Assembly: GCF_013391635.1 (NCBI RefSeq)
Contig: NZ_JACAWU010000001.1
Span: 1,426,001-1,490,000, forward strand
Direction: 5' to 3'
From: Natronomonas gomsonensis
GTDB taxonomy: Archaea > Halobacteriota > Halobacteria > Halobacteriales > Haloarculaceae
Length of the DNA: 64,000 bases
The translations under genes and the position numbers were made by a program. Under the pieces are notes generated by a model. The model made no database searches. It was not told the DNA's origin and saw only the letters and a program-made list of their open reading frames with translations. Below, in pieces: positions 1 through 64,000 of the stretch; the first letter of the stretch is position 1, and each line of letters begins with the position of its first letter.

Positions 1-1044
1 GGTCGAGCAGACGGCGACGGTGACGTGGCTGATAGCCTTGCCGTCATCGGCGTACAACAGGCCGCCATCTTCGAGCGACGCCGTGTCGTTGGTTGGCTGC
101 TCCCCAGCGGTGTAGGGCCGTGGGTCACCGGGTCCCGCCTTGATGCCCACCTCACACAGGGCTGGAGGCGTTCCCCCGTCGGTCCGTCGGAGGCGGAACG
201 CGACCGCCGTGGTTTCGGTGCCGTCGTCCTTCTCCACCGTGTCGTAAATCTCGATTTCGTAGCCGTCGCCCCCTTCGCTGAACGCGTAGACACCCGGTTC
301 GATGTAGCTGTCACCGATTCCGGGTTCCTCTCCGTCCTCGAGTTCCAGCTTCCCGAGCGAGTCACAGCACACACAGGGGTCGTAGGTGTCACAGCTCGGC
401 CGCCGTGGGAACGGGTTCGCTCTCGTCTCGTCGTTTCGGCACTGAACGCCGTAGACGTCGAACGACAGCTCGGTGGCGTCGGTTCCGACGTACCCTTCGT
501 CGAGCCAGTACTCGACGAGGAGACACAGTTCGTCGGTCAGACAGTCGACCGGAGCGGTCGAAGCGTCGGCATCGAGCAGTTCTCCGTTCCGCAGTCCGTC
601 GGCGACGGAGCGAAGCGAGCCGTCGGCGATGGTGTCGCCGCGAGCACCGGTCGTACAATCGGCATACGAGAGCCGAACCGAGAGGTGTTCCGACAGCGCC
701 GACGCCGGCGGACAGTCCAACCGGAGCCAGACGGCGGCCGGGTTGTTGATGGTCTCCGAGAGGTCCGGAAGGGAGACGCTGACGAGCGCCGTCCCGCTGT
801 CGTCGCTCGCGGTGAGTCCGGCCACGGGGAGTTCGAGCGTCGTCCCGCTGTGGCTCCCAGTGGTGCCGGCGTTCGGTCCGGCCAGCACCTCGTAGCCGAC
901 CGCGAGGTCGACGGCGCCGGCGCCGATGGCGCTCGTGAGGCGTTCGTCGTCGTCCAACAGGGCGGCCGTCCCGCCGCCGGTGACCACGCCCGCTCCGCCG
1001 GCCGTGGCGAGTGCCGCCAACACGCGGCGTCTGCTGAGCGTCAT
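1..1044 (-). CDS. SipW-cognate-type secreted protein, 3' end outside window
   Basis: The frame opens with ATG at 1044 and stays open for 348 codons to the left edge, so the C-terminus is missing. The N-terminus (MTLSRRRVLAALATAGG) is a twin-arginine/hydrophobic export signal, followed by a segment (IGAGAVDLAVGYE) like the post-signal strand of its neighbours. It shares their core pattern: a cysteine-rich middle, a GSLRSV...LLD stretch, then a C-terminal extension with clustered cysteines (CDTYDPCVCCDS). The ATG overlaps the TGA of the upstream gene by 4 bp (ATGA), so the two are probably translationally coupled. Role unknown; by analogy with SipW substrates it is probably cell-surface or fibre associated (inference). 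Confidence 0.7.
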   Translation of the reverse strand, partial: MTLSRRRVLAALATAGGAGVVTGGGTAALLDDDERLTSAIGAGAVDLAVGYEVLAGPNAGTTGSHSGTTLELPVAGLTASDDSGTALVSVSLPDLSETINNPAAVWLRLDCPPASALSEHLSVRLSYADCTTGARGDTIADGSLRSVADGLRNGELLDADASTAPVDCLTDELCLLVEYWLDEGYVGTDATELSFDVYGVQCRNDETRANPFPRRPSCDTYDPCVCCDSLGKLELEDGEEPGIGDSYIEPGVYAFSEGGDGYEIEIYDTVEKDDGTETTAVAFRLRRTDGGTPPALCEVGIKAGPGDPRPYTAGEQPTNDTASLEDGGLLYADDGKAISHVTVAVCST

Positions 1045-1826
1045 TCGGTCACCTCCATCGTGAAGGGGTTCTCGCCGCCACAGGGGACGCCGGCGAAGGC
1101 GATGTCGAACCCGACGCTGTCGGTTTGGACAATGTTGCCCGCACCCAGCGGGACTCGCCACGACAGCGAAATACACCGAATCGAACCGACGGACAGACAG
1201 TCGATTGCGAGTTCGCCATCGTTTGCCAGCTCCCCCGCGAACGCCGACTTCATCGACCCCTCGGCGATAGCGGTTTCGCCGAAGCCAGCCATCGGTTGGA
1301 ACTCGCCATCACAACTGCCCCCCGGCACGCCGTCACGCCAGAGGACGACTTCGGTCGCGGCACCGAGTTCCCCCTCGTCACTGTCGGGGTCGTCTCCGGC
1401 CGCGAGTTCGGGACCGTTGACGCGGTTTTCCTCATCCTCGGTCACCGCCGCGCGCACGTAGACATCGAGTGGTTCTGCGCCCTCGTCGTCGACGACTTCG
1501 AGTCCGACGACCAAGGTACCGCTGTCTCCGGGGACGACGTTCGAAAGCGAGACGACCGGGCCGCTGGCTTCGAGGACGTATTCGGGGTCCGTCGCCGGGT
1601 CGAGGGCGTCGGTGAGCCTCACCTCGTCCGTTCCGTTGTGGTGTTCGAGGAACGCGCCGTTGTATCGCTCGTACCACGCGACGCGGAGCCGGCGGTCGTC
1701 GGTGTCCGGTGCCGCGTATGTGTATCTCGTGAACGTGGGTTCGGCCGGCCGAGCCGCGGCGATGCCGCCGGCTGCGAGCGTCCCCCCTCCGATTCCCGCC
1801 AGCAGTTGTCGTCGTGTGAATTGCAT
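1041..1826 (-). CDS. SipW-cognate-type secreted protein, TasA-like core without vWA
   Basis: 261 residues starting at MQFTRRQLLAG, a Tat-like signal with TRRQ; an in-frame upstream ATG at 1952 would put about 40 charged residues before the signal, so the inner start is preferred. The mature part shows the core shared by this cluster: VPGDSG in the first half, a VVLW strand, then AIAEGSM and a C-terminal SLSWRVPLGAGN...DSVGFDIAF block, the equivalent of WELPFEVGNEVQ in the larger paralogues. It has no vWA insertion and is the shortest complete version. It overlaps the downstream gene by 4 bp. Probably exported and anchored or assembled at the surface; function inferred only. Confidence 0.7.
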   Translation of the reverse strand: MQFTRRQLLAGIGGGTLAAGGIAAARPAEPTFTRYTYAAPDTDDRRLRVAWYERYNGAFLEHHNGTDEVRLTDALDPATDPEYVLEASGPVVSLSNVVPGDSGTLVVGLEVVDDEGAEPLDVYVRAAVTEDEENRVNGPELAAGDDPDSDEGELGAATEVVLWRDGVPGGSCDGEFQPMAGFGETAIAEGSMKSAFAGELANDGELAIDCLSVGSIRCISLSWRVPLGAGNIVQTDSVGFDIAFAGVPCGGENPFTMEVTE

Positions 1827-2036
1827 TTCATCAGTCTCCGGCCGCAGTCGGCCGCTCGTGTTGCTCTCCCACTGGGGAGGATATCGCATAGGTATGGGTC
1901 GAGTGTCGCCTCGCCGCTGGGCGGTAGGGTGTTCGTACCGCCGCCGATACAACGGCTACGGCGACTCGACGTGTGCGGAGTCGAACCCCCTACGCCAGCG
2001 TGGGACGGTGACAGGGCGTGTCCAGTCGCCTAGGAC

Positions 2037-3749
2037 TTAGGACAGCGCCGGCCCGCTGCCGTCGTTGTGCCGTGCCTGCTCGGTGTAGAAGCCGAGGTCG
2101 AATCCGAGCGTGTCGCCCTGCACCTCGTTGCCGGCCTCGAAGGGCAGTTCCCACGACAGCGCGACACAGTGCATCACGCCGTCGCCGCGGAACGGCTCGC
2201 GGCCCGGGTCGTCTGCAGGGTCCTCCAGCTCGTCGTACAACGTGGCGCGGTTGCCGTCGAGCGGGATGCCGTTGCCGTCGGCCAGTTCGGCGAGGATGTT
2301 GCCCAACGAATCCTGCATGATGACCTTCTCCGCGACGGTCTGGGCCGCGAGGCTGCCGAACACACTCGGGATGTCGAGGGGGTCGTCGACGTCGTTGAAG
2401 AACGCCGGGTCACCGCCGGAGCCGCCGGCCGGTCCCGCCATCGCCTGTAGCGTGCTGGCGCTGCCGTTGACGTTGATCGTGTAGACGTCCGTTTCCGGCG
2501 CCGGAGACGCTGCTCGCGCGTCGCTCGCAGCGCCGGTCGGCGACGAGAACTGGGTGCTACCGGTGCCGTTGAACGACTCGCCGTCCGAGAGGACGATGTT
2601 CCGCTTTTCGGCGCCGCTCCGCCCGTTGGTGGCCAGTTCGTCCTGTGCGTCGTCGACGCCCTCGCCGATGTAGGTGCCAGTCGCGATACTGCTCGCGTTC
2701 GAGAACGGGTCCGGGTCGCCGTCGCCGTCGAACGGCGTCGAGCCGGGGCCGCCGCTGACGACGTTCGCGAGTTTCTGTCGGAGTCCGGACAGCGCTCCAT
2801 CGACGACCGAGAGGTCCGTCGTCATCGACTGTAAGATGCCGGTCCGTGGCTCGGTATCGTCGCTTCCCTCGCCGTCGAAGTACGCGATGCCGATGTTCAC
2901 GTCGGAGCCCTGCGACTGCAGGTAGTCGACGAACTGTCGGGCACCGAGTTCGACGAGGTCGATTTTCGTCGTCTCGTCGTAGGTGGTGCCGTAGATCTCG
3001 ATGTCGTCGTCGCTGACGACGCCGCCGTACTGGTCGTACAGCATCGAGCCGGAGAAATCCAACGTGAGCATGATGTCGACCGGCTCGGCGCCGTCGTAGA
3101 CGTTGTCGCAGTCCTCGTCGTACCACAGCGTCGCCTGGATGGCGTCGCCGAGGTCTCCGAGGTTGTCGGGGTCGACCAGCAGCTCGGGTTCGGCGGCGAC
3201 ACCGCCGTCTTCGCTGACGTTACCGGCCTGCATCCAGACGTAGCCGGGATTGTCACAGAGGTGTAGCGAGAAGGTAATCTCGCCGGAATCTCCGGGTTTG
3301 ACGTCAGTGAGCTGGACCAGCGTCTCCATTTCCTCGCCCGTCACGGGGTCGGTGCCGAAGTCGGCTTCCGACAGCGGGGGGATGTTCTCGCAGTTCAGCA
3401 CCGGGAGATTCGCGCCGTTGCTGTCCGGGTCTTCCTCGTCCGGGAAGTCGCTGTATCTGAGTTGGCCGGCGTCGTTGTCTGCGGCGATGGACTGTTCGCC
3501 GTCGCCATCGTGGTCGGGGTGGGCGCTGACGAAGGTCAGGCCATCGCCGAAGTCGTAGGTCTGTTGCCAGTCGATGAGCAGGTCGAGTTCGCCGGCAACG
3601 AGGCTGTTGTCCACGAAGCTCTCCTCGTCGGAGAAGAACGCGGTGGTGCCGAAGCCGGCGCCCGCGCTTGCGACGCCGACGGCTCCGAGGCCGGCGAGCA
3701 TGCGACGGCGCGAGAGAGCCATCGGGTTGTTGCTGTTGTTGTCTGTCAT
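2037..3749 (-). CDS. SipW-cognate-type secreted protein with inserted vWA domain
   Basis: 570 residues from MTDNNS; the frame extends 10 codons upstream but the ATG at 3749 sits just before the RR signal (LSRRRMLAGLGAVGVASAG). After the signal comes TAFFSDEES and a LVAGELDL strand typical of SipW substrates. The core runs through DVKPGDSGEITF, then WYDEDCDNVYDG, and is interrupted by a vWA domain (about residues 225-440) whose metal site DFSGS starts at residue 231 and which has a later VLSDGES strand. The core resumes and ends with WELPFEAGNEVQ at about 533-544. All core motifs match the paralogue at 3909-5336. Likely a surface or adhesion protein; ligand unknown. Confidence 0.8.
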   Translation of the reverse strand: MTDNNSNNPMALSRRRMLAGLGAVGVASAGAGFGTTAFFSDEESFVDNSLVAGELDLLIDWQQTYDFGDGLTFVSAHPDHDGDGEQSIAADNDAGQLRYSDFPDEEDPDSNGANLPVLNCENIPPLSEADFGTDPVTGEEMETLVQLTDVKPGDSGEITFSLHLCDNPGYVWMQAGNVSEDGGVAAEPELLVDPDNLGDLGDAIQATLWYDEDCDNVYDGAEPVDIMLTLDFSGSMLYDQYGGVVSDDDIEIYGTTYDETTKIDLVELGARQFVDYLQSQGSDVNIGIAYFDGEGSDDTEPRTGILQSMTTDLSVVDGALSGLRQKLANVVSGGPGSTPFDGDGDPDPFSNASSIATGTYIGEGVDDAQDELATNGRSGAEKRNIVLSDGESFNGTGSTQFSSPTGAASDARAASPAPETDVYTINVNGSASTLQAMAGPAGGSGGDPAFFNDVDDPLDIPSVFGSLAAQTVAEKVIMQDSLGNILAELADGNGIPLDGNRATLYDELEDPADDPGREPFRGDGVMHCVALSWELPFEAGNEVQGDTLGFDLGFYTEQARHNDGSGPALS

Positions 3750-3908
3750 GATTGTGTCTCCCCGGTCGGGGAAGCCCACCGGCGGAGTCGAACCGCCGTT
3801 TCACGGGGGGTGCCCGTGCCATGCGTCCTCGGACAGCCCAAAGACGTCATGCTCCAAGTGGGGGACCGTAGCTCGGCTGGGGGAGGTGCCCCAGCTCAAT
3901 CGGCCGAA

Positions 3909-5336
3909 TCAGTCGTCGGCCTCCGCGAACGGGGTCTCGTTGTGGCGGCTCTGTTCGGCGTTGACGCCGATGTCGAAGGCGACCGAATCGCTCTGGACCT
4001 CGTTGCCGACCTCGAAGGGCAGTTCCCACTCGAAGCCGATACACTGGGTCGTCGCACCCGGGTAGGGCTGGACGCCCTCCTCTTGGCGGTTGCCGTCGAG
4101 GAGCACTCCCTCGGAGAGCTCCTCGAAGACTTCGGCCATCGTTCCGGAGAGGATCTTTTGTTCGCCCTCGAGGACGATTTGTGCGATTTCGGCGTAGACG
4201 GTGTCCAGGTCGGCTGGGTCGGGTGCGACGAAGGCGTCGTCGGGCGAACTCGCGAGGCTCTGGAGGAGGCTCGTGTTCGCGCTACCGAGTGCGACGGTGA
4301 AGATGCGGATGCCCGCGTTCTTCGCGTCGTTAGCTGCCGTCGTCGCGGCGCTGGCGTTGGAATTGCCGTCGCTCAACAGAATCATCACCTTCGATGCGCC
4401 GGGCGTGGCGTTGGTCCCGTTGAGCAGTTCGTCCTCGCCCTCGATGATGCCGGCGGCGATGGACGTGCCACCACCTGCCGTGTAGGCGTTGATGGCGTCC
4501 TTGACGGCCTGGTAGTTGGTCGTCAGCTCCTGGTCGGTCGCCGCGCTGGAGTTGAACGAGATTGCGGCGGCTTCGTCCGGCGAGGAGAGGTTGTCGACGA
4601 ACGTCGTGGCCGCGGTCTTCAGCGAGGACAGCGCCGACCCACCCATCGAACCCGAGACATCGCTGACGAGTGCGACTTCCAGTTCGTTCTGTTGGCCGGT
4701 GCCGGTAGGCTCGTAGACGTTGTCGCAGTCCTCGTCGTACCAGACGCAGACCTCGATGGCGTCGGCGAGTTCGCCGACTCCGTCGGTATCTTCGCCCTCG
4801 GCGTCCAGCTCGGATTCGGTCTGACCGTTTTCCAAGTTCTCCGTGAGTGCGCCGAACAGCTGGAGGTACGCGGGGTTGTCACAGATGTGGAGACTGATGG
4901 TCACCTCGCCGGAGTCGCCGGGTTTCACGTCTTCGAGCGTGAACACCGGGATTCCGTCGCCGTTGACGAGGTACTCGTCGGCTTCGGGCGAACAGAAGTC
5001 GAACTGTTCGCCCTGGACGAGGTCCTCCCAGGCCTGCATGTCGGCGGGGCTGGGAGCCTGGTCGAGGAGGTACCGTCCGTCGCCGAGGTCTTCGGCGTCG
5101 GGGTAGCCCATCGCTACGACGTCGTCGAGGCGGCCGGGGCCGCCGAGGTACGTCGACTTGTAGTCGAGCTTCAAATCGAGGGTGCCGGCGGTGAGGGTGT
5201 TGTCGTCGAAGGATTCGGTGTCGCTGAAGAACGCGGAGGTACCGAGTCCCGCGCCCGCGCTCGCGACGCCGACGGCGCTGATACCGGCCAGCACCTTCCG
5301 GCGGGAGAGGCCGTGTGGTTGTGTTTCGTCGCTCAT
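3909..5336 (-). CDS. SipW-cognate-type secreted protein with inserted vWA domain
   Basis: 475 residues. The signal is LSRRKVLAGISAVGVASAG, then TSAFFSDTESF and a TLTAGTLDLKLDY strand. The core motif DVKPGDSGEVTISLHICDN is followed by WYDEDCDNVYEP, where a vWA domain enters: MIDAS motif DVSGS from residue 226, GGGTSIAAG for the second metal-site segment, and MILLSDGNSN for the third. The core resumes with an LSGTMAEVFEELSEGVLLDG stretch and WELPFEVGNEVQ from residue 437. The complete MIDAS suggests divalent-metal-dependent protein binding rather than a dead domain. Its nearest relatives are its two neighbours on either side, implying tandem duplication. Confidence 0.8.
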   Translation of the reverse strand: MSDETQPHGLSRRKVLAGISAVGVASAGAGLGTSAFFSDTESFDDNTLTAGTLDLKLDYKSTYLGGPGRLDDVVAMGYPDAEDLGDGRYLLDQAPSPADMQAWEDLVQGEQFDFCSPEADEYLVNGDGIPVFTLEDVKPGDSGEVTISLHICDNPAYLQLFGALTENLENGQTESELDAEGEDTDGVGELADAIEVCVWYDEDCDNVYEPTGTGQQNELEVALVSDVSGSMGGSALSSLKTAATTFVDNLSSPDEAAAISFNSSAATDQELTTNYQAVKDAINAYTAGGGTSIAAGIIEGEDELLNGTNATPGASKVMILLSDGNSNASAATTAANDAKNAGIRIFTVALGSANTSLLQSLASSPDDAFVAPDPADLDTVYAEIAQIVLEGEQKILSGTMAEVFEELSEGVLLDGNRQEEGVQPYPGATTQCIGFEWELPFEVGNEVQSDSVAFDIGVNAEQSRHNETPFAEADD

Positions 5337-5390
5337 GATTTCGTGTTGTATGGTTGGTTCGGCCCGGGACCCCCGGGTGAGTGTACGCGA

Positions 5391-6731
5391 TTATTCGACG
5401 CTGATGTCGAAGGCGACGCCTTCCTCGGCGGTCGTATCGTAGTCGCCTTGGAGCGTGACCGTCACGTCACCGCTGATGGTGAACGCGTTCGCGACGTCTG
5501 CCGCGTCGGTGTCGAAGACGAGGTAGGTGACCTCGCGGTCGGGGCCGTCGTTGGACGCCGAAATCGCGTCGGGACCGTTGAGGGCTGTCGGGACGCCGTC
5601 GAGGTCGAGTGCGAGGTTCGCCACGGAGACGGTCGCCTCGTCGGCTTTCGTCGTGATGGCGAGTTTGCCGCTCGGTGCGGGGATGCCGCTGCCGACGGTC
5701 ACGCCGTCGAGGGTGAACGAGGCGTTACCGGAGCCGTCGTAGGTGTAGCTGAACGGGACGGTGTTGCCGGACGACCAGCTGTAGTTGTCGGTGTCGGCGC
5801 TGCCGACGTCGGGACCGACAGCGACTTCCCAGGTGGCCGGGCCGCCGCCGTCACCGAAGCGTCCGCGTGCGAAGGAGGTTTCCTGTTCGGTGGCGAACTC
5901 CTCTTGTTTGGCGAAGCCGTCACCGGTTCGGGTGGTGATGGTGGGTTCACAGGGGTTGGTCGTCCCGTCGTTGTGGCGGGACTGCAGCGCGTGGAACTCC
6001 AGTGCCATCGTCAGGGAGTCGGACTGGATTTCGTTGCCGACCTCGTAGGGGATTTCCCAGAACAGACACAGGCAGGCCCCGGTGATGTACTCCTCATCGG
6101 CCTCGACGGCTTCCTCGTCGTACGGGGATTGCTCGCCGGGAGCGAGGCCAGCCACGCCGTCGCCGTCGAGCGCCGCGCCGCCGGAGATGGCCGCGAACAC
6201 GTCGACGAGCGAGCCGGAGACGATTTCCTCGCCTTCAATGAGTTCTTCGTCGTCCTTCTCACAGTAGGCGAGGCGTGCGTCGATAGCGTCGCCGAGTTCG
6301 CCGACCTCGGGCGTGTCGTCGACCGCGCTCTCGGGCTCGGTGATGCCGTTCTCGGCTTGGGTGAGGTCACCGCAGGCCCACATGTAGGAGGGGTTGTCGA
6401 CGATCTCGAAGCAGAACTCGACGTGCCCGGAGTCGCCGGGTTTGACGTCCTGAAGGTCGTAGAACATCGCCGCGGGGTCGCCGTCTTGGGTCCCCATCGC
6501 GGAGTCGGCCATGTTCTCCACCGTGCCGCCGCTGTCGTAGGAGGCTTCGTAGACGACACGCAGGTCGAGCGTGCCTGCGGTGAGGGTGTTGTTCTCGAAG
6601 GACTCTTCGTCGCTGAAGAACGCGGAGGTCCCGAGCCCGGCGCCGGCGGAGGCGAGGCCGATGGCACCGAGTCCGGCGAGTGTCTTGCGGCGCGAGAGGC
6701 TGTACGTCGTGGGTTGGTTGTCGTCGGTCAT
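5391..6731 (-). CDS. SipW-cognate-type secreted protein with C-terminal beta-rich domain
   Basis: 446 residues, first gene of the leftward run. The signal is SLSRRKTLAGLGAIGLASAG, then TSAFFSDEESF and TLTAGTLDLRVVY. The TasA-like core (residues about 40-245) is continuous: DVKPGDSGHVEFCFEIVDN, CEKDDEELIEGEEIVSG where the paralogues carry vWA, then WEIPYEVGNEIQ from residue 225 and an LQSRHN end that matches both vWA paralogues. A separate domain of about 195 residues follows (about 250-446), rich in Thr, Ser, Gly and Asp and probably all-beta; it may be one of the choice-of-anchor-type domains found with SipW substrates, not confirmed. This protein shows what the core looks like without the insertion. 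Confidence 0.8.
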   Translation of the reverse strand: MTDDNQPTTYSLSRRKTLAGLGAIGLASAGAGLGTSAFFSDEESFENNTLTAGTLDLRVVYEASYDSGGTVENMADSAMGTQDGDPAAMFYDLQDVKPGDSGHVEFCFEIVDNPSYMWACGDLTQAENGITEPESAVDDTPEVGELGDAIDARLAYCEKDDEELIEGEEIVSGSLVDVFAAISGGAALDGDGVAGLAPGEQSPYDEEAVEADEEYITGACLCLFWEIPYEVGNEIQSDSLTMALEFHALQSRHNDGTTNPCEPTITTRTGDGFAKQEEFATEQETSFARGRFGDGGGPATWEVAVGPDVGSADTDNYSWSSGNTVPFSYTYDGSGNASFTLDGVTVGSGIPAPSGKLAITTKADEATVSVANLALDLDGVPTALNGPDAISASNDGPDREVTYLVFDTDAADVANAFTISGDVTVTLQGDYDTTAEEGVAFDISVE

Positions 6732-7017
6732 GTTGGTTCACTCCCCGCGGGTCGTGGGTCGTCCCCTGACGCCTCGGGATAGGTTTCCCTCTGGGGGGAG
6801 GGGTCATAGGTAAAGACAGCGGACCATGCACGGAACATGGCGTTGAGACGGGCTGAACGCCCCGTTTGTCGGGGCGAAAGGATTGCCCTACTCGGCTCAA
6901 CGGACGGTTTTCGTGCCGGTATGGTCACCGTGCCGGAGGCCTCCAGTCTTACGAAAATACCCGGGTAAAACCGGTATGGTCCCCATGATTATTACCCCTG
7001 TCGGCCTCCGTGGGGGC
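6732..7017. promoter_or_regulatory. Divergent intergenic region between the TasA-like cluster and a regulator
   Basis: 286 bp separate the start of the leftward secreted-protein run from the rightward regulator. It contains a perfect hairpin (6858-6876, arms CGCCCCG/CGGGGCG, 5-nt loop) and an 11-bp direct repeat CCGGTATGGTC at 6916-6926 and 6971-6981, the second copy within 40 bp of the regulator start. These could be regulator sites for both directions (inference). No gene is seen here. Confidence 0.4.
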
Positions 7018-7575
7018 ATGTCGAGTGGGGACCGGGTAGCAGCCGGCTACCCAGAACATCGAATCTCGGAGACGACCGTACACCGCGTACTGAGCAGTCC
7101 GCGCCGGGCGACGGCGCTTCGGCTGCTCAGTCACGAGGGGACGATGTCGGTTTCGCGGCTCGCCGACGCGGTCGCGGCAGCCGAAGCGGGCTGTGACCAG
7201 CCCCCGTCGCCGCTTCGTGAGAGCGTGTACAACTCGCTGCGACAGACCCACGTCCCGCGGTTGGCCGACCTCGGGTTGGTGTCCTACGACGCCGACAGCC
7301 GGGAGGTTCGGGCGCTCGCCGCGGCTCGGTCGGTTCGACACTACGCCACGCCCGTCGCGATGTTCGGTATTTCGTGGACGGAGCTGTATCGTGCCATCGG
7401 CATCCTCGGGCTCTGTCTCGTCGTCGGCGCGTTGGCGGGCCTTCCGGTGGTGTCGCTTCTCGACCCGCTGCTGTGGGCTAGCGCGGCGCTGGCGCTGCTC
7501 GCTGGGACCTCGCTGTGTCACCTGCTCGCTGATCGACGCAGACTGCGTTCGCTCACCGAACCCGGGGGACCGTAA
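7018..7575 (+). CDS. DUF7344-type winged-helix protein with two C-terminal membrane helices
   Basis: 185 residues from MSSGDRV; the open frame upstream is longer but has no signal or domain, and the ATG at 7018 fits the paralogue. The N-terminal half is a winged helix: VHRVLSSPRRATALRLL, then SVSRLADAVAAAE, then ESVYNSLRQTHVPRLADLGLVSYD, the pattern of haloarchaeal HTH proteins grouped as DUF7344. Two hydrophobic segments (about 115-135 and 140-160) would tether it to the membrane. It lies next to the divergent TasA-like cluster and 84 bp before a paralogue. A membrane-bound transcription regulator is the likely role; targets are not known. Confidence 0.7.
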   Translation: MSSGDRVAAGYPEHRISETTVHRVLSSPRRATALRLLSHEGTMSVSRLADAVAAAEAGCDQPPSPLRESVYNSLRQTHVPRLADLGLVSYDADSREVRALAAARSVRHYATPVAMFGISWTELYRAIGILGLCLVVGALAGLPVVSLLDPLLWASAALALLAGTSLCHLLADRRRLRSLTEPGGP

Positions 7576-7608
7576 CCCGCTCACACCAGATATGGCAACC
7601 ATCTATAA

Positions 7609-7624
7609 GTGGTGTATATACCAC
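7609..7624. promoter_or_regulatory. Inverted repeat and AT-rich box before second DUF7344 gene
   Basis: Arms GTGGT and ACCAC flank the six bases GTATAT, next to an AT-rich CTATAAG box, 36 bp before the ATG at 7660. This looks like promoter DNA with an overlapping operator; no factor can be named. Confidence 0.35.
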
Positions 7625-7659
7625 ATTGATGCGTTTACTTCGAACAGAGGGGGAGAGAT

Positions 7660-8325
7660 ATGGTAGCGATAGCCGCAGATAAGGGGGGAACTGGGGGGAC
7701 CGATTCCGACAACTCCGGTGGTTCCGACGGCTCCGAGTCGGAATCGCTTTCGACGGAAGCGGTGTTCGAGACGCTGAGTAGTCAGCGGCGGCGGTACACG
7801 CTTCACTACCTCAAACAGCGACAGGAACCGGTGACGGTTCGGGACCTCTCCGAACAAGTCGCCGCGTGGGAGAACGGCATCGACCGCGAGTCGGTGACGC
7901 CGAAACTCCGAAAACGGGTGTACACGGCGCTCCATCAGACCCACCTCCCGAAGATGTCGCAACTGGAGGTGATCGAGTACGACAGCGACCGGGGCGTCGT
8001 CGGGATGACGCCCCACGTCAGCCAACTCGACATCTATCTCGACATCGTGCCGTCGGACGACCTCCCGTGGAGTCAGTTCTATCTCGGACTCGGCGCCGTG
8101 TTCACCGCCCTCGTCACCGTCGCGGTGCTCGGGATTCGACCGTTCGATTCGGTACCGGGGTTCGGCTACGCGTTGTGTATCGCGCTCACAGTGTCGAGTA
8201 TCGGGGCGTATCATACGGTCCGTGACCGCCGCTCCCGACTGGGTGGTAACGACGACCCGGTCGAGGAAATCGTCCCACCACTGGAGTCCCGGGAGATAGC
8301 CGACTCGGCCGCCGCTGACGACTGA
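7660..8325 (+). CDS. DUF7344-type winged-helix protein with two membrane helices
   Basis: 221 residues. After a Gly/Ser/Asp-rich leader the winged helix starts at about residue 32 (AVFETLSSQRRRYTLHYL), with VTVRDLSEQVAAWE and KRVYTALHQTHLPKMSQLEV, matching the gene just upstream (YNSLRQTHVPRLADLGLV). Two hydrophobic helices (about 143-165 and 168-187) follow, then an acidic tail. The pair probably arose by duplication and may form a heterodimer or sense the membrane in the same pathway (inference). Transcribed from its own promoter region at about 7600-7625. Confidence 0.7.
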   Translation: MVAIAADKGGTGGTDSDNSGGSDGSESESLSTEAVFETLSSQRRRYTLHYLKQRQEPVTVRDLSEQVAAWENGIDRESVTPKLRKRVYTALHQTHLPKMSQLEVIEYDSDRGVVGMTPHVSQLDIYLDIVPSDDLPWSQFYLGLGAVFTALVTVAVLGIRPFDSVPGFGYALCIALTVSSIGAYHTVRDRRSRLGGNDDPVEEIVPPLESREIADSAAADD

Positions 8326-8345
8326 GTCGCCCGCTCGTTCGACAG

Positions 8346-8362
8346 GGAAATATTATATTTCC
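8346..8362. promoter_or_regulatory. 17-bp palindrome in the gltB promoter region
   Basis: GGAAATAT-T-ATATTTCC is a perfect palindrome around one central base, in an AT-rich stretch (8346-8400) that stands out in this G+C-rich genome. It lies 86 bp before the gltB start. Such symmetry suggests a dimeric regulator, plausible for a nitrogen-assimilation gene, but the factor is unknown. Confidence 0.45.
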
Positions 8363-8447
8363 TGACATTATATTGCCTTATATGGGGTAAACTAACCTTT
8401 AGTCTTTGAGGGGAAGCCTCTTATTGAGGTGTTCGTGAGTGTGTGGT

Positions 8448-11400
8448 ATGCCTGAGCGAATCGACTCCTCTACGGGTTCGGCCGGACTCGTAGACTCCGA
8501 CGACTACCGCGCCAACTGCGGAGTAGGCGTCGTCATGGACCTCGACGGCGGCGTCTCCCACGGAACCGTCGCGGACGGTATCGAACTACTCGAAAACCTC
8601 GAACACCGCGGAACGACGGGTGCCGACGAAGGCACCGGCGACGGTGCTGGAATCATGCTCCAGACGCCCCACGACTTCTTCGCCGACGAAATCGACGACC
8701 TCCCCGAGCCCGGTGAGTACGCCGTCGGCTCGCTGTTCATGCCGCAGGACGCCGACGAGGCCGCACATCTACAGGACCTCGTCGAGTCCGTCCTCGCCGA
8801 GCACGGACTCGACGTGTTCGCCTGGCGCGAGGTGCCGACGGACAACAGCGAGTTGGGACGGACCGCGACCGAGTCCGAACCCGCTGTCGTCCAGTGTTTC
8901 GTCCGCTCTGACCTCGACGACGACGCCTTCGACCGCGCGCTGTACGTCGGCCGCCGCGACCTCGAAAACACCATCGAGGAGCGTCGCCCCGACGGCTCCG
9001 GCCGCTTCTACGTCTGCTCTCTGGACCGCGACACCGTCGTCTACAAGGGACTTCTGACCGCCGAGCAACTCCCGGCCTACTACCCCGAACTCGAAGACGA
9101 ACGCGTAAAATCCGTCTTCGCGATGGTCCACGCCCGGTTCTCGACGAACACCCTCGGCGCGTGGCACCTCGCCCACCCCTACCGCAACATCATCCACAAC
9201 GGCGAGTTCAACACGATTCAGGGTAACATCAACTGGATGCGCGCCCGCGAGGACGACCTCGAAGACGAGGCCTTCGGCGACGACATCGAGACGCTGCGGC
9301 CCATCATCAACGACCCGAACCAATCGGACACCGCCTCCGTCGACAACGCCCTCGAACTGCTGATGCAGGGTGACCGCGACATGCCGCACGCCCTCCGGAT
9401 GCTCATCCCCGAGGCGTGGCGCGGGGAAGCCAACCGCGTCCCCGAAGAGCGCCGGGAGTGGTACGACTACCACGCCTCCTTGGTCGAACCGTGGGACGGT
9501 CCCGCCCTCGTCGCCGCGACCGACGGCGAGCGCGTCGGCGCCGTGCTGGACCGAAACGGCCTCCGTCCCTGCCGCTACGACGTGACCAGCGACAACACGC
9601 TCGTGATGGCCAGCGAGGCCGGCGCCCTCGAACACGACTTCGGCGATATCGTGCGACGGGACCGACTTCAGCCCGGACAGTTGTTCCTCGCCGACCCCGA
9701 GGAGGGCCGCGTCATCCCCGACGAGGAAATCTTCGACGACCTCGTCGACGACAAGTACGCCGAGTGGGTCGACGACGAGCAGGTCACCATCGACGACATC
9801 GCCAACTCCGACGACGCCCTGCCGCGAGACGACGTGTCGGGGCTTCGCGCCCATCAGGCGCTGTACGGCTACACTCACGACGAGATGAACCACCTCCTGG
9901 AGCCGATGGCCCGAGACGGGAAGGACCCCGTCGGCTCGATGGGCGACGACACGCCGCTCAGTGTCCTCTCGCAGTTCAACCGCCCGCTTTTCACCTACTT
10001 CAAACAGCTGTTCGCACAGGTGACGAACCCGCCGCTGGACTACATCCGCGAGGAACTCGTCACCTCCCTGGAATCGCGTCTCGGCCACCAACGGAACCTG
10101 CTGGACGAGACGCCGGCTCACGCCCGACAGCTCGTCGTCGACTCGCCCGTCCTGACCGACGCGAAGACGGCGTCCATCAAGGACCTCGCAGGCGACGACG
10201 GCGAACTCTCGACGTACGTCCTCGACATCACCTACGACCCCGACGGCGACCTCGAAGCGGCCGTCGAGTCCATCCGCGAGGAAGCCACCGAGGCCGCACA
10301 GGACCACGACATCATCGTGCTGTCGGACCGTGAGGCCAGCCCCGACGCCCTGCCGATTCCTGCGCTGTTGGCGACCGGCGGCGTCCACCACCACCTCGTC
10401 CGCAACGGCCTCCGAAACCACGTCGGCATCGTACTGGAATCGGGCGACCCGCGTGCGGTTCATCACGTTGCGACCTGCATCGGCTACGGCGCCGGTGCGG
10501 TCAATCCCTACCTCGCCTACCAGTCCATCACGGACCTCGTCGCCGGCCCCGACGGCGCCGACGAGGAGAAGGCAATCGAGGCCTACATCAAGGCCGTCGA
10601 GGACGGCTTGCTCAAGACGATGGCGAAGATGGGCATCTCGACGGTCGAATCCTATCAGGGCGCCCAGATTTTCGAGGCCGTCGGCCTCGATTCCGACTTC
10701 GTCGCCGAGTACTTCGAAGGGACGACCGCCCGAACGGAGGGCGTCGACATCGAGGACATCGAGTCGGACCTCCGGAAACGCTACGAGATTGCCTTCGGCG
10801 ACGACCCCGACCTCGAACACCAGGGCGAGTACGAACACCGCTCCTCGGGGATGTTCCACGAGTGGAACCCCGAGACGGTCGGGACGCTCCAGAAGGCCGT
10901 CCGGCAGGGCGACTACGAGCAGTACCGGGAGTTCGCCGAGTTGATGAACGACCAGACGGAGAACCTCCAGACGCTCCGCGGCCTGCTCGAGTTCGATTCC
11001 GACCGCGACCCCGTCGACATCGACGACGTCGAACCCGTCGAAGACATCGTCAAGCGCTTCTCGACGGCCGCGATGAGTCTCGGCAGCCTCTCGCCGGAGG
11101 CCCACGAGAACAACTCCATCGCGATGAACCGCCTCGGCGGCAAGTCCAACACCGGCGAGGGCGGCGAACCGCCCGAGCGGTTCAACACCGAAAAGGAGTG
11201 CAGCGTCAAGCAGGTCGCCTCCGGCCGATTCGGCGTCACCTCTGATTACCTCACCAACGCCAACGAGATTCAAATCAAGATGGCGCAAGGCTCCAAGCCC
11301 GGTGAGGGCGGCCACCTTCCCGGCCGGAAGGTCAACGAGATGATTGCCCACGTCCGGTACTCGACGCCGGGGGTCGGGCTCATCTCGCCGCCGCCGCTGC

Positions 11401-12980
11401 ACGACATCTACTCCATTGAGGACCTCAAGCAACTCATCCACGACCTGAAGGCCGCAAACCCCGACGCGGACATCAACGTCAAACTGGTCTCGGAGGCCGG
11501 CATCGGTACGATTGCGGCGGGGGTTGCGAAGGCCAACGCCGACGTAGTACACATCTCCGGACACTCCGGCGGGACCGGCGCTTCACCGAAAACCTCGATT
11601 AAGAACGCCGGCCTGCCGTGGGAACTCGGGCTCGCCGAAGCTAACCAGATGCTGTGTTCGACCGACCTCCGCTCGCGCATCCGCGTCACCGTCGACGGCG
11701 GAATGAAGACCGGCTACGACGTGGCCGTCGGCGCCTTGCTCGGCGCCGAGGAGTACGTCTTCGGCACCGCGCCGCTCGTGACCTCCGGCTGTGTGATGGC
11801 CCGACAGTGCCACGAGAACACCTGTCCGGTCGGCGTCGCGACCCAACGCGAGGAACTCCGCCAGCGGTTCCCCGGCGAACCACAGCACGTCGTCAACTAC
11901 ATGACGTTCATCGCTCAGGAACTGCGGGAAATCATGGCCGACCTCGGCTTCGAAACCGTCGAGGAGATGGTGGGTCAGGTCGACACCCTCCGACAGCGCG
12001 ACGACGTCCAACAGGAGAAGGCGAAAAAGCTCGACCTCTCGGCGATTCTCGCCGAACCCGCGGGCAACCAGCGGACGAAGACGGACCCCCAGGCCCACGA
12101 AATCGACGAGGCCCTCGACTGGGACCTCATCGAGGCGGCCGAGGATGCCATCGAAACCGGCGAACCGGTCCACATCGACAGCGACATCTCGAACGTCAAC
12201 CGGGCGGTCGGCGCGACGCTGTCGAACCGCATCTCGAAGGCCTACGGCACCGAGGGCCTGCCAGACGACACTATCACCGTCGACTTCGGCGGCACCGCTG
12301 GACAGAGCTTCGGCGCGTTCCTGCAGGACGGCGTGACGATGCAGTTGACCGGCACCGCGAACGACTACGTCGGCAAGGGGCTCTCCGGCGGCAAACTCGT
12401 CGTCAACACGCCCAACGACGCCCCCTACGAACCCGAGAAGAACATCCTCATCGGCAACGTCGCGCTGTACGGCGCCACGCAGGGTGAGGCCTACATCAAC
12501 GGGATGGCCGGCGAGCGCTTCGGCGTCCGCAACTCCGGCGTGAAAGCCGTTGTCGAGTCGGTCGGCGACCACGGCTGTGAGTACATGACCGGCGGCGTCG
12601 TCGCCTGTCTCGGCGAGACGGGCAAGAACTTCGCCGCCGGCATGTCCGGCGGCGTCGCCTACGTCCTCGACCGCGAGGGCGACTTCGAGGAGAAGGTCAA
12701 CTATGGGATGGTGTCGACGACCGACGACCTCGACGCGAAGGACCGCGAGATGCTCCGGCGCCTGCTGGAGAACCACGTCGCCTACACCGATTCGGACCGC
12801 GCCGAGTACATCCTCGACAACTGGGAGGAGGAACTGCCGAAGTTCGTGAAGGTGTTGCCCGACGCCTACGCCGACATCATCGAAGAGCGCGAGGAGGCCG
12901 ACGTGCGCACCGAACTGCCGGATTCGGCGACCCCCGACGCCGCGGCCGACCAGCCGGGTCACGTGGCGAGCGACGACTAG
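8448..12980 (+). CDS. gltB: Glutamate synthase, large subunit (GltB-type)
   Basis: 1510 residues, the usual length for the large subunit. It transfers the amide nitrogen of glutamine to 2-oxoglutarate, giving two glutamates. The start is taken at ATG 8448 rather than the GTG three codons earlier. The N-terminal class II amidotransferase nucleophile is C24 (NCGVGVV), so a 23-residue propeptide must be removed. The central and FMN-binding synthase domain includes GGKSNTGEGGE and SGHSGGTGASP; the 3Fe-4S cysteines are C1115, C1121 and C1126 (C-x5-C-x4-C). The C-terminal beta-helix domain has GGTAGQSFGAF. No small (GltD) subunit is adjacent, so electrons may come from ferredoxin or from a subunit encoded elsewhere. 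Confidence 0.96.
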   Translation: MPERIDSSTGSAGLVDSDDYRANCGVGVVMDLDGGVSHGTVADGIELLENLEHRGTTGADEGTGDGAGIMLQTPHDFFADEIDDLPEPGEYAVGSLFMPQDADEAAHLQDLVESVLAEHGLDVFAWREVPTDNSELGRTATESEPAVVQCFVRSDLDDDAFDRALYVGRRDLENTIEERRPDGSGRFYVCSLDRDTVVYKGLLTAEQLPAYYPELEDERVKSVFAMVHARFSTNTLGAWHLAHPYRNIIHNGEFNTIQGNINWMRAREDDLEDEAFGDDIETLRPIINDPNQSDTASVDNALELLMQGDRDMPHALRMLIPEAWRGEANRVPEERREWYDYHASLVEPWDGPALVAATDGERVGAVLDRNGLRPCRYDVTSDNTLVMASEAGALEHDFGDIVRRDRLQPGQLFLADPEEGRVIPDEEIFDDLVDDKYAEWVDDEQVTIDDIANSDDALPRDDVSGLRAHQALYGYTHDEMNHLLEPMARDGKDPVGSMGDDTPLSVLSQFNRPLFTYFKQLFAQVTNPPLDYIREELVTSLESRLGHQRNLLDETPAHARQLVVDSPVLTDAKTASIKDLAGDDGELSTYVLDITYDPDGDLEAAVESIREEATEAAQDHDIIVLSDREASPDALPIPALLATGGVHHHLVRNGLRNHVGIVLESGDPRAVHHVATCIGYGAGAVNPYLAYQSITDLVAGPDGADEEKAIEAYIKAVEDGLLKTMAKMGISTVESYQGAQIFEAVGLDSDFVAEYFEGTTARTEGVDIEDIESDLRKRYEIAFGDDPDLEHQGEYEHRSSGMFHEWNPETVGTLQKAVRQGDYEQYREFAELMNDQTENLQTLRGLLEFDSDRDPVDIDDVEPVEDIVKRFSTAAMSLGSLSPEAHENNSIAMNRLGGKSNTGEGGEPPERFNTEKECSVKQVASGRFGVTSDYLTNANEIQIKMAQGSKPGEGGHLPGRKVNEMIAHVRYSTPGVGLISPPPLHDIYSIEDLKQLIHDLKAANPDADINVKLVSEAGIGTIAAGVAKANADVVHISGHSGGTGASPKTSIKNAGLPWELGLAEANQMLCSTDLRSRIRVTVDGGMKTGYDVAVGALLGAEEYVFGTAPLVTSGCVMARQCHENTCPVGVATQREELRQRFPGEPQHVVNYMTFIAQELREIMADLGFETVEEMVGQVDTLRQRDDVQQEKAKKLDLSAILAEPAGNQRTKTDPQAHEIDEALDWDLIEAAEDAIETGEPVHIDSDISNVNRAVGATLSNRISKAYGTEGLPDDTITVDFGGTAGQSFGAFLQDGVTMQLTGTANDYVGKGLSGGKLVVNTPNDAPYEPEKNILIGNVALYGATQGEAYINGMAGERFGVRNSGVKAVVESVGDHGCEYMTGGVVACLGETGKNFAAGMSGGVAYVLDREGDFEEKVNYGMVSTTDDLDAKDREMLRRLLENHVAYTDSDRAEYILDNWEEELPKFVKVLPDAYADIIEEREEADVRTELPDSATPDAAADQPGHVASDD

Positions 12981-12983
12981 AAG

Positions 12984-13115
12984 CACCCACTTTTTGCACG
13001 AGAACGCGGGTCGCGCGCCGGACGGCGCGCGACACCGGTTGCGTGGCGGCGAAGCCGCCACGTAGTAAGGTTGCGGGCAAAGCCCGCAACCCACACGGCA
13101 AAAACTTGGGAAAAA
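12984..13115 (-). repeat. Hairpin-bearing intergenic element, copy A1 (inverted)
   Basis: It begins 4 bp after the gltB stop with CACCCACTTTTTGCACG and ends with CGGCAAAAACTTGGG. Between the boxes are three perfect hairpins in tandem: arms GTCGCGCGCC/GGCGCGCGAC, CGTGGCGGC/GCCGCCACG and GGTTGCGGGC/GCCCGCAACC, each with a 3-4 nt loop. Read on the minus strand it has the same order of boxes as copies A2, B and D (TTTTTGCCG ... CGTGCAAAAAG). The T-run right after the stop could also terminate gltB transcription. Confidence 0.75.
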
Positions 13116-13174
13116 TAGCGCGTACTCCTTTTGTTCGCTTCGCTCGGCGTATACTACCGTCCGTTGTATGCTTA

Positions 13175-13320
13175 GCATCCGCGAGCGACCGTAGGGAGTG
13201 AGCGGTTCGCCGTGCCGAGCGATAGCGAGGCGCGGGACCGAGGCCGGACCGTAGGGAGGGCCGACGTGTCTTTTTCATGAACGTTTTTGCCGGCGCGCGC
13301 AGCGCGCCGTGCAAAAAGGT
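13175..13320 (+). repeat. Hairpin-bearing intergenic element, copy A2
   Basis: It starts with GCATCCGCGAG, has ACCGTAGGGAG twice and GAGGCGCGGGACC, then TCTTTTTCATGAACG, TTTTTGCCG, a hairpin (GGCGCGC-GCA-GCGCGCC) and CGTGCAAAAAGG. It faces copy A1, about 60 bp away, making an inverted pair in the 404-bp gap between gltB and the M14 peptidase gene. No ORF is credible in this gap. Confidence 0.75.
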
Positions 13321-13384
13321 TCGTTTGGATGGGTTTGTCACAACGTTTTGTAAGTGATAGTCGGTCTGCTCGTGTGAGCCACAC

Positions 13385-16300
13385 ATGAGCGACAATGACC
13401 CATTCGACGGTTCGCCGGTGTCGCGCCGGCGGTTCATGCAACTGTCGGCGGCGACCGGTGCCGCCCTGACGCTTCCCGGGAACGCGACGGCCGACGCCAG
13501 CGACTCGGCGTTCTCGACGGAGTATCAGTACGTACTGAACCACACGCCCGAGGACTACGAGGTACCGACGCTGGTTCGATTCTCGGATGCCAGCGGCCCG
13601 GCGGCGATGGAGGGGCTCCTCGATGTCGAGATGGAGACGATTACCTCTCCGGAGCCGGCCGGCTACGCCCAGTTGACGACGACGCAGGCCTCGACCCTCG
13701 CGGAGTTGCCGTCCGCCTCCGAGTTCCAGTTCGCGCCGGGGTCGAACCCGTTCTGGCGTATCGGTTACTACCCCGCAGGGGTCTTCCCGGAACCGCGGCG
13801 GTCGGTCGACTACATCGGTTTCGAGCAGCTGAAGGACGGCCTCGACGTGCTCGAGCAGCGCTATCCCGACCGGATTCGCGTGAAGAACATCGGTCAGTCG
13901 CCGGGCCACACCAACAACGTCACCGACCGCCCCGACCCCAAGGGGATGTACGTCGTCGAGTTGACGAACTTCGATTCGGCGACGGACTTCGAGGACAAGG
14001 AGAAGGTCTTCTTCTCGTGTTCGCTCCACGGACTGGAGATGGCCGGCCGCGAGACCGGCGCTCGGGTGTTGGAGAACGCCGCCCGCGGCTCCGAACCGGA
14101 CGTTCCCGGTAGCGACGCGAAACTCGAACCGTTGCTCGACGACGTGGTCGTCATCATCGGCTTCGTCAACCCCGACGGTTGGGCGGTTCGGAACCCCCAG
14201 TACGATTCGGGGTGGCAGGTCGGCGGCCCCGGGACGGGGACCCCACGGGCGCCGGCCGCACCGCTGTACGAACGCGGCAACGCCGAGGTGTTCGACACGA
14301 ACCGACAGTATCCGGCCGTCGGTTACATCAACCCCGCACACTTCCCGGCGCCCCCGGCCAACTACACTGGCGAGGAACCCACCTTCGTCAACGAGAAGGT
14401 GCCGGACGCGAAGGCGCTCGTCGACTACTTCCAGGACTACGAGAACCTCAACTACGGCGCAGACCTCCACGGCGGTCCCGTGTTCAACAACTTCGTGCTG
14501 GGACTCATTTCACAGGACCAATTCAACACCCGTGAACTGCACGAGGTCTACGAGATGTGTCTCAACATCAACGACACGCTGGCGGAGGCCCTCGACACCT
14601 GGGAGACCGTCGGGCAGGCCCGCGTCGACCTCGTCGGCGACCAGCAGTTCTCGCCGGTGTTGTTCGGCGTCGTCCCGGAGAGCGCCTTCGACTACGCCAC
14701 CATCTACGACACCATCGGCTACACGGTCTCGGGGGCGTTCCTCGACTGGATGGCCCACCCCGAACCCATCGGGCTGGACATGACGACGCTGGACTTCGAG
14801 ATGTCGTTCAACCACATGCTCGGCGGCAACGTCTACAACCCCGAGCTGTTCGAGATGGAAGTCACCGGCTACCGAGCAGCCATCCGAACCATCACGCAGT
14901 TCGCGGTCAACAACACCGACACGCCGACGACCGACGAGCAGTTCAGCACCGAAACCGAGACTGGCGGCGATTCGGTCGCCTACATCACGACGGGCGAACC
15001 CGGGAGCACCGACGATGCCCTGCGACGGACCGAGAGCCAACTGAGTTTCGACTCCGACACCCGGTTCTACGAGACGACTGAGGAGACCGAACTGACCGCG
15101 GACCGCACCGAGTTGACCTTCGACGTGACGGAGGCGGACCTCAACAGCATGGGGGTCCACCTCCACGGACAGGACGTCATCGCGGACCTCGAACTCCGCT
15201 CGCCGTCCGGCGAGACGGTGTACGAGTTCGAGGGCGTCACCGACGAGCGAGTCGGCGGCAAGTGCTGTGGTTTACCGGAGTTCACCGTCAGCGACCCCGA
15301 ACCCGGCACGTGGACGCTCCGCATCGCCAATTACCAGGAAGCTGGCCAACTCGTCGAGATGCAGCGGTGGACGCTAGCCGCTCAGAGCAACCCCGACCCC
15401 TCGAGCGTCGACAGTTGGGGCAACGAGGGATACGAACAGACCGCCTACGACGTGACGCCGTTCCAGTTCTTCGAGGACTACCAGTCCGCCGAGAAGCGCG
15501 GGACCTTGCGGAACTTCATCCAGGATGGCGGCTCGGTGGAACCGGTCACCGTCGAGGACGTAAAGCAGGGTGCACTCGATGGGTACGAGCACGCAGTCCT
15601 CATCCACGACTACGTCTCGCCGACCGAGCGCATCTCCGAGGGCGTCTCGGAGAACGTCGACGCGAACGTCGAGATTACGGAGGGCGTCACCGACGACGAC
15701 TACACCGACGCTCTCGACGACTTCGTCGATTCGGGTGGCAACCTCGTCGTCACCGACACCGGCACGTACGTCCTGCCGGAACTCGACAACGACCTCTTCG
15801 ACGGGTCCGCCATCGGCGAACCCAACGTCCAGCGGCAGTTCCTCGACGTGGCGCGGTACACCGACAAGAACCTCGACCATCCGCTGTTCGACGACAGCGT
15901 CCGACCCATCCAGAACCAACTCTGGAAGGTCCAGCCGCTCGGCTATCAGGTCAGCGGCTCGGCACCGATGGACCTCCTCGACGAGTCGGCCTTCCTCTCG
16001 GCGGCCAACGAGGGTATCGCCTCTGTCGCGGCACGGACCAACGGGCTGGTGGCGACCGGCTCGGTCACCGAGAGCACCGACAGCGGTTGCGGCATCCACT
16101 ACATCTCCTCGCTGCTCCCGCCGGCGACGCAGGCGAACCTCCACCCCTTCGGCCTGCAGAACTACACGGTGACCTTCCTCGGGAACGTCGTGTTCACCTC
16201 GGCGCTCGGATTCACGCAGATTCGTGAGACGGGCGAGACGAAACGCGAGTACGGCCGCGTCGACGACTGGAGCGTCGACCCCGGCGGTGTCGGGGCGACC

Positions 16301-16699
16301 CTCGCCGCGTCCGGGAGCCGGAACGTGGATGCGTCGGCGACGCCCGGCGGACGCGCCAATCGTGTCGAGGTGACCGTCGAGTCGGTCGATACCGATGCCG
16401 ATGCCGTCGAGATTCGGGATTCGTTCCCGCCGGAGTGGGAACTGCTCGAATCGTTCGGTGACGGCGAGAAAGACGGCGACGGCGTCGTCTCCTTCGGCAC
16501 CTTCGACACCGACGACCTCCCCAGCGGCGACGGCGACTCGAAGACGTTCACCTACTTCATCGAATCGCCCGACAGCCCCCAGGAAACCAACGCCTACGAG
16601 GTCGGCCCCGCCGAAGTGCTGGCGACGGTCGACGGCGAGGACCTCTCTGCGACGTTCGCATCGGCGGCGAACGTCGTCGCGGTCGGCGTCTCGCTGTAG
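13385..16699 (+). CDS. Tat-exported M14 zinc carboxypeptidase-like protein with P-type domain
   Basis: 1104 residues. The N-terminus SRRRFMQLSAATGAALTLPG is a Tat signal, so it acts outside the cell. The metallocarboxypeptidase domain has the zinc pair H215 and E218 in SLHGLEMAGRE, substrate residues N306-R307 in DTNRQYP, and the third zinc ligand H362 in DLHGGPV; E472 in TLDFEMS may be the general base. A jelly-roll domain like the P domain of proprotein convertases follows (about 555-670, with EPGTWTLRIANY). About 430 further residues include a GATase-like or Rossmann-like portion and a C-terminal beta domain. No C-terminal membrane anchor is evident. Substrate unknown; peptide scavenging or surface protein processing is plausible. 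Confidence 0.85.
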   Translation: MSDNDPFDGSPVSRRRFMQLSAATGAALTLPGNATADASDSAFSTEYQYVLNHTPEDYEVPTLVRFSDASGPAAMEGLLDVEMETITSPEPAGYAQLTTTQASTLAELPSASEFQFAPGSNPFWRIGYYPAGVFPEPRRSVDYIGFEQLKDGLDVLEQRYPDRIRVKNIGQSPGHTNNVTDRPDPKGMYVVELTNFDSATDFEDKEKVFFSCSLHGLEMAGRETGARVLENAARGSEPDVPGSDAKLEPLLDDVVVIIGFVNPDGWAVRNPQYDSGWQVGGPGTGTPRAPAAPLYERGNAEVFDTNRQYPAVGYINPAHFPAPPANYTGEEPTFVNEKVPDAKALVDYFQDYENLNYGADLHGGPVFNNFVLGLISQDQFNTRELHEVYEMCLNINDTLAEALDTWETVGQARVDLVGDQQFSPVLFGVVPESAFDYATIYDTIGYTVSGAFLDWMAHPEPIGLDMTTLDFEMSFNHMLGGNVYNPELFEMEVTGYRAAIRTITQFAVNNTDTPTTDEQFSTETETGGDSVAYITTGEPGSTDDALRRTESQLSFDSDTRFYETTEETELTADRTELTFDVTEADLNSMGVHLHGQDVIADLELRSPSGETVYEFEGVTDERVGGKCCGLPEFTVSDPEPGTWTLRIANYQEAGQLVEMQRWTLAAQSNPDPSSVDSWGNEGYEQTAYDVTPFQFFEDYQSAEKRGTLRNFIQDGGSVEPVTVEDVKQGALDGYEHAVLIHDYVSPTERISEGVSENVDANVEITEGVTDDDYTDALDDFVDSGGNLVVTDTGTYVLPELDNDLFDGSAIGEPNVQRQFLDVARYTDKNLDHPLFDDSVRPIQNQLWKVQPLGYQVSGSAPMDLLDESAFLSAANEGIASVAARTNGLVATGSVTESTDSGCGIHYISSLLPPATQANLHPFGLQNYTVTFLGNVVFTSALGFTQIRETGETKREYGRVDDWSVDPGGVGATLAASGSRNVDASATPGGRANRVEVTVESVDTDADAVEIRDSFPPEWELLESFGDGEKDGDGVVSFGTFDTDDLPSGDGDSKTFTYFIESPDSPQETNAYEVGPAEVLATVDGEDLSATFASAANVVAVGVSL

Positions 16700-16750
16700 G
16701 CTTCACTCGCCGTCCACACCCTTTTTCGCCGCGGGGAACCAGCCACCGGT

Positions 16751-17746
16751 ATGACAGACCACGCGCTCGTCATCGGTGGCACACGATTCATCGGCCGACA
16801 CACCGTCGAGGAGTTCCTCGATGCGGGCTACGACGTGACGATTTTCAACCGCGGTAACCACGATAACCCCTTCGCCGACGACGACCGGGTTGCCCACGTC
16901 TCCGGCGACCGGACCAACGAGGCGGAACTCCGTCGGGCGGGACTCGACATCGACCCCGACGTCGTCGTCGACTGCGTCGCCTACTACCCACGCGACGTCC
17001 ACACGGCGACCGACATCTTCAGCGACGTCGACGCCTACGTCTACATCTCCTCGGGGGCGGCCTACGGCGACGAGCGGATTCCGAAACGCGAGGGGGAGAC
17101 GGCGCTGTGTGACTGCTCGACCGAGCAGGCGGTCGACGACTCGATGGACTCCTACGGCCCCCGGAAGGCAGAGGGCGACCGTGCGGTGTTCGCCGCCGCC
17201 GACCGCGGCGTGAACGCGATGGCTGTCCGGCCGCCGGTCGTCTACGGCCCCTACGACTACACCGAACGGTTCAACTACTGGATCGACCGCGTCGAGAACC
17301 ACGACCGCATCGTCGTTCCCGGTGACGGGACGAACCTCTGGCACCTCGTCTACGTGAAGGACGTGGCCTCGGCACTCCGGACCGTCGCCGAGGAGGGTTC
17401 GGCCGGCGAGGCGTACAACGTCGGCGACGGCCACGCGCCCGTCCTCGGCGAGTGGGTCGAGTTACTCGCCGACGCCTGCGAGACAGATGTCGAGACGGTT
17501 CACGCGAGCGAGCGGGAACTCGGCGCGGTCGGACTGTCGCTGGACGATTTCCCCATCTATCGGGGGTACCCGCACCTGCTGGAGACGAGCAAGCTTCGGG
17601 CGCTGGGCTGGGAGTCGACGCCTCACGAGACGGCGGTGGCGGAGACGGTCGAGGACTACCGCAACTCCGGCCGAACGGGGCGGGACAACGGCCCGGACCG
17701 CGAGACGGAAGCGCGCTTACTCGACGTACTGGAGACGGTCCAGTAG
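16751..17746 (+). CDS. NAD-dependent epimerase/dehydratase family protein
   Basis: 331 residues of an extended short-chain dehydrogenase. The N-terminal nucleotide site is VIGGTRFIGR (G-x2-x2-G), followed by FNRGNHDNPF at the end of strand 2. S-G-A-A-Y in the YISSGAAYG segment and YGPRKAEGD supply the Tyr-x3-Lys-like catalytic pair (Y-G-P-R-K). The next signature, VRPPVVYGPYD, is typical of nucleotide-sugar epimerases and isoflavone-reductase-like members. The gene stands 37 bp before glycerol-1-phosphate dehydrogenase, same strand. Substrate not evident; a nucleotide sugar is the default guess. Confidence 0.85.
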   Translation: MTDHALVIGGTRFIGRHTVEEFLDAGYDVTIFNRGNHDNPFADDDRVAHVSGDRTNEAELRRAGLDIDPDVVVDCVAYYPRDVHTATDIFSDVDAYVYISSGAAYGDERIPKREGETALCDCSTEQAVDDSMDSYGPRKAEGDRAVFAAADRGVNAMAVRPPVVYGPYDYTERFNYWIDRVENHDRIVVPGDGTNLWHLVYVKDVASALRTVAEEGSAGEAYNVGDGHAPVLGEWVELLADACETDVETVHASERELGAVGLSLDDFPIYRGYPHLLETSKLRALGWESTPHETAVAETVEDYRNSGRTGRDNGPDRETEARLLDVLETVQ

Positions 17747-17783
17747 GGGGAACGGTTTTTACCTGTCCTCGCACACGTCCGCT

Positions 17784-18842
17784 ATGTTCGAGAAGTCGTC
17801 GTGGATTCGCCTGCCGCGAAGCGTCGTCGTCGGTCACGGCGTCCTCGACAGCGCCGTCGAGGTCATCGACGAGTTGTATCTCACCGGACGGCCGCTCATC
17901 GTCACCTCGCCGACGCCGGAAGAGTTGGCCGCCGACCGCCTCGTCGAGGCCTTCGAGGCCGCCGGCTTCGACCCCGCGATAGCTATCGTCGAGGAAGCCA
18001 CCTTCTCAGCCGTCGAAGAGGTCTTGGAGACGGCCGAAGCGGTCGATGCGGGCTTTCTCATCGGGTTGGGCGGCGGCAAGCCAATCGATATCGCGAAGAT
18101 GGCGGCCGACGAGCGCGGCTGTGGGTTCGTCTCGGTACCGACAGCAGCCAGCCACGACGGCATCGTCTCCGGTCGGGGGTCGGTACCGGACGGCGACAGC
18201 CGCCACTCCGTCGCCGCCGACCCACCGCTTGCGGTCATCGCCGACACCGAACTCATCGCCGAGGCGCCGTGGCGGCTGACGACCGCGGGGTGTGCCGACA
18301 TCATCTCCAACTACACGGCGGTGAAGGACTGGCAGTTGGCCCACCGGCTGAAGAACGTCGAGTACAGCGAGTACGCCGGTGCCCTCTCACAGATGACAGC
18401 CGAGATGCTCGTCGAGCAGTCGGGGTCCATCAAACGCGGCTTAGAGGAGTCGGCGTGGGTAGTCGTGAAGGCGCTGGTGTCCTCGGGCGTGGCGATGTCG
18501 ATTGCGGGTTCCTCGCGGCCCGCCTCTGGTGCCGAACACCTCATCTCCCACCAGTTGGACCGCATCGCACCCGGAGCGGCGCTGCACGGCCACCAGGTCG
18601 GCGTCGCCTCCATCGTCACGGAGTACCTCCACAGCGGCGAACGCGGGGAGTGGCACCGCGTCCACGATGCGCTGGCCGGCATCGACGCGCCGACGACCGC
18701 CGAGGACCTCGGCATCGACCCCGAGCAGTTCATCGAAGCGATGACGACGGCCCACGAGATTCGGGACCGCTACACCATCTTGGGTGACGGCATCGAGGAG
18801 GACGCCGCAATCGAGGCGGCGACGGTCACCGGCGTCCTGTAA
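17784..18842 (+). CDS. egsA: sn-glycerol-1-phosphate dehydrogenase
   Basis: 352 residues from MFEKSSW. It reduces dihydroxyacetone phosphate to sn-glycerol-1-phosphate, the first committed step for the archaeal lipid backbone. Seen here are the nucleotide loop GLGGGKPIDIAK and the zinc ligands in SHDGIVS (Asp), GAEHLISH (His) and LHGHQVG (His), the standard set for this iron-alcohol-dehydrogenase-like family. The length is normal. An earlier in-frame start would overlap the preceding gene by 260 bp, so the ATG at 17784 is used. Confidence 0.95.
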   Translation: MFEKSSWIRLPRSVVVGHGVLDSAVEVIDELYLTGRPLIVTSPTPEELAADRLVEAFEAAGFDPAIAIVEEATFSAVEEVLETAEAVDAGFLIGLGGGKPIDIAKMAADERGCGFVSVPTAASHDGIVSGRGSVPDGDSRHSVAADPPLAVIADTELIAEAPWRLTTAGCADIISNYTAVKDWQLAHRLKNVEYSEYAGALSQMTAEMLVEQSGSIKRGLEESAWVVVKALVSSGVAMSIAGSSRPASGAEHLISHQLDRIAPGAALHGHQVGVASIVTEYLHSGERGEWHRVHDALAGIDAPTTAEDLGIDPEQFIEAMTTAHEIRDRYTILGDGIEEDAAIEAATVTGVL

Positions 18843-18890
18843 GGTTCCGGATTGGACGGGTTTATGAGGCTCCCGAACATCGACCTGTCA

Positions 18891-19364
18891 ATGAGTTCTC
18901 CCGATATCTCCGGCGGCGTCTCCGCCTATCTGGACGCGCTCTACGAGCGATACGAGGGGTTCGACGTACAGCAGACGACGGTGTCCGTCGACAGCGAGGA
19001 GTTCGACTCGGTCGACACCCGCAGCGACATCGCGGAAGTTCGGGTTCGTGTCGAAGGTGCCGACGGCGTCTTGGCCGTCAGCGGCGACGACGAGTGGGTG
19101 ACCCCCGGCGGTGTCGTCGAGGCGGGTGGGTCACTGCCGGCGGCGGCACGGGAACTCGTCGAGCGACAGACCGGCGTCGACTGCCGAATCGAGACACTCG
19201 AGCGCGTCTCGTTGGTGTGTCTGCAGTGTGACGCCTCCGAGCGAGAGGTGTGGCAACTCTCGGCGCTGTTCGAGGCGAGTGCCGACGGCGACGCCGAAAC
19301 CACGACACCCGCCGAGGGGGCCGCGTGGCGACAGAGCGTCTCGGAGTCCTCGGCCGCGTTCTAG
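18891..19364 (+). CDS. Nudix-fold protein with degenerate Nudix box
   Basis: 157 residues from MSSPDIS. The start is chosen because a TTTAT box lies 27 bp upstream, as in leaderless haloarchaeal genes; ATG 18864 is an alternative. Residues about 70-95 (TPGGVVEAGGSLPAAARELV) align with the Nudix box G-x5-E-x7-R-E-U-x-E-E-x-G-U. One Glu is Gly and the final Glu-Glu is Glu-Arg, so metal binding may be lost. A Cys pair (VCLQCD) sits in the C-terminal half. It overlaps the convergent acetyltransferase gene by 4 bp. Confidence 0.7.
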   Translation: MSSPDISGGVSAYLDALYERYEGFDVQQTTVSVDSEEFDSVDTRSDIAEVRVRVEGADGVLAVSGDDEWVTPGGVVEAGGSLPAAARELVERQTGVDCRIETLERVSLVCLQCDASEREVWQLSALFEASADGDAETTTPAEGAAWRQSVSESSAAF

Positions 19365-19885
19365 CGGTCCGTGGCCAGCAGACCGTACCGGACCACGTCG
19401 ACGCGTTCGCCGTCGACGTAGCCGTGTTTCCGGAAGCGACCCTCCTCGACGAAGCCGTTCTTCTCGAGGACCCGCTGACTCGCCTCGTTGGTCGCGAGGG
19501 CGTCCGCACTCAGTTTCTCGAGGCGGCGCTGGTCGAAGGCGTACTCGACGAGCAACGAGACCGCGGCCGTCGCATACCCCTGGCCGTGGGCGTCGGGGTC
19601 GACGTAGTAGCCGATCTCGGCGATACCCCAACTCGGGTCGATGCCATTGAGGCCGACGATGCCGACGGGGTCGCCGTCGTCACAGATGAGCAGGTGGACC
19701 TCGCCGTCGGCGGTGACGACGTTTTCGTAGAACGCCTGCTCGTCGGCCATCGTCTGGGGGTCGGCGTTGAACAGCGACCGCCAGACGCGTGGGTCGTTGA
19801 CGAGTCGGTGGAGGAACGGCAGGTCGTCTTCCTCGACCGTGTGGAGGTCGACCGTATCGCCGCGGAGGAAGGCTGGACCGGGCAT
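19361..19885 (-). CDS. GNAT N-acetyltransferase, RimJ/RimL type
   Basis: 174 residues. It starts with the typical RimJ-like opening FLRGDTVDLHTVEEDDLPFL and carries VGIVGLNGIDPSWGIAEIGY, then YVDPDAHGQGYATAA, the acetyl-CoA binding segment (Q/R-x2-G-x-G/A). ATNEASQRVLEKNGF and EGRFRKHGYVDG match the C-terminal half of RimJ-family enzymes. It probably acetylates an N-terminal amine of a protein or a small amine; the substrate cannot be read from sequence. It converges on the Nudix-like gene with a 4-bp overlap. Confidence 0.88.
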   Translation of the reverse strand: MPGPAFLRGDTVDLHTVEEDDLPFLHRLVNDPRVWRSLFNADPQTMADEQAFYENVVTADGEVHLLICDDGDPVGIVGLNGIDPSWGIAEIGYYVDPDAHGQGYATAAVSLLVEYAFDQRRLEKLSADALATNEASQRVLEKNGFVEEGRFRKHGYVDGERVDVVRYGLLATDR

Positions 19886-19995
19886 ATTTCCCTCGTGGAC
19901 GGAGAGTGAATTGAAACTATCGGCAGTATGTTACAGATTAGCACATAACGTCGCCAACCCGACAGCGAAAAGGGGGAGCCACCCACCCATTGGGT

Positions 19996-20679
19996 ATGGG
20001 AACGCCGCTGGAGCCACGCGAGGAACAGGTCGTCGAGGTACTCGAGCGACTGTACGAGCAGTACCCCGACCCCGAAATCTCACTCGATTTCTCGAACCGA
20101 CTTGAGTTGCTCATCGCGGTGATGCTGTCCGCACAGTGTACCGACGAACGCGTCAACAAGGTCACCGCCGACCTCTTCGAAAAGTACGACGGGCCGGAAG
20201 CGTACGCCGCGGCCGACCAAGAGGAACTCGCCGAGGACATCAACTCGATCACCTACTACAACAACAAGGCGAAGTACATCCGCTCGGCGTGTGACGACAT
20301 CGTCGAGAAACACGGCGGCGAGGTTCCCGACACGATGTCGGCGTTGACCGACCTCGCGGGCGTCGGCCGCAAGACGGCCAACGTCGTCCTCCAGCACGGG
20401 CACGACCTCACGGAGGGAATCGTCGTCGACACCCACGTCCAGCGCATCTCGCGGCGCCTCGGAATCACGGAGATGCGGTCCCCGGAAAACATCGAGGAGG
20501 ATTTGATGGGCATCGTCCCCGAGGACGACTGGAAGGAGTACACCCACCTGCTCATCAGCCACGGACGGGAGACCTGCACCGCCCGGAACCCGGACTGTGC
20601 CGGCTGTGTGTTGGCCGACATCTGTCCCTCCGAGAAGGGCGACGGCGCCGTCGACCTCGCCGACGGCAGCGAGTGGTGA
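19996..20679 (+). CDS. nth: Endonuclease III (DNA glycosylase/AP lyase)
   Basis: 227 residues from MGTPLEP (a TTG two codons earlier is unlikely). It excises oxidised pyrimidines and cuts the abasic site. The helix-hairpin-helix LAGVGRKTANVV carries the catalytic lysine K126, and D145 is in GIVVDTHVQR. The C-terminal 4Fe-4S loop has C194, C201, C204 and C210 in the standard C-x6-C-x2-C-x5-C spacing. Length and order match bacterial and archaeal Nth. MLSAQCTDERVN is the usual early helix. It converges on the membrane protein gene downstream. Confidence 0.96.
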   Translation: MGTPLEPREEQVVEVLERLYEQYPDPEISLDFSNRLELLIAVMLSAQCTDERVNKVTADLFEKYDGPEAYAAADQEELAEDINSITYYNNKAKYIRSACDDIVEKHGGEVPDTMSALTDLAGVGRKTANVVLQHGHDLTEGIVVDTHVQRISRRLGITEMRSPENIEEDLMGIVPEDDWKEYTHLLISHGRETCTARNPDCAGCVLADICPSEKGDGAVDLADGSEW

Positions 20680-20697
20680 AAACCGGGGCGCCGACCG

Positions 20698-21180
20698 TCA
20701 GAACACGTACGCCGAGAGATACCGCGTGAAGCCGGTCAGGAAGGCGATGAGCCAACAGCCGACGTAGCCGAAGACGCCGATGCGGAGGCGTCGGCGCCAG
20801 AACTCCATGTTGTCGCCGCCGATTTCGTCGAGCAGTACGTCCTCGTCGTACTCGGTGTAGAGGTCGTGTTCGTACTTCGCCCGGAAGATGCGGACGATGC
20901 CGGTGAAGCCGAACGCGAGGAACGCGTACGCTTGCAGTCCGAAGAAGGCGTGTGCGGCCGCGAAGCCACCGAACTGTTCGAGCAACCGCGGAAGCATCCA
21001 GAACAGAAGCGGCACCGTCGTCAGCGTCAGGCCGGTGAGGATGAACTTCAGGTGGTAGGTGAGGATCCCCCACGTAATCTCCTCGTTGTCTATCATTATC
21101 CACGCGCCGTACAGAAAACAGGGGAAACTGGCGGCGACGGAGACGACGACGAGGGTCGCGATTTGTGCGTCCGTGGCCAT
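20698..21180 (-). CDS. Four-helix haloarchaeal membrane protein (DUF7321-type) near bc locus
   Basis: 160 residues from MATDAQIA; the open frame upstream is antisense to the next gene and is not used. Four hydrophobic segments are visible (about 8-28, 40-62, 70-92, 130-152), with charged loops such as FRAKYEHDLYTEYDED facing the cytoplasm. It is divergent from the gene at 21268 and both flank the cytochrome bc genes. I recall a family named DUF7321 in this position in haloarchaeal genomes; function unknown, possibly bc complex assembly. Confidence 0.65.
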   Translation of the reverse strand: MATDAQIATLVVVSVAASFPCFLYGAWIMIDNEEITWGILTYHLKFILTGLTLTTVPLLFWMLPRLLEQFGGFAAAHAFFGLQAYAFLAFGFTGIVRIFRAKYEHDLYTEYDEDVLLDEIGGDNMEFWRRRLRIGVFGYVGCWLIAFLTGFTRYLSAYVF

Positions 21181-21267
21181 TGTCGGCGGTAGGGACGGCG
21201 ACGGTTTGAGTGTGCCGTGTCGTCCGCGGTCGGAAAGCGTAAGCCCTCGACGGCCCAACGTCCCCCA

Positions 21268-22203
21268 ATGGCCGACTCGCGGGACCCGACCGAGGAGGCA
21301 GCGGACGCCACGGATTCGGCGTCGACCGACGCCGAGGCCGCCGAATCCGACGGCACAGAGCCGGATGCGGGCGCCGGCGGGACGGAGACGCTCTCGACCG
21401 AGGAACTGCGCCGGCAGGTCGAAGAACAGTACGACTTCGATGACTTCGGCCCCGCGGAGATGGCGGAGATGTCCGCCGACGAGTGGGAGGCCGTCTTCGA
21501 CGCGGACTCGTGGATAACTGGGTCGGAACTGCTCGACCGGGTCGAGGACGAACTCCGGTCGAACGTCGAGCGTCGAGAGGTGTTCGCCGTCGTCGAGCGC
21601 GTCGGCGAGGGCGACGACGACCGGGTGGTGGCCTACTCCGACGAGGGGTACGTCATCGTCCGCCCGGACGGGTCGATTCAGGGCACCGGGACGATTCTCC
21701 GGGACGTCGAGCCGATGATTGCGCTGTGTGCGATGGAGGAGTACGACGTCCCGGAGGTCGACGACGACGCCGGCCTGCCCCACCCCGATACGGTTCCGGA
21801 AGGGAGCGGCGACTTCGGCAACCGAATGTTGCAGGTCGTCGCGGGTGCGACGACGCTGTCGGGGGTCCTGTTCCTCCTCGTGTGGCTCGCGAGCATCGTC
21901 GATTTAATCGGCATCGGCTTCGGCGGCGCCATCATCGTGACGCTGGGGTTGTTCTTCCTCGCCATCGGCTTCTTCCTCTTCTTGACGGTGGCGAACGCGC
22001 GACTCTCCGACCGGATGCGCTCCGAGCAGTACCGAGACAGACTCCGTGCGGTCGGCGCCGGTTCCGACGAGCGGCCGTCGTTTCTGCCGGAGGAGGCCTT
22101 CGAAGCCGGCGGTCGGAAACTCGAGGAGGCGATGGAGCGAATCCACCGGGAGGCCATCGAGGAGGCCGACGAGGGAAGCGAGATTCAGTCGGGAGACAGG
22201 TAG
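21268..22203 (+). CDS. Haloarchaeal membrane protein (DUF7319-type) upstream of bc operon
   Basis: 311 residues from MADSRDP. The first 60 residues are acidic and low-complexity; a soluble region of about 100 residues includes VERVGEGDDDRVVAYSDEGY. Two adjoining membrane helices follow at about 200-222 and 227-253 (GNRMLQVVAGATTLSGVLFL...), then a charged C-terminal tail likely forming a coiled coil (RKLEEAMERIHREAIEEAD). It ends 122 bp before the halocyanin gene and runs in the same direction, so it may belong to the bc transcription unit. Role unknown. Confidence 0.65.
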   Translation: MADSRDPTEEAADATDSASTDAEAAESDGTEPDAGAGGTETLSTEELRRQVEEQYDFDDFGPAEMAEMSADEWEAVFDADSWITGSELLDRVEDELRSNVERREVFAVVERVGEGDDDRVVAYSDEGYVIVRPDGSIQGTGTILRDVEPMIALCAMEEYDVPEVDDDAGLPHPDTVPEGSGDFGNRMLQVVAGATTLSGVLFLLVWLASIVDLIGIGFGGAIIVTLGLFFLAIGFFLFLTVANARLSDRMRSEQYRDRLRAVGAGSDERPSFLPEEAFEAGGRKLEEAMERIHREAIEEADEGSEIQSGDR

Positions 22204-22325
22204 GAGGTCCATCGCTCCGCGAGGGGAGGAGAACGCAGAGACAGGCGTTTAGACGCCGCTACAGGGGCCTCTCACGAGGGCGCCATCGGTGGGTTTAAGC
22301 ACAAACAGTCCTGACCAACAGGTGT

Positions 22326-22982
22326 ATGAAAAGGCGGGACTTCATGCGTGCTGCCGGTGGTGCGTCGGTGGCCGCGACGGCGGCCGCGGGCGCGGCACAG
22401 CCAGCCGCAGCCGCAGAGGAAGGAGGCGGCTCGGGCGGCGGCGGCAACCTCGAGCCGGACTTCGGAGCCTATCTCGACGACGCCAATCTGTACGAGTCGG
22501 CCGAGGACCTCCGTGACCAAGACGAAGTGACCATCTCCGTCGGCGCCGGCGACGGCCTGGCGTTCGACCCGGCTGCCGTTTGGATTTCGCCGGGAACGAC
22601 GGTGACGTGGGAGTGGACCGGTGAGGGTGGTGCCCACAACGTCGTCGCCAACGAGGGGCCGGCAGAACTGAACAGCGGCGACCCCGTCGATTCCGGTTCG
22701 GAAACCTACGAGTTCGAGTTCACGGAAGACCACGCCGGTATCACGACGTACTACTGCAACCCACACGAAACGTCGGGTATGAAGGGCGGTATCGCCGTCG
22801 GCGACGACGTGCCCACCATCGACACCAGCGGGCCGTCGCTGAAGGACCCCTCGCACTTCGGTGTGGACATCCACGAACACTGGGTCGGCGTCAGCGTCAT
22901 CCTGATGATTACGGTGTCGCTGCTGTTCACGTTCTTCATGCTCAAGTACGGCGAATCGCCACACACGAGCGGAGGTAACTGA
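22326..22982 (+). CDS. Membrane-anchored halocyanin (blue copper protein), bc operon
   Basis: 218 residues. The signal KRRDFMRAAGG is Tat-like. The copper site is complete: H104 in GGAHNV, then C144, H147 and M152 in the YYCNPHETSGMKGG segment (C-x2-H-x4-M). A C-terminal hydrophobic helix (about 182-206, VSVILMITVSLLFTFF) anchors it to the outer face of the membrane. As the first gene of the cluster, 2 bp before the next ORF, it is the best candidate for the electron acceptor that replaces cytochrome c1 or f. Resembles the second halocyanin at 30424. Confidence 0.9.
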   Translation: MKRRDFMRAAGGASVAATAAAGAAQPAAAAEEGGGSGGGGNLEPDFGAYLDDANLYESAEDLRDQDEVTISVGAGDGLAFDPAAVWISPGTTVTWEWTGEGGAHNVVANEGPAELNSGDPVDSGSETYEFEFTEDHAGITTYYCNPHETSGMKGGIAVGDDVPTIDTSGPSLKDPSHFGVDIHEHWVGVSVILMITVSLLFTFFMLKYGESPHTSGGN

Positions 22983-22984
22983 CC

Positions 22985-23380
22985 ATGTCCGACAACAGTT
23001 ACGGCGCGATACACCGCTACGAACCGGCGCGTGAGAGCACCGTCGCCGCGATTACCATCGTGTTGCTGTCGGTCATCCAAATCGTCTTCGTCGGCGTGTT
23101 CACCTACGGCTTCACCGCCGGGTGGGGCGTCGGCACCTCGACGGGCACGGAAGCCGGCAACGTCCTCCTCGGTCTGCTGCTCGCGGCCATCTTCATCAAT
23201 CTCGCGTTCATCCTGCTGCTGTACCGCAAGGAGTTCCTCCCGGACGTGATGGTCGTCAAGAAGCGCCGTCGTAAGTGGGAGGACCTCTACATCCGCGAAG
23301 AGGACATGTACGGTGAGGAAATCACCGACGGCACGCTGGACAAACTGAAGCGTGCCATCTACCCATACTACAAGAAATAA
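22985..23380 (+). CDS. Two-helix membrane protein (DUF7318-type) in bc operon
   Basis: 131 residues with two membrane helices (about 22-47 and 58-80) and a basic, Lys/Arg-rich cytoplasmic tail (VVKKRRRKWEDLYIREED, ending KRAIYPYYKK). It lies between halocyanin and Rieske genes with 2-bp gaps on either side, so it is surely co-transcribed and probably a structural subunit or assembly factor. I recall the family name DUF7318; no function is known. Confidence 0.7.
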   Translation: MSDNSYGAIHRYEPARESTVAAITIVLLSVIQIVFVGVFTYGFTAGWGVGTSTGTEAGNVLLGLLLAAIFINLAFILLLYRKEFLPDVMVVKKRRRKWEDLYIREEDMYGEEITDGTLDKLKRAIYPYYKK

Positions 23381-23382
23381 CA

Positions 23383-24225
23383 ATGAGTGACAAGTACCCA
23401 AGCGAATCCGGTCGTCGTCGCTTCGTCAAAGGCGTCGTCGGGAGTGCTGCGCTCTCCGGCGTCGGCGTCGGGGGCGCAGCGACAATCGACATCGCCACCC
23501 AACCGGGTGGTGGTGGCGGCGGTCCGACGCAGTTCGCCGCCATCCAGCAACTCGGCGGTCCAGCACCCAGAGGGATGCCGTACATCCCACTGGAGCTGGA
23601 TGAGGAAGGATTCCTGCGTGGCATCTGGCCGGAAGTCGAAACGGTAACTCAGGAGGGTGTCACCTACGATGTCGCCGAGATGGAGTTGGGTGGTCAGACG
23701 TACTCTTCGGCGTGGTACCAGTACTGCGGCCGGCAGAACGCCGGAGGCGTCGAACCCAGCGCCGAGTTCGACAACTACTTCCGCGCCATCGGCTCACCGA
23801 GTTACGATTGGCAGGCTGATGAACTTGACGAGGGGGACCGCATCCACATCGACGACTTCGAGGGCTACGAGGACTGGGGCAACGGCCTCGGCGACGACGG
23901 CGTCGGCAAGCCCGCTGAGGCGACGTGGCGTTCGGAAGGTGTCGAGGGGCAACTGCCCGTGACGCTCATCCGGAGCACGCGAGTCGAGGAGTTGGCCCAA
24001 GAGGACTCCCCTGCGGGTAACTGGATCGAGGCCGCCTCGGCCAACGGCGTCATCGCGTACCTCAACGTCTGTACGCACTTCTGCTGTGTCCCGGGCTACA
24101 AGGACAGCGAGAGTGCCGCCCAATACGACGCCGAAAACGGCGTCTACTGTCAGTGCCACCAATCCACGTACGACCCCTTCACCCCCGAGTTCGGGACGTT
24201 CATCGCGCTCCCGCGACCTGACTAA
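23383..24225 (+). CDS. Rieske iron-sulfur protein of the bc complex
   Basis: 280 residues. The N-terminus GRRRFVKGVVGSAALSG is a Tat signal that may remain as the membrane anchor. The 2Fe-2S ligands are C230 and H232 (CTHFCC) and C256 and H259 (CQCHQS); C235 and C258 would form the Rieske disulfide. Lone features are a Gly-rich linker after the anchor and an insert of about 90 residues between the anchor and cluster domain (including FDNYFRAIGSPSYDWQ) not usual in bacterial Rieske proteins. It passes electrons from quinol to the operon's acceptor, probably halocyanin. Confidence 0.92.
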   Translation: MSDKYPSESGRRRFVKGVVGSAALSGVGVGGAATIDIATQPGGGGGGPTQFAAIQQLGGPAPRGMPYIPLELDEEGFLRGIWPEVETVTQEGVTYDVAEMELGGQTYSSAWYQYCGRQNAGGVEPSAEFDNYFRAIGSPSYDWQADELDEGDRIHIDDFEGYEDWGNGLGDDGVGKPAEATWRSEGVEGQLPVTLIRSTRVEELAQEDSPAGNWIEAASANGVIAYLNVCTHFCCVPGYKDSESAAQYDAENGVYCQCHQSTYDPFTPEFGTFIALPRPD

Positions 24226-24230
24226 CAACC

Positions 24231-25040
24231 ATGAGCCTAGAACGAAAAGACGAACACGACCACGAAGGGTGGATGGAGACGAAGGACCTCTCTCCCATCG
24301 AGGAGGTCTACCTGACCACCCTCATCTGGCTCGACAAACGGCTCCGCATCGTCGACTACCTGGAGCTGCTGGAGGACATGTACTACAAGACGAACCTCCA
24401 GATGCCGAAGAGCCACACCGAGCAGTACAACCTCGACAACAAGTTCTGGTACTGGTACCCGCTGTACGCGTTAGGGTCGTTCAGTACCATCGCATACGTG
24501 GTAGCAGCCATCACGGGCGCGCTGTTGGGCTTCTACTACGCTCCCTCGACGGCCGCACCGTCGGCGGATGCGGCCACCTCGGTCGCTTACTCGAACGTCC
24601 TGTTCATCATGGGCGATTTGAACTTCGGGACGTTCCTGCGGAGCCTCCACCGCTGGTCGGCGCAGGTGATGACCGCCGCAGTCTTCCTGCACATGCTCCG
24701 TGTGTACTTCACGGGCGCCTACAAGGAGCCGCGTGAGCTGAACTGGATTATCGGCATCGTCCTCATCTCGCTGACGATGGTGTTCGGGTACACCGGCTAC
24801 CTGCTGCCGTGGAGCCAGCTGTCGTACTGGGCCGGCCAGATTGGCGTCGAGATGGCGCTGTCGATTCCGCTCATCGGCGACTGGGTCGCACAGCTCATCT
24901 TCGGCGGCTTCACGTTGGGTGAAGCGACGCTGCAACGAATGTACATCCTGCACGTCTTCCTGTTGCCGTTCGTGGTGACGCTCGTCATCGCCATCCACAT
25001 CGGCATCGTTTGGATGCAGGGCATCGCTGAACCGCACTGA
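24231..25040 (+). CDS. Cytochrome b, N-terminal (b6-type) subunit
   Basis: 269 residues with about four membrane helices. Haem ligands are H140 and H154 in one helix (LHRWSAQVMTAAVFLH) and H241 and H256 in another (LHVFLLPFVVTLVIAIH). The spacings of 14 and 15 residues are those of cytochrome b6, not of mitochondrial-type cytochrome b (14 and 14). Ends 5 bp before subunit IV gene. The protein binds two b haems and forms much of the quinol sites. A long hydrophilic N-terminus (about 75 residues) precedes the first helix. Confidence 0.93.
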   Translation: MSLERKDEHDHEGWMETKDLSPIEEVYLTTLIWLDKRLRIVDYLELLEDMYYKTNLQMPKSHTEQYNLDNKFWYWYPLYALGSFSTIAYVVAAITGALLGFYYAPSTAAPSADAATSVAYSNVLFIMGDLNFGTFLRSLHRWSAQVMTAAVFLHMLRVYFTGAYKEPRELNWIIGIVLISLTMVFGYTGYLLPWSQLSYWAGQIGVEMALSIPLIGDWVAQLIFGGFTLGEATLQRMYILHVFLLPFVVTLVIAIHIGIVWMQGIAEPH

Positions 25041-25044
25041 TACA

Positions 25045-25827
25045 ATGAGCAACGACGAACCCAAAACCGACGGCGGCGAACCGAAGACGGACGGAGGCGG
25101 TATCGTCCCGCAGGACGACCAGGCTCCGACGTGGAGCGAACGGAAAGAGCGCACGCAAGGGCTGGCTCGGCTGACCTACGAGTACTTCGAGCGGTCCCGA
25201 CGGGAGGACGAGGACCTCCGTCGTGCCTCCGATTACGTCGAGCGCGACGTGCTCGCGTTCCCGACGTGGCCCCACGAGATGATTCGCAACCTCGCGATTA
25301 CGTCGTTCTTCCTCGGAGCGATGTTCTTCATCTCGGCGGCGATTCCGCCGCACATCCCGGGCCCGGCCGACCCCAACTCCACGCCGGCGGTCATCCTGCC
25401 GGACTGGTATCTGTACTGGTCGTTCGGCCTACTCAAGCTGACGCCCATCAACCCCGAGCTGTCGCTGCTCGGCGGGCAGAAACTGATGTCGGACCGAACG
25501 TACGGCGTGCTCGCGAACCTCGTCGTCGTCGGCGTCATCGCCATCGTTCCGTTCCTGAACAAGGGCAGCGCACGGCGGCCCGTCGAGGAGCCGTTCTGGG
25601 CGGCCGTCGGCGTCGGTGGCATAGTCTTCGCGTTCACCATCGCGGTGCTCGCAGTTCAGAACCTCATCACGGACCTGCTCCCGATGACGTCGGGTGAACT
25701 GTTCATCCTGACGTTCATGCTCCCGTTCGCGTTCGCCTTCGTCGCCTACTCGGTGCTGAAGACGATGCGCGAGGGGTACATGTTCGAACTCAACCGCCGG
25801 TACTACCGGCTCCGCCCGCCGAAGTAA
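25045..25827 (+). CDS. Cytochrome b, C-terminal (subunit IV-type) subunit
   Basis: 260 residues. A charged N-terminal region of about 80 residues leads to three or four membrane helices. The quinol-oxidation motif is PDWY at residues 119-122, where high-potential bc complexes have PEWY. PDWY is known to go with low-potential quinones, and haloarchaea use menaquinone, so the motif fits. It completes the split cytochrome b with the preceding gene. The C-terminal basic tail ends FELNRRYYRLRPPK. Followed by two small membrane proteins in the same direction. Confidence 0.92.
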   Translation: MSNDEPKTDGGEPKTDGGGIVPQDDQAPTWSERKERTQGLARLTYEYFERSRREDEDLRRASDYVERDVLAFPTWPHEMIRNLAITSFFLGAMFFISAAIPPHIPGPADPNSTPAVILPDWYLYWSFGLLKLTPINPELSLLGGQKLMSDRTYGVLANLVVVGVIAIVPFLNKGSARRPVEEPFWAAVGVGGIVFAFTIAVLAVQNLITDLLPMTSGELFILTFMLPFAFAFVAYSVLKTMREGYMFELNRRYYRLRPPK

Positions 25828-25854
25828 CGCGGCTCACCGTCTTTTCGTTCTCTC

Positions 25855-26229
25855 ATGGTTTCAGACGACACTCCCGACGACGACGACAGCGACAGCACTG
25901 GCTCCGACGACGACCCTCGCGTCTCCGATGCGGAGGTGGCGGTCGGCGCCTCGGGTCGGGACATCGTGGTGCCGCTGCGGCTGTACAAGACGGTCACCGT
26001 CTTCTCGACGCTCATCGCCATCGTCTCGATTCTCGGGGGGTTCGTCCTGCTGGACCGCGGCACCCAGCGTTCGACGGCGAGTCCGGAGGACGTGAACCTA
26101 CTGCTCGTCGCAATCGGGCTCGCGCTCATCGTCGGCGGGAGCGCAGTGTACGCGTTCTCGACTCGCTTCCGGACGGCGGGAATGGGAAAGTCTAAAGACG
26201 ACACCGACGAAGATTCGGATAATGGCTGA
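25855..26229 (+). CDS. Two-helix membrane protein (DUF7315-type) downstream of bc genes
   Basis: 124 residues: an acidic N-terminus rich in Asp and Ser, two membrane helices (about 42-66 and 79-101) and an acidic tail. 28 bp after the cytochrome subunit IV gene and overlapping the next gene by 8 bp, so co-transcribed. I recall the name DUF7315. Function unknown; a candidate complex subunit. Confidence 0.65.
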   Translation: MVSDDTPDDDDSDSTGSDDDPRVSDAEVAVGASGRDIVVPLRLYKTVTVFSTLIAIVSILGGFVLLDRGTQRSTASPEDVNLLLVAIGLALIVGGSAVYAFSTRFRTAGMGKSKDDTDEDSDNG

Positions 26230-26494
26230 TGAATTCGCGAAAGGACTCGCCATCCTCACGGGCGGGGGGCTCGTCTGGATGGCCATCTCCTCGTGGCTGA
26301 CGACCGAGAGCTTCGAAGGGACACAGCTCATCGCGGCGCCGCCGGAGGACCCCGGCACGTACGCAGAGTTGGTGTTGCTCCTCCGTGACGTGACCGCCGG
26401 GTTCGTCATCATCGGAGTCATCACGTTCTGGTTCCTCATCCCGGCGTTCTACGAACTGCGCGATTACTTCGACGAGCGAAGCGCCGAGGCGTAA
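26222..26494 (+). CDS. Small two-helix membrane protein (DUF7314-type)
   Basis: 90 residues. Start ATG 26222 lies inside the end of the preceding gene (8-bp overlap), evidence of coupled translation. Two hydrophobic helices at about 7-27 and 49-73 (LLLRDVTAGFVIIGVITFWFLIP) and a short acidic tail. Last gene of the bc run. Family recalled as DUF7314; role unknown. Confidence 0.65.
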   Translation: MADEFAKGLAILTGGGLVWMAISSWLTTESFEGTQLIAAPPEDPGTYAELVLLLRDVTAGFVIIGVITFWFLIPAFYELRDYFDERSAEA

Positions 26495-26686
26495 CGTCGA
26501 CGCTCCGTCGACAGCAACACGGTGTGACTTTCCTGACGGCAGTTCGATACTGACAGCAGTTGCTCGTCCGTCTGGAACGACTTTCGAAGTGACGCGTGGC
26601 GTCGACGGACAGCTCTCGGAATCGCGTTCGGTGGGTCCACCGGTCGGATACGAGCCAGCGTAAAAAGAGACGAGTGCTACGACCGG

Positions 26687-27124
26687 TCAGACGATGGCGC
26701 TCCAGAACGGCCGAACGAGGAAGAACAGCGTCTGGTAGGCGATGTACGCGAGTGCGAAGCCGGAGGCGGCGAGGGAGCCCCACGGCCGTTCGACGTCCCA
26801 GTCCTGTCGTGCTTCGACCTTCCGGGATTCGAACTCGAAGACGTCGGCGACGACCATCGCGACGACGAACAGCGAGACGACGAGGCCCGCGTGGCGGTTG
26901 ACCGTGAGGTAGTAGAACGACCCGACGACGAGCAGGAAGTTCGTCGCGACGCGGAGTGGGTTTCGACTGACGGCGTCGGCGCCGTCTTTGGCTTGTTTTG
27001 CGATTCGTCTGTACTCGATGCCTCGGCCGAGAACGTTGAGGAGGATGAGCGCCAGCAGCACGTACCCGATGACCGGCGCGAGATACGTATCGACCGGGCC
27101 GAACAGCGTAACCGATGGGTCCAT
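26687..27124 (-). CDS. Four-helix membrane protein (DUF7313-type) flanking bc locus
   Basis: 145 residues with helices at about 15-35, 55-75, 78-95 and 120-142 and a short cytoplasmic segment (FESRKVEARQDWDVERPWG). Convergent with the bc run. The family recalled as DUF7313 is found at this place in haloarchaea, which suggests a shared role with the respiratory complex; no function is known. The 190 bp before it hold no gene. Confidence 0.6.
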   Translation of the reverse strand: MDPSVTLFGPVDTYLAPVIGYVLLALILLNVLGRGIEYRRIAKQAKDGADAVSRNPLRVATNFLLVVGSFYYLTVNRHAGLVVSLFVVAMVVADVFEFESRKVEARQDWDVERPWGSLAASGFALAYIAYQTLFFLVRPFWSAIV

Positions 27125-27173
27125 ACGTTGGCGTCGGCACGGAGCCCATTAATGTGTTTCCAAATCCCGGGCG

Positions 27174-28235
27174 CTATCGTTCCCGGTCGACGACGAACTC
27201 GGCGAACGACCGGAGCTTCCGTTCCGCCCCGTCTTCAAGATCCACATCGTCGAGGTGGGCCTGCGACTCCGCCGAAAGGTCTTCGGCGACGCCGCGTGCG
27301 TACTCGACGCTTCCAGCGGATTCGAGGATGTCGATGGCCTCCATGACCTCCTCGTCGGTGTTCTCTTCGGCCCACAGCAATTCCTCGAGGCGTGCCACCT
27401 CCTCTGCGGGCGCGTTGTCGGCGGCGTGGATGACCATCAGGGTCTTCTTTCCTTCGCGGATGTCGTTGCCGACACCCTTTCCGAAGGAGCCGCCTTCCTC
27501 CATCGCGTGTTCGATGTCGAGTACGTCGTCGGCTATCTGGAAGGCGACGGCCATGTCCTCGGCATAGTTCGCGACGGCGTCCTCGGCGTCGGGGTTCTCG
27601 GTGACGATGGCGGCCAACCGGGCGACGATGCGCCCGAGACAGCCGGTCTTACAGGCACACATTTCGAGGTACTCGGGTTCGCTGATGCGGACCTCCTTCT
27701 CGTTGTGCCAGCAGATGTCCATTCCCTGTCCGAGATGTGTCCGATTGAGTTCGAAGGTTAACATCTCGTAGGCGGCCAGTCGTGTTTCGGCCGGAAGGTC
27801 GGCCGGATTCCGTGTGATGACCTTCAGCGGGAGGAAGTACATCGCGTTGCCGGCGTTGAGCGCCACGTCCATCCCGTGGGTGTGGTGGAGTGCGGGACTG
27901 CCCCGGCGGTGGGTCGCGCCGTCCTCGACGTCGTCGACGATGATTGTTCCGTTGTGCAACACTTCGGGGATAGTGGCGTACTCGAGGAACTCCTCGGGGT
28001 TCTCGTCGAAGGCATCGACGAACAACAGAAAGAGGACGGCCCGCCAGCGCTTGCCGCCGCGGTCCAGCAGGTCCCAAATGGGGTCGGCGAGGGCGCGCTG
28101 AATCGCCGTCGGGTCGTAGGCGAACGTGGCCTCGCCGAAGAACTCCGTGAGGTACGCCTCGTCGACCTCGCGGGGGAGCAGCGACTCGATGGTCTCGTCG
28201 ACTACCGGCCGCCACTCGTCGAGTACGCTACGCAT
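27174..28235 (-). CDS. Polyprenyl diphosphate synthase (isoprenoid chain elongation)
   Basis: 353 residues from MRSVLDE; the frame extends 9 codons upstream. It condenses isopentenyl diphosphate onto an allylic diphosphate. The two Asp-rich motifs are DDVED (101-105, FARM) and DDVLD (236-240, SARM), with a GGKRWRAVLFLL segment before the first and KKTLMVIHAAD after the second. Product length (geranylgeranyl, geranylfarnesyl or longer) is not decidable from sequence alone. Not in an operon with other lipid genes. Unlike IdsA enzymes it has an extra C-terminal 60 residues. Confidence 0.88.
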   Translation of the reverse strand: MRSVLDEWRPVVDETIESLLPREVDEAYLTEFFGEATFAYDPTAIQRALADPIWDLLDRGGKRWRAVLFLLFVDAFDENPEEFLEYATIPEVLHNGTIIVDDVEDGATHRRGSPALHHTHGMDVALNAGNAMYFLPLKVITRNPADLPAETRLAAYEMLTFELNRTHLGQGMDICWHNEKEVRISEPEYLEMCACKTGCLGRIVARLAAIVTENPDAEDAVANYAEDMAVAFQIADDVLDIEHAMEEGGSFGKGVGNDIREGKKTLMVIHAADNAPAEEVARLEELLWAEENTDEEVMEAIDILESAGSVEYARGVAEDLSAESQAHLDDVDLEDGAERKLRSFAEFVVDRER

Positions 28236-28327
28236 ATCTCCCCCGTTGCGGTGGCGGGACAAAAACCCTCCCGTGCGCCGGTCGCGGACGGGGCCTTTTT
28301 GCCCTCCCCGGCCGTCCCTTCGGGCAG

Positions 28328-29044
28328 ATGAGTCAGCGCGTCGGTGTCGTCGGTGACGAGGCGTTCGCGGCGGCCGTCGAAGGAGCCGGCGGTGACCCGG
28401 TCGTCGGGGCGGCGAGTGACCTCGACGGAATCGAGGTCGCCGTCGCGGACGGCGAAGCCGCGGTCGTCGACCTGTTGCGGGCGGCGGTCGACGTTCCCGT
28501 CCTCCCGGTTGACGCGGGAAGCGGCGTTCGCTCGGTTCCTTCGTCGGACCTCGAATCGGCGCTCGAACGCGTTCTCGAGGGCGCCTATCGGACTGAACGC
28601 CACCCGGTCGTCTCCGCCCAGCGTGCCTTCAACGGCGTCCGCGCGCTGTTCGACGTGATGCTCGTGGCCGCCGAACCGGCTCGCATCTCGGAGTTCTCGG
28701 TTCGATGCGGCGGAGAGAGCGTCGCCAGGTTCCGGGCCGACGGCGTCGTCGCCTCGACGCCCGCCGGAAGCGTCGGCTACAACAGCGCCGCGGGCGGCCC
28801 GGTGGTCGCGACCGGAACCGACGTGGTGTCCGTCGTTCCGCTCGCTCCTTTCGCCACCGACGCCGACCAGTGGGTGTTGCCGCTGGAGGAGGTGACGCTC
28901 TCCGTCGAGCGAGACGAGACCCCGGTCGAACTGCTGGCCGACGGCCGAACCGAGCGCACCGTCGCCGCAGGCGAACCCGTCACGCTGTCGACGACCGACG
29001 CCTTCGAGACGGTGGTCGTTCCCGAGTCGGTGCGGTTCTTTTGA
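28328..29044 (+). CDS. NAD-kinase-fold protein without the GGDGT motif
   Basis: 238 residues. The C-terminal half matches NAD kinases: D138 opens DGVVASTPAGSVGYNSAAGG, the counterpart of [20 protein letters not shown], and is followed by VVSVVPLAPF. The N-terminal half lacks GGDGT, the phosphate-transfer motif; instead the region reads VADGEAAVVDLL. The NE substrate motif is also absent (ALFDVML). It may bind NAD(H) without phosphorylating it, or use an unusual mechanism. Normal NAD kinase activity is unlikely. It is 48 bp before the M42 peptidase, same strand. Confidence 0.75.
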   Translation: MSQRVGVVGDEAFAAAVEGAGGDPVVGAASDLDGIEVAVADGEAAVVDLLRAAVDVPVLPVDAGSGVRSVPSSDLESALERVLEGAYRTERHPVVSAQRAFNGVRALFDVMLVAAEPARISEFSVRCGGESVARFRADGVVASTPAGSVGYNSAAGGPVVATGTDVVSVVPLAPFATDADQWVLPLEEVTLSVERDETPVELLADGRTERTVAAGEPVTLSTTDAFETVVVPESVRFF

Positions 29045-29091
29045 GCGGCGGAATCTGACCGCTTAAATCGCTCGCGCCCCGAGTCGGAACC

Positions 29092-30141
29092 ATGACGGAC
29101 GACTTCGACGACGACCTGCTCGTCGCACTCACCGAAGCGCGGGGCGTCCCGGGCTACGAAGACCGCGTGCGCGCGCTCGTTCGCGAGGAACTCGAACCGC
29201 GCGTCGACCGGATTCGCTCCGACGCGATGGGCAACCTCGTCGGCAGCGTCGGGTCGGGAGAGTACGACGTGGTCGTGGCGGCCCACATGGACGAAATCGG
29301 CTTCATGGTTCGTCACGTCGACGACGACGGCTTCCTCGAACTCGACGCCCTCGGCGGGTGGGACCCCAGAATCCTCCGCGCCCAACGGGTCACCGTCCAC
29401 ACCGACGACGGCGACGTTCCCGGCCTCATCGGGTCGGCACCGCCCCACACGTTGTCCGAGGAGGAGCGCGAAAAACAGCCCGACGTCGACGACGTCCACG
29501 TCGACTTGGGGCTCGACGCCGAGGCCGTCTCCGAGCGCGTCTCCGTCGGCGACCTCGTGACCGTCGACCAGACCACCGAACGCGTCGGCGAGTTCGTCAC
29601 CGGCAAGGCGCTCGACAACCGCGTGTCCGTCTTCGCCATGCTCGAGGCGGCCAAACGGCTCGAGAACCCGGACGTGACCGTCCACTTCGCGGCGACGACA
29701 CAGGAGGAGGTCGGCCTCCGGGGTGCGGAGGCGCTCGGCGTCGACCTCGACCCCGACCTCGTCGTCGCCCTCGATACGACTGTCGCCAACGACGTTCCCG
29801 GTTTCGAACCGGGCGAGCAGGTGACGCGACTCGGGGAGGGCGCCGGCATCAAACTCAAAGACGGCAGCGTCATCACGAACCACAAGGTCCACCGTCGGCT
29901 CCGCGCGGTGGCCGAAGACGGCGACATCGACCACCAGTTCGAGGTGTTGCCGGCCGGCGGTACCGACACGGGCGGCCTCCAGCGGACCTCAGGGGCGACG
30001 CCTGCGGGCGCCATCTCCGTGCCCACGCGGTACCTCCATACGCCGACCGAGAGCGTCCACGTCGACGACGTAGACGCAGTCGTCGACCTCCTCGTCGCGT
30101 TCCTCGACAGCGAGGACGGGAGCCACGACTACACGCTGTAA
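29092..30141 (+). CDS. M42 family metallopeptidase (TET/glutamyl aminopeptidase-like)
   Basis: 349 residues. Co-catalytic metal ligands are visible in order: His in VVAAHMDEIGF, Asp in GKALDNRVS, Glu-Glu in TTQEEVGLRG, Asp in VVALDTTV and His in RYLHTPTESV. The length is typical for TET-type dodecameric aminopeptidases or for the related endoglucanase-named M42 proteins. It probably trims small peptides in the cytoplasm. Followed by repeat element B. Confidence 0.92.
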   Translation: MTDDFDDDLLVALTEARGVPGYEDRVRALVREELEPRVDRIRSDAMGNLVGSVGSGEYDVVVAAHMDEIGFMVRHVDDDGFLELDALGGWDPRILRAQRVTVHTDDGDVPGLIGSAPPHTLSEEEREKQPDVDDVHVDLGLDAEAVSERVSVGDLVTVDQTTERVGEFVTGKALDNRVSVFAMLEAAKRLENPDVTVHFAATTQEEVGLRGAEALGVDLDPDLVVALDTTVANDVPGFEPGEQVTRLGEGAGIKLKDGSVITNHKVHRRLRAVAEDGDIDHQFEVLPAGGTDTGGLQRTSGATPAGAISVPTRYLHTPTESVHVDDVDAVVDLLVAFLDSEDGSHDYTL

Positions 30142-30166
30142 CTGGTTAATTGGGCGTACTCGCGCA

Positions 30167-30376
30167 GCATCCGCGAGGGCGGCGAAGCCGCCCGATGCGG
30201 TTCACGCCGCGCGAACGGAATGAGCGCGGCGGCAAGGCGGGTGACCGTAGGGAACCCGCCGCTGCTTTTTCATCGACGTTCGGAAGACGCCGATGGCGTC
30301 TTCCGAGCCCATCAGAAATCTCCGATTTCTGAGGGCGTTTTTGCCGGGTCGGCTGCGCCGACCCGTGCAAAAAGGT
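30167..30376 (+). repeat. Hairpin-bearing intergenic element, copy B
   Basis: It starts with GCATCCGCGAG and GACCGTAGGGA, shared with A2 and D, then GCTTTTTCATCGACG, three hairpins (GGAAGACGCC/GGCGTCTTCC, CAGAAATC/GATTTCTG, GGGTCGGC/GCCGACCC, each 3-nt loop) with GCGTTTTTGCCG between the second and third, and CGTGCAAAAAGG at the end. An additional hairpin GGGCGGC/GCCGCCC sits near the start. It lies between the M42 peptidase and the second halocyanin, in the 282-bp gap with no gene. Stems differ from those of the other copies. Confidence 0.75.
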
Positions 30377-30423
30377 CGGCGCGAATGAACAGATTCAGTA
30401 CGGGGTGGTGGCAAAAGGTCGGT

Positions 30424-31044
30424 ATGAGCACGAACGACATGAGCCGTCGTGGGTTCATGACGGCAGCGGCGGGGACGGCCACCGCTGCTGCCGCCGCGGG
30501 GACGGCTGCCGCACAGACGGAGGTTCCCGAGTTCAGCGGGTATCTCAGCGAAGCGAACCTCTACTCGGAGGACGGCGTTCAGGACGCCCGCGGACAGGAG
30601 GAACTGACGATTAGCGTCGGCGCGGGCGACAACGGGCTGGCGTTCGAACCCGCGACGGTGTGGATTTCGCCCGGAACGACGATAACGTGGGAGTGGACCG
30701 GCGAGGGCGGCGCCCACAACGTCAACACCAACGAGGGCGAAGCCGAACTCGACAGCGGGTCCGCGGTCGCCGAGGAAGGGACGACCTACGAGTACGAGTT
30801 CACCGAGGACGACGCCGGTATCACCGAGTACCGCTGTATTCCCCACGAACCGCAAGGCATGCGAGGTGGCATCGCGGTCGGTGACGACGTCCCGACCATC
30901 GAAGTCGGCGGCGGCAGCGAAGGGCCGGCTATCATCATCCCCGACAGCGCGCTGGCACTGACCGTCGCGACGTTTATCGGGCTGGCGACGACGCTCGGTC
31001 TCGGGTACTTCTTCATGAAGTACGGCGGCGACTACGACGAATAA
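30424..31044 (+). CDS. Membrane-anchored halocyanin (blue copper protein), second copy
   Basis: 206 residues from MSTNDMS; an upstream ATG at 30385 is possible but would add 13 residues without signal character. Tat signal SRRGFMTAAAG. Copper ligands: H98 in GGAHNV; C138, H141 and M146 in RCIPHEPQGMRGG. C-terminal helix (about 172-197) anchors it. The copper-binding loops match the bc-operon halocyanin closely, so they are paralogues. Its partner is not known; a terminal oxidase donor or a stress-specific carrier are options. Preceded by repeat element B. Confidence 0.88.
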   Translation: MSTNDMSRRGFMTAAAGTATAAAAAGTAAAQTEVPEFSGYLSEANLYSEDGVQDARGQEELTISVGAGDNGLAFEPATVWISPGTTITWEWTGEGGAHNVNTNEGEAELDSGSAVAEEGTTYEYEFTEDDAGITEYRCIPHEPQGMRGGIAVGDDVPTIEVGGGSEGPAIIIPDSALALTVATFIGLATTLGLGYFFMKYGGDYDE

Positions 31045-31072
31045 CGGACGCTCACGGCGAAATGCGGCGTTT

Positions 31073-31573
31073 TCAGGACGTTTCGATTTCTAGTTCCACG
31101 TCCCGACGCTTCCCTTCGAGGTCGGCGACGATGCGTCTGACGACGCGTTCGGCCTCCGACTTCACTTTCGGCGTTATCTTGTCGACGACCCAGTCCAGCG
31201 AGACGAACCGCGGGAGGTTCAACGCGTTTCCGTTGGCGGAATCCGGCGCGTATCTGATGCGCATCGTCACCTCCGTTCCCTCTCCGCTTGCGTGGGGTTC
31301 GACGAGCCACTGACCGACGGCGTCGATGTCCTTGATGATGCGCCAGTCGATGCGGTTCGGTGGGTCCACGTCGGTGACGCGGGAGCGGGCGGTGTAGTTG
31401 AGTTTCCACCACGAGAAGTCGAGTTCGTACTCGGTTCCTGGTTCGCCGTCACCGAACTGCCTGACGCCGGTGAGGTGTTCGGAGTACTCCGCGTAGCTCC
31501 GAAAGCCGAGCAGGAAGTCGTAGACCTCTTCTGGCGGGAGATAGACGACGGTCGTGACCTCGACAGTGTCCAC
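31073..31573 (-). CDS. SRPBCC (START-like) ligand-binding protein
   Basis: 166 residues. The opening VEVTTVVYLPPEEVYDFLLG with FRSYAEYSEHLTGVRQFG is the standard start of polyketide cyclase/dehydrase-like SRPBCC proteins; a cavity-lining strand (ELDFSWWKLNYTARSRV) and long C-terminal helix (KSEAERVVRRIVADLEGKRR) follow. It lies 40 bp from the end of the ArsA gene and runs in the same direction. Probably binds a hydrophobic ligand; quinone-binding COQ10-like members share the fold, but no specific role is supported. Confidence 0.8.
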   Translation of the reverse strand: MDTVEVTTVVYLPPEEVYDFLLGFRSYAEYSEHLTGVRQFGDGEPGTEYELDFSWWKLNYTARSRVTDVDPPNRIDWRIIKDIDAVGQWLVEPHASGEGTEVTMRIRYAPDSANGNALNLPRFVSLDWVVDKITPKVKSEAERVVRRIVADLEGKRRDVELEIETS

Positions 31574-31613
31574 ACCTCTCGTTAGGGTGGCGATGTGGTA
31601 AGCGTTGGCCCGA

Positions 31614-32552
31614 CTACAGGCGGTCGGCGACGGTTTCGACCGCCTCGATGCCGTGGACTTCGCCGCCGAGTCGCGGCACGAGCGTCAACGGTAGTTCGAA
31701 GCGCTCGCGGGCCTCCTCGATGCGCTTCTGTTGGCTCTCGTGGGTGTCCTGACAGAGGTCACAGCCGGGTGTCGGGTCCTCGATGACCTTGTTGACGATG
31801 GCCCGACTCGCCGGGATGTCGTAGCGCTCTAACTCCGCGAGCAGGCGCTCGGTCTCCAACACCGCCATCGTCTCGGGGATGAGCACGACGCGGAATTCCG
31901 TCCGCTCGGGGTCACGCAACACCGCCGCGACGCGCTCCATGCGGTCCTGTAACTCTTCGAGGTCGATGTCGGCCTCGGTGTCGGTGTCGTCGTCATCGTC
32001 CTCGCCCGACCCCACGAAACTCCGAACGGAGTCGGCGAGACTCGACACCTGCGAGCGGACCGAGATGAGTTTCCCCATCGCCGAACTCATCACGTCGGGG
32101 AGTTTGAGCAGCCGGAGGGTGTGACCCGTCGGCGCGGTGTCGAAGACGATGTACTCGTAGCGGGGGTCGTCCATGTAATCCAGAAAGAGGTCCAACGCGG
32201 CGGCTTCGTCGGTTCCCGGCGCGACGCCGGCTTCGAGGACGTCGTCGACGTCGCTTTGGTCCAGAGAGATGCCGAGGTCTTCGAGTTCTTCGAGTGCGGC
32301 GCCGACCTGTCCGCGGTACTGGCCGATGCGGTCCTCGGGGTCGATTTCGACGCCCCAGAGGTCGACATCATCGCGGATTCGCGTCGGTTCGTCGTCGACC
32401 GGGGCGTCGAAAACGTCCGAAAGCGAGTGTGCGGGGTCCGTCGAGACGACGAGCGTCGAGTGTCCCTTGCGGGCGTACTTCAACGCGGTCGCGGCCGCAC
32501 AGGTGGTCTTGCCGACGCCGCCTTTCCCGCCGTAGAGTACGTACTGCGTCAC
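31614..32552 (-). CDS. ArsA/Get3-family ATPase
   Basis: 312 residues. The deviant P-loop GGKGGVGKTT (about 9-18) defines the SIMIBI ATPases of this family; STDPAHSLSD is the ArsA/Get3 switch I and DTAPTGHTLRLLKLPD the following signature. A CxxC pair in TPGCDLCQDTHESQQ is the zinc-binding dimer motif of Get3. That favours a tail-anchored protein targeting factor over an arsenite pump, and no arsenite genes are nearby. One internal acidic loop (GSGEDDDDDTDTEADIDLEE) is a haloarchaeal-style insert. Divergent from the FAD protein. Confidence 0.9.
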   Translation of the reverse strand: MTQYVLYGGKGGVGKTTCAAATALKYARKGHSTLVVSTDPAHSLSDVFDAPVDDEPTRIRDDVDLWGVEIDPEDRIGQYRGQVGAALEELEDLGISLDQSDVDDVLEAGVAPGTDEAAALDLFLDYMDDPRYEYIVFDTAPTGHTLRLLKLPDVMSSAMGKLISVRSQVSSLADSVRSFVGSGEDDDDDTDTEADIDLEELQDRMERVAAVLRDPERTEFRVVLIPETMAVLETERLLAELERYDIPASRAIVNKVIEDPTPGCDLCQDTHESQQKRIEEARERFELPLTLVPRLGGEVHGIEAVETVADRL

Positions 32553-32636
32553 GTGCGCTTGTACGGCGCCGTCGGCTTAAACCGTCCCCCGGTCCGAACC
32601 GGGGCGTTTGTAGGGAGTGGGAGAAAACGGCCGAGC

Positions 32637-33401
32637 ATGAGCGAAGACGATACCCCCCGCGTCGCCGTCATCGGCGGCGGCGTCACCGGACTGACCGCAG
32701 GAACCTTTCTCGCACGAGCGGGATTCGACACCGTCGTCGTCGACCACGGCGAATCCCTCCTTCGCCGGAACGCCCACCTCGAAAACGTCCCCGGGTTTCC
32801 GGCCGGCGTCAACTCTCGGCTGTTCCTCGAGTTGCTCGAAGCCCAGGCGGGCCGCAACGGCTGTCTGTTCGAACAGGGACTCGTGACGAACCTCGAACCG
32901 GACGGGGAGGCGTTCCAGCTCCGCGTCGAGGGTGACGAGGAGTTCGACCTCCGGGCCGACTACGTCCTCGTGGCGTCGTGGGCCGACACCGACTATCTCG
33001 AGGCCATCGACGGCGTCGGACTCACCAAACGCGGCTCGAAGACGTACGTCGACATCGACGACGACGGCCGGACAGGCGTCGACGGGCTGTATGCGGCCGG
33101 TCGCATTGCCGAGAAGGCCCACCAAACCGTCGTCTGTGCGGGCCACGGCGCCGACGTGGCGCTGACGCTCGTCGACGACTCCGAAGTGCCGTACTACCAC
33201 GACTGGGTCGCCCCGGAGGGGTACTTCACCGAACGGGGCCGGGAGGTGCCGCCGGGGTGTGAGGAAATCGACGAAGAAGAGCGCCGCCGCCGCGAGCGGG
33301 AGTCGATGGAGGTGATGGTCGAGGCGTTCGAAGACCACCACCCCGACGAACCGACGATGCATCCGAGCGTCGTCGAGAAGCGCCGCGAAGACGGGGCGTA
33401 A
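32637..33401 (+). CDS. FAD-dependent oxidoreductase, thioredoxin-reductase-like, no CxxC
   Basis: 254 residues from MSEDDTP; the upstream open frame is antisense to the ArsA gene. GGGVTGLTAGTFLARAGF is the FAD-binding Rossmann motif and VDGLYAAGRIAE the second FAD motif. The NADPH domain and redox CxxC of true thioredoxin reductases are missing. It is shorter than TrxR (about 310). The C-terminal 60 residues are charged and helical (EEIDEEERRRRERESMEV). Electron partner unknown. Confidence 0.78.
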   Translation: MSEDDTPRVAVIGGGVTGLTAGTFLARAGFDTVVVDHGESLLRRNAHLENVPGFPAGVNSRLFLELLEAQAGRNGCLFEQGLVTNLEPDGEAFQLRVEGDEEFDLRADYVLVASWADTDYLEAIDGVGLTKRGSKTYVDIDDDGRTGVDGLYAAGRIAEKAHQTVVCAGHGADVALTLVDDSEVPYYHDWVAPEGYFTERGREVPPGCEEIDEEERRRRERESMEVMVEAFEDHHPDEPTMHPSVVEKRREDGA

Positions 33402-33406
33402 CGAAC

Positions 33407-33838
33407 TCAGTACTCGAAGTCGGTGTCGATGTCCCGACCGGTTTCGGTCATCTCGACGGCGGCCTCGCTGTACTGGAGTACTTTCTGCATGTCGCCTTCG
33501 ATATCGAACTCCCCGGACATCATGCCGTCGACGGGGCCGAGTTCGCCCTGGAACAGCCGAACCCAGTTGGAGTAGGGACCGCGGAAGACGAAGCCGTAGT
33601 CCTCCTCTTCGGGGTCGGTCACCTCGTAGGCGTCCGTACACTCGCCGTTCTCCAAGCCGAGGAAGAAGTACACCTCATCGCCGTCGTAGGCGTCGTCGGG
33701 TTCGACGACGAAGAGGAAATCGCCGTTGAAGCCATCGCCCCAGCCATCGCTTGCGGCGTCGTAGTCGTCGTTGTCGTTGAGCAACTCGCCGTACTCTGAA
33801 ATCCAGGCGTCTCCGTCGCTTGGGAACTGAATCGCCAT
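33407..33838 (-). CDS. SCP2 sterol-carrier-like protein
   Basis: 143 residues from MAIQFPS; the frame runs 15 codons further upstream. The pattern GFNGDFLFVVEPDDAYDGDEV, then FRGPYSNWVRLFQGEL, then GMMSGEFDIEGDMQKVLQY is the SCP2-like lipid-binding fold (five-strand sheet plus helices). Very acidic. Its role in archaea is unknown; lipid or quinone binding is a reasonable guess. It converges on the FAD gene with a 5-bp gap. Confidence 0.75.
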   Translation of the reverse strand: MAIQFPSDGDAWISEYGELLNDNDDYDAASDGWGDGFNGDFLFVVEPDDAYDGDEVYFFLGLENGECTDAYEVTDPEEEDYGFVFRGPYSNWVRLFQGELGPVDGMMSGEFDIEGDMQKVLQYSEAAVEMTETGRDIDTDFEY

Positions 33839-33985
33839 ACATGTCGTGGAACTCCACAACGGATTGGCTGTTCTCCCGTGCATGCGGCGTGGGTTTAAGC
33901 CTCGTGGGAGGAAGTGTCACGATTCGGGCCGTGACGCCCGATGACGGCACGATGGTTTTTATTCGGGGGCGTCGAACGTCCGCCG

Positions 33986-35143
33986 ATGCTCGATGGTGTC
34001 AACGTCGCGCTCGGGGTGTCGGGTTCCATCGCGGCGGTGAAGACGGTCGAACTGGCCCACGAACTCCGACGACAGGGCGCCGACGTGCGTGCGGTGATGA
34101 CCGACGCGGCGACCGGTATCATTCACCCGTGGGCCCTGGAGTTCGCCACCGACAACCCGGTCGTCACCGAAATTACGGGGTCGGTCGAACACGTCGAGTT
34201 GGGCGGCTACGACGGGTGGGCCGACGTGTTATTGTTGGCGCCGTCGACGGCCAACACCATCGGAAAGGTCGCGAGCGCCGTCGACGATACACCAGTGACC
34301 ACGACCGCGACGACGGCCCTCGGTGCTAACCTCCCCGTCGTCGTCGCCCCGGCGATGCACGCGCCGATGTACGACCACCCCGGCGTACTCGACGCCATCG
34401 AGACGCTGGAGTCGTGGGGCGTCGAGTTCGTCGACCCGCGACTCGAAGAGGGGAAAGCCAAGATTGCGGCCGAGGAGTCGATAGTCCTCGAGGTGGCGCG
34501 TTCGACGAGCGACCGGTCGCTCGCCGGGAAACACGTCGTCATCACGAGCGGTGCGACGAGCGAGTCCATCGACCCGGTTCGGGTGCTGTCGAACCGGTCG
34601 TCGGGACGGACCGGTCGGGCAGTCGCGAAGGCCTGCTACGTCCGCGGTGCCGACGTGACCGTGGTCCACGACGGTCCGGACCTACCGTACGCCGACGTAA
34701 TCGAGGTCGAAAGCGCCGCCGAAATGCTCGATGGCGTCCGCTCGGTCGTCGACGATGCCGACGCGCTCGTCTCGGCGGCCGCAATCAGCGACTACACCGT
34801 CGAGGCGGCGCCCGAGAAGATACGCTCCGGTCAACAGTTGTCGCTCGACCTCGAACCGACGCCGAAACTCATCGATACGATTCGCGCCGACTACCCGGAG
34901 CTACCCATCGTCGGGTTCAAAGTCGAAACGTCGGGCGACGACGACGCCCTCGTTGAGAAGGCCCGCGAGACGTTCGAACGGGCCGACCTCGACTTCGTCG
35001 TCGGCAACGACGCGAGCGTGATGGGAGAGGACACCAGCCGAATCCTGCTGGTCCGGCCGGATTCGGTCGCGAGCCACCGAGGCAGCAAGACCGAAATCGG
35101 CGGGCACGTTGCCGATGCGCTCGCGGCCGAGTTGACTGAGTGA
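33986..35143 (+). CDS. coaBC: Bifunctional phosphopantothenoylcysteine decarboxylase/synthase
   Basis: 385 residues, the usual length for fused CoaC-CoaB. It converts 4'-phosphopantothenate to 4'-phosphopantetheine for CoA. CoaC half: GVSGSIAAVKTVELAHELRR (FMN site) and VVVAPAMHAPMYDHP, the PxMxxxM substrate segment. CoaB half from about 185: HVVITSGATSESIDPVRVLS, then NRSSGRTG, the nucleotide loop. The start is ATG 33986, at a TTTTTATTC promoter-like box 25 bp upstream. 48 bp before the pilin-like gene. Confidence 0.95.
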   Translation: MLDGVNVALGVSGSIAAVKTVELAHELRRQGADVRAVMTDAATGIIHPWALEFATDNPVVTEITGSVEHVELGGYDGWADVLLLAPSTANTIGKVASAVDDTPVTTTATTALGANLPVVVAPAMHAPMYDHPGVLDAIETLESWGVEFVDPRLEEGKAKIAAEESIVLEVARSTSDRSLAGKHVVITSGATSESIDPVRVLSNRSSGRTGRAVAKACYVRGADVTVVHDGPDLPYADVIEVESAAEMLDGVRSVVDDADALVSAAAISDYTVEAAPEKIRSGQQLSLDLEPTPKLIDTIRADYPELPIVGFKVETSGDDDALVEKARETFERADLDFVVGNDASVMGEDTSRILLVRPDSVASHRGSKTEIGGHVADALAAELTE

Positions 35144-35191
35144 GCGGTGCCCGAACGAGGACTTTTGCAGGTCGGTGGTGAACGCGCAAGC

Positions 35192-35602
35192 GTGTTCGAC
35201 GACCGCGCGCAGAACGAGGTGACCGGAATGGTCGTCATCGTCGGCTTAGCGGTTATTCTGTCGCTGTTCTTCGGATTCGTCGTCTTCCAGAACTTCACGA
35301 CGCCCGGCGACGACGTTCCGAAGGTCGCCTTCGAATACACCCACGACGAGGCGGCCGAGGAGCTCACAATCGCCCACAACGCCGGTGATGCCTTCGCCGC
35401 CGACGAGGTGTTCGTCCTCGTCCGTGACGCCAACGGGAGCGTCACCGGTACTCGGGTGTGGGGTGGCTCCGGAACGGTCAGTTCGGGTGATTCAATCACC
35501 GTCGACGGGGTCGAACGCGGTGCGAGCGTTCGCATCGTCTGGGTAGCGGGCGCCGGCGAACGCACCTACGTCATCGGTCGGTGGGGCGGGTCGAGTTCGT
35601 AG
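35192..35602 (+). CDS. Type IV pilin-like protein
   Basis: 136 residues from GTG 35192 (FDDRAQNEVTGMVVIVGLAV). A start at GTG 35147 would add 15 residues without resemblance to any pilin leader; TTTT at 35163 fits a promoter for the shorter form. The short charged leader, the Glu then hydrophobic helix of about 20 residues resemble haloarchaeal pilin leaders (..RAVSPVIGVILMVAIT..) cut by PibD, though the canonical SPV/I-G is here NEVTG. The remainder is a small all-beta domain. Likely a secreted or pilus-associated surface protein. Confidence 0.65.
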   Translation: MFDDRAQNEVTGMVVIVGLAVILSLFFGFVVFQNFTTPGDDVPKVAFEYTHDEAAEELTIAHNAGDAFAADEVFVLVRDANGSVTGTRVWGGSGTVSSGDSITVDGVERGASVRIVWVAGAGERTYVIGRWGGSSS

Positions 35603-35645
35603 TCGCTCGGAGTTTTTATACCGGCAGGACCGCTTGGGGGTATCG

Positions 35646-36128
35646 ATGCGCTCGGACCGAGCCGTCGTCGTCGCCACCGTTGCCGTCGTCATCGGCGTGA
35701 CCGTGGCGTCGGGGCCCCTCGTCGGCGTCTCGCTGACCGACGAGCAGTCGTTCGCTCCGGGGTCCGGAACCGCGAACGTCACCGTCGAGACGGTTCCCGA
35801 CACCGCGACGCTCACGCAGTCGAACTACGGCTCCGGCCCCTACACCCTCCGTCTCGACCCTGCTCGGATTCGCGTCTCGTCGGTGTCTGGCCAACCGACG
35901 GTCGCCTACGAACTCGCTGTCGACGGGTTGAACCACTCCCGAACGAGCGTGACGTTCCTCGACGATGGCTACGAGGGCCGCTACGACCTCGCCTTTTCGG
36001 CCTCCACGATAGCGCCCGACCGAGTCGACGAAACGCGATACGACGGGACGGTTCGGGTCTACGTCTACGACGAGCGGAGTGACCGTCTGCTGGTCGAACG
36101 CGACATCTCCATCGAGGTGAAACGGTGA
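35646..36128 (+). CDS. Putative exported protein of unknown function
   Basis: 160 residues from MRSDRAV. One N-terminal hydrophobic helix (about 6-28) may be a signal peptide or anchor. The rest is a mostly beta, Thr/Val/Asp-rich domain (PYTLRLDPARIRVSSVSG, then YDGTVRVYVYDERSDR). It overlaps the next gene by 4 bp (GTGA). No family recognised; it likely works with the adjacent polytopic protein and pilin-like gene. Confidence 0.6.
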   Translation: MRSDRAVVVATVAVVIGVTVASGPLVGVSLTDEQSFAPGSGTANVTVETVPDTATLTQSNYGSGPYTLRLDPARIRVSSVSGQPTVAYELAVDGLNHSRTSVTFLDDGYEGRYDLAFSASTIAPDRVDETRYDGTVRVYVYDERSDRLLVERDISIEVKR

Positions 36129-37945
36129 ACCGACGGATTCGACGACTCGGTCATGCCGTTTTCGGCGACCGATGCGGCGTCGTACTCTTCCTCGCGACGC
36201 TTTCGGTGTACGCCGTCTACTGGCGAATCGGTATCGTCATCACCGACAGCTACACAGTCGCGAACGCCCTCGTTGCGGTCGCTGACGGCCACCTGTATCT
36301 CGACGACGCCGTCTACGGAGCCGGCCTGGAGACGCCCGGAACCGGGACGGTCGACGGACGGCTGTACGGCCGCAACTACGGGCAGGTGTTTCTCGCCGTG
36401 CCGTTCCTGTTGTTCGTGGAGGCGATGGCCGCCGTCGCCGACCTCCGGGTCGCACTGGCGGCCGTCTGGGCGCTCCTCGTCGTCGGCCTCGCTCGCTTGG
36501 TCGGCCGGGAACTCGACCGCCCGAAGTACGCGGCCTACGTCGGAAGCGCTCTCGCTCTGACGGGCTTTGCCGCTGCCATCGCCGGCACGACGACCATCGA
36601 CGCCGACCGCCACTACCTCATCGCACTCCAGATGCAGACGATGGTCGCTGCCGCACTCGTCGGTGTCGTCTGCTATCGCCTCCTCGCGCGAGTCTACGAC
36701 CGCCGAATCGGCTTCGCCGGTGGGGTCGCCGCGAGCTTGGCGACGCCCGTCGGCTTCTGGGCACAGTTCCCGAAGCGCCACGTCCTCGTCACGCTGTGTG
36801 TCGTCGCTTCGATGTACCTCCTGTATCGGAGTCGCGAGGGCGACGCCGTCGACGTTCGGTTTCGCGCCGCCGCCTACGTACCGGTCGGCGTCGCGGCGTG
36901 GGTTAGTGCCGCCGAAGGAGTGATTCTCCTCCTCGCGTTGCTCGCAGTGGACGTGCCGACGGCCGGTCGAGACCTCCGGTCGCTCGTGACTGCCGGGGCG
37001 ACGTGTGTCGTCTCCGTCGTCCCGATGTTCGTGACGAACTATCTCATCAGCGGCAACGCCGCACAACCCCCAAGGGTGCTCAGCGCCGGCGGCGACGGGA
37101 GTCTCGCCGGTGACAACTCGGGGTCCTCGTCTGGGACGGAAGCGACTCCACAATCGTCTGGGACGGAAGCGACTCCACAACCGGGCTCGGAGACCCTCGA
37201 CACGTTCATCGGGGCTACCGAGGTCGTTCTCCGACTGTTCGACTCCGGTATCGAGACACTCGTCGGCGAATCCGGTCGGCTGTATCACACCTTCGTTCGA
37301 GGTGGCTACATCGCCGACGTTGCGGCCCGTGACGCCGGTGAAGCGATTCGGCTCGCCTTTCTCGAAGCGATGCCGCTGGCGGCGGCGTTGCTCGCGGTCC
37401 CTATCATCGCGGTTCGGACGGATTTCGGCGCTCGCCTCCGCTCGGCTCTGGAGAACCGCCGACTCTCGGCGCTGGGTACCGTCGATGCCTTCGTCGCGGT
37501 CTATGCGACGGCGCTGACGCTGGTCTATCTGCCGCGGCTCCCGCTCCATGCGACCATCACTGTCCGATATCTCCTCGCGCTGTTCCCTATCGCGGTGTAC
37601 GCCCTGGTACGGATGGGGTCCGTCAGGCGTGTCCTCGCGGAGCGACTCTATTTGGCTGTCTTCACCTACGCCTCGGGCGTCCTCATCGGCGGTCAACTGC
37701 TCGTCGTCTACCTGTGGGTCGTCGATGCGACGCGGGGGGAGGCAGTCCAGACTCACGCCCTCGTCGGACTTGGCACCGCAGCGTTGCTCGCCGGGTGGAC
37801 GCTCTTCGACACCACCGGCCGCCGTGCGGACCGCTTCGGCGCCGTCGCACTCGGGCTGGCGGCCGCCTCGGGCACCGTCTTCCTACTTTTGGCGGGACTG
37901 TGGCACTTCGCCTTCGTCGGCGGACGGGCACTTCCCTTCGGGTAA
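36125..37945 (+). CDS. Polytopic membrane protein, possible GT-C-like
   Basis: 606 residues, GTG start overlapping the previous stop. About 12 hydrophobic helices. An early [19 protein letters not shown] segment, with an acidic residue in the first external loop, is like GT-C glycosyltransferases or dolichol-linked mannosyltransferases, but no clear catalytic motif can be named. A Ser/Gly/Thr-rich external loop (residues about 325-355) contains an exact 27-bp tandem duplication (37127-37180). Probably a surface glycan or lipid-processing protein; confidence low beyond 'membrane protein'. Confidence 0.6.
37127..37180 (+). repeat. Exact 27-bp tandem duplication inside membrane protein gene
   Basis: Two identical 27-bp units (37127-37153 and 37154-37180), each encoding SSGTEATPQ, are placed head to tail in the loop-coding part of the 606-residue protein. 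In-frame, so the protein stays intact. A recent slippage event or a variable-length linker is likely. Confidence 0.85.
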
Positions 37946-37989
37946 GTCACTATCGTCAACTTTTACCGCTCGCTTCCTGTACGCCGGAC

Positions 37990-38559
37990 ATGGATCAGCT
38001 TCAGCAGTCGCTGCTGGAGGCGCCGATTATCGAAAAGGACGGCTACCACTACTTCGTCCACCCGATAAGCGACGGCGTCCCAATGCTCGAACCGAGCCTC
38101 CTGCGCGAGATCGTCATCAAAATCATCCGTAAAGCGCAACTCGAAGACGTCGACAAAATCGTCACGCCCGCGGCGATGGGTATCCACATCTCGACGGCCG
38201 TCTCGTTGATGACCGACATCCCGCTCGTCGTCATCCGAAAGCGGGAGTACGGACTCGACGGCGAGACACCGTTGTTCCAAGAAACCGGCTACTCCGAGAA
38301 CCAGATGTTCATCAACGACGTCGAATCGGGCGATAACGTCCTCGTTCTCGACGACGTGCTCTCGACGGGCGGCACCCTCACCGCCATCTGCGGCGCCCTC
38401 GAAGATATCGGCGCCGACATCGTCGACGTGGTCGCCGTCATCAAGAAGGTCGGCGGCGAGAACAAACTCGAAGACTCCCCCTACACCGCCAAGACGCTCA
38501 TCAACGTCGACGTCATTGACGGCGAGGTCGTCATCGTCGACGAAGACGGCGACTTCTAA
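37990..38559 (+). CDS. hpt: Purine (hypoxanthine/guanine) phosphoribosyltransferase
   Basis: 189 residues from MDQLQQS. The PRPP-binding motif is [13 protein letters not shown], preceded by [16 protein letters not shown] and [12 protein letters not shown]. The sequence is of the archaeal adenine-PRTase-like family annotated as HGPRT in haloarchaea. It salvages free purine bases to IMP or GMP. Base specificity cannot be set from sequence alone. Its stop is directly followed by repeat element C. Confidence 0.88.
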
Positions 38560-38561
38560 AA

Positions 38562-38643
38562 CACCCACTTTTTACGAGGAGGGGTTTCCTCGCTCCCTTC
38601 GGTCGCTGCGGGAACCCCACCTCGCAAAAACTTGGGGAAAAAA
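38562..38643 (-). repeat. Hairpin-bearing intergenic element, copy C (inverted)
   Basis: It begins 2 bp after the hpt stop with CACCCACTTTTTACGAG and ends with CGCAAAAACTTGGGG, as in copy A1 (CACCCACTTTTTGCACG ... GGCAAAAACTTGGG). Its stem pairs GAGGAGGGGTT with AACCCCACCTC around a longer loop. The following 70 bp (CGCTACGCTCGGCGTATGCTAC) match the sequence beyond A1 (TTCGCTCGGCGTATACTAC). It may double as the hpt terminator. Confidence 0.75.
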
Positions 38644-38770
38644 CGACCCGGCGGCTCGGCCTCCGGCCTCGCCGCCGGTGAAACGCCTCGCTACGCTCGG
38701 CGTATGCTACGCTTGTGGTTAATATCACACCGTAGAGCGGTCAGTAGACGTACGCACTTACCGCAGGGAA

Positions 38771-39178
38771 TTATTGTAATTCATGGGGGCCACATGCGGT
38801 CTGCCTGACCCGAATTGTGACCCCTCCCCACTCGCTGGGAATATATTTTCGCGCCCGGGGCACACAGGTCACATCCACCACGATGATGAGTTCCCCATCT
38901 GCTGGCTTTTGTCCCATCGAACATCGCCATGGATGACCGTCTACAGCGTGCCAAAGCGCATCTTGAATTGTATCAGCCCGATCCCAGTGTTCGTCTTCAG
39001 TAGCCGCCTCAGTCTCGTAATCGGGGAGGGCATCACGGATTTCGGAAGCCGAGTTCGCATCTTCCGGCACTGATGAGACGCATCCCGATACTGTGTTCGA
39101 TGCGATTTCAACGCAGCCGGAAAGACAGACCAAGCCCCCTCCAATCGCCCCCAATACAGTCCGCCGACGGAGAGCCAT
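38771..39178 (-). CDS. Tat-type lipoprotein of unknown function, in AT-richer island
   Basis: 135 residues. The signal ALRRRTVLGAIGGGLVC ends in the lipobox LSGC, so the mature protein is a lipid-anchored surface protein. Four further cysteines (GCVSS, RCSMG, TCVPRA, TACGPH) could form disulfides. No family recognised. It sits between inverted element copies C and D, in DNA with visibly lower G+C than the flanks (38735-39300). That placement suggests acquired DNA. Confidence 0.6.
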   Translation of the reverse strand: MALRRRTVLGAIGGGLVCLSGCVEIASNTVSGCVSSVPEDANSASEIRDALPDYETEAATEDEHWDRADTIQDALWHAVDGHPWRCSMGQKPADGELIIVVDVTCVPRARKYIPSEWGGVTIRVRQTACGPHELQ

Positions 39179-39316
39179 AGCTATCTCTCCGTCAACGTAT
39201 ATGTTAAATCCTGTGACAGAATCAATCGCAAATGAAGGCCATACCCTCCTGATTTCGGACTACTACCCTTGAAAAGCCATTTTAACCTGTACTGACTGGT
39301 TAAGAACACATCACGA

Positions 39317-39523
39317 GCATCCGTGAGCGCCGCGGGCGCGAGCGGCTCCACCACGCCAACCGTAGGGAGGCGCGGGACCAAGGCCCGACTGCAAGGAGGG
39401 GCGCAGTGTCTTTTTCATCGAAGTGGTTCGAGAGTCGCCAGAGGTGACTCTCGTTATCCAGCGAATCGCCGCTGGCGATTCGCACGGATTTTTGCCGCTC
39501 GCCGCAGGCAACCGTGCAAAAAG
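39317..39523 (+). repeat. Hairpin-bearing intergenic element, copy D
   Basis: Opening GCATCCGTGAG, CCGTAGGGAGGCGCGGGACC (as in A2), TCTTTTTCATCGA, hairpins GAGAGTC/GACTCTC and GCGAATCGCC/GGCGATTCGC, then GGATTTTTGCCG and CCGTGCAAAAAG. It ends 11 bp before the tRNA-Met 3' end. The 138 bp between the lipoprotein start and this element are AT-rich and hold no gene. Confidence 0.75.
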
Positions 39524-39534
39524 TTCAGAGAAGA

Positions 39535-39609
39535 TAGCGGGAGGTAGATTTGAACTACCGATCTCCGGGTTATGAGCCCGGCGGAATCTCCTGGCTATCC
39601 CATCCCGCT
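39535..39609 (-). tRNA. tRNA-Met (CAT anticodon), no intron
   Basis: 75 nt. The acceptor stem pairs AGCGGGA with TCCCGCT, discriminator A at 39535. Anticodon stem CCGGG/CCCGG encloses the loop CTCATAA with anticodon CAT. The T arm is GGTAG-TTCAAAT-CTACC. The CCA end is not encoded. No intron interrupts the anticodon loop. The A1-U72 closing pair and the lack of three consecutive G-C pairs in the anticodon stem base favour elongator tRNA-Met over the initiator (inference). Copy D lies just beyond its 3' end. Confidence 0.93.
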
Positions 39610-39669
39610 ACATCCTCGTACTTGGGTCCGACCATTAAGGGTTGTGATGTGCGTGCCGTCTGTGGAATC

Positions 39670-40209
39670 CTACCGCGAGTCGTGGACCCGCCAGGTGATG
39701 AGACTCTCGGCGACGTAGTTCAGCGTCATCCCCACACCGATGCCGATGACGTTCGCGACGGTCGGCCAGAGGTTTGCCCCGCCGACGACGAGTCGAACGT
39801 CGGTCCACGAGGTGAGGAGATACAGGACGCCGAAGGCCACCGAGAGGCCGCCGAGGCGGACGGCGTGGGACTTCCCGTAGCGTCGTAACAGCGACCGGAG
39901 GCCGCTGTCGCCCTCGTCGGCGAACGTCCAGCGGTCGTTGAGGAGGAACATCAGCGTGATGGACGCCTCGGCGCCGACGGCCTTGCCGGCCAGCGGCGGG
40001 GCCGTCACTCCTGCGATGACGCCGGAGGTCAGCAGGGCGACGATGACGGTTTCGAGTCCTGCCCCGGCGACGCCGACGGAGACGAACTGGCCGATTCGCT
40101 CGGCCGCGACGAGGGCGCGAAGCCGGTCTTGGATACGCTGGACCAGCCCGTACTCTTCGTCCGCCGTGTTCGTCTCGTCGTCTGCGGTGTCGGACTCCGC
40201 CGTCGTCAT
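39670..40209 (-). CDS. GtrA-like membrane protein
   Basis: 179 residues with a polar N-terminus of about 40 residues and four membrane helices. The pattern IGQFVSVGVAGAGLETVI, then FLLNDRWTFAD, then LNYVAESLITWRV is the GtrA/DPMS family, which helps flip or position lipid-linked sugars. Its start overlaps the stop of the glycosyltransferase gene by 1 bp (TAATG), so the two proteins likely work as a pair. Confidence 0.88.
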   Translation of the reverse strand: MTTAESDTADDETNTADEEYGLVQRIQDRLRALVAAERIGQFVSVGVAGAGLETVIVALLTSGVIAGVTAPPLAGKAVGAEASITLMFLLNDRWTFADEGDSGLRSLLRRYGKSHAVRLGGLSVAFGVLYLLTSWTDVRLVVGGANLWPTVANVIGIGVGMTLNYVAESLITWRVHDSR

Positions 40210-40997
40210 TACTGGCCGTGTCCCCCTCGACCGTCGTTCGGACGGTCGACGAGCGCTGTCTCGTCCCGTGTCGCGGCAATCGCGTCGTGGAGCCTACTGT
40301 CCTGAATCCGTTTCGAGCGGTGCCGTGCGGTCAACAGCGCGGCCCCGAGGTCGACGGCAGTCGAAAGCGGGTCGACGGTCGACCCTGGTTTGTCCTCCCA
40401 CTCGATCGGGACCTCCTCGACTTCTAATCCGAGCGCGGCGGCCATCGCGAGCAGTTCCACGTCCCACGCGAAGCCGGGTTCGTAGAGGTGGCTGCGGACC
40501 GTCTCCCACGCCTCTGCGGTGATGGCTTTCGCGCCACACTGGTAGTCGTAGAGGTCGGCATCGAGCAATCGGCGGGCCAGCCACGCGAACCCGTCGCCGA
40601 GATAGCGCCGGGCGAGGGTCTGGTGACTGGTAACCGTCGAATCGGGGTGGCGTCGTGACCCTGCAGCCACGTCCGCATCGTCGAGTGTATCGACGACGCG
40701 ACGCAGTTCGACGGCGGCAGTGCTTCCGTCTGCATCCGCGAATGCGAGGCGGTCCGTTTCGAGGGACTCGAACCCGGCGGTGATGGCGGCACCCTTGCCA
40801 CGTCGGTACGGTACCGCGTTGGTTTCGAGGATGGGGATGTCGAACCCGGCGATGTCATCCACCACGTCCGGTTGCGGGTCGTCGATTTCGACCCGTAGCA
40901 CGTCGGGCTGGAGCTCCTCGGCAACCGCACGGAGGTACGCTTCGAGGCGGCGGCGGTCGGGGCGGAAGGCGGGGACGACGACCCCGAGCGTTGACAT
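40209..40997 (-). CDS. GT2-family glycosyltransferase
   Basis: 262 residues from MSTLGVVVPAF. GT-A fold: VVVPAFRPDRR start, VPYRRGKGAAITAGFE, then the DXD-like FADADGS for metal and nucleotide-sugar binding. QCGAKAITAEAWE and WDVELLAMAAALG match dolichol-phosphate sugar synthases of the DPMS/AglJ type. With GtrA directly after, the pair may make and move polyprenol-phosphate-linked sugars for S-layer or lipid glycosylation (inference). An in-frame upstream extension is antisense to the DUF2298 gene. Confidence 0.88.
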   Translation of the reverse strand: MSTLGVVVPAFRPDRRRLEAYLRAVAEELQPDVLRVEIDDPQPDVVDDIAGFDIPILETNAVPYRRGKGAAITAGFESLETDRLAFADADGSTAAVELRRVVDTLDDADVAAGSRRHPDSTVTSHQTLARRYLGDGFAWLARRLLDADLYDYQCGAKAITAEAWETVRSHLYEPGFAWDVELLAMAAALGLEVEEVPIEWEDKPGSTVDPLSTAVDLGAALLTARHRSKRIQDSRLHDAIAATRDETALVDRPNDGRGGHGQ

Positions 40998-41092
40998 ACC
41001 TCTCTCTCTCGCCCGGGCGATGAAAAACCGTTCGGCTCGTCCGGATCCGGACTCCACAAGAGGTATAGGGGCCCACGTCCGCCGTATGGGTG

Positions 41093-43348
41093 ATGGAGTA
41101 CGGGCTCGTCGCGCTCTGGCTCGTGATGTATCTCGCCGTCGGTCTCGCCGCCCTGCCGCTGTCCGGGGCACTGTTTTCCCGGTTTCACGACGGCGGTGCC
41201 GCGTTCGCGATTCCGGTCGGTCTCGCGACCGTCGCCGTCGTCGGCTACCTCGTCGGACAGGTCGCTTTCGGGTGGCCGGCGCTTCTGATAGCGCTCGCAG
41301 TTCTCGTCCTCGCAAGCACCTTCCTCCGGGACTACGCCGAGGTAGACGAGCGTGCGTTCGCCGAGGCCGCCGCCGTGTTCGCAGTCGCGTTCTGCTTCGT
41401 CGTCGCGATTCGGTCGGTTTCACCTGCCATCGCCCCGCTGCCGCTGTCGACCGGCGAGAAGTTCCTCGATTTCGGACTGCTTCGGACGCTGCTTCAGGCG
41501 GGAGCGCTCCCGCCGGAGGACATGTGGTTCGCCGGCGAGTCGGTGCGGTACTACTACGGCGGCCACATGCTCGCCGCGCTGTTGACGCTGTTCACCGGAA
41601 CCGCGCCCCGGTTCGCCTACAACCTCGCGTTGGCGGGATTTTATGCGTCGCTCGTCACCGGCGCCTACGGGTTGGCTGGGGCTATTGCGGCGAACCACGA
41701 CGCCCCACGCCGGCTCGCGGCGGGTCTCGGCGCGTTCTTCGTCGGCGTCGCCGGCAACCTCGAAACGACGGGCCGGATGTTGGTGTGGCTCCTCCCGGAT
41801 TCAGCCGTCGTCGCGGTCACGGACATCGCCGGCGATTCGGACCTCCTGTCGTGGACGCCGAGTGACTTCTCCTACTGGAATTCGAGTCGCGTCATCGACG
41901 GGACGATAAACGAGTTCCCGCTGTTCGCGTGGCTCAACGGCGACTTACACGCCCACATGATGAGCACGCCGTTCCTGCTTCTCGTTGCGGCGCTGTGTTA
42001 CAGTTACTGGCAGACGCCCGAAACTGAACGGACGGGCCGTCGGCTCCGATTGGCCGCTGTCGTCCCCGTCGCCGGGCTGCTCGCGATTGTCAACACGTGG
42101 TCGTTCCCCACCGCAGGCGGGCTGGTTCTTTTGACCGTCGCGTTCGCGCCAGCCGACCCGGCGACACTGTTGCCGTCTCCGGTGGCTGCTCGGCTTCCGA
42201 CCCGGTCGGGTCTCGCCGAAGAGTTCCGACGGGACGGCCTCGCACTCGCCGTCGCCGCGATGGCGCTCCTGCTTGCTGGCCTTCTGGTGTTGCCGTTCTG
42301 GCTCGGCAGTGCCTCCTCTCGTGGGGTCGGACTGTTCCCACCACGAAGCGGACTCGGGCCGCTGTTGCTCGTCAACGGCGGGTTCCTGCTCGTCTTCGCA
42401 CCGTATCTCGCCGGGCGGCTTTCGAAGCCCTTCGAGGGGCTTCCGGCCGACAGGACCGTCGCCGTCGTCGGCGGAGCCGCACTCCTCGCTTTCGGCGTCT
42501 GGCTCGCCGGGTTCGCCGCCCTCGCACTGTTCGGGCCACTGCTGGCGGTCGCGTGGCTGTTGCTCCGACGCCGGGCCGACGTGGGCTTCGAGACGCTGCT
42601 GATGCTCGCCGGCTTCGGACTCGTCCTCATCGTCGAGTTCGCCTACGTCGTCGAACCGCAGTATCAGGGGTCGAACCTCGAACGCCTCAACACGGTGTTC
42701 AAGACGTACATGCAAGTGTGGGTACTGTGGGCGCCCGCCGCTGGGGTCGCACTCGCTCGACTGCTCGACCCGAGTGAGGCGCTACCCTCGATCGACAGTT
42801 CGGCTTGGCGAACTGCGGGCGTCGCCGTCGCCTGCGTCGTTCTCCTGACGACGGGGCTGTATGCGGGGTTCGCCGTTCCCTCACACTTCGAGGGCGAACC
42901 GGTCGGCGCCGATAGCCCGACGCTGGACGGCACCGCCTACACGCACACCGTCTTCCCCGAGGAGGCCGAGGCAATCGAGTGGCTCGACGCCCGGGAGGGG
43001 CAACCGACCATCGTCACCGCGGCACCGGGCGGGTACTGGTGGCGGCCCGAGGAGGGCGACGGTGCCTCCGCGCCGGCGAGTCTCACCGGCAATCCGACGG
43101 TACTGGGGTGGTTCCACGAAGAACAGTACCGCGGCGAAGCGGCCTACGAGAAGCGACTCGGAGACGTGACGACGATTTACGAGGGGTCGACTGACGAACA
43201 GACCGAGTTACTCGACCGCTACGAGGTCGAGTACGTCTACGTCGGTCCTGCCGAGCGCGCCCGCTACGACGTGACAATCGAGGAGCATCCGGCACTGGAA
43301 GCCGCCTTCCAGCGCGGTGACGTAGTCGTCTACGAGGTTCGGCGCTGA
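41093..43348 (+). CDS. DUF2298 polytopic membrane protein
   Basis: 751 residues with about 15 membrane helices. Signatures of the family: GEKFLDFGLLRTLLQAG, PPEDMWFAGESVRYYYGGH and INEFPLFAWLNGDLHAHMM. The C-terminal 150 residues are hydrophilic. The start is ATG 41093 (GTG 41090 equally possible); TATAGG at 41064-41069 is a likely promoter. DUF2298 proteins resemble GT-C enzymes; the conserved external acidic/His motifs suggest a lipid-linked sugar substrate. Divergent from the GT2-GtrA pair. Confidence 0.85.
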   Translation: MEYGLVALWLVMYLAVGLAALPLSGALFSRFHDGGAAFAIPVGLATVAVVGYLVGQVAFGWPALLIALAVLVLASTFLRDYAEVDERAFAEAAAVFAVAFCFVVAIRSVSPAIAPLPLSTGEKFLDFGLLRTLLQAGALPPEDMWFAGESVRYYYGGHMLAALLTLFTGTAPRFAYNLALAGFYASLVTGAYGLAGAIAANHDAPRRLAAGLGAFFVGVAGNLETTGRMLVWLLPDSAVVAVTDIAGDSDLLSWTPSDFSYWNSSRVIDGTINEFPLFAWLNGDLHAHMMSTPFLLLVAALCYSYWQTPETERTGRRLRLAAVVPVAGLLAIVNTWSFPTAGGLVLLTVAFAPADPATLLPSPVAARLPTRSGLAEEFRRDGLALAVAAMALLLAGLLVLPFWLGSASSRGVGLFPPRSGLGPLLLVNGGFLLVFAPYLAGRLSKPFEGLPADRTVAVVGGAALLAFGVWLAGFAALALFGPLLAVAWLLLRRRADVGFETLLMLAGFGLVLIVEFAYVVEPQYQGSNLERLNTVFKTYMQVWVLWAPAAGVALARLLDPSEALPSIDSSAWRTAGVAVACVVLLTTGLYAGFAVPSHFEGEPVGADSPTLDGTAYTHTVFPEEAEAIEWLDAREGQPTIVTAAPGGYWWRPEEGDGASAPASLTGNPTVLGWFHEEQYRGEAAYEKRLGDVTTIYEGSTDEQTELLDRYEVEYVYVGPAERARYDVTIEEHPALEAAFQRGDVVVYEVRR

Positions 43349-43482
43349 CGTGCGGATATCGAACAGGCGGCGTCGTATCCGGCGGCCGGCCGCACGGTAT
43401 CCAAGCGGCCGCCGGTGACTGCACGGGGCATACGCCGCCTGGCTGCGTGTTCGTATATAAAGGGTGGGTCGAGTGGGTCGAC

Positions 43483-43752
43483 TCAGGCGGTCGCGGGATC
43501 GCCCTTCGCCTTGATGACCTCGACAGCGTCGGCGTCGACGTTGTCCACGTCGAGGTGCATCGGGACGAAGTTCCGTTTGGCGAAGTCCTCGCGTTCGTCC
43601 TCCTTGCCGATGGTACACCACAGCTGGACGCGGTCGGGGCCGTGCCACTCGCCCTGTCGGGAGATGCCGAAGCAGACGTACTCCTCGCCGTCGTAGTCGA
43701 TGACGGCGCCCTTCCGAATGCCGGGGTCCCCGCGGATGATGAGCCGCTTCAT
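43483..43752 (-). CDS. HAH_0734-type conserved haloarchaeal protein
   Basis: 89 residues: MKRLIIRGDPGIRKGAVIDY, then GEEYVCFGISRQGEWHGPDRVQLWC. I recall this as the HAH_0734 family, restricted to haloarchaea and found next to the L44e gene. Small and acidic with likely beta strands; no known function. Divergent from L44e with 124 bp between. Confidence 0.75.
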   Translation of the reverse strand: MKRLIIRGDPGIRKGAVIDYDGEEYVCFGISRQGEWHGPDRVQLWCTIGKEDEREDFAKRNFVPMHLDVDNVDADAVEVIKAKGDPATA

Positions 43753-43876
43753 GCGCGGGCCTTCGTGAGAGTTCGGGTTAAGCGCTTCGAAGGCCCTACG
43801 CCGGCCACCCGATGGCGGCCGTTCGGCCGCAAAACCAAACCCGTTTTAACCCACGACGCGTTAGCCGTCGATAACT

Positions 43877-44158
43877 ATGGAAATGCCACGCCGGTTCAAC
43901 ACGTACTGTCCGCACTGCAACACCCACCACGAACACGAGGTGGAGAAGGTCCGAACGGGCCGCTCCTCGGGAACGAAGTGGGACGCCCGCCGCACTCGAC
44001 GCGGGAAGGCCGTCATCGGTAACGCCGGGCGGTTCTCGAAGGTCCCCGGTGGCGACAAGCCCACCAAGAAGACGGACCTCAAGTACCGCTGCAGCGATTG
44101 TGGCAAGGCCCACCTCCGTGAAGGATGGCGTGCCGGTCGACTCACCTTCCAGGAGTAA
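43877..44158 (+). CDS. rpl44e: 50S ribosomal protein L44e
   Basis: 93 residues. Zinc fingers: CPHC near the N-terminus (residues 11-14) and CSDC near the C-terminus, the standard pair. [18 protein letters not shown] is highly conserved in archaea. It binds in the E-site region of the large subunit. A second in-frame ATG lies two codons later; the first gives MEMPRRFN, matching the family (MQMPRRFN). Followed after 3 bp by S27e. Confidence 0.97.
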
Positions 44159-44161
44159 ACG

Positions 44162-44335
44162 ATGGCAGGAAACTTCTTCCGCGTCCAATGTGGGGACTGT
44201 GAGAACGAGCAGATAGTGTTCGGCAAGGCCGCAAGCACCGTCACGTGTGCGGTGTGTGGCTCGACGCTCGCGACGCCGACCGGCGGCGAGGCCGACATCC
44301 TCGGCGAGGTCGTCGAGACCGTCGAAGCGCGATAG
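44162..44335 (+). CDS. rps27e: 30S ribosomal protein S27e
   Basis: 57 residues, starting [13 protein letters not shown]. Zinc ligands are the CGDC and CAVC pairs, as in archaeal S27e. The length is right. It lies 3 bp after L44e and 56 bp before aIF2-alpha in the conserved archaeal order. Confidence 0.96.
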
Positions 44336-44391
44336 ACGGCAACCGGCGGGCGAACGGTGCTTTTATTCTCGTCAGACGGGTAGCGGAGGGT

Positions 44392-45192
44392 ATGAAATAC
44401 AGTGGCTGGCCTACGCCGGGAGAACTCGTCGTCGGACGCGTCGACGAGATCGAGGATTTCGGCGTGTTCGTCGACCTCGAAGAGTACGAAGACAAACGGG
44501 GGCTGGTCCACGTCAGCGAGGTCGCCTCCGGGTGGATCAAGAACGTCCGCGACCACGTCAACGAGGACCAACTCGTCGTCTGTAAGGTACTGGAGGTCGA
44601 CGAAGACGCCCAACAGGTCGACCTCTCGATCAAGGACGTCAACGACCACCAACGCTCCGAGAAGGTCCAAGAGTGGAAGAGCGAACAGAAGGCCGACAAG
44701 TGGATGGAACTGGCCTTCGGCGAGGACGTCGAAGACGAGACGTTCCGCGACATCGCGAACGAGCTCATCGACGTTCACGGGTCGCTGTACGCCGGCTTCG
44801 AACAGGCCGCCATCCACGGCCCCGAGGCCCTCGAGGGCACCGACCTCTCCGAGGAGGAACTCGAGGCCATCGTCGAGACGGCCCGCGAGAACGTCTCCGT
44901 CCCCTACGTCACCGTGACGGGCTACGTCGACCTCGAAGCCCCCGGAACCGACGGCGTCGAGGACGTTCGCGAGGCGCTGAAAGCCGCCGAGGGCAACGGT
45001 GAAGTCCCCGACGAGGTCGAACTCGACGTGACTTACGTCGGTGCGCCGGAGTACCGCATCAAAGTGAAGGCGCCGAACTACAAGACCGCCGAGACGCAAC
45101 TGGAGGAAAGCGCCGCGCGGGCCAGCGAGGCCATCGAGGCCGTCGGCGGCACCGGGGAGTTCCACCGCGAGCGCCGTACCGACGAGGAGTAG
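44392..45192 (+). CDS. eif2a: Translation initiation factor aIF2, alpha subunit
   Basis: 266 residues. An S1-type OB domain opens it ([20 protein letters not shown], then [16 protein letters not shown]), followed by a helical middle domain and a C-terminal alpha/beta domain ([14 protein letters not shown]). It belongs to the heterotrimer that brings initiator Met-tRNA to the ribosome. Start ATG 44392; TTTTATT at 44361 is a promoter-like box 27-31 bp upstream. Directly abuts Nop10. Confidence 0.96.
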
Positions 45193-45372
45193 ATGAAAGC
45201 CGACATCCGGGTGTGTTCGGCCTGGGAGACCGAACACGACCGGCCGGTGTACACGCTCGGAGAGCAGTGCCCGGAGTGTGGTGCCGACGCCGAAAACAGC
45301 GCGCCGGCCCCGTTCTCGCCGGAGGACCCCTACGGGGAGTACCGGCGGCGGGCACGGCGCCGGCGTTCCTGA
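45193..45372 (+). CDS. nop10: Nop10, H/ACA RNP subunit
   Basis: 59 residues; the ATG follows the preceding stop with no gap. The H/ACA RNA-guided pseudouridylation subunit: DIRVCSAWETEHDRPVYTL, CPECG zinc half-site, and FSPEDPYGEYRRRARRR, the conserved tail. One upstream Cys (C8) is at the place of the first archaeal zinc ligand pair, which here appears incomplete (VCSAW) compared with C-x2-C. Confidence 0.94.
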   Translation: MKADIRVCSAWETEHDRPVYTLGEQCPECGADAENSAPAPFSPEDPYGEYRRRARRRRS

Positions 45373-45422
45373 CGCGCCGACTATCGCCGCGTTCTTAAGT
45401 CGGTGGACCGCCAGTGAGTCGC

Positions 45423-46172
45423 ATGGACGAGTTCGATATCGAGCGACCTGCCGACCCCGATTTGGACGATCCGGTGTTGATAGAGGGCCTGCCGGGCGTC
45501 GGCCACGTCGGCAAACTCGCCGCCGAACACTTACTCGAGGAGTTCGACGCCGAGTTGGTGCGCCGGGTGTACTCCGAGCACTTCCCGCCGCAGGTGACCG
45601 TCGAGGACGGCAAGACGACGCTGGCGTGTGCGGAGGTCCACGCCATCCGCGACGCCGGCCACGACATGCTGGTGTTGACCGGTGACCACCAGGCGGGCGA
45701 CGGTCCCGGCCACTACCGCCTCGCCGACACCTTCCTCGACGTGGCTGGCGCCTTCGAGACCGACCGCATCTTCGCGCTGGGCGGCGTTCCCACCGGCGAG
45801 TTGGTCGACGAACCGGACGTGGTCGGTGCGGCGACGACCGACGAGTTCATCGCGGACCTCGAAGACGTCGGCGTCGAGTTCCGGGAAGACGAACCTGCCG
45901 GCGGCATCGTCGGTATCTCCGGACTCCTCCTCGGGTTGGGCGAGCGCCGCGGCTACGAGGCCGCCTGCCTGATGGGCGAGACGAGCGGCTATCTCGTCGA
46001 CCCCAAGAGTGCCCGTGCCGTGTTGGAAGTGCTGCAGGACGCCGTCGGCTTCGACATCGGCTACGACTCCCTCGAAGAGCGCGCCGAGGAGATGGAAGAG
46101 GTGGTAAAGCGCATCCGGCAGATGGAACAGGGCGCCGCTCCGAGCGACGAGGACCTCCGGTACATCGGCTGA
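45423..46172 (+). CDS. PAC2 family proteasome-assembly-chaperone-like protein
   Basis: 249 residues. PVLIEGLPGVGHVGKLAAEHL is the family signature, then LTGDHQAGDGPGHYRLAD and GISGLLLGLGERRGYEAACL. Length and C-terminal helical region (EEMEEVVKRIRQMEQG) match archaeal PbaA/PbaB-like homologues. Part of the conserved translation block. It may help assemble the 20S proteasome; archaeal function is not proved for this subgroup. MSR upstream codons in frame are ignored; ATG 45423 is preferred. Confidence 0.88.
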   Translation: MDEFDIERPADPDLDDPVLIEGLPGVGHVGKLAAEHLLEEFDAELVRRVYSEHFPPQVTVEDGKTTLACAEVHAIRDAGHDMLVLTGDHQAGDGPGHYRLADTFLDVAGAFETDRIFALGGVPTGELVDEPDVVGAATTDEFIADLEDVGVEFREDEPAGGIVGISGLLLGLGERRGYEAACLMGETSGYLVDPKSARAVLEVLQDAVGFDIGYDSLEERAEEMEEVVKRIRQMEQGAAPSDEDLRYIG

Positions 46173-46238
46173 TTCCTCGCCACGATAACCGCACGGTTTG
46201 CCGAATCCCAACACGCTCTTATGGGATTCGCTCCTACA

Positions 46239-46880
46239 ATGGGTGTGGTCGTCGAATCGCTACTCGGATTGCCGCGATGGCTCCTCCTCGGCGTGTCCGT
46301 CGGTGCGCTCGTGAGCCTCGCCGTCGCGGCGACGTTCGTCGTCGCTTCCCGGGTGTTCCCGGACGGCAACGAGAGCCGGTCGACGTGGCCCTCCAGCGAG
46401 GGCCGCCGTCGCGCCGAAATTCGACGCTATCTCGACGCTATCGGCGAGCGCTTCGCCGAAGATACGCGTGCCCACGGTGAATCGGTCGCTTTCTATCTTC
46501 CCCACCGAGACGTGGCCGTCACGTTCGACGCACGGACGTTCTACGCCTTAGAACACACCTCGACGTACGCCATCCTCATGGAACACGAGATGCCCGGTAT
46601 CGCACTCGGCAACCGACTGCCGTTCGAGACGCCCGACGTGGAGTTCGGCGACACCGGCCGCGGTTCCGGACGCCGCTCGCGACGCCCGAACCGGAGCGTC
46701 GACCCGGCGGAGACTGCCTACGCCGTCCTCGGCCTTCCGAGTGGAGCCAGCGAGGATGCAGTCCAGCAAGCCTACCGCCGCCGCGTCAAGGAAGTCCACC
46801 CCGACCAGGGCGGTGACGAGGCCGAGTTCAAACGAGTCCGTGAGGCGTACGACACCGCCAGGCAACACGCCTCCTCGTGA
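46239..46880 (+). CDS. Membrane-anchored protein with C-terminal J domain
   Basis: 213 residues from MGVVVES (an ATG 6 codons upstream is possible). One N-terminal membrane helix (about 8-38), a soluble segment (about 55-135), then a DnaJ-like J domain at the C-terminal end with AETAYAVLGLPSGASEDAVQQ and the HPD tripeptide in VHPDQGG. A J domain at the C-terminus on the cytoplasmic side would recruit DnaK to the membrane. Overlaps the next gene by 4 bp. Confidence 0.82.
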   Translation: MGVVVESLLGLPRWLLLGVSVGALVSLAVAATFVVASRVFPDGNESRSTWPSSEGRRRAEIRRYLDAIGERFAEDTRAHGESVAFYLPHRDVAVTFDARTFYALEHTSTYAILMEHEMPGIALGNRLPFETPDVEFGDTGRGSGRRSRRPNRSVDPAETAYAVLGLPSGASEDAVQQAYRRRVKEVHPDQGGDEAEFKRVREAYDTARQHASS

Positions 46881-47083
46881 CCCGAGTTCCCATCACGGAG
46901 ACGGTCGTCGAACAACTCCGTGAAGTACTGGATTCGGGGCGACTGGATGACCCCCACAACTGGATGGCCGCGCAGTTCGCCGCACAGGACCTCGGCCACG
47001 AGGAACTGGCGACGTTCATTTACGACGCCGACGCCGCGACGTACTACGAGGCCGTCGAGCGGGCACAGAGCGACACGCAGTAG
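46877..47083 (+). CDS. Small conserved haloarchaeal protein
   Basis: 68 residues, GTG start overlapping the J-domain gene by 4 bp (GTGA). Mostly helical and acidic (ETVVEQLREVLDSGRLDDPHN). No motif recognised. Overlap and shared strand argue for co-expression with the J-domain protein; it may be its partner. Confidence 0.6.
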   Translation: MTRVPITETVVEQLREVLDSGRLDDPHNWMAAQFAAQDLGHEELATFIYDADAATYYEAVERAQSDTQ

Positions 47084-47086
47084 ATT

Positions 47087-47860
47087 CTACACGTCGTCGA
47101 CTTCGTAGGCCAACCCGGCGTCACGAAGCGCGTCGGTGACTCGTCCGGCGAGGTCAGTGGTGGCGACGACGACCACGTCGAGGCCACGGCCTGCGGCGTC
47201 TGCGGCGACTTCGCCGGCAGCGAACGTCACGTCGGCGTCGACGCCGGAATCCCGGAGGGCGGCGACGGCCTCGACGCCGGCGGCGGCGACCACGTCGGCG
47301 GCGTCGGCGGCCGCTCGAAGCGACTCCGACCCTGCCGGCGCCGACGAGCGAATGGGTGCGACCTGAAACACCGTCACCTCGCCGGGTTCGAGGTCGATGA
47401 TGCCGGCGAAGCCGGTGACGCCGACGACTTCGCCCTCACTCGCGTCGGTCGTGGCGACGCCGGTGGCGGGCCCCTCTTCGCCGGGGTCGGCGTGGAGGAG
47501 GCCGTCTCGGATGAAAAGCGATACTGCGTCGCCGGATTCGATGTCGGCGGTGGCGAGGGCGGCGTCCTCCTGCATGCTCCCGAGGACGTCCTCGGTAACG
47601 TGGTCGGCGAAGCGGCGCACGTCGGAGGCCTGCTGGAACAGCCAGTCGACGCCCTGTTTGGTGACGCGGTACCGCGAGCGGGCCTCCTTCTCGACGAACC
47701 CCTCGTCGACGAGTTCGCGGATGTACTCCGAGACGGCCTGACTCGTCACGCCGACGGCGTCTGCGATTTCCCCCTGATTGACCGCCGGCTGGCGGTCCGC
47801 TATCTCGACGAGGACGCGGAACTTCGTCGCCGAGCGCTTGTTGTCGAGGACATCGACCAT
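47087..47860 (-). CDS. MarR-like winged-helix regulator with large effector domain
   Basis: 257 residues. The N-terminal wHTH: FRVLVEIADRQPAVNQGEIADA, then VTSQAVSEYIRELVDEGFVEKE, then RYRVTKQGVDWL. A following acidic region and a C-terminal alpha/beta domain (VDADVTFAAGEVAADAAG, VVVVATTDLAGRVTDAL) likely bind an effector. I recall this as a MarR-like protein joined to a DUF7839 domain in haloarchaea. It is divergent from the phosphoesterase gene across 98 bp. Confidence 0.75.
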   Translation of the reverse strand: MVDVLDNKRSATKFRVLVEIADRQPAVNQGEIADAVGVTSQAVSEYIRELVDEGFVEKEARSRYRVTKQGVDWLFQQASDVRRFADHVTEDVLGSMQEDAALATADIESGDAVSLFIRDGLLHADPGEEGPATGVATTDASEGEVVGVTGFAGIIDLEPGEVTVFQVAPIRSSAPAGSESLRAAADAADVVAAAGVEAVAALRDSGVDADVTFAAGEVAADAAGRGLDVVVVATTDLAGRVTDALRDAGLAYEVDDV

Positions 47861-47958
47861 ACCGGTCCCTCGTGACGATTATTTATAAACCCCGGCGACA
47901 CAGACGCCGTCGTCGCGGTTCCCGCCAGCGCTTTGCCGCCGCCGACCGTACGGCCGAC

Positions 47959-48651
47959 ATGGAGTTCGAGCCGTGTGACAGAGCGGTGTACCTGCCGGCC
48001 GCCGACGCGCTCGTCTGTGCGGACCTCCACGTCGGCCGCGCCGCCACCTCGAACGTCGAGTGGGGGCTCGGAGAGCACGCACACGCGACCCTCATCGGGC
48101 GCTTCGAGGCGCTCCTCGAGCGGTTCTCGCCGACGGAAGCCGTGTTAGCAGGCGACGTACTCCACGCCTTCGATAGCCTCCCGCGAGGCGCCGCCGAGAC
48201 GGTTCGAGAACTACAGGGCGTGGCGGAGGCGGCCGAGACCCGACTCCTCGCCACACCGGGTAACCACGACACGATGCTCGAAGAACTGTGGGACGGCCCG
48301 ACAGCCGGGGAGTACCGCCTCGGCCGCGTCGTCGTCACCCACGGCCACGAACGCCCGGAAACGGACGCCGACTGCTACGTCGTCGGCCACGACCACCCGA
48401 CCATCGAAATCGAGGGCCAGCGACGGCCCTGTTACTTGTACGGGCCCGAGCAGTACGGCGATGCGGACGTGTTGATGCTGCCGTCGTTCAGTCGGTTGCC
48501 GGCCGGGGTCGCCGTCAACGGAATGACCGCGAGGGAGTTCCAGTCGCCGCTGGTCACCGACGCCGACGGACTCCGTCCCGTCGTCCGCGACGAAGACGCC
48601 GACGAAACCCACGAGTTCCCGCCGCTCGGGAAGTTCCGCCGACTGCTGTAG
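47959..48651 (+). CDS. Calcineurin-like metallophosphoesterase (YpbG/MJ-type)
   Basis: 230 residues from MEFEPCD; 29 upstream in-frame codons are Arg-rich and not used. Metal motifs in order: CADLHVGRA (D-x-H), LAGDVLHAF (GD-x-x), ATPGNHDTM (GNHD), VVTHGHERPE (H) and VGHDHPT (GH-x-H). The set is complete, giving a dinuclear phosphoesterase. Substrate unknown. Converges directly on the next gene with no gap. Confidence 0.87.
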   Translation: MEFEPCDRAVYLPAADALVCADLHVGRAATSNVEWGLGEHAHATLIGRFEALLERFSPTEAVLAGDVLHAFDSLPRGAAETVRELQGVAEAAETRLLATPGNHDTMLEELWDGPTAGEYRLGRVVVTHGHERPETDADCYVVGHDHPTIEIEGQRRPCYLYGPEQYGDADVLMLPSFSRLPAGVAVNGMTAREFQSPLVTDADGLRPVVRDEDADETHEFPPLGKFRRLL

Positions 48652-49911
48652 TCAGTCGTGGTCCGCGAGGACGGCGTCTGCAGCCCACTTTCCGCTCTCG
48701 AGTGCCCCTTGAATCGACGACCAGCGGGTGTAGTCCCCGGCGAGATACACCGGTCCCTCGGGGGCATCGATGGCGGGAAGCGACGAGCGAAACCCCGGCA
48801 GTTGGGCGAACTGGGCGAACTCGATTCGGTCGACGGCGACGGCTTCGAGTTCGCCGAAGTGGTTCTCGGGGTACCAGGAATCGAGTGCCTCACGGACAGT
48901 CTCGACGAGTTCCTCGTCGCTTTCCTCCTGTTCGCCGAGGAACGTCGCGCTGAGGAGGTCACGGCCCTCGGGTGCGTACTCCGGGGCGGCGGCTGACATC
49001 GGTGCGACCGTGTTCGGCCGGTCGTCTTCGGCGTTGAGCAGGATGCGTGACTCGGTGTCGAGCGTCTGGTGATCGGGCACCGAACAGTGGACGGTGACGC
49101 AGGCTTTCGCCTCCGTCGGCGTCTCGACGCTCGTCAGGTCACCGGCCGATTTCGGGTCCGTGGCGACGACGACGGCGTCGGGTGAGCGGTGTTCGTCGTT
49201 CATCTCGACACTCACGCGGTCCTCGTCGGCATCTATTCGGCTCACTGCGTCTTGGGTTTCGATAGCCGCACCCGCTGCCTCCGCCCGCTGGCGGAGTTGC
49301 GCCGGTATCGCGCCCATCCCGGCCGCGGGAACGACGGTCTCGCCCTCCGAGAGCGCCTTGAACGTGTACTCGAAGACGTGACTCGACGTCGACAGCGAGC
49401 GGTCCAGCGTGATGCCGCCGTAGAAGGGCGCAGCGAAGCTCTCGACGAACGCCTTCGAGAAGCCCTGTGCTGCGAGGTACTCCCGGATCGAGGTGTCGTC
49501 GCCGTCGAACAGCGTCTCCCACTCGCGACGCTTCAACTCCCGCTGGAGGCGAAACAGGCGGAGTTTGTCGCCCGTCCGAACGTCGCGGTTCAACAGCGTC
49601 GGCACCGCCGCGCTCGGTTGGCCGAGCGGGTCCGACAGCGTCGAGCGGTGGTTCGGCCGGGCGATGGTCGCACCGGGGGCGAAGCGGCGGCAGTCGAGGG
49701 CGTCGAGGTCGAGTTCTCGGCGGGCGGCGGGGTAGGCGGAGAACAGCACCTGAAAGCCGCGGTCCAGCGTGAACCCGTCGACGGTCCGTGAGCGGACGCG
49801 GCCGCCGACCTCCTCGCGTTCCTCGAACAGTTCGACTTCGGCGCCCGCCTCCGCGAGGCGTCGGGCGGCGACCAGTCCGGCGAGTCCGCCACCGGCGACG
49901 ACGACGTGCAT
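48652..49911 (-). CDS. FAD-dependent amine-oxidase-type oxidoreductase
   Basis: 419 residues from MHVVVAG. AGGGLAGLVAARRLAEAG and LFEEREEVGGRVRSRTVDG are the FAD motifs of phytoene desaturase/protoporphyrinogen oxidase/amine oxidase relatives; VYLAGDYTRWSSIQGALESG is the C-terminal FAD signature. The upstream in-frame extension is antisense to the PLP-enzyme gene. Which substrate is oxidised is unclear; carotenoid-type desaturase is likely in haloarchaea, but no carotenoid genes are adjacent. Confidence 0.85.
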   Translation of the reverse strand: MHVVVAGGGLAGLVAARRLAEAGAEVELFEEREEVGGRVRSRTVDGFTLDRGFQVLFSAYPAARRELDLDALDCRRFAPGATIARPNHRSTLSDPLGQPSAAVPTLLNRDVRTGDKLRLFRLQRELKRREWETLFDGDDTSIREYLAAQGFSKAFVESFAAPFYGGITLDRSLSTSSHVFEYTFKALSEGETVVPAAGMGAIPAQLRQRAEAAGAAIETQDAVSRIDADEDRVSVEMNDEHRSPDAVVVATDPKSAGDLTSVETPTEAKACVTVHCSVPDHQTLDTESRILLNAEDDRPNTVAPMSAAAPEYAPEGRDLLSATFLGEQEESDEELVETVREALDSWYPENHFGELEAVAVDRIEFAQFAQLPGFRSSLPAIDAPEGPVYLAGDYTRWSSIQGALESGKWAADAVLADHD

Positions 49912-50026
49912 ACCTCCGGGTTCGGTCGGCCACCTCAAACGCCTTTCCGTCCGGACGCCGCGAGCGAGGACGGGTCCGTCTGACCGGGAAGGACAGGGCT
50001 TTGCCACCGCCGTCCCAACCTCGCGT

Positions 50027-51205
50027 ATGACGAGTTTCGAGGGCTTTCGCTGTACCGACTGCGGGGAGACGGCCGACGACGAGGCCCCCACCAGATGTCC
50101 GGCTTGCGGCGGGACGCTCGATGCGACGTACGACTACGACGCCACCGAACTGAGTCGGGAGACGCTCACGGACCGGTCGGGCGCGTGGGCGGCCCGCGAG
50201 CTGTTCCCGGTCGTCCCCGAGGGGATGGGCGAGGGGGCGACGCCGCTGGTCGAGGCGCCGCGGCTGGCCGAGGAGTTGGGCGTCGAATCCGTCTACATCA
50301 AAAACGAGGCGCACAACCCGACGGGGACGGTGACCGACCGCGGCCTCGCCGTCGTCGCCGAGGCCGCCCGCCGGGCCGACGCAGATACGCTCGCCCTGCC
50401 GACGACGGGCAACGGCGGCCAGTCGGCGGCCGCCTACGCCGCCCGCGCCGGCCTGCTCTCGCGGGTGTTCGTCCCCAGCCGTGCGAACTTCATCAACAAG
50501 GCGATGATAAACGTCCACGGCGGCGACATGCGCGTCGTCGAGGGCCGCTTCGACGACGCCCGCGAGACCTACGAGCGCGAACGCGAGGAACTGCCCGCGG
50601 CCGACGAGGAGGAGTGGTTCCCCGCCGCCGCCTTCGACTCGCCGTTCCGCCACGAGGGGATGAAATCGGTGTATCACGAACTCGCCGCGGACCTCGAGTG
50701 GACCGCTCCGGACGCCGTCGTCGTGCCGGTCGGCCACGGGGCCGCTGTCTCGGGGCTCTGGAAGGGTGCCCGGGAGTTCGACGACCTCGGCCTCGTCGAT
50801 GGCACGCCACGTCTGTACGCGGCCCAACCGGACGGCTGTGCGCCCGTCGTCGAGGCCGTCGAAAGCGGCGACGACCCCGAGCCGTGGGAGTACCCCGACA
50901 CCGTCGTCGGGAGCCTCGAAGTGCCCGACCCTGCCGGCGGACTGCCCGCCGTCGAGGCCGTCCGCGCAAGCGGCGGGTCGGGCGTCGCCGTCGACGACGA
51001 GGACCTGCTGGACAGCGCGGCGACGGTCGCCCAACACGAGGGACTGGAGGTCAGCGTCGCCTGCGGAGCGGCCGCCGCGGGGGCGTGGGACCTCGCCGAC
51101 GCCGGCGCCTTCGATTCCGACGACACCGTCGTCCTCCTCAACACGGGAACCGGAAACAAAGACGCCGACATCGTCCGGAGTCGGCTGATGGGCCGCGGGA
51201 TGTAG
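50027..51205 (+). CDS. Threonine-synthase-like PLP-fold protein lacking catalytic lysine
   Basis: 392 residues. An N-terminal zinc ribbon (C-x2-C...C-x2-C, CTDC and CPAC) precedes the fold-type II PLP domain, as in archaeal threonine synthases. VYIKNEAHNPTGTVTDRGLA lines up with the lysine segment NPTGSFKDRG, but the Schiff-base lysine is T103. GNGGQSAAAYAARAG resembles the glycine-rich PLP phosphate loop. The C-terminal NTGTGNKDAD is close to the usual TGxGxKD. Either the lysine lies elsewhere or the protein is a non-catalytic homologue. The reading was checked codon by codon. Confidence 0.82.
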   Translation: MTSFEGFRCTDCGETADDEAPTRCPACGGTLDATYDYDATELSRETLTDRSGAWAARELFPVVPEGMGEGATPLVEAPRLAEELGVESVYIKNEAHNPTGTVTDRGLAVVAEAARRADADTLALPTTGNGGQSAAAYAARAGLLSRVFVPSRANFINKAMINVHGGDMRVVEGRFDDARETYEREREELPAADEEEWFPAAAFDSPFRHEGMKSVYHELAADLEWTAPDAVVVPVGHGAAVSGLWKGAREFDDLGLVDGTPRLYAAQPDGCAPVVEAVESGDDPEPWEYPDTVVGSLEVPDPAGGLPAVEAVRASGGSGVAVDDEDLLDSAATVAQHEGLEVSVACGAAAAGAWDLADAGAFDSDDTVVLLNTGTGNKDADIVRSRLMGRGM

Positions 51206-51300
51206 GCGCTCGCTGGCGTCTGCGGTGCGAGCAGTCGCGACCCGTGTCACGAACTCTCATCACGCCACGCTTTTATTTAGCGGCGTGATACTGCAGGGAG

Positions 51301-51966
51301 ATGACCCTCCTCTCGACGCTTTCGGCAGGCGTGTTGTTCGGGTTGGCGTTGGCGGCACCGCCGGGGCCGATGAACGCCGTCATCGCCGAGGAATCCGTCC
51401 TCCGGGGGTGGACCGCCGGATTCCGTGCCGGACTGGGCGCGATGACCGCCGACGCGGTCTTCCTCGGGTTGGCACTGCTCGGCGTCGTCGCTGCCATCGA
51501 GGAGATGCCGACGCTACAATCGATCATGGTCGGGGTCGGTGGGCTGTTGATGCTGTATTTCGCCTACGGCGCCGCCCGCGGCGCACAGGAGAGCTTTCGG
51601 GCCGCCGAGACGCCCGGCGACGAGGACAGTCGCGGCTTCTCGAAGGCGTTCGTTCTCGCGTTGACGAACCCCTATCAGATACTGTTCTGGGTCACGGCGG
51701 GAACGGCGCTTCTGACGCCCGGCACCGTCGACGTGCTGTCGTACGCTAGCGAGGCGCTCGCTGGCCTCGTCGTCGTCGAGACGGGCAGCCCGGTCTTACT
51801 CGTCGGACTGTTCGGCGGTATCGGCGTCTGGATAACCGGCTTTCCCGCGACGCTGACGGCCGCTCGACAGCGGATGGAGTCGCTGGCGCCGGCTATCGCC
51901 TACGGGAGTGCGGTCGTCCTCGCGGGGTTCGGCGTGTACTTCCTCGCCGACGCCCTCCTCTTATAA
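51301..51966 (+). CDS. LysE-family amino-acid exporter
   Basis: 221 residues with six membrane helices. LALAAPPGPMNAVIAEESV is the LysE/RhtB entrance signature (PGP). TNPYQILFWVTAGTALL is typical of helix 4. It probably exports an amino acid or related solute. A TTTTATTT box at 51270 is a likely promoter, 25-30 bp upstream. Ends overlapping the convergent HD gene by 6 bp. Confidence 0.9.
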   Translation: MTLLSTLSAGVLFGLALAAPPGPMNAVIAEESVLRGWTAGFRAGLGAMTADAVFLGLALLGVVAAIEEMPTLQSIMVGVGGLLMLYFAYGAARGAQESFRAAETPGDEDSRGFSKAFVLALTNPYQILFWVTAGTALLTPGTVDVLSYASEALAGLVVVETGSPVLLVGLFGGIGVWITGFPATLTAARQRMESLAPAIAYGSAVVLAGFGVYFLADALLL

Positions 51967-52659
51967 GAGGTCGGCGTCGGTATCCGGTGGCTCCATCTCG
52001 GCGATTTCGCCTTCGAGCCACTCCTTGAACCACCGAACGCGCTTGATGCGCTGGTGGGCGATGCTCTCCGCGGTGTCCGACCGGACCCGGGAGATGGCGT
52101 CCTCGCCGCGCTCGAGGACGCGTCCGACCATCTCGTTTGCGTCCATGTGAGTCCGGGCCTCGTAGCCCATCCGAAGCAACATCAGCGTCGTCCCGTTGGC
52201 GCCGACCTTGTCGAGGAGGTCGGCTTCCATGAGACATTGGGTCTCCAGCGGCACGTTCTCGAGGTCACCCTCGTAGGAGTGAGTCTCGACGGCGTCACAC
52301 ACCTGTTCGATGAACGATTCTGGGTAGTCGGTCCGCGAGCGGAGGTACTCGCGGGCGACGCGGGCGCCCGCCTCGGCGTGGACGTCCTGGTCGGCTTCGA
52401 GTTTCGCGATGTCGTGAAACAGCGACGCAACGCGGGTCACGTCGACGTTTGCCCCTTCCTTTTCGGCGATTTCGATTGCGAGTTCGGTCACGTTGAGGAT
52501 GTGGTTGTACCGGTACTCCGCGGAGTGCCACGGGTACCACCGCATCCGTCCGCCCTCGTCTTCGCCCTCGACGCTCGCCGCGAGGTAATCGTGGACGAAC
52601 TGCTTCATCTCCTCGAACTCGTCATCGGAGACGGGCGATTCCCTGATTTCAACACCCAT
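51961..52659 (-). CDS. HD-domain metal-dependent phosphohydrolase
   Basis: 232 residues. Ordered metal residues: H in RYNHILNVTELA, the HD doublet in ASLFHDIAKLEAD, H in VCDAVETHSYEGD and D in MEADLLDKVG. These match a nucleotide- or cyclic-nucleotide-directed HD hydrolase, as in YqeK-like proteins. The substrate is not determined. Convergent with LysE, 6 bp overlap. Confidence 0.85.
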   Translation of the reverse strand: MGVEIRESPVSDDEFEEMKQFVHDYLAASVEGEDEGGRMRWYPWHSAEYRYNHILNVTELAIEIAEKEGANVDVTRVASLFHDIAKLEADQDVHAEAGARVAREYLRSRTDYPESFIEQVCDAVETHSYEGDLENVPLETQCLMEADLLDKVGANGTTLMLLRMGYEARTHMDANEMVGRVLERGEDAISRVRSDTAESIAHQRIKRVRWFKEWLEGEIAEMEPPDTDADLL

Positions 52660-52826
52660 GTATCCCCCTCCGAACGAAAGAGTCGAATGCGTCGGTCATC
52701 TTGCCCGAAAAAAGGCAGGTTCGACTCTTTAGGCTTACGACAATGTCACAGCGTGTCGAGGGGTGAGGGAAACGGTGTCGAGACCCCCGATGTGCTTATA
52801 CGACCGAACCGCCTTTCTCGAACTGT

Positions 52827-53432
52827 ATGATGCTGCCGACACACGCGCTCGTCGGGCTCGCGCTCGCGGCGCCGCTTGCGGTGTACGCCCCTGAGTTGGC
52901 GCCAGCGGCGCTTCTCGGCGGGCTCCTCGGCGGAATCTTCCCCGACCTCGATTTGTATTCGGGTCACCGGAAGACGCTGCACTACCCGACGCTGTACCCG
53001 ATTGCGGCGGTGCCTGCAGCCCTCGCGGCGTTCGTCTGGACGGGGCCGCTTTCGGTCGCAATCGCCCTGTTCCTGTTGGGCGCGGCACTCCACTGTCGGA
53101 TGGACGTGTACGGTGGGGGCCTCGAACTCCGGCCGTGGGAGGGAACCTCCGAGCGGGCGGTGTACGACCACACTCGCAAGGAGTGGCTCGCACCCCGTCG
53201 GGCGGTCGCCTACGACGGTTCGCCCGGCGACCTCGCGCTGTCGGCCGCGGTCGGCGTGCCGCTTTTCGTCGTTCTCGACGGCACTTTCGCGTGGGCTGTC
53301 GCCGCCGCGCTCGGGGTTGCAGCGGCGTACGTTACGCTACGGCGCCGGCTCGCCGACCTCGCGCCGAGAGTGTTCCGGTACGTTCCCGAACCGTTCGCGG
53401 CCTACGTACCCGAGCGCTACGCGATGGAGTGA
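52827..53432 (+). CDS. YdjM-like membrane-bound metal-dependent hydrolase
   Basis: 201 residues. MLPTHALVGLALAAPL, FPDLDLYSGHRKTLHYPTLYP and ALHCRMDVYGGGLE carry the conserved His/Asp pattern of DUF457/YdjM proteins. About five helices. It is often induced by DNA damage in bacteria; no such evidence here. The start is one of two adjacent ATG codons; a CTTATACG box lies 30 bp before. Confidence 0.82.
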   Translation: MMLPTHALVGLALAAPLAVYAPELAPAALLGGLLGGIFPDLDLYSGHRKTLHYPTLYPIAAVPAALAAFVWTGPLSVAIALFLLGAALHCRMDVYGGGLELRPWEGTSERAVYDHTRKEWLAPRRAVAYDGSPGDLALSAAVGVPLFVVLDGTFAWAVAAALGVAAAYVTLRRRLADLAPRVFRYVPEPFAAYVPERYAME

Positions 53433-53545
53433 CGCTTCGCTCGGAATCGGCTTTTCGTCCCGCTACCCGAACCGCCAGTGAACATCCGTGCAACGTTTAG
53501 CGGCGGCGTTCGGTTTTATGGCACCGCGGGTCGTACCTCGCGTGT

Positions 53546-54268
53546 ATGGAGGTACGCGAAGCAACGGCAGACGACGGCCCGACGATACGGTCTCTCGCGC
53601 TCCGGTCGATGGAAGCGTCGTACTCGCTGAGTCCGAGCACCATCGAGGGAGCGATTCGACAGTGGTACGGTGTCGACAAATTCGCCGAGAAACTCGAGGA
53701 CGACGAGGTACAGCTCCTCATCGCCGAGGAGGACGGCGAACCGGTGGCGTTCTCCGAGAGCGTCCTCGTCGACAGTCGCGGCGACATCCACTGGCTCCAC
53801 GTCGCCGCGATGTACCGTGGACAGGGAATCGGACACGCCCTCTACGAGGAGACCCGCCAGCGCCTCGAAGACGCCGGCGCCGAGACCATCCGCGGACTCG
53901 TCCTCGCGGACAACACCGAGGGTAACCGATTCTGGGAGAAACGCGGACTCACGAAAGTCGGGGAGGGAAGCGTCGAAATCGACGGCACCGCCTTCATCGA
54001 GAACATCTACGTCGACCACGAGGGCTCGGAAATCCAGCCCATCGTCGTCGACGACCGAGAACTGTACGTCGACCGAAGCGACTCCGACCGCGGCTCGAAA
54101 GGCGCCTTCTACACCGTCTACACCGAGGAGGACCGGGAGAACAAGTACGGGTACTACTGCGGTTCCTGTGAGTCACTCGTCACGTCGATGGACTCGATGG
54201 GGCGACTGGAGTGTGACTCCTGTGGCAACCAGCTGAAACCGACTCGCTGGGACGCCGCCTACATGTAA
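53546..54268 (+). CDS. GNAT acetyltransferase fused to C-terminal zinc ribbon
   Basis: 240 residues. GNAT part: MEVREATADDGPTIRSLALR, then WLHVAAMYRGQGIGHALYEE with the acetyl-CoA Q/R-x2-G-x-G/A site, then NTEGNRFWEKRGL. After about residue 155 a separate domain ends in a four-cysteine zinc ribbon (CGSC and CDSC, about 25 residues apart), probably the DUF5816 type. The ribbon may recruit a protein or RNA substrate. Substrate unknown. Confidence 0.84.
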   Translation: MEVREATADDGPTIRSLALRSMEASYSLSPSTIEGAIRQWYGVDKFAEKLEDDEVQLLIAEEDGEPVAFSESVLVDSRGDIHWLHVAAMYRGQGIGHALYEETRQRLEDAGAETIRGLVLADNTEGNRFWEKRGLTKVGEGSVEIDGTAFIENIYVDHEGSEIQPIVVDDRELYVDRSDSDRGSKGAFYTVYTEEDRENKYGYYCGSCESLVTSMDSMGRLECDSCGNQLKPTRWDAAYM

Positions 54269-54283
54269 TCGGGCGGCTCGATT

Positions 54284-55426
54284 TTACAATCCGAGCTCTC
54301 GGCCCAACACGAGGTGTTGGATTTCGCTCGTTCCCTCGCCGATTTCCATGAGCTTCGCGTCCCGGTAGAAGCGCTGGGGCGCGAAGTCCGTGGTGTAGCC
54401 GTAGCCGCCGTGGACCTGCACGGCGTCTTCGGCGATTTCACGGCATATCTCGGAGGCGTCGAGTTTCGCGAGCGAGGAGATGCGCGTCACGTCCTCGCCG
54501 TTGTCGTACATCGTCGCGGCCTTGTGGGTGAGCAGTCGCGCCCGCTCGATTTTCCGGTCCATCGAGACGACCATGTCACGAACGGCGTCGAACTTCGAGA
54601 TGGGACTGCCGAACTGTTCGCGTTCGGTGGCGTACTGCCGGGCGGCTTCGAAGGCGCCGACGCCGAGGCCCGTCGACAGTGCGGCGATGGAGATGCGACC
54701 GCCGTCCAGGGTCTTCTTGGTCTGTTTCCACCCCTCACCCTCCTCGCCCAGCAGGCGCTCTTCGGGAACCCGAACGTCGTCGAGTTGGATTTCACACGTC
54801 GGTGAGGCGTTCAAGCCCATCTTGTCCCACACCGTCGACACCTCGAAGCCGTCGTCGTTCTCGGGGTCGACGATGAACGTCGAGATACCGTCGTAGCCCG
54901 CGCCGGGTTCGGTGACGGCCTTCACGAGGACGCTGTTTGCGACGCTGGCGTTCGTGATGAACTGTTTGGTGCCGTTGATGACGTACTCGTCGCCGTCCTT
55001 CTCGGCCATCGTGTCCATGTCCGATGCGTCGCTTCCGGAGGAGGGTTCGGTGAGTGCCCACGACCCCATGCCCTCGCCTTCCGCCAGCGGCCGAGCCCAT
55101 TTCTCCTTCTGTTCTTCGGTTCCGAACTTGACGATGGGCATCAGTCCGAGGGAGGTGTGGGCGACGTACGAGAGGCCGACAGACCCGGAGACGCGGCCGA
55201 GTTCCTCGGCGACGACGGCATACATGAGGTAGTCGCCGCCCGCACCGCCGTACTCCTCGGGGACGGGGACGCCCATCAAATCGAGGTCCGCCAGTTCTTC
55301 GAATATCTCCTCGGGGAAGCGGTGTTCGTCCTCGATGTCCTGTGCGATGGGTTCGAGCTCCGCCTCACAGAAGTCGCGGACGACTTCCTGAATCATCCGG
55401 TGTTCGTCAGGCAGTGTGAAGTCCAT
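54284..55426 (-). CDS. Acyl-CoA dehydrogenase
   Basis: 380 residues from MDFTLPDE. Motifs: GSWALTEPSSGSDASDMDT (acyl-CoA/FAD site), DKMGLNASPTCEIQLDDVRV and YATEREQFGSPISKFDAV (substrate loop). YGYTTDFAPQRFYRDAK is the C-terminal signature; the catalytic Glu is expected in the EGTSEIQHLVLGRELG segment. Probably short- or medium-chain fatty or branched-chain acyl-CoA oxidation; chain length is not decidable. It converges on the acetyltransferase gene. Confidence 0.93.
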   Translation of the reverse strand: MDFTLPDEHRMIQEVVRDFCEAELEPIAQDIEDEHRFPEEIFEELADLDLMGVPVPEEYGGAGGDYLMYAVVAEELGRVSGSVGLSYVAHTSLGLMPIVKFGTEEQKEKWARPLAEGEGMGSWALTEPSSGSDASDMDTMAEKDGDEYVINGTKQFITNASVANSVLVKAVTEPGAGYDGISTFIVDPENDDGFEVSTVWDKMGLNASPTCEIQLDDVRVPEERLLGEEGEGWKQTKKTLDGGRISIAALSTGLGVGAFEAARQYATEREQFGSPISKFDAVRDMVVSMDRKIERARLLTHKAATMYDNGEDVTRISSLAKLDASEICREIAEDAVQVHGGYGYTTDFAPQRFYRDAKLMEIGEGTSEIQHLVLGRELGL

Positions 55427-55546
55427 ACACACACCTTCGACGGCGCAAAAATAAACGTGCCGCCACGAGCAACCCTCTCACGTCGATTCGGTCGGAACTC
55501 GGCGGGGCGAAATCATTTATGCCGCTCGCCGCCGTACCGACTGTGG

Positions 55547-56359
55547 ATGGCATTCCGACGACTCCTCAAGGCGACCGTCCCGGATTCGGCGTTGGAAGCC
55601 GTCGCCGAGGAGGTGGCGACCCGCTACGGGGAGTCGTCGTCGGAGTACGAGTCACTGGAGGCCGACAACTGGCTGTCGGTCCCCCTCGTCGTCAACGAGC
55701 AGTGGTTCGTGAAGGTCATCGCCGACCAACACACCCTGCTTCACGGCCTGCTGACGACCGGCCGGAACCTCGGTGCGCTCTCCTCGGGCACCGAGGGATT
55801 CTTCGAGCGCTTCTCGACGCCCTACGAGATGGCCGAACACGAACTGGAGTCGACGAGTCGGATGCACGAACTCGGCATCAACGCACCCGTTCCCATCGAG
55901 GCGTTCGAACACGACGGTTTCGGCGTCCTCGTTTTGGAGTATCTCCCGTCGTTTCGGACGCTCGACGAACTGCCGCCGGCGGAGGCGGAGTCGTTCGCGC
56001 CCGAACTGTTCGAGAACCTCTCGCGGATGCACGAGGCGGGCCTCGCCCACGGCGATTTACGCGAAGAGAACGTCCTCGTGGCGCCCGACGACGACGGCGA
56101 GGAGGCGCTGTACTTCATCGACGCGACCCGGGTTCGGGAGGGCGCAATCGAGGACGCGACGGCCTACGACCTCGCGTGTGCGCTGGCGTCGCTGGCACCA
56201 CACATCGGCGCGACGGTGACCGTCGAGGCGGCCAGCGAATTCTACTCGGCGGAGCAACTGCTGGCCGCTCGGGAGTTCCTCGACTTCGTGAAGATGCGGC
56301 CCGACCACGACTTCGACGGCGCGCTCGTCAAGGGCGAAATCGAGAAGTTGGCCGCCTGA
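55547..56359 (+). CDS. RIO-like serine/threonine protein kinase
   Basis: 270 residues from MAFRRLL; an upstream frame is antisense to acyl-CoA dehydrogenase. VNEQWFVKVI holds the ATP-binding lysine, HGDLREENVLV the catalytic loop (Asp and Asn) and YFIDATRV replaces DFG with the RIO-type Asp (ID). The arrangement is of RIO/ABC1-like archaeal kinases. Target unknown. The next gene (Nudix) converges. Confidence 0.8.
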   Translation: MAFRRLLKATVPDSALEAVAEEVATRYGESSSEYESLEADNWLSVPLVVNEQWFVKVIADQHTLLHGLLTTGRNLGALSSGTEGFFERFSTPYEMAEHELESTSRMHELGINAPVPIEAFEHDGFGVLVLEYLPSFRTLDELPPAEAESFAPELFENLSRMHEAGLAHGDLREENVLVAPDDDGEEALYFIDATRVREGAIEDATAYDLACALASLAPHIGATVTVEAASEFYSAEQLLAAREFLDFVKMRPDHDFDGALVKGEIEKLAA

Positions 56360-56365
56360 CGTGGC

Positions 56366-56800
56366 TCACTCCTCGTCGTCTTCGAGCGCCTCGTCGATGA
56401 ACTCGTGGGCGTCTTCGAGTATCTCTCGGGGGCCGTCCTGTGTGATGGTGTTGATGGCCTGCTCGTAGTCGCGCCACTGCAGGTCGCGGTGCTCCGAGGA
56501 CAACTCCGCCGACGCCTCGTATGACTTGGCGACGAACAGGTGGACCGTCTTGTGGATGGTGTTGCCGTTCGCTTCGAACACGTAGTCGTAATCTTCTCGG
56601 AAGCCGTCTAACAGCCGGAAATCCTCGATTCCGGCCTCCTCTTTCACTTCGCGGATGGCGGTCTGCTGGAGCTCTTCCTCGCCCTCGACGCCGCCTTTGG
56701 GGAACTCCCAATCGCCGGGCCGGGACTTGAGCAGCAGGTACTCGCGCCGGCCACGCGTATCGCGAAAGAGGATGGCTCCCGCGCTCGTGGCCTCTATCAT
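56366..56800 (-). CDS. Nudix hydrolase, Ap4A-type (bis(5'-nucleosyl)-tetraphosphatase)
   Basis: 144 residues from MIEATSAG. GGVEGEEELQQTAIREVKEE is a full Nudix box (G-x5-E-x7-R-E-x2-E-E) and EFPKGG precedes it. The initial ATSAGAILFRDTRGRREYLL and KSRPGDWEF pattern is that of archaeal Ap4A hydrolases. The start was chosen over ATG 56821 because a TTTACGTA box lies 25 bp upstream of 56800. It clears signalling or damage nucleotides such as Ap4A (family knowledge). Confidence 0.86.
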   Translation of the reverse strand: MIEATSAGAILFRDTRGRREYLLLKSRPGDWEFPKGGVEGEEELQQTAIREVKEEAGIEDFRLLDGFREDYDYVFEANGNTIHKTVHLFVAKSYEASAELSSEHRDLQWRDYEQAINTITQDGPREILEDAHEFIDEALEDDEE

Positions 56801-56940
56801 TACTCCGGGGTAGTCGGTCATTACGTAAAGGAATATCGGAGCCTCGACGGTGTCACGTCCCAACAGCGACCGTAGACTCCACCTCCGTCCACTGCGAACC
56901 GATAGATGCGTTTTTGAGTGTCGAGCGTGCAGTAGGCTAC

Positions 56941-57270
56941 ATGCCCTTCGTCACCACCCTGACGCTCCAAAGCGGGGACCGAGACGTCCTCGAACGCGTC
57001 GCCGGGGACATCAAGGAGCGTGCGGAACGCAAGGGCGTCGAGTTGCGTGGGCCACACGCCGAGTCGCCCGACGACCGCTCGGTGCCGCAGTCGAAGCGTC
57101 TCGACGCCGACGCCGCGGCCTTCGGCTCGTGGCGCTACACGATTTACACGCGAACGATGGAGATCGTTGGCCACGACGAGTTCGCCCGCAACACGGCCGG
57201 TCAGGAGTTCCCGGCCGGCGTCCACATCGACGTCGACGTCGAGCGCGTCTCCGCCCCCGGCTCCCGTTAG
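56941..57270 (+). CDS. S10/mL48-like ribosomal-fold protein
   Basis: 109 residues from MPFVTTLT. FVTTLTLQSGDRDVLERVAG and DIKERAERKGVELRGPH match the first half of ribosomal uS10, and FGSWRYTIYTRTMEIVGHDE the strand region. It is not the ribosomal S10, which would sit in an EF-Tu operon and differ in the long loop. Haloarchaeal members are named uS10/mL48-like; function unknown, RNA binding possible. Overlaps the convergent lipoprotein gene by 4 bp. Confidence 0.72.
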   Translation: MPFVTTLTLQSGDRDVLERVAGDIKERAERKGVELRGPHAESPDDRSVPQSKRLDADAAAFGSWRYTIYTRTMEIVGHDEFARNTAGQEFPAGVHIDVDVERVSAPGSR

Positions 57271-57701
57271 GCTAACTCGGTGAACCGAATCGACTGGTTC
57301 CCTATCCGAACGTCCAGCGTCGACTGTGCGTCAGGCCGATACCAGTCGTAGCTGTCGGTCGGTCCCTCGTCAGTCGAGATTCGAACGCGCAGCGGCGCGT
57401 CCGGGACGGAGCCGGCTTCGAGGCTGAAGGCGCCACCCTCCGCGCTGAGCGTCGTCCGCTCGACGAGTATCTGTTCGAGGTCGCTCGTCGCCGGCGTGTT
57501 CGTGGTTTCGGTCCCGTTTTCGCCGTCGCTCGGCTCGGGTAGTTCGTAGATGCGGAGCGTCACGCGAAGCTCCATGTCGGACTCGTTGGTGACGAAAAGC
57601 GGTGTCGACGTTCGCCGCGACCCGGGGTCGCCACAGCCGGCCAATCCGGCGGTGACGGCGACGCCGACTGCGGTCATCGCCCGCCGACGTGACACGTCCA
57701 T
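57267..57701 (-). CDS. Lipoprotein with Tat-type signal, unknown function
   Basis: 144 residues. Signal MDVSRRRAMTAVGVAVTAG with lipobox LAGC gives lipid anchoring outside the membrane. The mature domain is all-beta (TPLFVTNESDMELRVTLRIY) with a Thr-rich loop (TETTNTPATSD). No family recognised. It overlaps the convergent S10-like gene by 4 bp and is divergent from the amidohydrolase. Confidence 0.7.
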   Translation of the reverse strand: MDVSRRRAMTAVGVAVTAGLAGCGDPGSRRTSTPLFVTNESDMELRVTLRIYELPEPSDGENGTETTNTPATSDLEQILVERTTLSAEGGAFSLEAGSVPDAPLRVRISTDEGPTDSYDWYRPDAQSTLDVRIGNQSIRFTELA

Positions 57702-57794
57702 ACCCGACGTAGCCGCCGGGAATCCAAGAGGGTGTCGCGTCCCGTCGGCGGGGCAATCGCGGAGGCTTATACTCGCGGGGACCCACGTCCGGGT

Positions 57795-59069
57795 ATGAGC
57801 ACTGACCGCCGCAGTCGTCTGGTCGCGTTGCGTCGCGAACTCCACCGCCATCCCGAACCCGCATGGAAGGAGTTCTGGACGACAGCCCGCATCGTCGAGG
57901 AACTGCGCTCCGTCGGCGTCGACGAACTGCACGTCGGTCGCGACGCCCTCGGCGAAGACCGCCTCTCGGTACCCGACGAGACGGAACTCGCCGAGTGGGT
58001 CGACCGTGCCCGCGAGGCCGGCGCCGACCCCGACCTGCTTGAGTCGATGGCCGGCGGCTGGACCGGCTGTGTCGCCATCATCGAACAGGGCGAGGGTCCC
58101 GTCGTCGGGTTGCGCGTCGACATCGACGGCCTCCCGCGTGAGGAGTCGACCGACGACGACCACCACCCCGCACGCGAGGGGTTCCGCTCGGAAACCGGGG
58201 CGATGCACGCCTGCGGCCACGACGCCCACGCCACCATCGGTATCGGTGTCATCGAGGCCATCAAGGAAAGCGACTTCTCGGGGACGCTGAAGGTGTTCTT
58301 CCAGCCAGCCGAGGAGGTCATCGGCGGCGGCAAGCCGATGTCGGAATCCGGCCACCTCGACGACGTGGCGTACCTCTTTGCGCTCCACATCGGCCTCGAC
58401 TTCCCGACCGGCGAGGTCGTCGCCGGCATCGGCGACATGCTCGCAGTCACGCAGTTCTACACGGAGTTCAGCGGCTATCCGGGCCACGCCGGCGCACGCC
58501 CCGAGGAGGGGCGCAACGCAGTGCAGGCGATGGCGACGGCCGTCCAGAACCTCTACGGGATTCCCCGCCACAGCGAGGGCGCCTCGCGGGTCAACGCCGG
58601 CCGGGTCGGCGGCGGCACGGCGACGAACATCATTCCCGAGGAGGCGTTCGTCCACGGCGAGGTCCGCGGCGAGACGACCGAAATCCGGGATTACACCTTC
58701 GACCGCGCCGAGAAGGTCTTCGAGGGCGCGGCGACCTCCCACGATTGTGAAGTCGACATCGAAATCGAAGGGGAGGCCCCATCGGCCGAGAGCGACGAGG
58801 CGCTCGTCGACGTCGTTCACTCGGTGTCGTCGACACACCCCCAGGTGACACAGCCGACTCGTCGTGGCTCCCTCGGCGGCAGCGAGGACGCGACCTTCCT
58901 CATGCAGTACGTCCAGGACAACGGCGGGCTCGCCACCTACGTCGGTATCGGAACCGACCACCCCGGTGGCCACCACACCGCCACGTTCGACGTAGACGAG
59001 GATTCCTTAGAAATCGGCGTCGACGTTCTGAACGAGGCCATCGAGTCCGTCAGTCACGAGCGACCGTAG
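57795..59069 (+). CDS. M20-family amidohydrolase (AbgA/AbgB-like)
   Basis: 424 residues from MSTDRRS. ALRRELHRHPEPAWKE opens the amidohydrolase subfamily; GLRVDIDGLPREES and the metal segment GAMHACGHDAHATIG (C and H ligands), PAEEVIGGGKP (Glu pair) and HPGGHHTATFDVDE (late His). An inserted 50-residue segment after residue 50 (DALGEDRLSVPDETELAEW) recalls aminobenzoyl-glutamate hydrolase A. Substrate may be an acyl-amino acid or folate fragment; unproven. Confidence 0.86.
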   Translation: MSTDRRSRLVALRRELHRHPEPAWKEFWTTARIVEELRSVGVDELHVGRDALGEDRLSVPDETELAEWVDRAREAGADPDLLESMAGGWTGCVAIIEQGEGPVVGLRVDIDGLPREESTDDDHHPAREGFRSETGAMHACGHDAHATIGIGVIEAIKESDFSGTLKVFFQPAEEVIGGGKPMSESGHLDDVAYLFALHIGLDFPTGEVVAGIGDMLAVTQFYTEFSGYPGHAGARPEEGRNAVQAMATAVQNLYGIPRHSEGASRVNAGRVGGGTATNIIPEEAFVHGEVRGETTEIRDYTFDRAEKVFEGAATSHDCEVDIEIEGEAPSAESDEALVDVVHSVSSTHPQVTQPTRRGSLGGSEDATFLMQYVQDNGGLATYVGIGTDHPGGHHTATFDVDEDSLEIGVDVLNEAIESVSHERP

Positions 59070-59080
59070 AACCGTTCATC

Positions 59081-59153
59081 CGGATTGTTGTAGTCCTGTA
59101 CCGATCAGCGCCGACTCGTCTGGCGCTGACCGGTACATCGTTACAACAATCCG
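59081..59153. repeat. Long imperfect inverted repeat (32-bp arms, 9-bp loop)
   Basis: Arms 59081-59112 and 59122-59153 pair with six mismatches; outer 12 bp (CGGATTGTTGTA/TACAACAATCCG) and a 6-bp core (TGTACC/GGTACA) are exact. It starts 12 bp after the amidohydrolase stop and ends 2 bp before the TFS stop, so it could be a two-way terminator, or a small palindromic mobile remnant. No ORF. Confidence 0.8.
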
Positions 59154-59155
59154 TA

Positions 59156-59482
59156 TCAGTGGTCGTCCTCGCGCCACTTGTGGTCGCACTCGACGCAGGT
59201 GAAAAAGCGGGTCTCGGACTCGTCGGCGGCGCGAATCTGTTTCATCTCGTAGCGAGCGCGATCGTGGCCACATTTTGGGCAATTGACCTTCGTCGTCGGG
59301 CCGATTTCGGCGTCGTCGACTTCGGACATGTCGACCGGGCCGCTGTCGGTGTCTTGGCCCTCCGTCGTCGTCATGCTCGCTTCGTTTTCGGTGTCGCGGT
59401 CCTTCTCGAAGCCGCAGGACTGACACACCCACGTGTCGTCCTCGCTGTGCATCATCGAACCGCACTCGTCGCAGAACTCCAT
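59156..59482 (-). CDS. tfs: Transcription factor S (TFIIS/RPB9-like cleavage factor)
   Basis: 108 residues. Two zinc ribbons: N-terminal CDEC/CQSC and C-terminal CPKC/CVEC. The acidic tip loop RAADESETRFF carries the Asp-Glu pair that TFIIS and active TFS insert into RNA polymerase to stimulate RNA cleavage. Length matches TFS. A short inverted repeat lies beyond its end. The TTTAAA box at 59506-59512, on its upstream side, could be its promoter. Confidence 0.95.
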   Translation of the reverse strand: MEFCDECGSMMHSEDDTWVCQSCGFEKDRDTENEASMTTTEGQDTDSGPVDMSEVDDAEIGPTTKVNCPKCGHDRARYEMKQIRAADESETRFFTCVECDHKWREDDH

Positions 59483-59523
59483 ATCCGTGTGTGACGGTAC
59501 GGGCCGTATTTAAACGGCGGGGT

Positions 59524-59781
59524 TCAAGCGTCTCCCTCGGATTGGCCGGGTTCGCCGAGCGCTTCCTCCGGGAGGTGACCGAACAGCTCGTCGCGCAACT
59601 CGGCGGCGGAGTCGAACGCCTCACTCGGCACGTCGGCGACGAGGCCGCCGAGGTTCGTCTCGCCGTCGGCGTACTCCAGTGTCACGTCGTCTAGTTCGGT
59701 CGTGGCCGATTCACGGGACACCGGATACGACAACGCCTCCAGCGGTTCGTCGATGTGGCTCAGTTTGACAGTTCGTGTCAT
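59524..59781 (-). CDS. Small haloarchaeal protein (DUF5789-type)
   Basis: 85 residues. MTRTVKLSHIDEPLEALSYPVSR, then LDDVTLEYADGETNLGGLVADV. I recall this as the DUF5789 family of haloarchaea. Very acidic, probably soluble. No function. It is 42 bp upstream (minus strand) of TFS, so co-transcription is possible. Confidence 0.72.
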   Translation of the reverse strand: MTRTVKLSHIDEPLEALSYPVSRESATTELDDVTLEYADGETNLGGLVADVPSEAFDSAAELRDELFGHLPEEALGEPGQSEGDA

Positions 59782-59867
59782 GGGTACACTCCGGTCGCTG
59801 TGGGCAAAACTCCGTCGGCGTTCCGTCTTCGGAAGGGTGATAGGACTCCTCCCCGTCGATTCGGTAG

Positions 59868-61151
59868 ATGTTCGGGACGGACCGTCGGGTCATCGTGCTC
59901 GCGTTGGCGCGGATGGCAGACGCCGTCGCCAACTCGTTTCTCATCATCGTCCTGCCGCTGTACATCGCCAGCGGCGAACTCGCCCTGCCGGGGTTCGAAG
60001 GTATCTCGGTGCTCGGAATCCCGCTCACCATCGAGTTGCTCATCGGCGTGGCGCTGTCGCTGTTCGGTTTCCTGAACAGTTTCGCCCAGCCCTTCACCGG
60101 GCGGCTCTCGGACCGAACCGGACGCCGGAAAATCTACATCCTCTTCGGGCTGACGGTGCTTGCGGTCACCTCCGTCGCCTACGCCGTCGTCGACAGCTAC
60201 GAGGCGCTACTCGTCGTCCGCGCGCTGCAGGGGCTCGGTGGCGCCTTCGTCATCCCGACGACCATCGCCTTGGTCAACGACCTCGCCCGCAGCGACGCCG
60301 AACGCGGCGGTAACTTCGGCGTGTTCAACACCTTCCGACTCATCGGCTTCGGCTTCGGGCCCGTCGTCGCCGGCCTCGTCGTCCAGGGTGGCCCATACGC
60401 GCTTCCGACCGGCGTGACGCTGTCGGGGTTCAACGCCGCCTTCGGCGTCGCCGTCCTCGGCGCGCTGGTCAGTTTCACGCTCGTGACGCTGCTCATCAGC
60501 GATCCGCCGAGTACGCAGGCCGACGCCTCCGACGACCTCTCGGTGTCGGTGATGGGCGAGGACCGACTGTTCGACCCCGTGTTCGTCCTCGGCGTCGGCA
60601 CGCTGTTCATGGCCATCTCGATTGCGCTGTTCGCGACGCTACAGGAGCCGGTCAACAGCCGTCTGAATCAGGGCTCGACGTGGTTCGGAATCCAGTTTTC
60701 GGCGGTCGTCATCGCGAACGTCGTCCTGCAGGTCCCTATCGGCTGGGCTGCCGACCGCATCGGCCGGAAACCGTTTCTCGTCGGCGGGCTCGTCATCCTC
60801 GCGCCGGCGGTGCTCGCACAGGGACTCGTCACCTCGCCGTTGAACATGCTTTATGCCCGCCTCGCTCACGGAGTCGCGGTCGCGATGGTGTTCGCACCCG
60901 CGCTGGCGGTCGCCGGCGACCTCGCCAAGGAGGGCCAGTCCGGAACGACGCTGTCGGTGCTGACGATGGCCTTCGGGTTCGGTACCGCAATCGGGCCGCT
61001 GGCCTCGGGAGTGTTGTTCGGCTACGGCTTCGTCGTTCCCTTTGCCTTCGGGGCGGCGCTGGCGCTGGCGGCGCTCGTCTTGGTCGCGACGCAGGTCGAA
61101 GAAACGCTTGAGGGGGCTGTCCTTCCCGACTTCGTCCCCGGCGGCGATTAG
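59868..61151 (+). CDS. MFS transporter
   Basis: 427 residues and about 12 helices. Motif A between helices 2 and 3 is GRLSDRTGRRK; a second copy-like GWAADRIGRKP follows in the second half. ALARMADAVANSFLIIVLPLY opens it. Drug- or sugar-type specificity is not evident. The start ATG 59868 lies 86 bp after the DUF5789 start, divergent. It converges on the HMG-CoA reductase gene, 22 bp apart. Confidence 0.88.
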   Translation: MFGTDRRVIVLALARMADAVANSFLIIVLPLYIASGELALPGFEGISVLGIPLTIELLIGVALSLFGFLNSFAQPFTGRLSDRTGRRKIYILFGLTVLAVTSVAYAVVDSYEALLVVRALQGLGGAFVIPTTIALVNDLARSDAERGGNFGVFNTFRLIGFGFGPVVAGLVVQGGPYALPTGVTLSGFNAAFGVAVLGALVSFTLVTLLISDPPSTQADASDDLSVSVMGEDRLFDPVFVLGVGTLFMAISIALFATLQEPVNSRLNQGSTWFGIQFSAVVIANVVLQVPIGWAADRIGRKPFLVGGLVILAPAVLAQGLVTSPLNMLYARLAHGVAVAMVFAPALAVAGDLAKEGQSGTTLSVLTMAFGFGTAIGPLASGVLFGYGFVVPFAFGAALALAALVLVATQVEETLEGAVLPDFVPGGD

Positions 61152-61173
61152 CGAGACGGCTGTTCCGAGTCGT

Positions 61174-62793
61174 TCACCGGTTCCGGCCGAGCGACTCGTG
61201 GCTGGTCACCCAGTCGGAGGCGGAGATGGCGGCACCGAGCGAGATTTCGCCGGCAAGCACGGTTGCGGCGGCGATTTCGGCGAGTTTGTTGACGTTGCCG
61301 GGGCCGGCACAGTCGAGGATTTCGAGACACTCCTGTTGGGTCGCCATTCCCGTCCCGCCGCCGTAGGTGGCGACGATGAGCGAGGGGATGGTAACCGAGA
61401 TGTGCAGCGAGTCGTCGTCGAGCAGCGTCGTGTTGAGGATGGCCGCCGAGGACTCGGCGACGTTGGCCTCGTCCTGTCCGGTGGCGATGAACAGCGACGC
61501 GAGGCCGTTCGCGGGGTGGGCGCCGTTGGTGTTCGCACCGGAGAAGAACGACCCGATTGTGGCGATTTTGCTGTGGTGGGCGAGGCTGTCGGGTTCGGCA
61601 CCGAGGTGGTGGATGCAGGTATCTCGGTCCAGCGTCACTTCGGCGGTGACGCGCTTGCCGCGGGTCATCATGTCGTTGACTTTCGAGGCCTTCTTGTCGG
61701 TCGCGAAGTTGCCCTCGAGGTAGAAGTTCTCCACGTAGCCGGGGTACTCCTGAAGCACCCAGTTACACGCCGCGAAGGTGGCTTTCCCGACCATGTTCTG
61801 TCCGGCGGCGTCGCCCGTCTGAAAACTGAACCGCAGGTGGGCGAAGTTGTTGGTCATGTAGTCCTCGATTTCGACCAACTCGGCGACGCTGGAGGTCTCC
61901 TCGGCCTTCTCCTTGATGGTGTCGTAGTGCTCGAACACCCAATCGCGGAAGTCACGGGCGTTGCGGGCGTCCTCGAAGACGAACACCGGCGCGCGGTTCA
62001 TCCGGTCGTTGACGACCGTGGTCTTCGCGCCGCCCGAGAGGTTGATGGCCTTCATCCCACGGCTGTAGGAGGCGACGAGCGTCCCCTCCGTGGTGGCCAT
62101 CGGAATCGGGTACTCGCCGTCGGCGTACTCGCCGTTGATTTTGACCGGTCCGGCGAGCCCGAGCGGCATCTGGGCGACGCCGATGAAGTTCTCGATGTTA
62201 CCCTGCCCCATCGAGGCGTCGAAGGAGAACTCCGGGACGTGTTCGAGTTCGGCGCCGGTCTTCTCTTCGATGTACTCGTGGCGCTCGGCGATGGCCTCTT
62301 CGCTGTAGTTGTCGTCGTCCGAGCGCGGAATGCCGGGGATGGCGTCCTCGCCGCGGATGGTGTCGCCGATTTCCAGCGTCAGTTCGCCGAACGGCTCTGC
62401 GACGAAGTCGACGTGGATGTCGTGGTCGCCCGTCGGGAGGTTCATCTCCTCGACGACGACGGTGACGGTCCGTCCGACGGGGAACTGAATCGGACTGTCC
62501 TCGGTGACTTCGTCGAGTCGGAAGGAGTCGCCGTCGGCGGTCACCAGCCGGACTCGCTCGGAGTCGATCTCGTCGCCGTTGATGACGAGACGGTTGATGC
62601 CGGCGAACTTCGCGTCCTGGAGGCGGTTTTTCACCTCGAATTCGACGCCCCGGTCTGTGTCCTTCAGACTTCCGTAGGTGTACAGTCGTTTGAGTATCTT
62701 TTCGGGGATGTCGAGGGAGACGAACCCACCCGACCCCACGATGTTGGCGTAGATGCGCTTCAGAATCCCACTGTCTGGCGTTGGTATAACCAT
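61174..62793 (-). CDS. hmgA: HMG-CoA reductase with long N-terminal extension
   Basis: 539 residues; about 400 is usual in haloarchaea. Catalytic residues are present: E236 in TTEGTLVAS, K380 in TRGKRVTAE, D441 in TGQDEANVAES and H532 in TSHESLGRN. Others are DAAGQNM, GGGTGMATQQECLEILDC and NTNGAHPANGLASLF. The first ~150 residues (VSLDIPEKILKRLYTYGSL, then NRLQDAKFAGINRLVING) form an extra domain not seen in the short archaeal enzymes. It makes mevalonate for archaeal lipids, if active. A second, shorter copy may exist elsewhere. Confidence 0.88.
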   Translation of the reverse strand: MVIPTPDSGILKRIYANIVGSGGFVSLDIPEKILKRLYTYGSLKDTDRGVEFEVKNRLQDAKFAGINRLVINGDEIDSERVRLVTADGDSFRLDEVTEDSPIQFPVGRTVTVVVEEMNLPTGDHDIHVDFVAEPFGELTLEIGDTIRGEDAIPGIPRSDDDNYSEEAIAERHEYIEEKTGAELEHVPEFSFDASMGQGNIENFIGVAQMPLGLAGPVKINGEYADGEYPIPMATTEGTLVASYSRGMKAINLSGGAKTTVVNDRMNRAPVFVFEDARNARDFRDWVFEHYDTIKEKAEETSSVAELVEIEDYMTNNFAHLRFSFQTGDAAGQNMVGKATFAACNWVLQEYPGYVENFYLEGNFATDKKASKVNDMMTRGKRVTAEVTLDRDTCIHHLGAEPDSLAHHSKIATIGSFFSGANTNGAHPANGLASLFIATGQDEANVAESSAAILNTTLLDDDSLHISVTIPSLIVATYGGGTGMATQQECLEILDCAGPGNVNKLAEIAAATVLAGEISLGAAISASDWVTSHESLGRNR

Positions 62794-63003
62794 CTGCGTG
62801 CCTCATGCTCCGACCATACTGTAAAAAAGATTGTGTAGAAAACATACTATCACCTAAATGAATAAATACTGTCAGTTCGGTTTCAACGCTTAATTGGCCG
62901 GTATGAGCCGGTTTGAAGGCTGTTCTCGTACCGTCCGCCACAGTCTCTCGTGGGTTCGGTCGTGTGTCAGACGTGTCCGGGACGACTCCGACCCTTTTTC
63001 TAG

Positions 63004-63019
63004 GAGTAGGCGCCTACTC
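63004..63019. promoter_or_regulatory. Perfect 16-bp palindrome just before the DUF5797-type gene
   Basis: GAGTAGGCGCCTACTC is a perfect palindrome ending 7 bp before the ATG at 63027, with a CCTTTTTCTA promoter-like box ending about 26 bp before the start. It lies where a repressor would block a leaderless transcript start. Operator-like; the binding protein is unknown, possibly autoregulatory. Confidence 0.5.
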
Positions 63020-63026
63020 ACTCCAC

Positions 63027-63512
63027 ATGACCCTCTCGGAGGAGGCCGAATCCCGGTTGGCGGACATCGTCGCCCTCCAGCCGACGAAGAACGGCGAGTT
63101 ACAACAGCGGTGGGGCATGGACAGCGGCAGCGAGGTCCACCAGTACCTCGAGAACGAACTGAAGGAGTACTACTACCGCGACGAGGACAGCCTCATCCGG
63201 GCGACGCCGGAGGCCGCCGCTCTCGTCGGTATGGACGACAGCGAGGAAATCGTCCGCGTCCCCGAACTACAGGCCAGAATCATCGACGTACTCGCCGGCC
63301 CCGCCGAGGACCCCCAAAGCGTCGTCTCCGTTCTCCACGACCTCCGTGATATCGACGTCGACAGCGACCCCGACGCGGTCCGCTCGGGACTGCGCAGCCT
63401 CAAGGACAAGGGCATCGTCTCGTTGATTCGCAAGACTGTCCCCACCTTCCGGTTGGCCGTCGAGCGTGACACCATCGAGGTCGAAGTGCTGGCAGACCCA
63501 GTCGAGAGCTAA
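63027..63512 (+). CDS. DUF5797-type haloarchaeal protein with likely winged helix
   Basis: 161 residues from MTLSEEA. LADIVALQPTKNGELQQRWGM, then SEVHQYLENELKEYYYRDEDS, suggest a winged-helix at the N-terminus; a second similar module is at the C-terminus (RIIDVLAGPAEDPQSVVSVL, RSGLRSLKDKGIVSLIRKT). I recall the family name DUF5797. Probably a DNA-binding regulator; the palindrome before it fits autoregulation. Overlaps the next gene by 4 bp. Confidence 0.72.
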   Translation: MTLSEEAESRLADIVALQPTKNGELQQRWGMDSGSEVHQYLENELKEYYYRDEDSLIRATPEAAALVGMDDSEEIVRVPELQARIIDVLAGPAEDPQSVVSVLHDLRDIDVDSDPDAVRSGLRSLKDKGIVSLIRKTVPTFRLAVERDTIEVEVLADPVES

Positions 63513-64000
63513 CGGTGCCGCCGTCGTTTTTCTGCGAGCAGCCGTTTTATCGCCGCTCCCGGCCCGCCGTCGATGGGCCACTCCTTCGCTCGCCAGACGG
63601 GTGGTTCGGGTTCGAACGACCGACAGCGGGCCGAACACTCCGCGGCGGTCTGTTCGCGGCCCTTCGCTGCACACCGCGGAAACGGTCCCGCCGGCTCGGC
63701 CACCTCGAAGTGCCGACAATCGGGGCGCATCGTGTCGGCGTAGGCGCGCCAGCCACGCTCGTAGGCCCGCTCGGCGATTTCGAGCCGTTTGCGCCGCTTC
63801 CAGTCGGGGTCGGCGTACTCGAAGCGGGCCGCTGAAGCGTCGTATTCGCCCCCGTCAGGACGTTCGAGAATTCGCGTTCCCGGCTCCGAAACCGGAAGCG
63901 ACCGGGGATTCCACACCGGTTCGGCACGCCAGCCCTCTGGCCCTTCCGACACTGCGAGGATGCCCACCTCGACGGGCATCGCCTCCAGCAGCGCCGGTTC
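63509..64000 (-). CDS. Unknown protein, start beyond the right edge
   Basis: The frame is open from the window edge (64000) to its stop at 63509 and reads through the first ATG at 63979, so the true start may lie outside. 164 codons visible. A four-cysteine cluster (CRHFEV, PRCAAK, ECSARCRSF) may bind zinc or an iron-sulfur cluster; the tail is strongly basic (KRLLAEKRRRHR). No family recognised. Ends overlapping the DUF5797-type gene by 4 bp. Confidence 0.6.
   Translation of the reverse strand, partial: EPALLEAMPVEVGILAVSEGPEGWRAEPVWNPRSLPVSEPGTRILERPDGGEYDASAARFEYADPDWKRRKRLEIAERAYERGWRAYADTMRPDCRHFEVAEPAGPFPRCAAKGREQTAAECSARCRSFEPEPPVWRAKEWPIDGGPGAAIKRLLAEKRRRHR

Follow-up and report, generated by a model that had tools for sequence, protein, structure and literature searches.

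In bacterial two-way intrinsic terminators, one hairpin serves both strands. REP and BIME elements are dispersed, palindromic and located outside genes, and in them both the stem sequence and a tag are conserved. For hairpin inversions in chloroplasts, we know of no T5/A5 module or cassette replacement. PMC7237163 reports that T5C ends 95% of transcripts in a Haloferax volcanii reporter, and PMC8794818 describes hairpin evolution by template switching in rRNA genes. An earlier note on the DNA analysed here, a 64-kb stretch from Natronomonas gomsonensis (the window), had claimed five copies of an intergenic element for which its author knew no named family. All five are present. An Rfam scan of the window at gathering score found nothing but a tRNA, and the open-licence literature searched names no such family.

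Three elements lie on the + strand, at 13175-13322, 30167-30378 and 39317-39527. The remaining two sites, 12984-13115 and 38562-38643, had been given without orientation and read as the same kind of element on the reverse strand; they seem to extend to about 13170 and about 38710, with far ends set by judgement. GCATCCGCGAG is exact in two copies and reads GCATCCGTGAG in the third. The reverse copy at 12984-13115 carries the boxes TTTTTCCC, TTTTTGCC and CGTGCAAAAAG, and that at 38562-38643 has diverged forms.

Both reverse-strand elements sit directly behind genes. Element 1 (12984..13170, - strand) follows a glutamate synthase gene ending at 12980, with 5 bases between that end and CCCAC. Its end clamp pairs CCCACTTTTTGC (12986-12997) with GCAAAAACTTGGG (13098-13110), its - strand T5C is GAAAAATA (13110-13117), and inner hairpins occupy 13006-13036, 13043-13061 and 13069-13091. 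Element 4 (38562..38710, - strand) follows a phosphoribosyltransferase gene ending at 38559, with 4 bases between that end and CCCAC, and has a clamp of CCCACTTTTT (38564-38573) and GCAAAAACTTGGGG (38624-38637), a - strand T6 at 38638-38643 and hairpins at 38648-38678 and about 38683-38704. Our covariance model, R1, does not report element 1 and matches element 4 weakly (C1:1464563-1464668, - strand, E 0.12); a sister copy of the element 4 form, L021/L049, reaches an E value of 4.8e-4.

Element 2 (13172..13322, + strand) stands tail to tail with element 1. Hairpin A with GCATCCGCGAG (box at 13175-13185) is followed by hairpin B (13212-13236), hairpin C with its GACCGTAGGGA tip (13242-13262), a T5C box (13269-13278) and an outer stem of GAAC (13279-13282) and GTTC (13319-13322). 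This stem encloses the T5 clamp and end hairpin (13284-13318), a clear cassette reading TTTTT-GCCGGCGCGC-GCA-GCGCGCCGTGC-AAAAAG on the + strand. With its core ending 66 nt upstream of the ATG at 13385 in the open reading frame list, or 117 nt upstream of the gene-finder start, element 2 is a position outlier.

The other two forward copies have additional hairpins. Element 3 (30167..30378, + strand), after an M42 peptidase gene ending at 30141, contains GCATCCGCGAG, hairpins A (30177-30193), B (30206-30230) and C (30236-30260), a T5C box (30266-30273), a CGAC/GTCG outer stem, two extra hairpins (about 30280-30306 and 30310-30334) and an end hairpin (30338-30374); its core ends 49 nt upstream of 30424, where a plastocyanin-family gene is predicted to start. 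Element 5 (39317..39527, + strand) has a T5C box at 39411-39416 and extra hairpins at 39430-39452 and 39461-39483. Its end hairpin (39489-39523) has an imperfect inner stem, a qualification to the description of this last copy. ARAGORN places the end of a tRNA-Met gene (39533-39610, - strand) 9 nt from the end of the core; Rfam puts that tRNA end at 39535.

Searching the whole genome and its relatives, as the earlier note had proposed, revealed further copies. We counted 16 occurrences of the end core, T5-GCC-hairpin-GTGC-A5-G, in the own genome and 0 of its reversed control pattern; in the window the core pattern matches three times, against a mean of 0.00 in 100 shuffles. Of 20 genus genomes, seven gave 20-59 R1 matches and nine gave 0-2, counted as matches among the 150 candidates scored per genome, with some elements matched on both strands. 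Copy number is high and patchy, and the elements are dispersed. A contig pattern scan yielded at least 80 loci, of which seven are named haloarchaeal among the matches listed: Natronomonas sp. CBA1123 (three), Halorarius litoreus, Halorientalis pallida and two Halobacteriales MAGs. The remaining loci listed, mostly from bacteria of many phyla, were taken as chance matches. Viral contigs searched with a 22-base junction pattern gave 0 matches.

We examined position in 124 fetched copies out of 191 matches. None lies inside a predicted gene. Most (81 of 124, and 81 of the 96 facing a stop) have a stop codon on the opposite strand 2-9 nt from their end, and 20 lie 43-49 nt ahead of a start; there are 12 position outliers, six of them without explanation (L001, L007, L058, L071, L074, L076). 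Rfam scanning of ten loci placed a non-coding RNA end 4-12 nt from six elements, belonging to SRP RNA (three genomes), RNase P RNA (two) or tRNA-Met (one). At these stop-facing copies and RNA loci, T5 follows the gene at a short distance and lies on the same strand as the gene. Adjoining genes include those for thermosome, PAN, EF-2 and S19e. T5 is rare outside elements: within 200 nt it was found for seven of 51 listed window genes, in four cases inside elements. The 118 gaps holding an element comprise 56 convergent, 58 tandem and 4 divergent ones, and other gaps of at least 40 nt at the same loci comprise 5, 84 and 56, respectively.

The earlier note assigned no function; placement at gene ends suggests terminators. 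We consider it probable that these elements are dispersed two-way T5 terminators, with template switching and inter-locus copying renewing their hairpins. On either strand, the end hairpin presents T5 first (TTTTT-hairpin-AAAAA), opposite to the bacterial order of A tract, hairpin, T tract. A polymerase coming past the neighbouring stop codon, or past the end of a non-coding RNA, would meet T5 within about ten bases, and one from the other side would traverse hairpins A-C before reaching T5C and, after it, a second T5. Termination itself we infer from the T5C activity in Haloferax. Several points count against this reading: promoter-side copies carry a - strand T5 that serves no known gene, the nine genomes with 0-2 R1 matches must terminate otherwise, and good T5 termination would leave the end hairpin mostly untranscribed.

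The claim that stems change while pairing is kept was borne out by two alignments and by clamp counts. Alignment A2 comprises eight of the 16 own copies; it replaced A1, in which the hairpin C stem is shifted in L001 and L006 and unpaired in L004, and L002, L008, L009, L012 and L016 never entered an alignment, having inserts or lacking hairpin C. In A2, 33 cells changed on both sides compared with 10.6 in shuffles (0/500 as high), and further pair types numbered 17 compared with 13.6 (22/500). Alignment A3 takes a single core for each stem, 13 of the 22 unique 37-base cores, the nine left out repeating a stem with another loop; 25 cells changed on both sides compared with 8.5 (0/500). Its counts of pairs with both-side change (5 versus 3.8, 29/500) and of further pair types (9 versus 8.6, 270/500) are weak or no evidence. 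Across the 20 genus genomes, the clamp pair is GC/GC in 154 cases, CC/GG in 12, GC/GG in 4 and CC/GC in 1, the last spanning two T5 tracts.

Such covariation could reflect a family of structured RNAs, either 3' UTR stabilisers or small RNAs, under selection for the RNA fold, and since hairpins A-C come ahead of T5C on the + strand, a transcript would carry them. However, pairs did not vary through G-U intermediates. One-sided cells number 0/208 in A2 and 1/208 in A3, and G-U accounts for 12 of 934 variable end-hairpin pairs (1.3%), compared with 65 of 557 pairs (11.7%) in predicted SRP and RNase P RNA folds. Loops are mostly 3 nt and often GNA, not tetraloops, on either strand the first T5 comes ahead of the end hairpin, and the lack of Rfam matches other than a tRNA in the window likewise tells against this explanation, which we regard as unlikely. 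ViennaRNA energies with RNA or DNA parameters did not separate the loops of the two strands; the GNA argument therefore rests on counts and on PMC4686876 and PMC6479982. The earlier note had left 'RNA or DNA' open; rare G-U pairs with 3-nt GNA loops point to pairing or copying at the DNA level.

Turnover is seen between close relatives. At most sites compared, the element persists, but its stem has been exchanged for another or its loop has become its exact inverse. We drew 23 matched hairpin comparisons from 21 sets: 8 are inverted (L006 counted twice), 14 identical (L010 three times, and some rows possibly in coding flanks) and 1 substituted. Eight of the nine changed comparisons, or seven of eight distinct ones, are exact reverse complements with the stem kept; loop inversions fit template switching. 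An earlier whole-locus loop comparison found 10 identical, 4 with single substitutions (all 4-5 nt loops) and 3 inverted, and by eye we noted further inversions at L009/L176 (two, one also in the whole-locus comparison) and L011/L307 (one). Whole cassettes are also replaced: L037/L316 are identical over 144 bases through T5 and over 19 from A5 on, and L185/L134 differ by 4 substitutions in 125 upstream bases. The anchored comparison behind the first of these pairs covered 16 sets, three of which yielded nothing for want of an anchored partner in G000. Within genomes, identical cassettes form 28 pairs against a shuffled mean of 10.8 (0/500), with 23 of the 28 from G002. Under the two-way terminator reading, hairpins would persist in the DNA as almost perfect inverted repeats, template switching would rewrite one arm from the other and invert loops, and cassettes bounded by T5 and A5 tracts would be copied between loci; replacement could alternatively occur via strain-to-strain recombination.

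The same loop inversions (compare PMC8794818) would suit a neutral by-product, in which facing T5 terminators make inverted repeats that template switching perfects without selection, and T5/A5 arms would arise at convergent genes. Yet 58 of the 118 element gaps are tandem, not convergent, and some modules, among them the GCATCC end and the tip of hairpin C, are found again at unrelated loci; we give this account little credence. It is quite improbable, too, that haloarchaea possess a dedicated DNA-hairpin exchange in which a shape-recognising enzyme swaps or flips cassettes among the gene-end elements, the terminator keeping its form while hairpin identity diversifies. Such an enzyme would recognise GNA-looped hairpins between T5 and A5 borders, not sequence.

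Dispersal, high and patchy copy number, cassettes common within genomes and one presence/absence site (L138/L184) would also be expected of a MITE- or REP-like mobile hairpin that inserts behind genes without a role of its own. The mobility signal is weak: most compared sites are common to G000 and G010 though stems change. Of the 16 own-genome sites, read by eye in G010, 13 keep the end hairpin (one imperfect), 2 are broken remnants and 1 is lost. Six G010 flanks have an element in G000 at three sites, a broken one at one and none at two, which are those of the double element L138. These losses and broken copies indicate that single copies are dispensable. The filled/empty site shows no clear target duplication, and the elements avoid divergent gaps and lie close against the ends of non-coding RNAs. 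We searched for Y1 transposases and rejected them as partners, since their counts do not track copy number across 20 genomes, some incomplete: G011 (88% complete) has 20 R1 matches and no Y1, and G003 has no R1 matches and four Y1. We doubt that mobility explains the family.

Together, these elements link the ending of archaeal transcription at crowded gene ends to pairing kept despite changing hairpin letters. Close relatives offer countable loop inversions and cassette replacements in natural chromosomes, making template switching and short-tract copying directly measurable. They also illustrate that strong covariation need not imply a functional RNA.

The elements resemble archaeal T-tract terminators (T5C in H. 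volcanii, PMC7237163) in placing T5 or T5C behind genes with no preceding hairpin needed, but here T5 belongs to a repeated two-strand module round variable hairpins. As in bacterial two-way intrinsic terminators, one hairpin faces both strands; the order, however, is T tract, hairpin, A tract, so on each strand the T tract leads and the hairpin follows. They share a dispersed, palindromic, intergenic character with REP/BIME elements (compare PMC3733652 and PMC2817692), whereas their stem sequences vary widely and no RAYT-type Y1 link appeared across the 20 genomes. Loop inversion and multi-base compensatory change recall the template-switch hairpins of PMC8794818, although those lie in rRNA genes and ours make up a family scattered between genes, in which entire cassettes are replaced. 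Halovirus HF2 repeats (PMC8707807) also lie between genes in a haloarchaeal system, but are 29 or 58 bp long with AT-rich motifs and were tested as promoters. Finally, like chloroplast hairpin inversions (compare PMC2903610), these inversions occur at palindromes in spacers.

All five copies that an earlier note had claimed in the window were present, and we read them as one family of five hairpin-rich, gene-end elements. Elements 2 (13172-13322), 3 (30167-30378) and 5 (39317-39527) are forward and were found by R1, a covariance model of hairpin C and the end hairpin. Elements 1 (12984-13170) and 4 (38562-38710) are in reverse orientation; R1 did not find the former and matched the latter weakly (E 0.12). 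The forward layout begins with GCATCCGCGAG, hairpin A, GCGGTT, hairpin B and hairpin C, which carries a GACCnnnGGGA tip. It continues with the box TTTTTCAT, an outer stem of 4 bases (variants GAAC/GTTC, CGAA/TTCG and CGAC/GTCG) and the end hairpin TTTTTGCC...GTGCAAAAAG, and additional hairpins are possible ahead of the end hairpin or within the hairpin C tip. Nested hairpins in that tip (loci L012, L010/L135/L314 and L317) differ in presence or absence among close relatives. Three own-genome copies (L002, L008, L016) have in common a sub-block, CATCAGAAATC-nnn-GATTTCTGA, and in a related genome (G001) the loop of the L008 sub-block is inverted. ARAGORN also placed a tRNA-Arg (ccg) at 3773-3863 of the window, which Rfam did not report at its gathering score.

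An end-hairpin search pattern matched 16 times in the 3.38-Mb genome that holds the window (at G000:C1:1426001-1490000), versus 0 for the reversed pattern. Searching relatives, we found it in 21 of 116 genomes (own genome included; 191 matches), with the highest count, 50 copies, in G002, and an order-wide draw yielded 32 of 392 genomes. The covariance-model search of relatives that had been suggested did find further copies: among 20 genomes of the genus, 15 had R1 matches at E <=0.001. The number of matches was 20-59 in seven of the 20, 3-17 in four and 0-2 in nine, counts that rest on 150 scored candidates per genome and are not one to one with copies, both strands being matched in some elements. 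The distribution is patchy, even within the genus. One R1 match is identical on two contigs (G000:C1:24769-27865 and G000:C2:1755621-1758717), as are its printed surroundings and predicted gene coordinates, reflecting either duplication or assembly overlap.

We examined position in 21 genomes for a subset of 124 among the 191 pattern matches, calling genes with our own codon-score finder, which overlooks some genes and detects no RNA genes. None of the 124 lay inside a predicted gene, and one had no neighbour. Among 96 stop-facing copies, 81 end 2-9 nt from the stop codon and 88 within 23 nt; 20 of 27 start-facing copies sit 43-49 nt ahead of the start. Gaps with an element were convergent (56), tandem (58) or divergent (4), versus 5, 84 and 56 for other gaps of at least 40 nt at the same loci. 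An Rfam scan of 10 loci, mostly position outliers, placed the end of a non-coding RNA 4-12 nt from the element at six: SRP RNA at L037 (an R1 copy outside the 124), L316 and L088, RNase P RNA at L057 and L077, and tRNA-Met at L009. The L009 flank, tRNA-Met sequence included, is common to L309. The same scan found a tRNA in L001 but not adjoining the element, and no non-coding RNA in L006, L058 or L071. Outliers remaining are L001, L007, L058, L071, L074 and L076. Adjacent genes (20 proteins scanned) include thermosome, AAA proteins such as PAN, EF-2, Cdc6 and S19e. At L016/L111 and at L067/L096, the same two genes flank elements of opposite relative orientation. Tail-to-tail pairs between tandem genes (window 12984-13322; L138) have one element facing a stop codon and the other a promoter; the counterpart of the window pair in the relative G010 has one end hairpin.

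The earlier claim that stems differ yet stay self-complementary was borne out by alignments. In A2, covering 8 of 16 own-genome copies, 99.0% of 208 cells were paired, and 33 changed on both sides and 0 on one side, versus 10.6 in shuffles. A3 held one core per stem, 13 of the 22 unique ones of 37 bases; here 98.6% of cells were paired, with 25 both-side changes and one one-side change, versus 8.5 in shuffles; two other covariation measures on A3 gave no clear excess over shuffles (29/500 and 270/500). The clamp, the stem pairs adjoining the T5 tract, also covaries: across 20 genus genomes we counted GC/GC 154 times, CC/GG 12, GC/GG 4 and CC/GC once, in a match that stretches over two T5 tracts.

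Comparisons between close relatives revealed differing stems at sites that were mostly shared. All 16 own-genome flanks asked had a G010 counterpart (90-99% DNA identity), where, read by eye, the end hairpin was kept at 13 (one imperfect), a broken remnant at 2 and lost at 1; the stem differed at 10 of the 13. Six G010 flanks asked in our genome showed an element at three, a broken element at one and none at two, the last two being the double element L138, where our genome has a 52-nt gap. Matched-stem comparisons including G001 (n=23) gave 14 identical loops, 8 exact inversions (L006 entered twice) and 1 double substitution. Whole-locus comparison of 3-6-nt loops gave 10 identical, 3 inverted and 4 with single substitutions, all in 4-5-nt loops. 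Replacements can be bounded by T5 and A5: L037/L316 has 144 identical bases through T5 and 19 from A5 onward, and L185/L134 has 4 substitutions in 125 upstream bases. Identical cassettes (end hairpins bounded by T5 and A5) formed 28 pairs within genomes, 23 of them from G002, versus 10.8 with shuffled labels (0/500). According to PMC8794818, template switching should invert loops and produce compensatory changes of several bases at once. To this we add putative copying between loci, because both-arm replacement requires a second copy as donor.

Whether the structure is RNA or DNA had been left open; the pairing rule looks like that of DNA or of direct copying. In predicted folds, G-U pairs made up 12/1592 among 94 unique end-hairpin cores and 12/934 outside the clamp, the exact-box pattern favouring copies with intact clamps; the corresponding figures were 65/557 for SRP RNAs (three) and RNase P RNAs (two) of the own and related genomes and 126/1031 for shuffled cores. 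Loops of 3 nt occur in 72/77 end hairpins and 99/115 other element hairpins, versus 249/756 elsewhere in the loci; among these, GNA accounts for 41/72, 48/99 and 18/249. GNA loops give very stable DNA mini-hairpins, according to PMC4686876. Many stems, read by eye, also contain tandem G-A mismatches in a CGAG context.

PMC7237163 reports 95% termination by T5C in a Haloferax reporter, which makes it likely that the T5 tracts are terminators facing both ways. We infer termination at the element, the donor step and a role for the end hairpin. Terminators and repeats outside genes are already known. The earlier note knew no named family, and we likewise found no description in our searches of open-licence papers; a dispersed family of putative terminators with replaceable hairpins is, to our knowledge, new here, and we know of no report of one. 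The bacterial two-way terminator has the order A-hairpin-T, whereas the element has the opposite order, T-hairpin-A, which would suit a polymerase that halts at T tracts.
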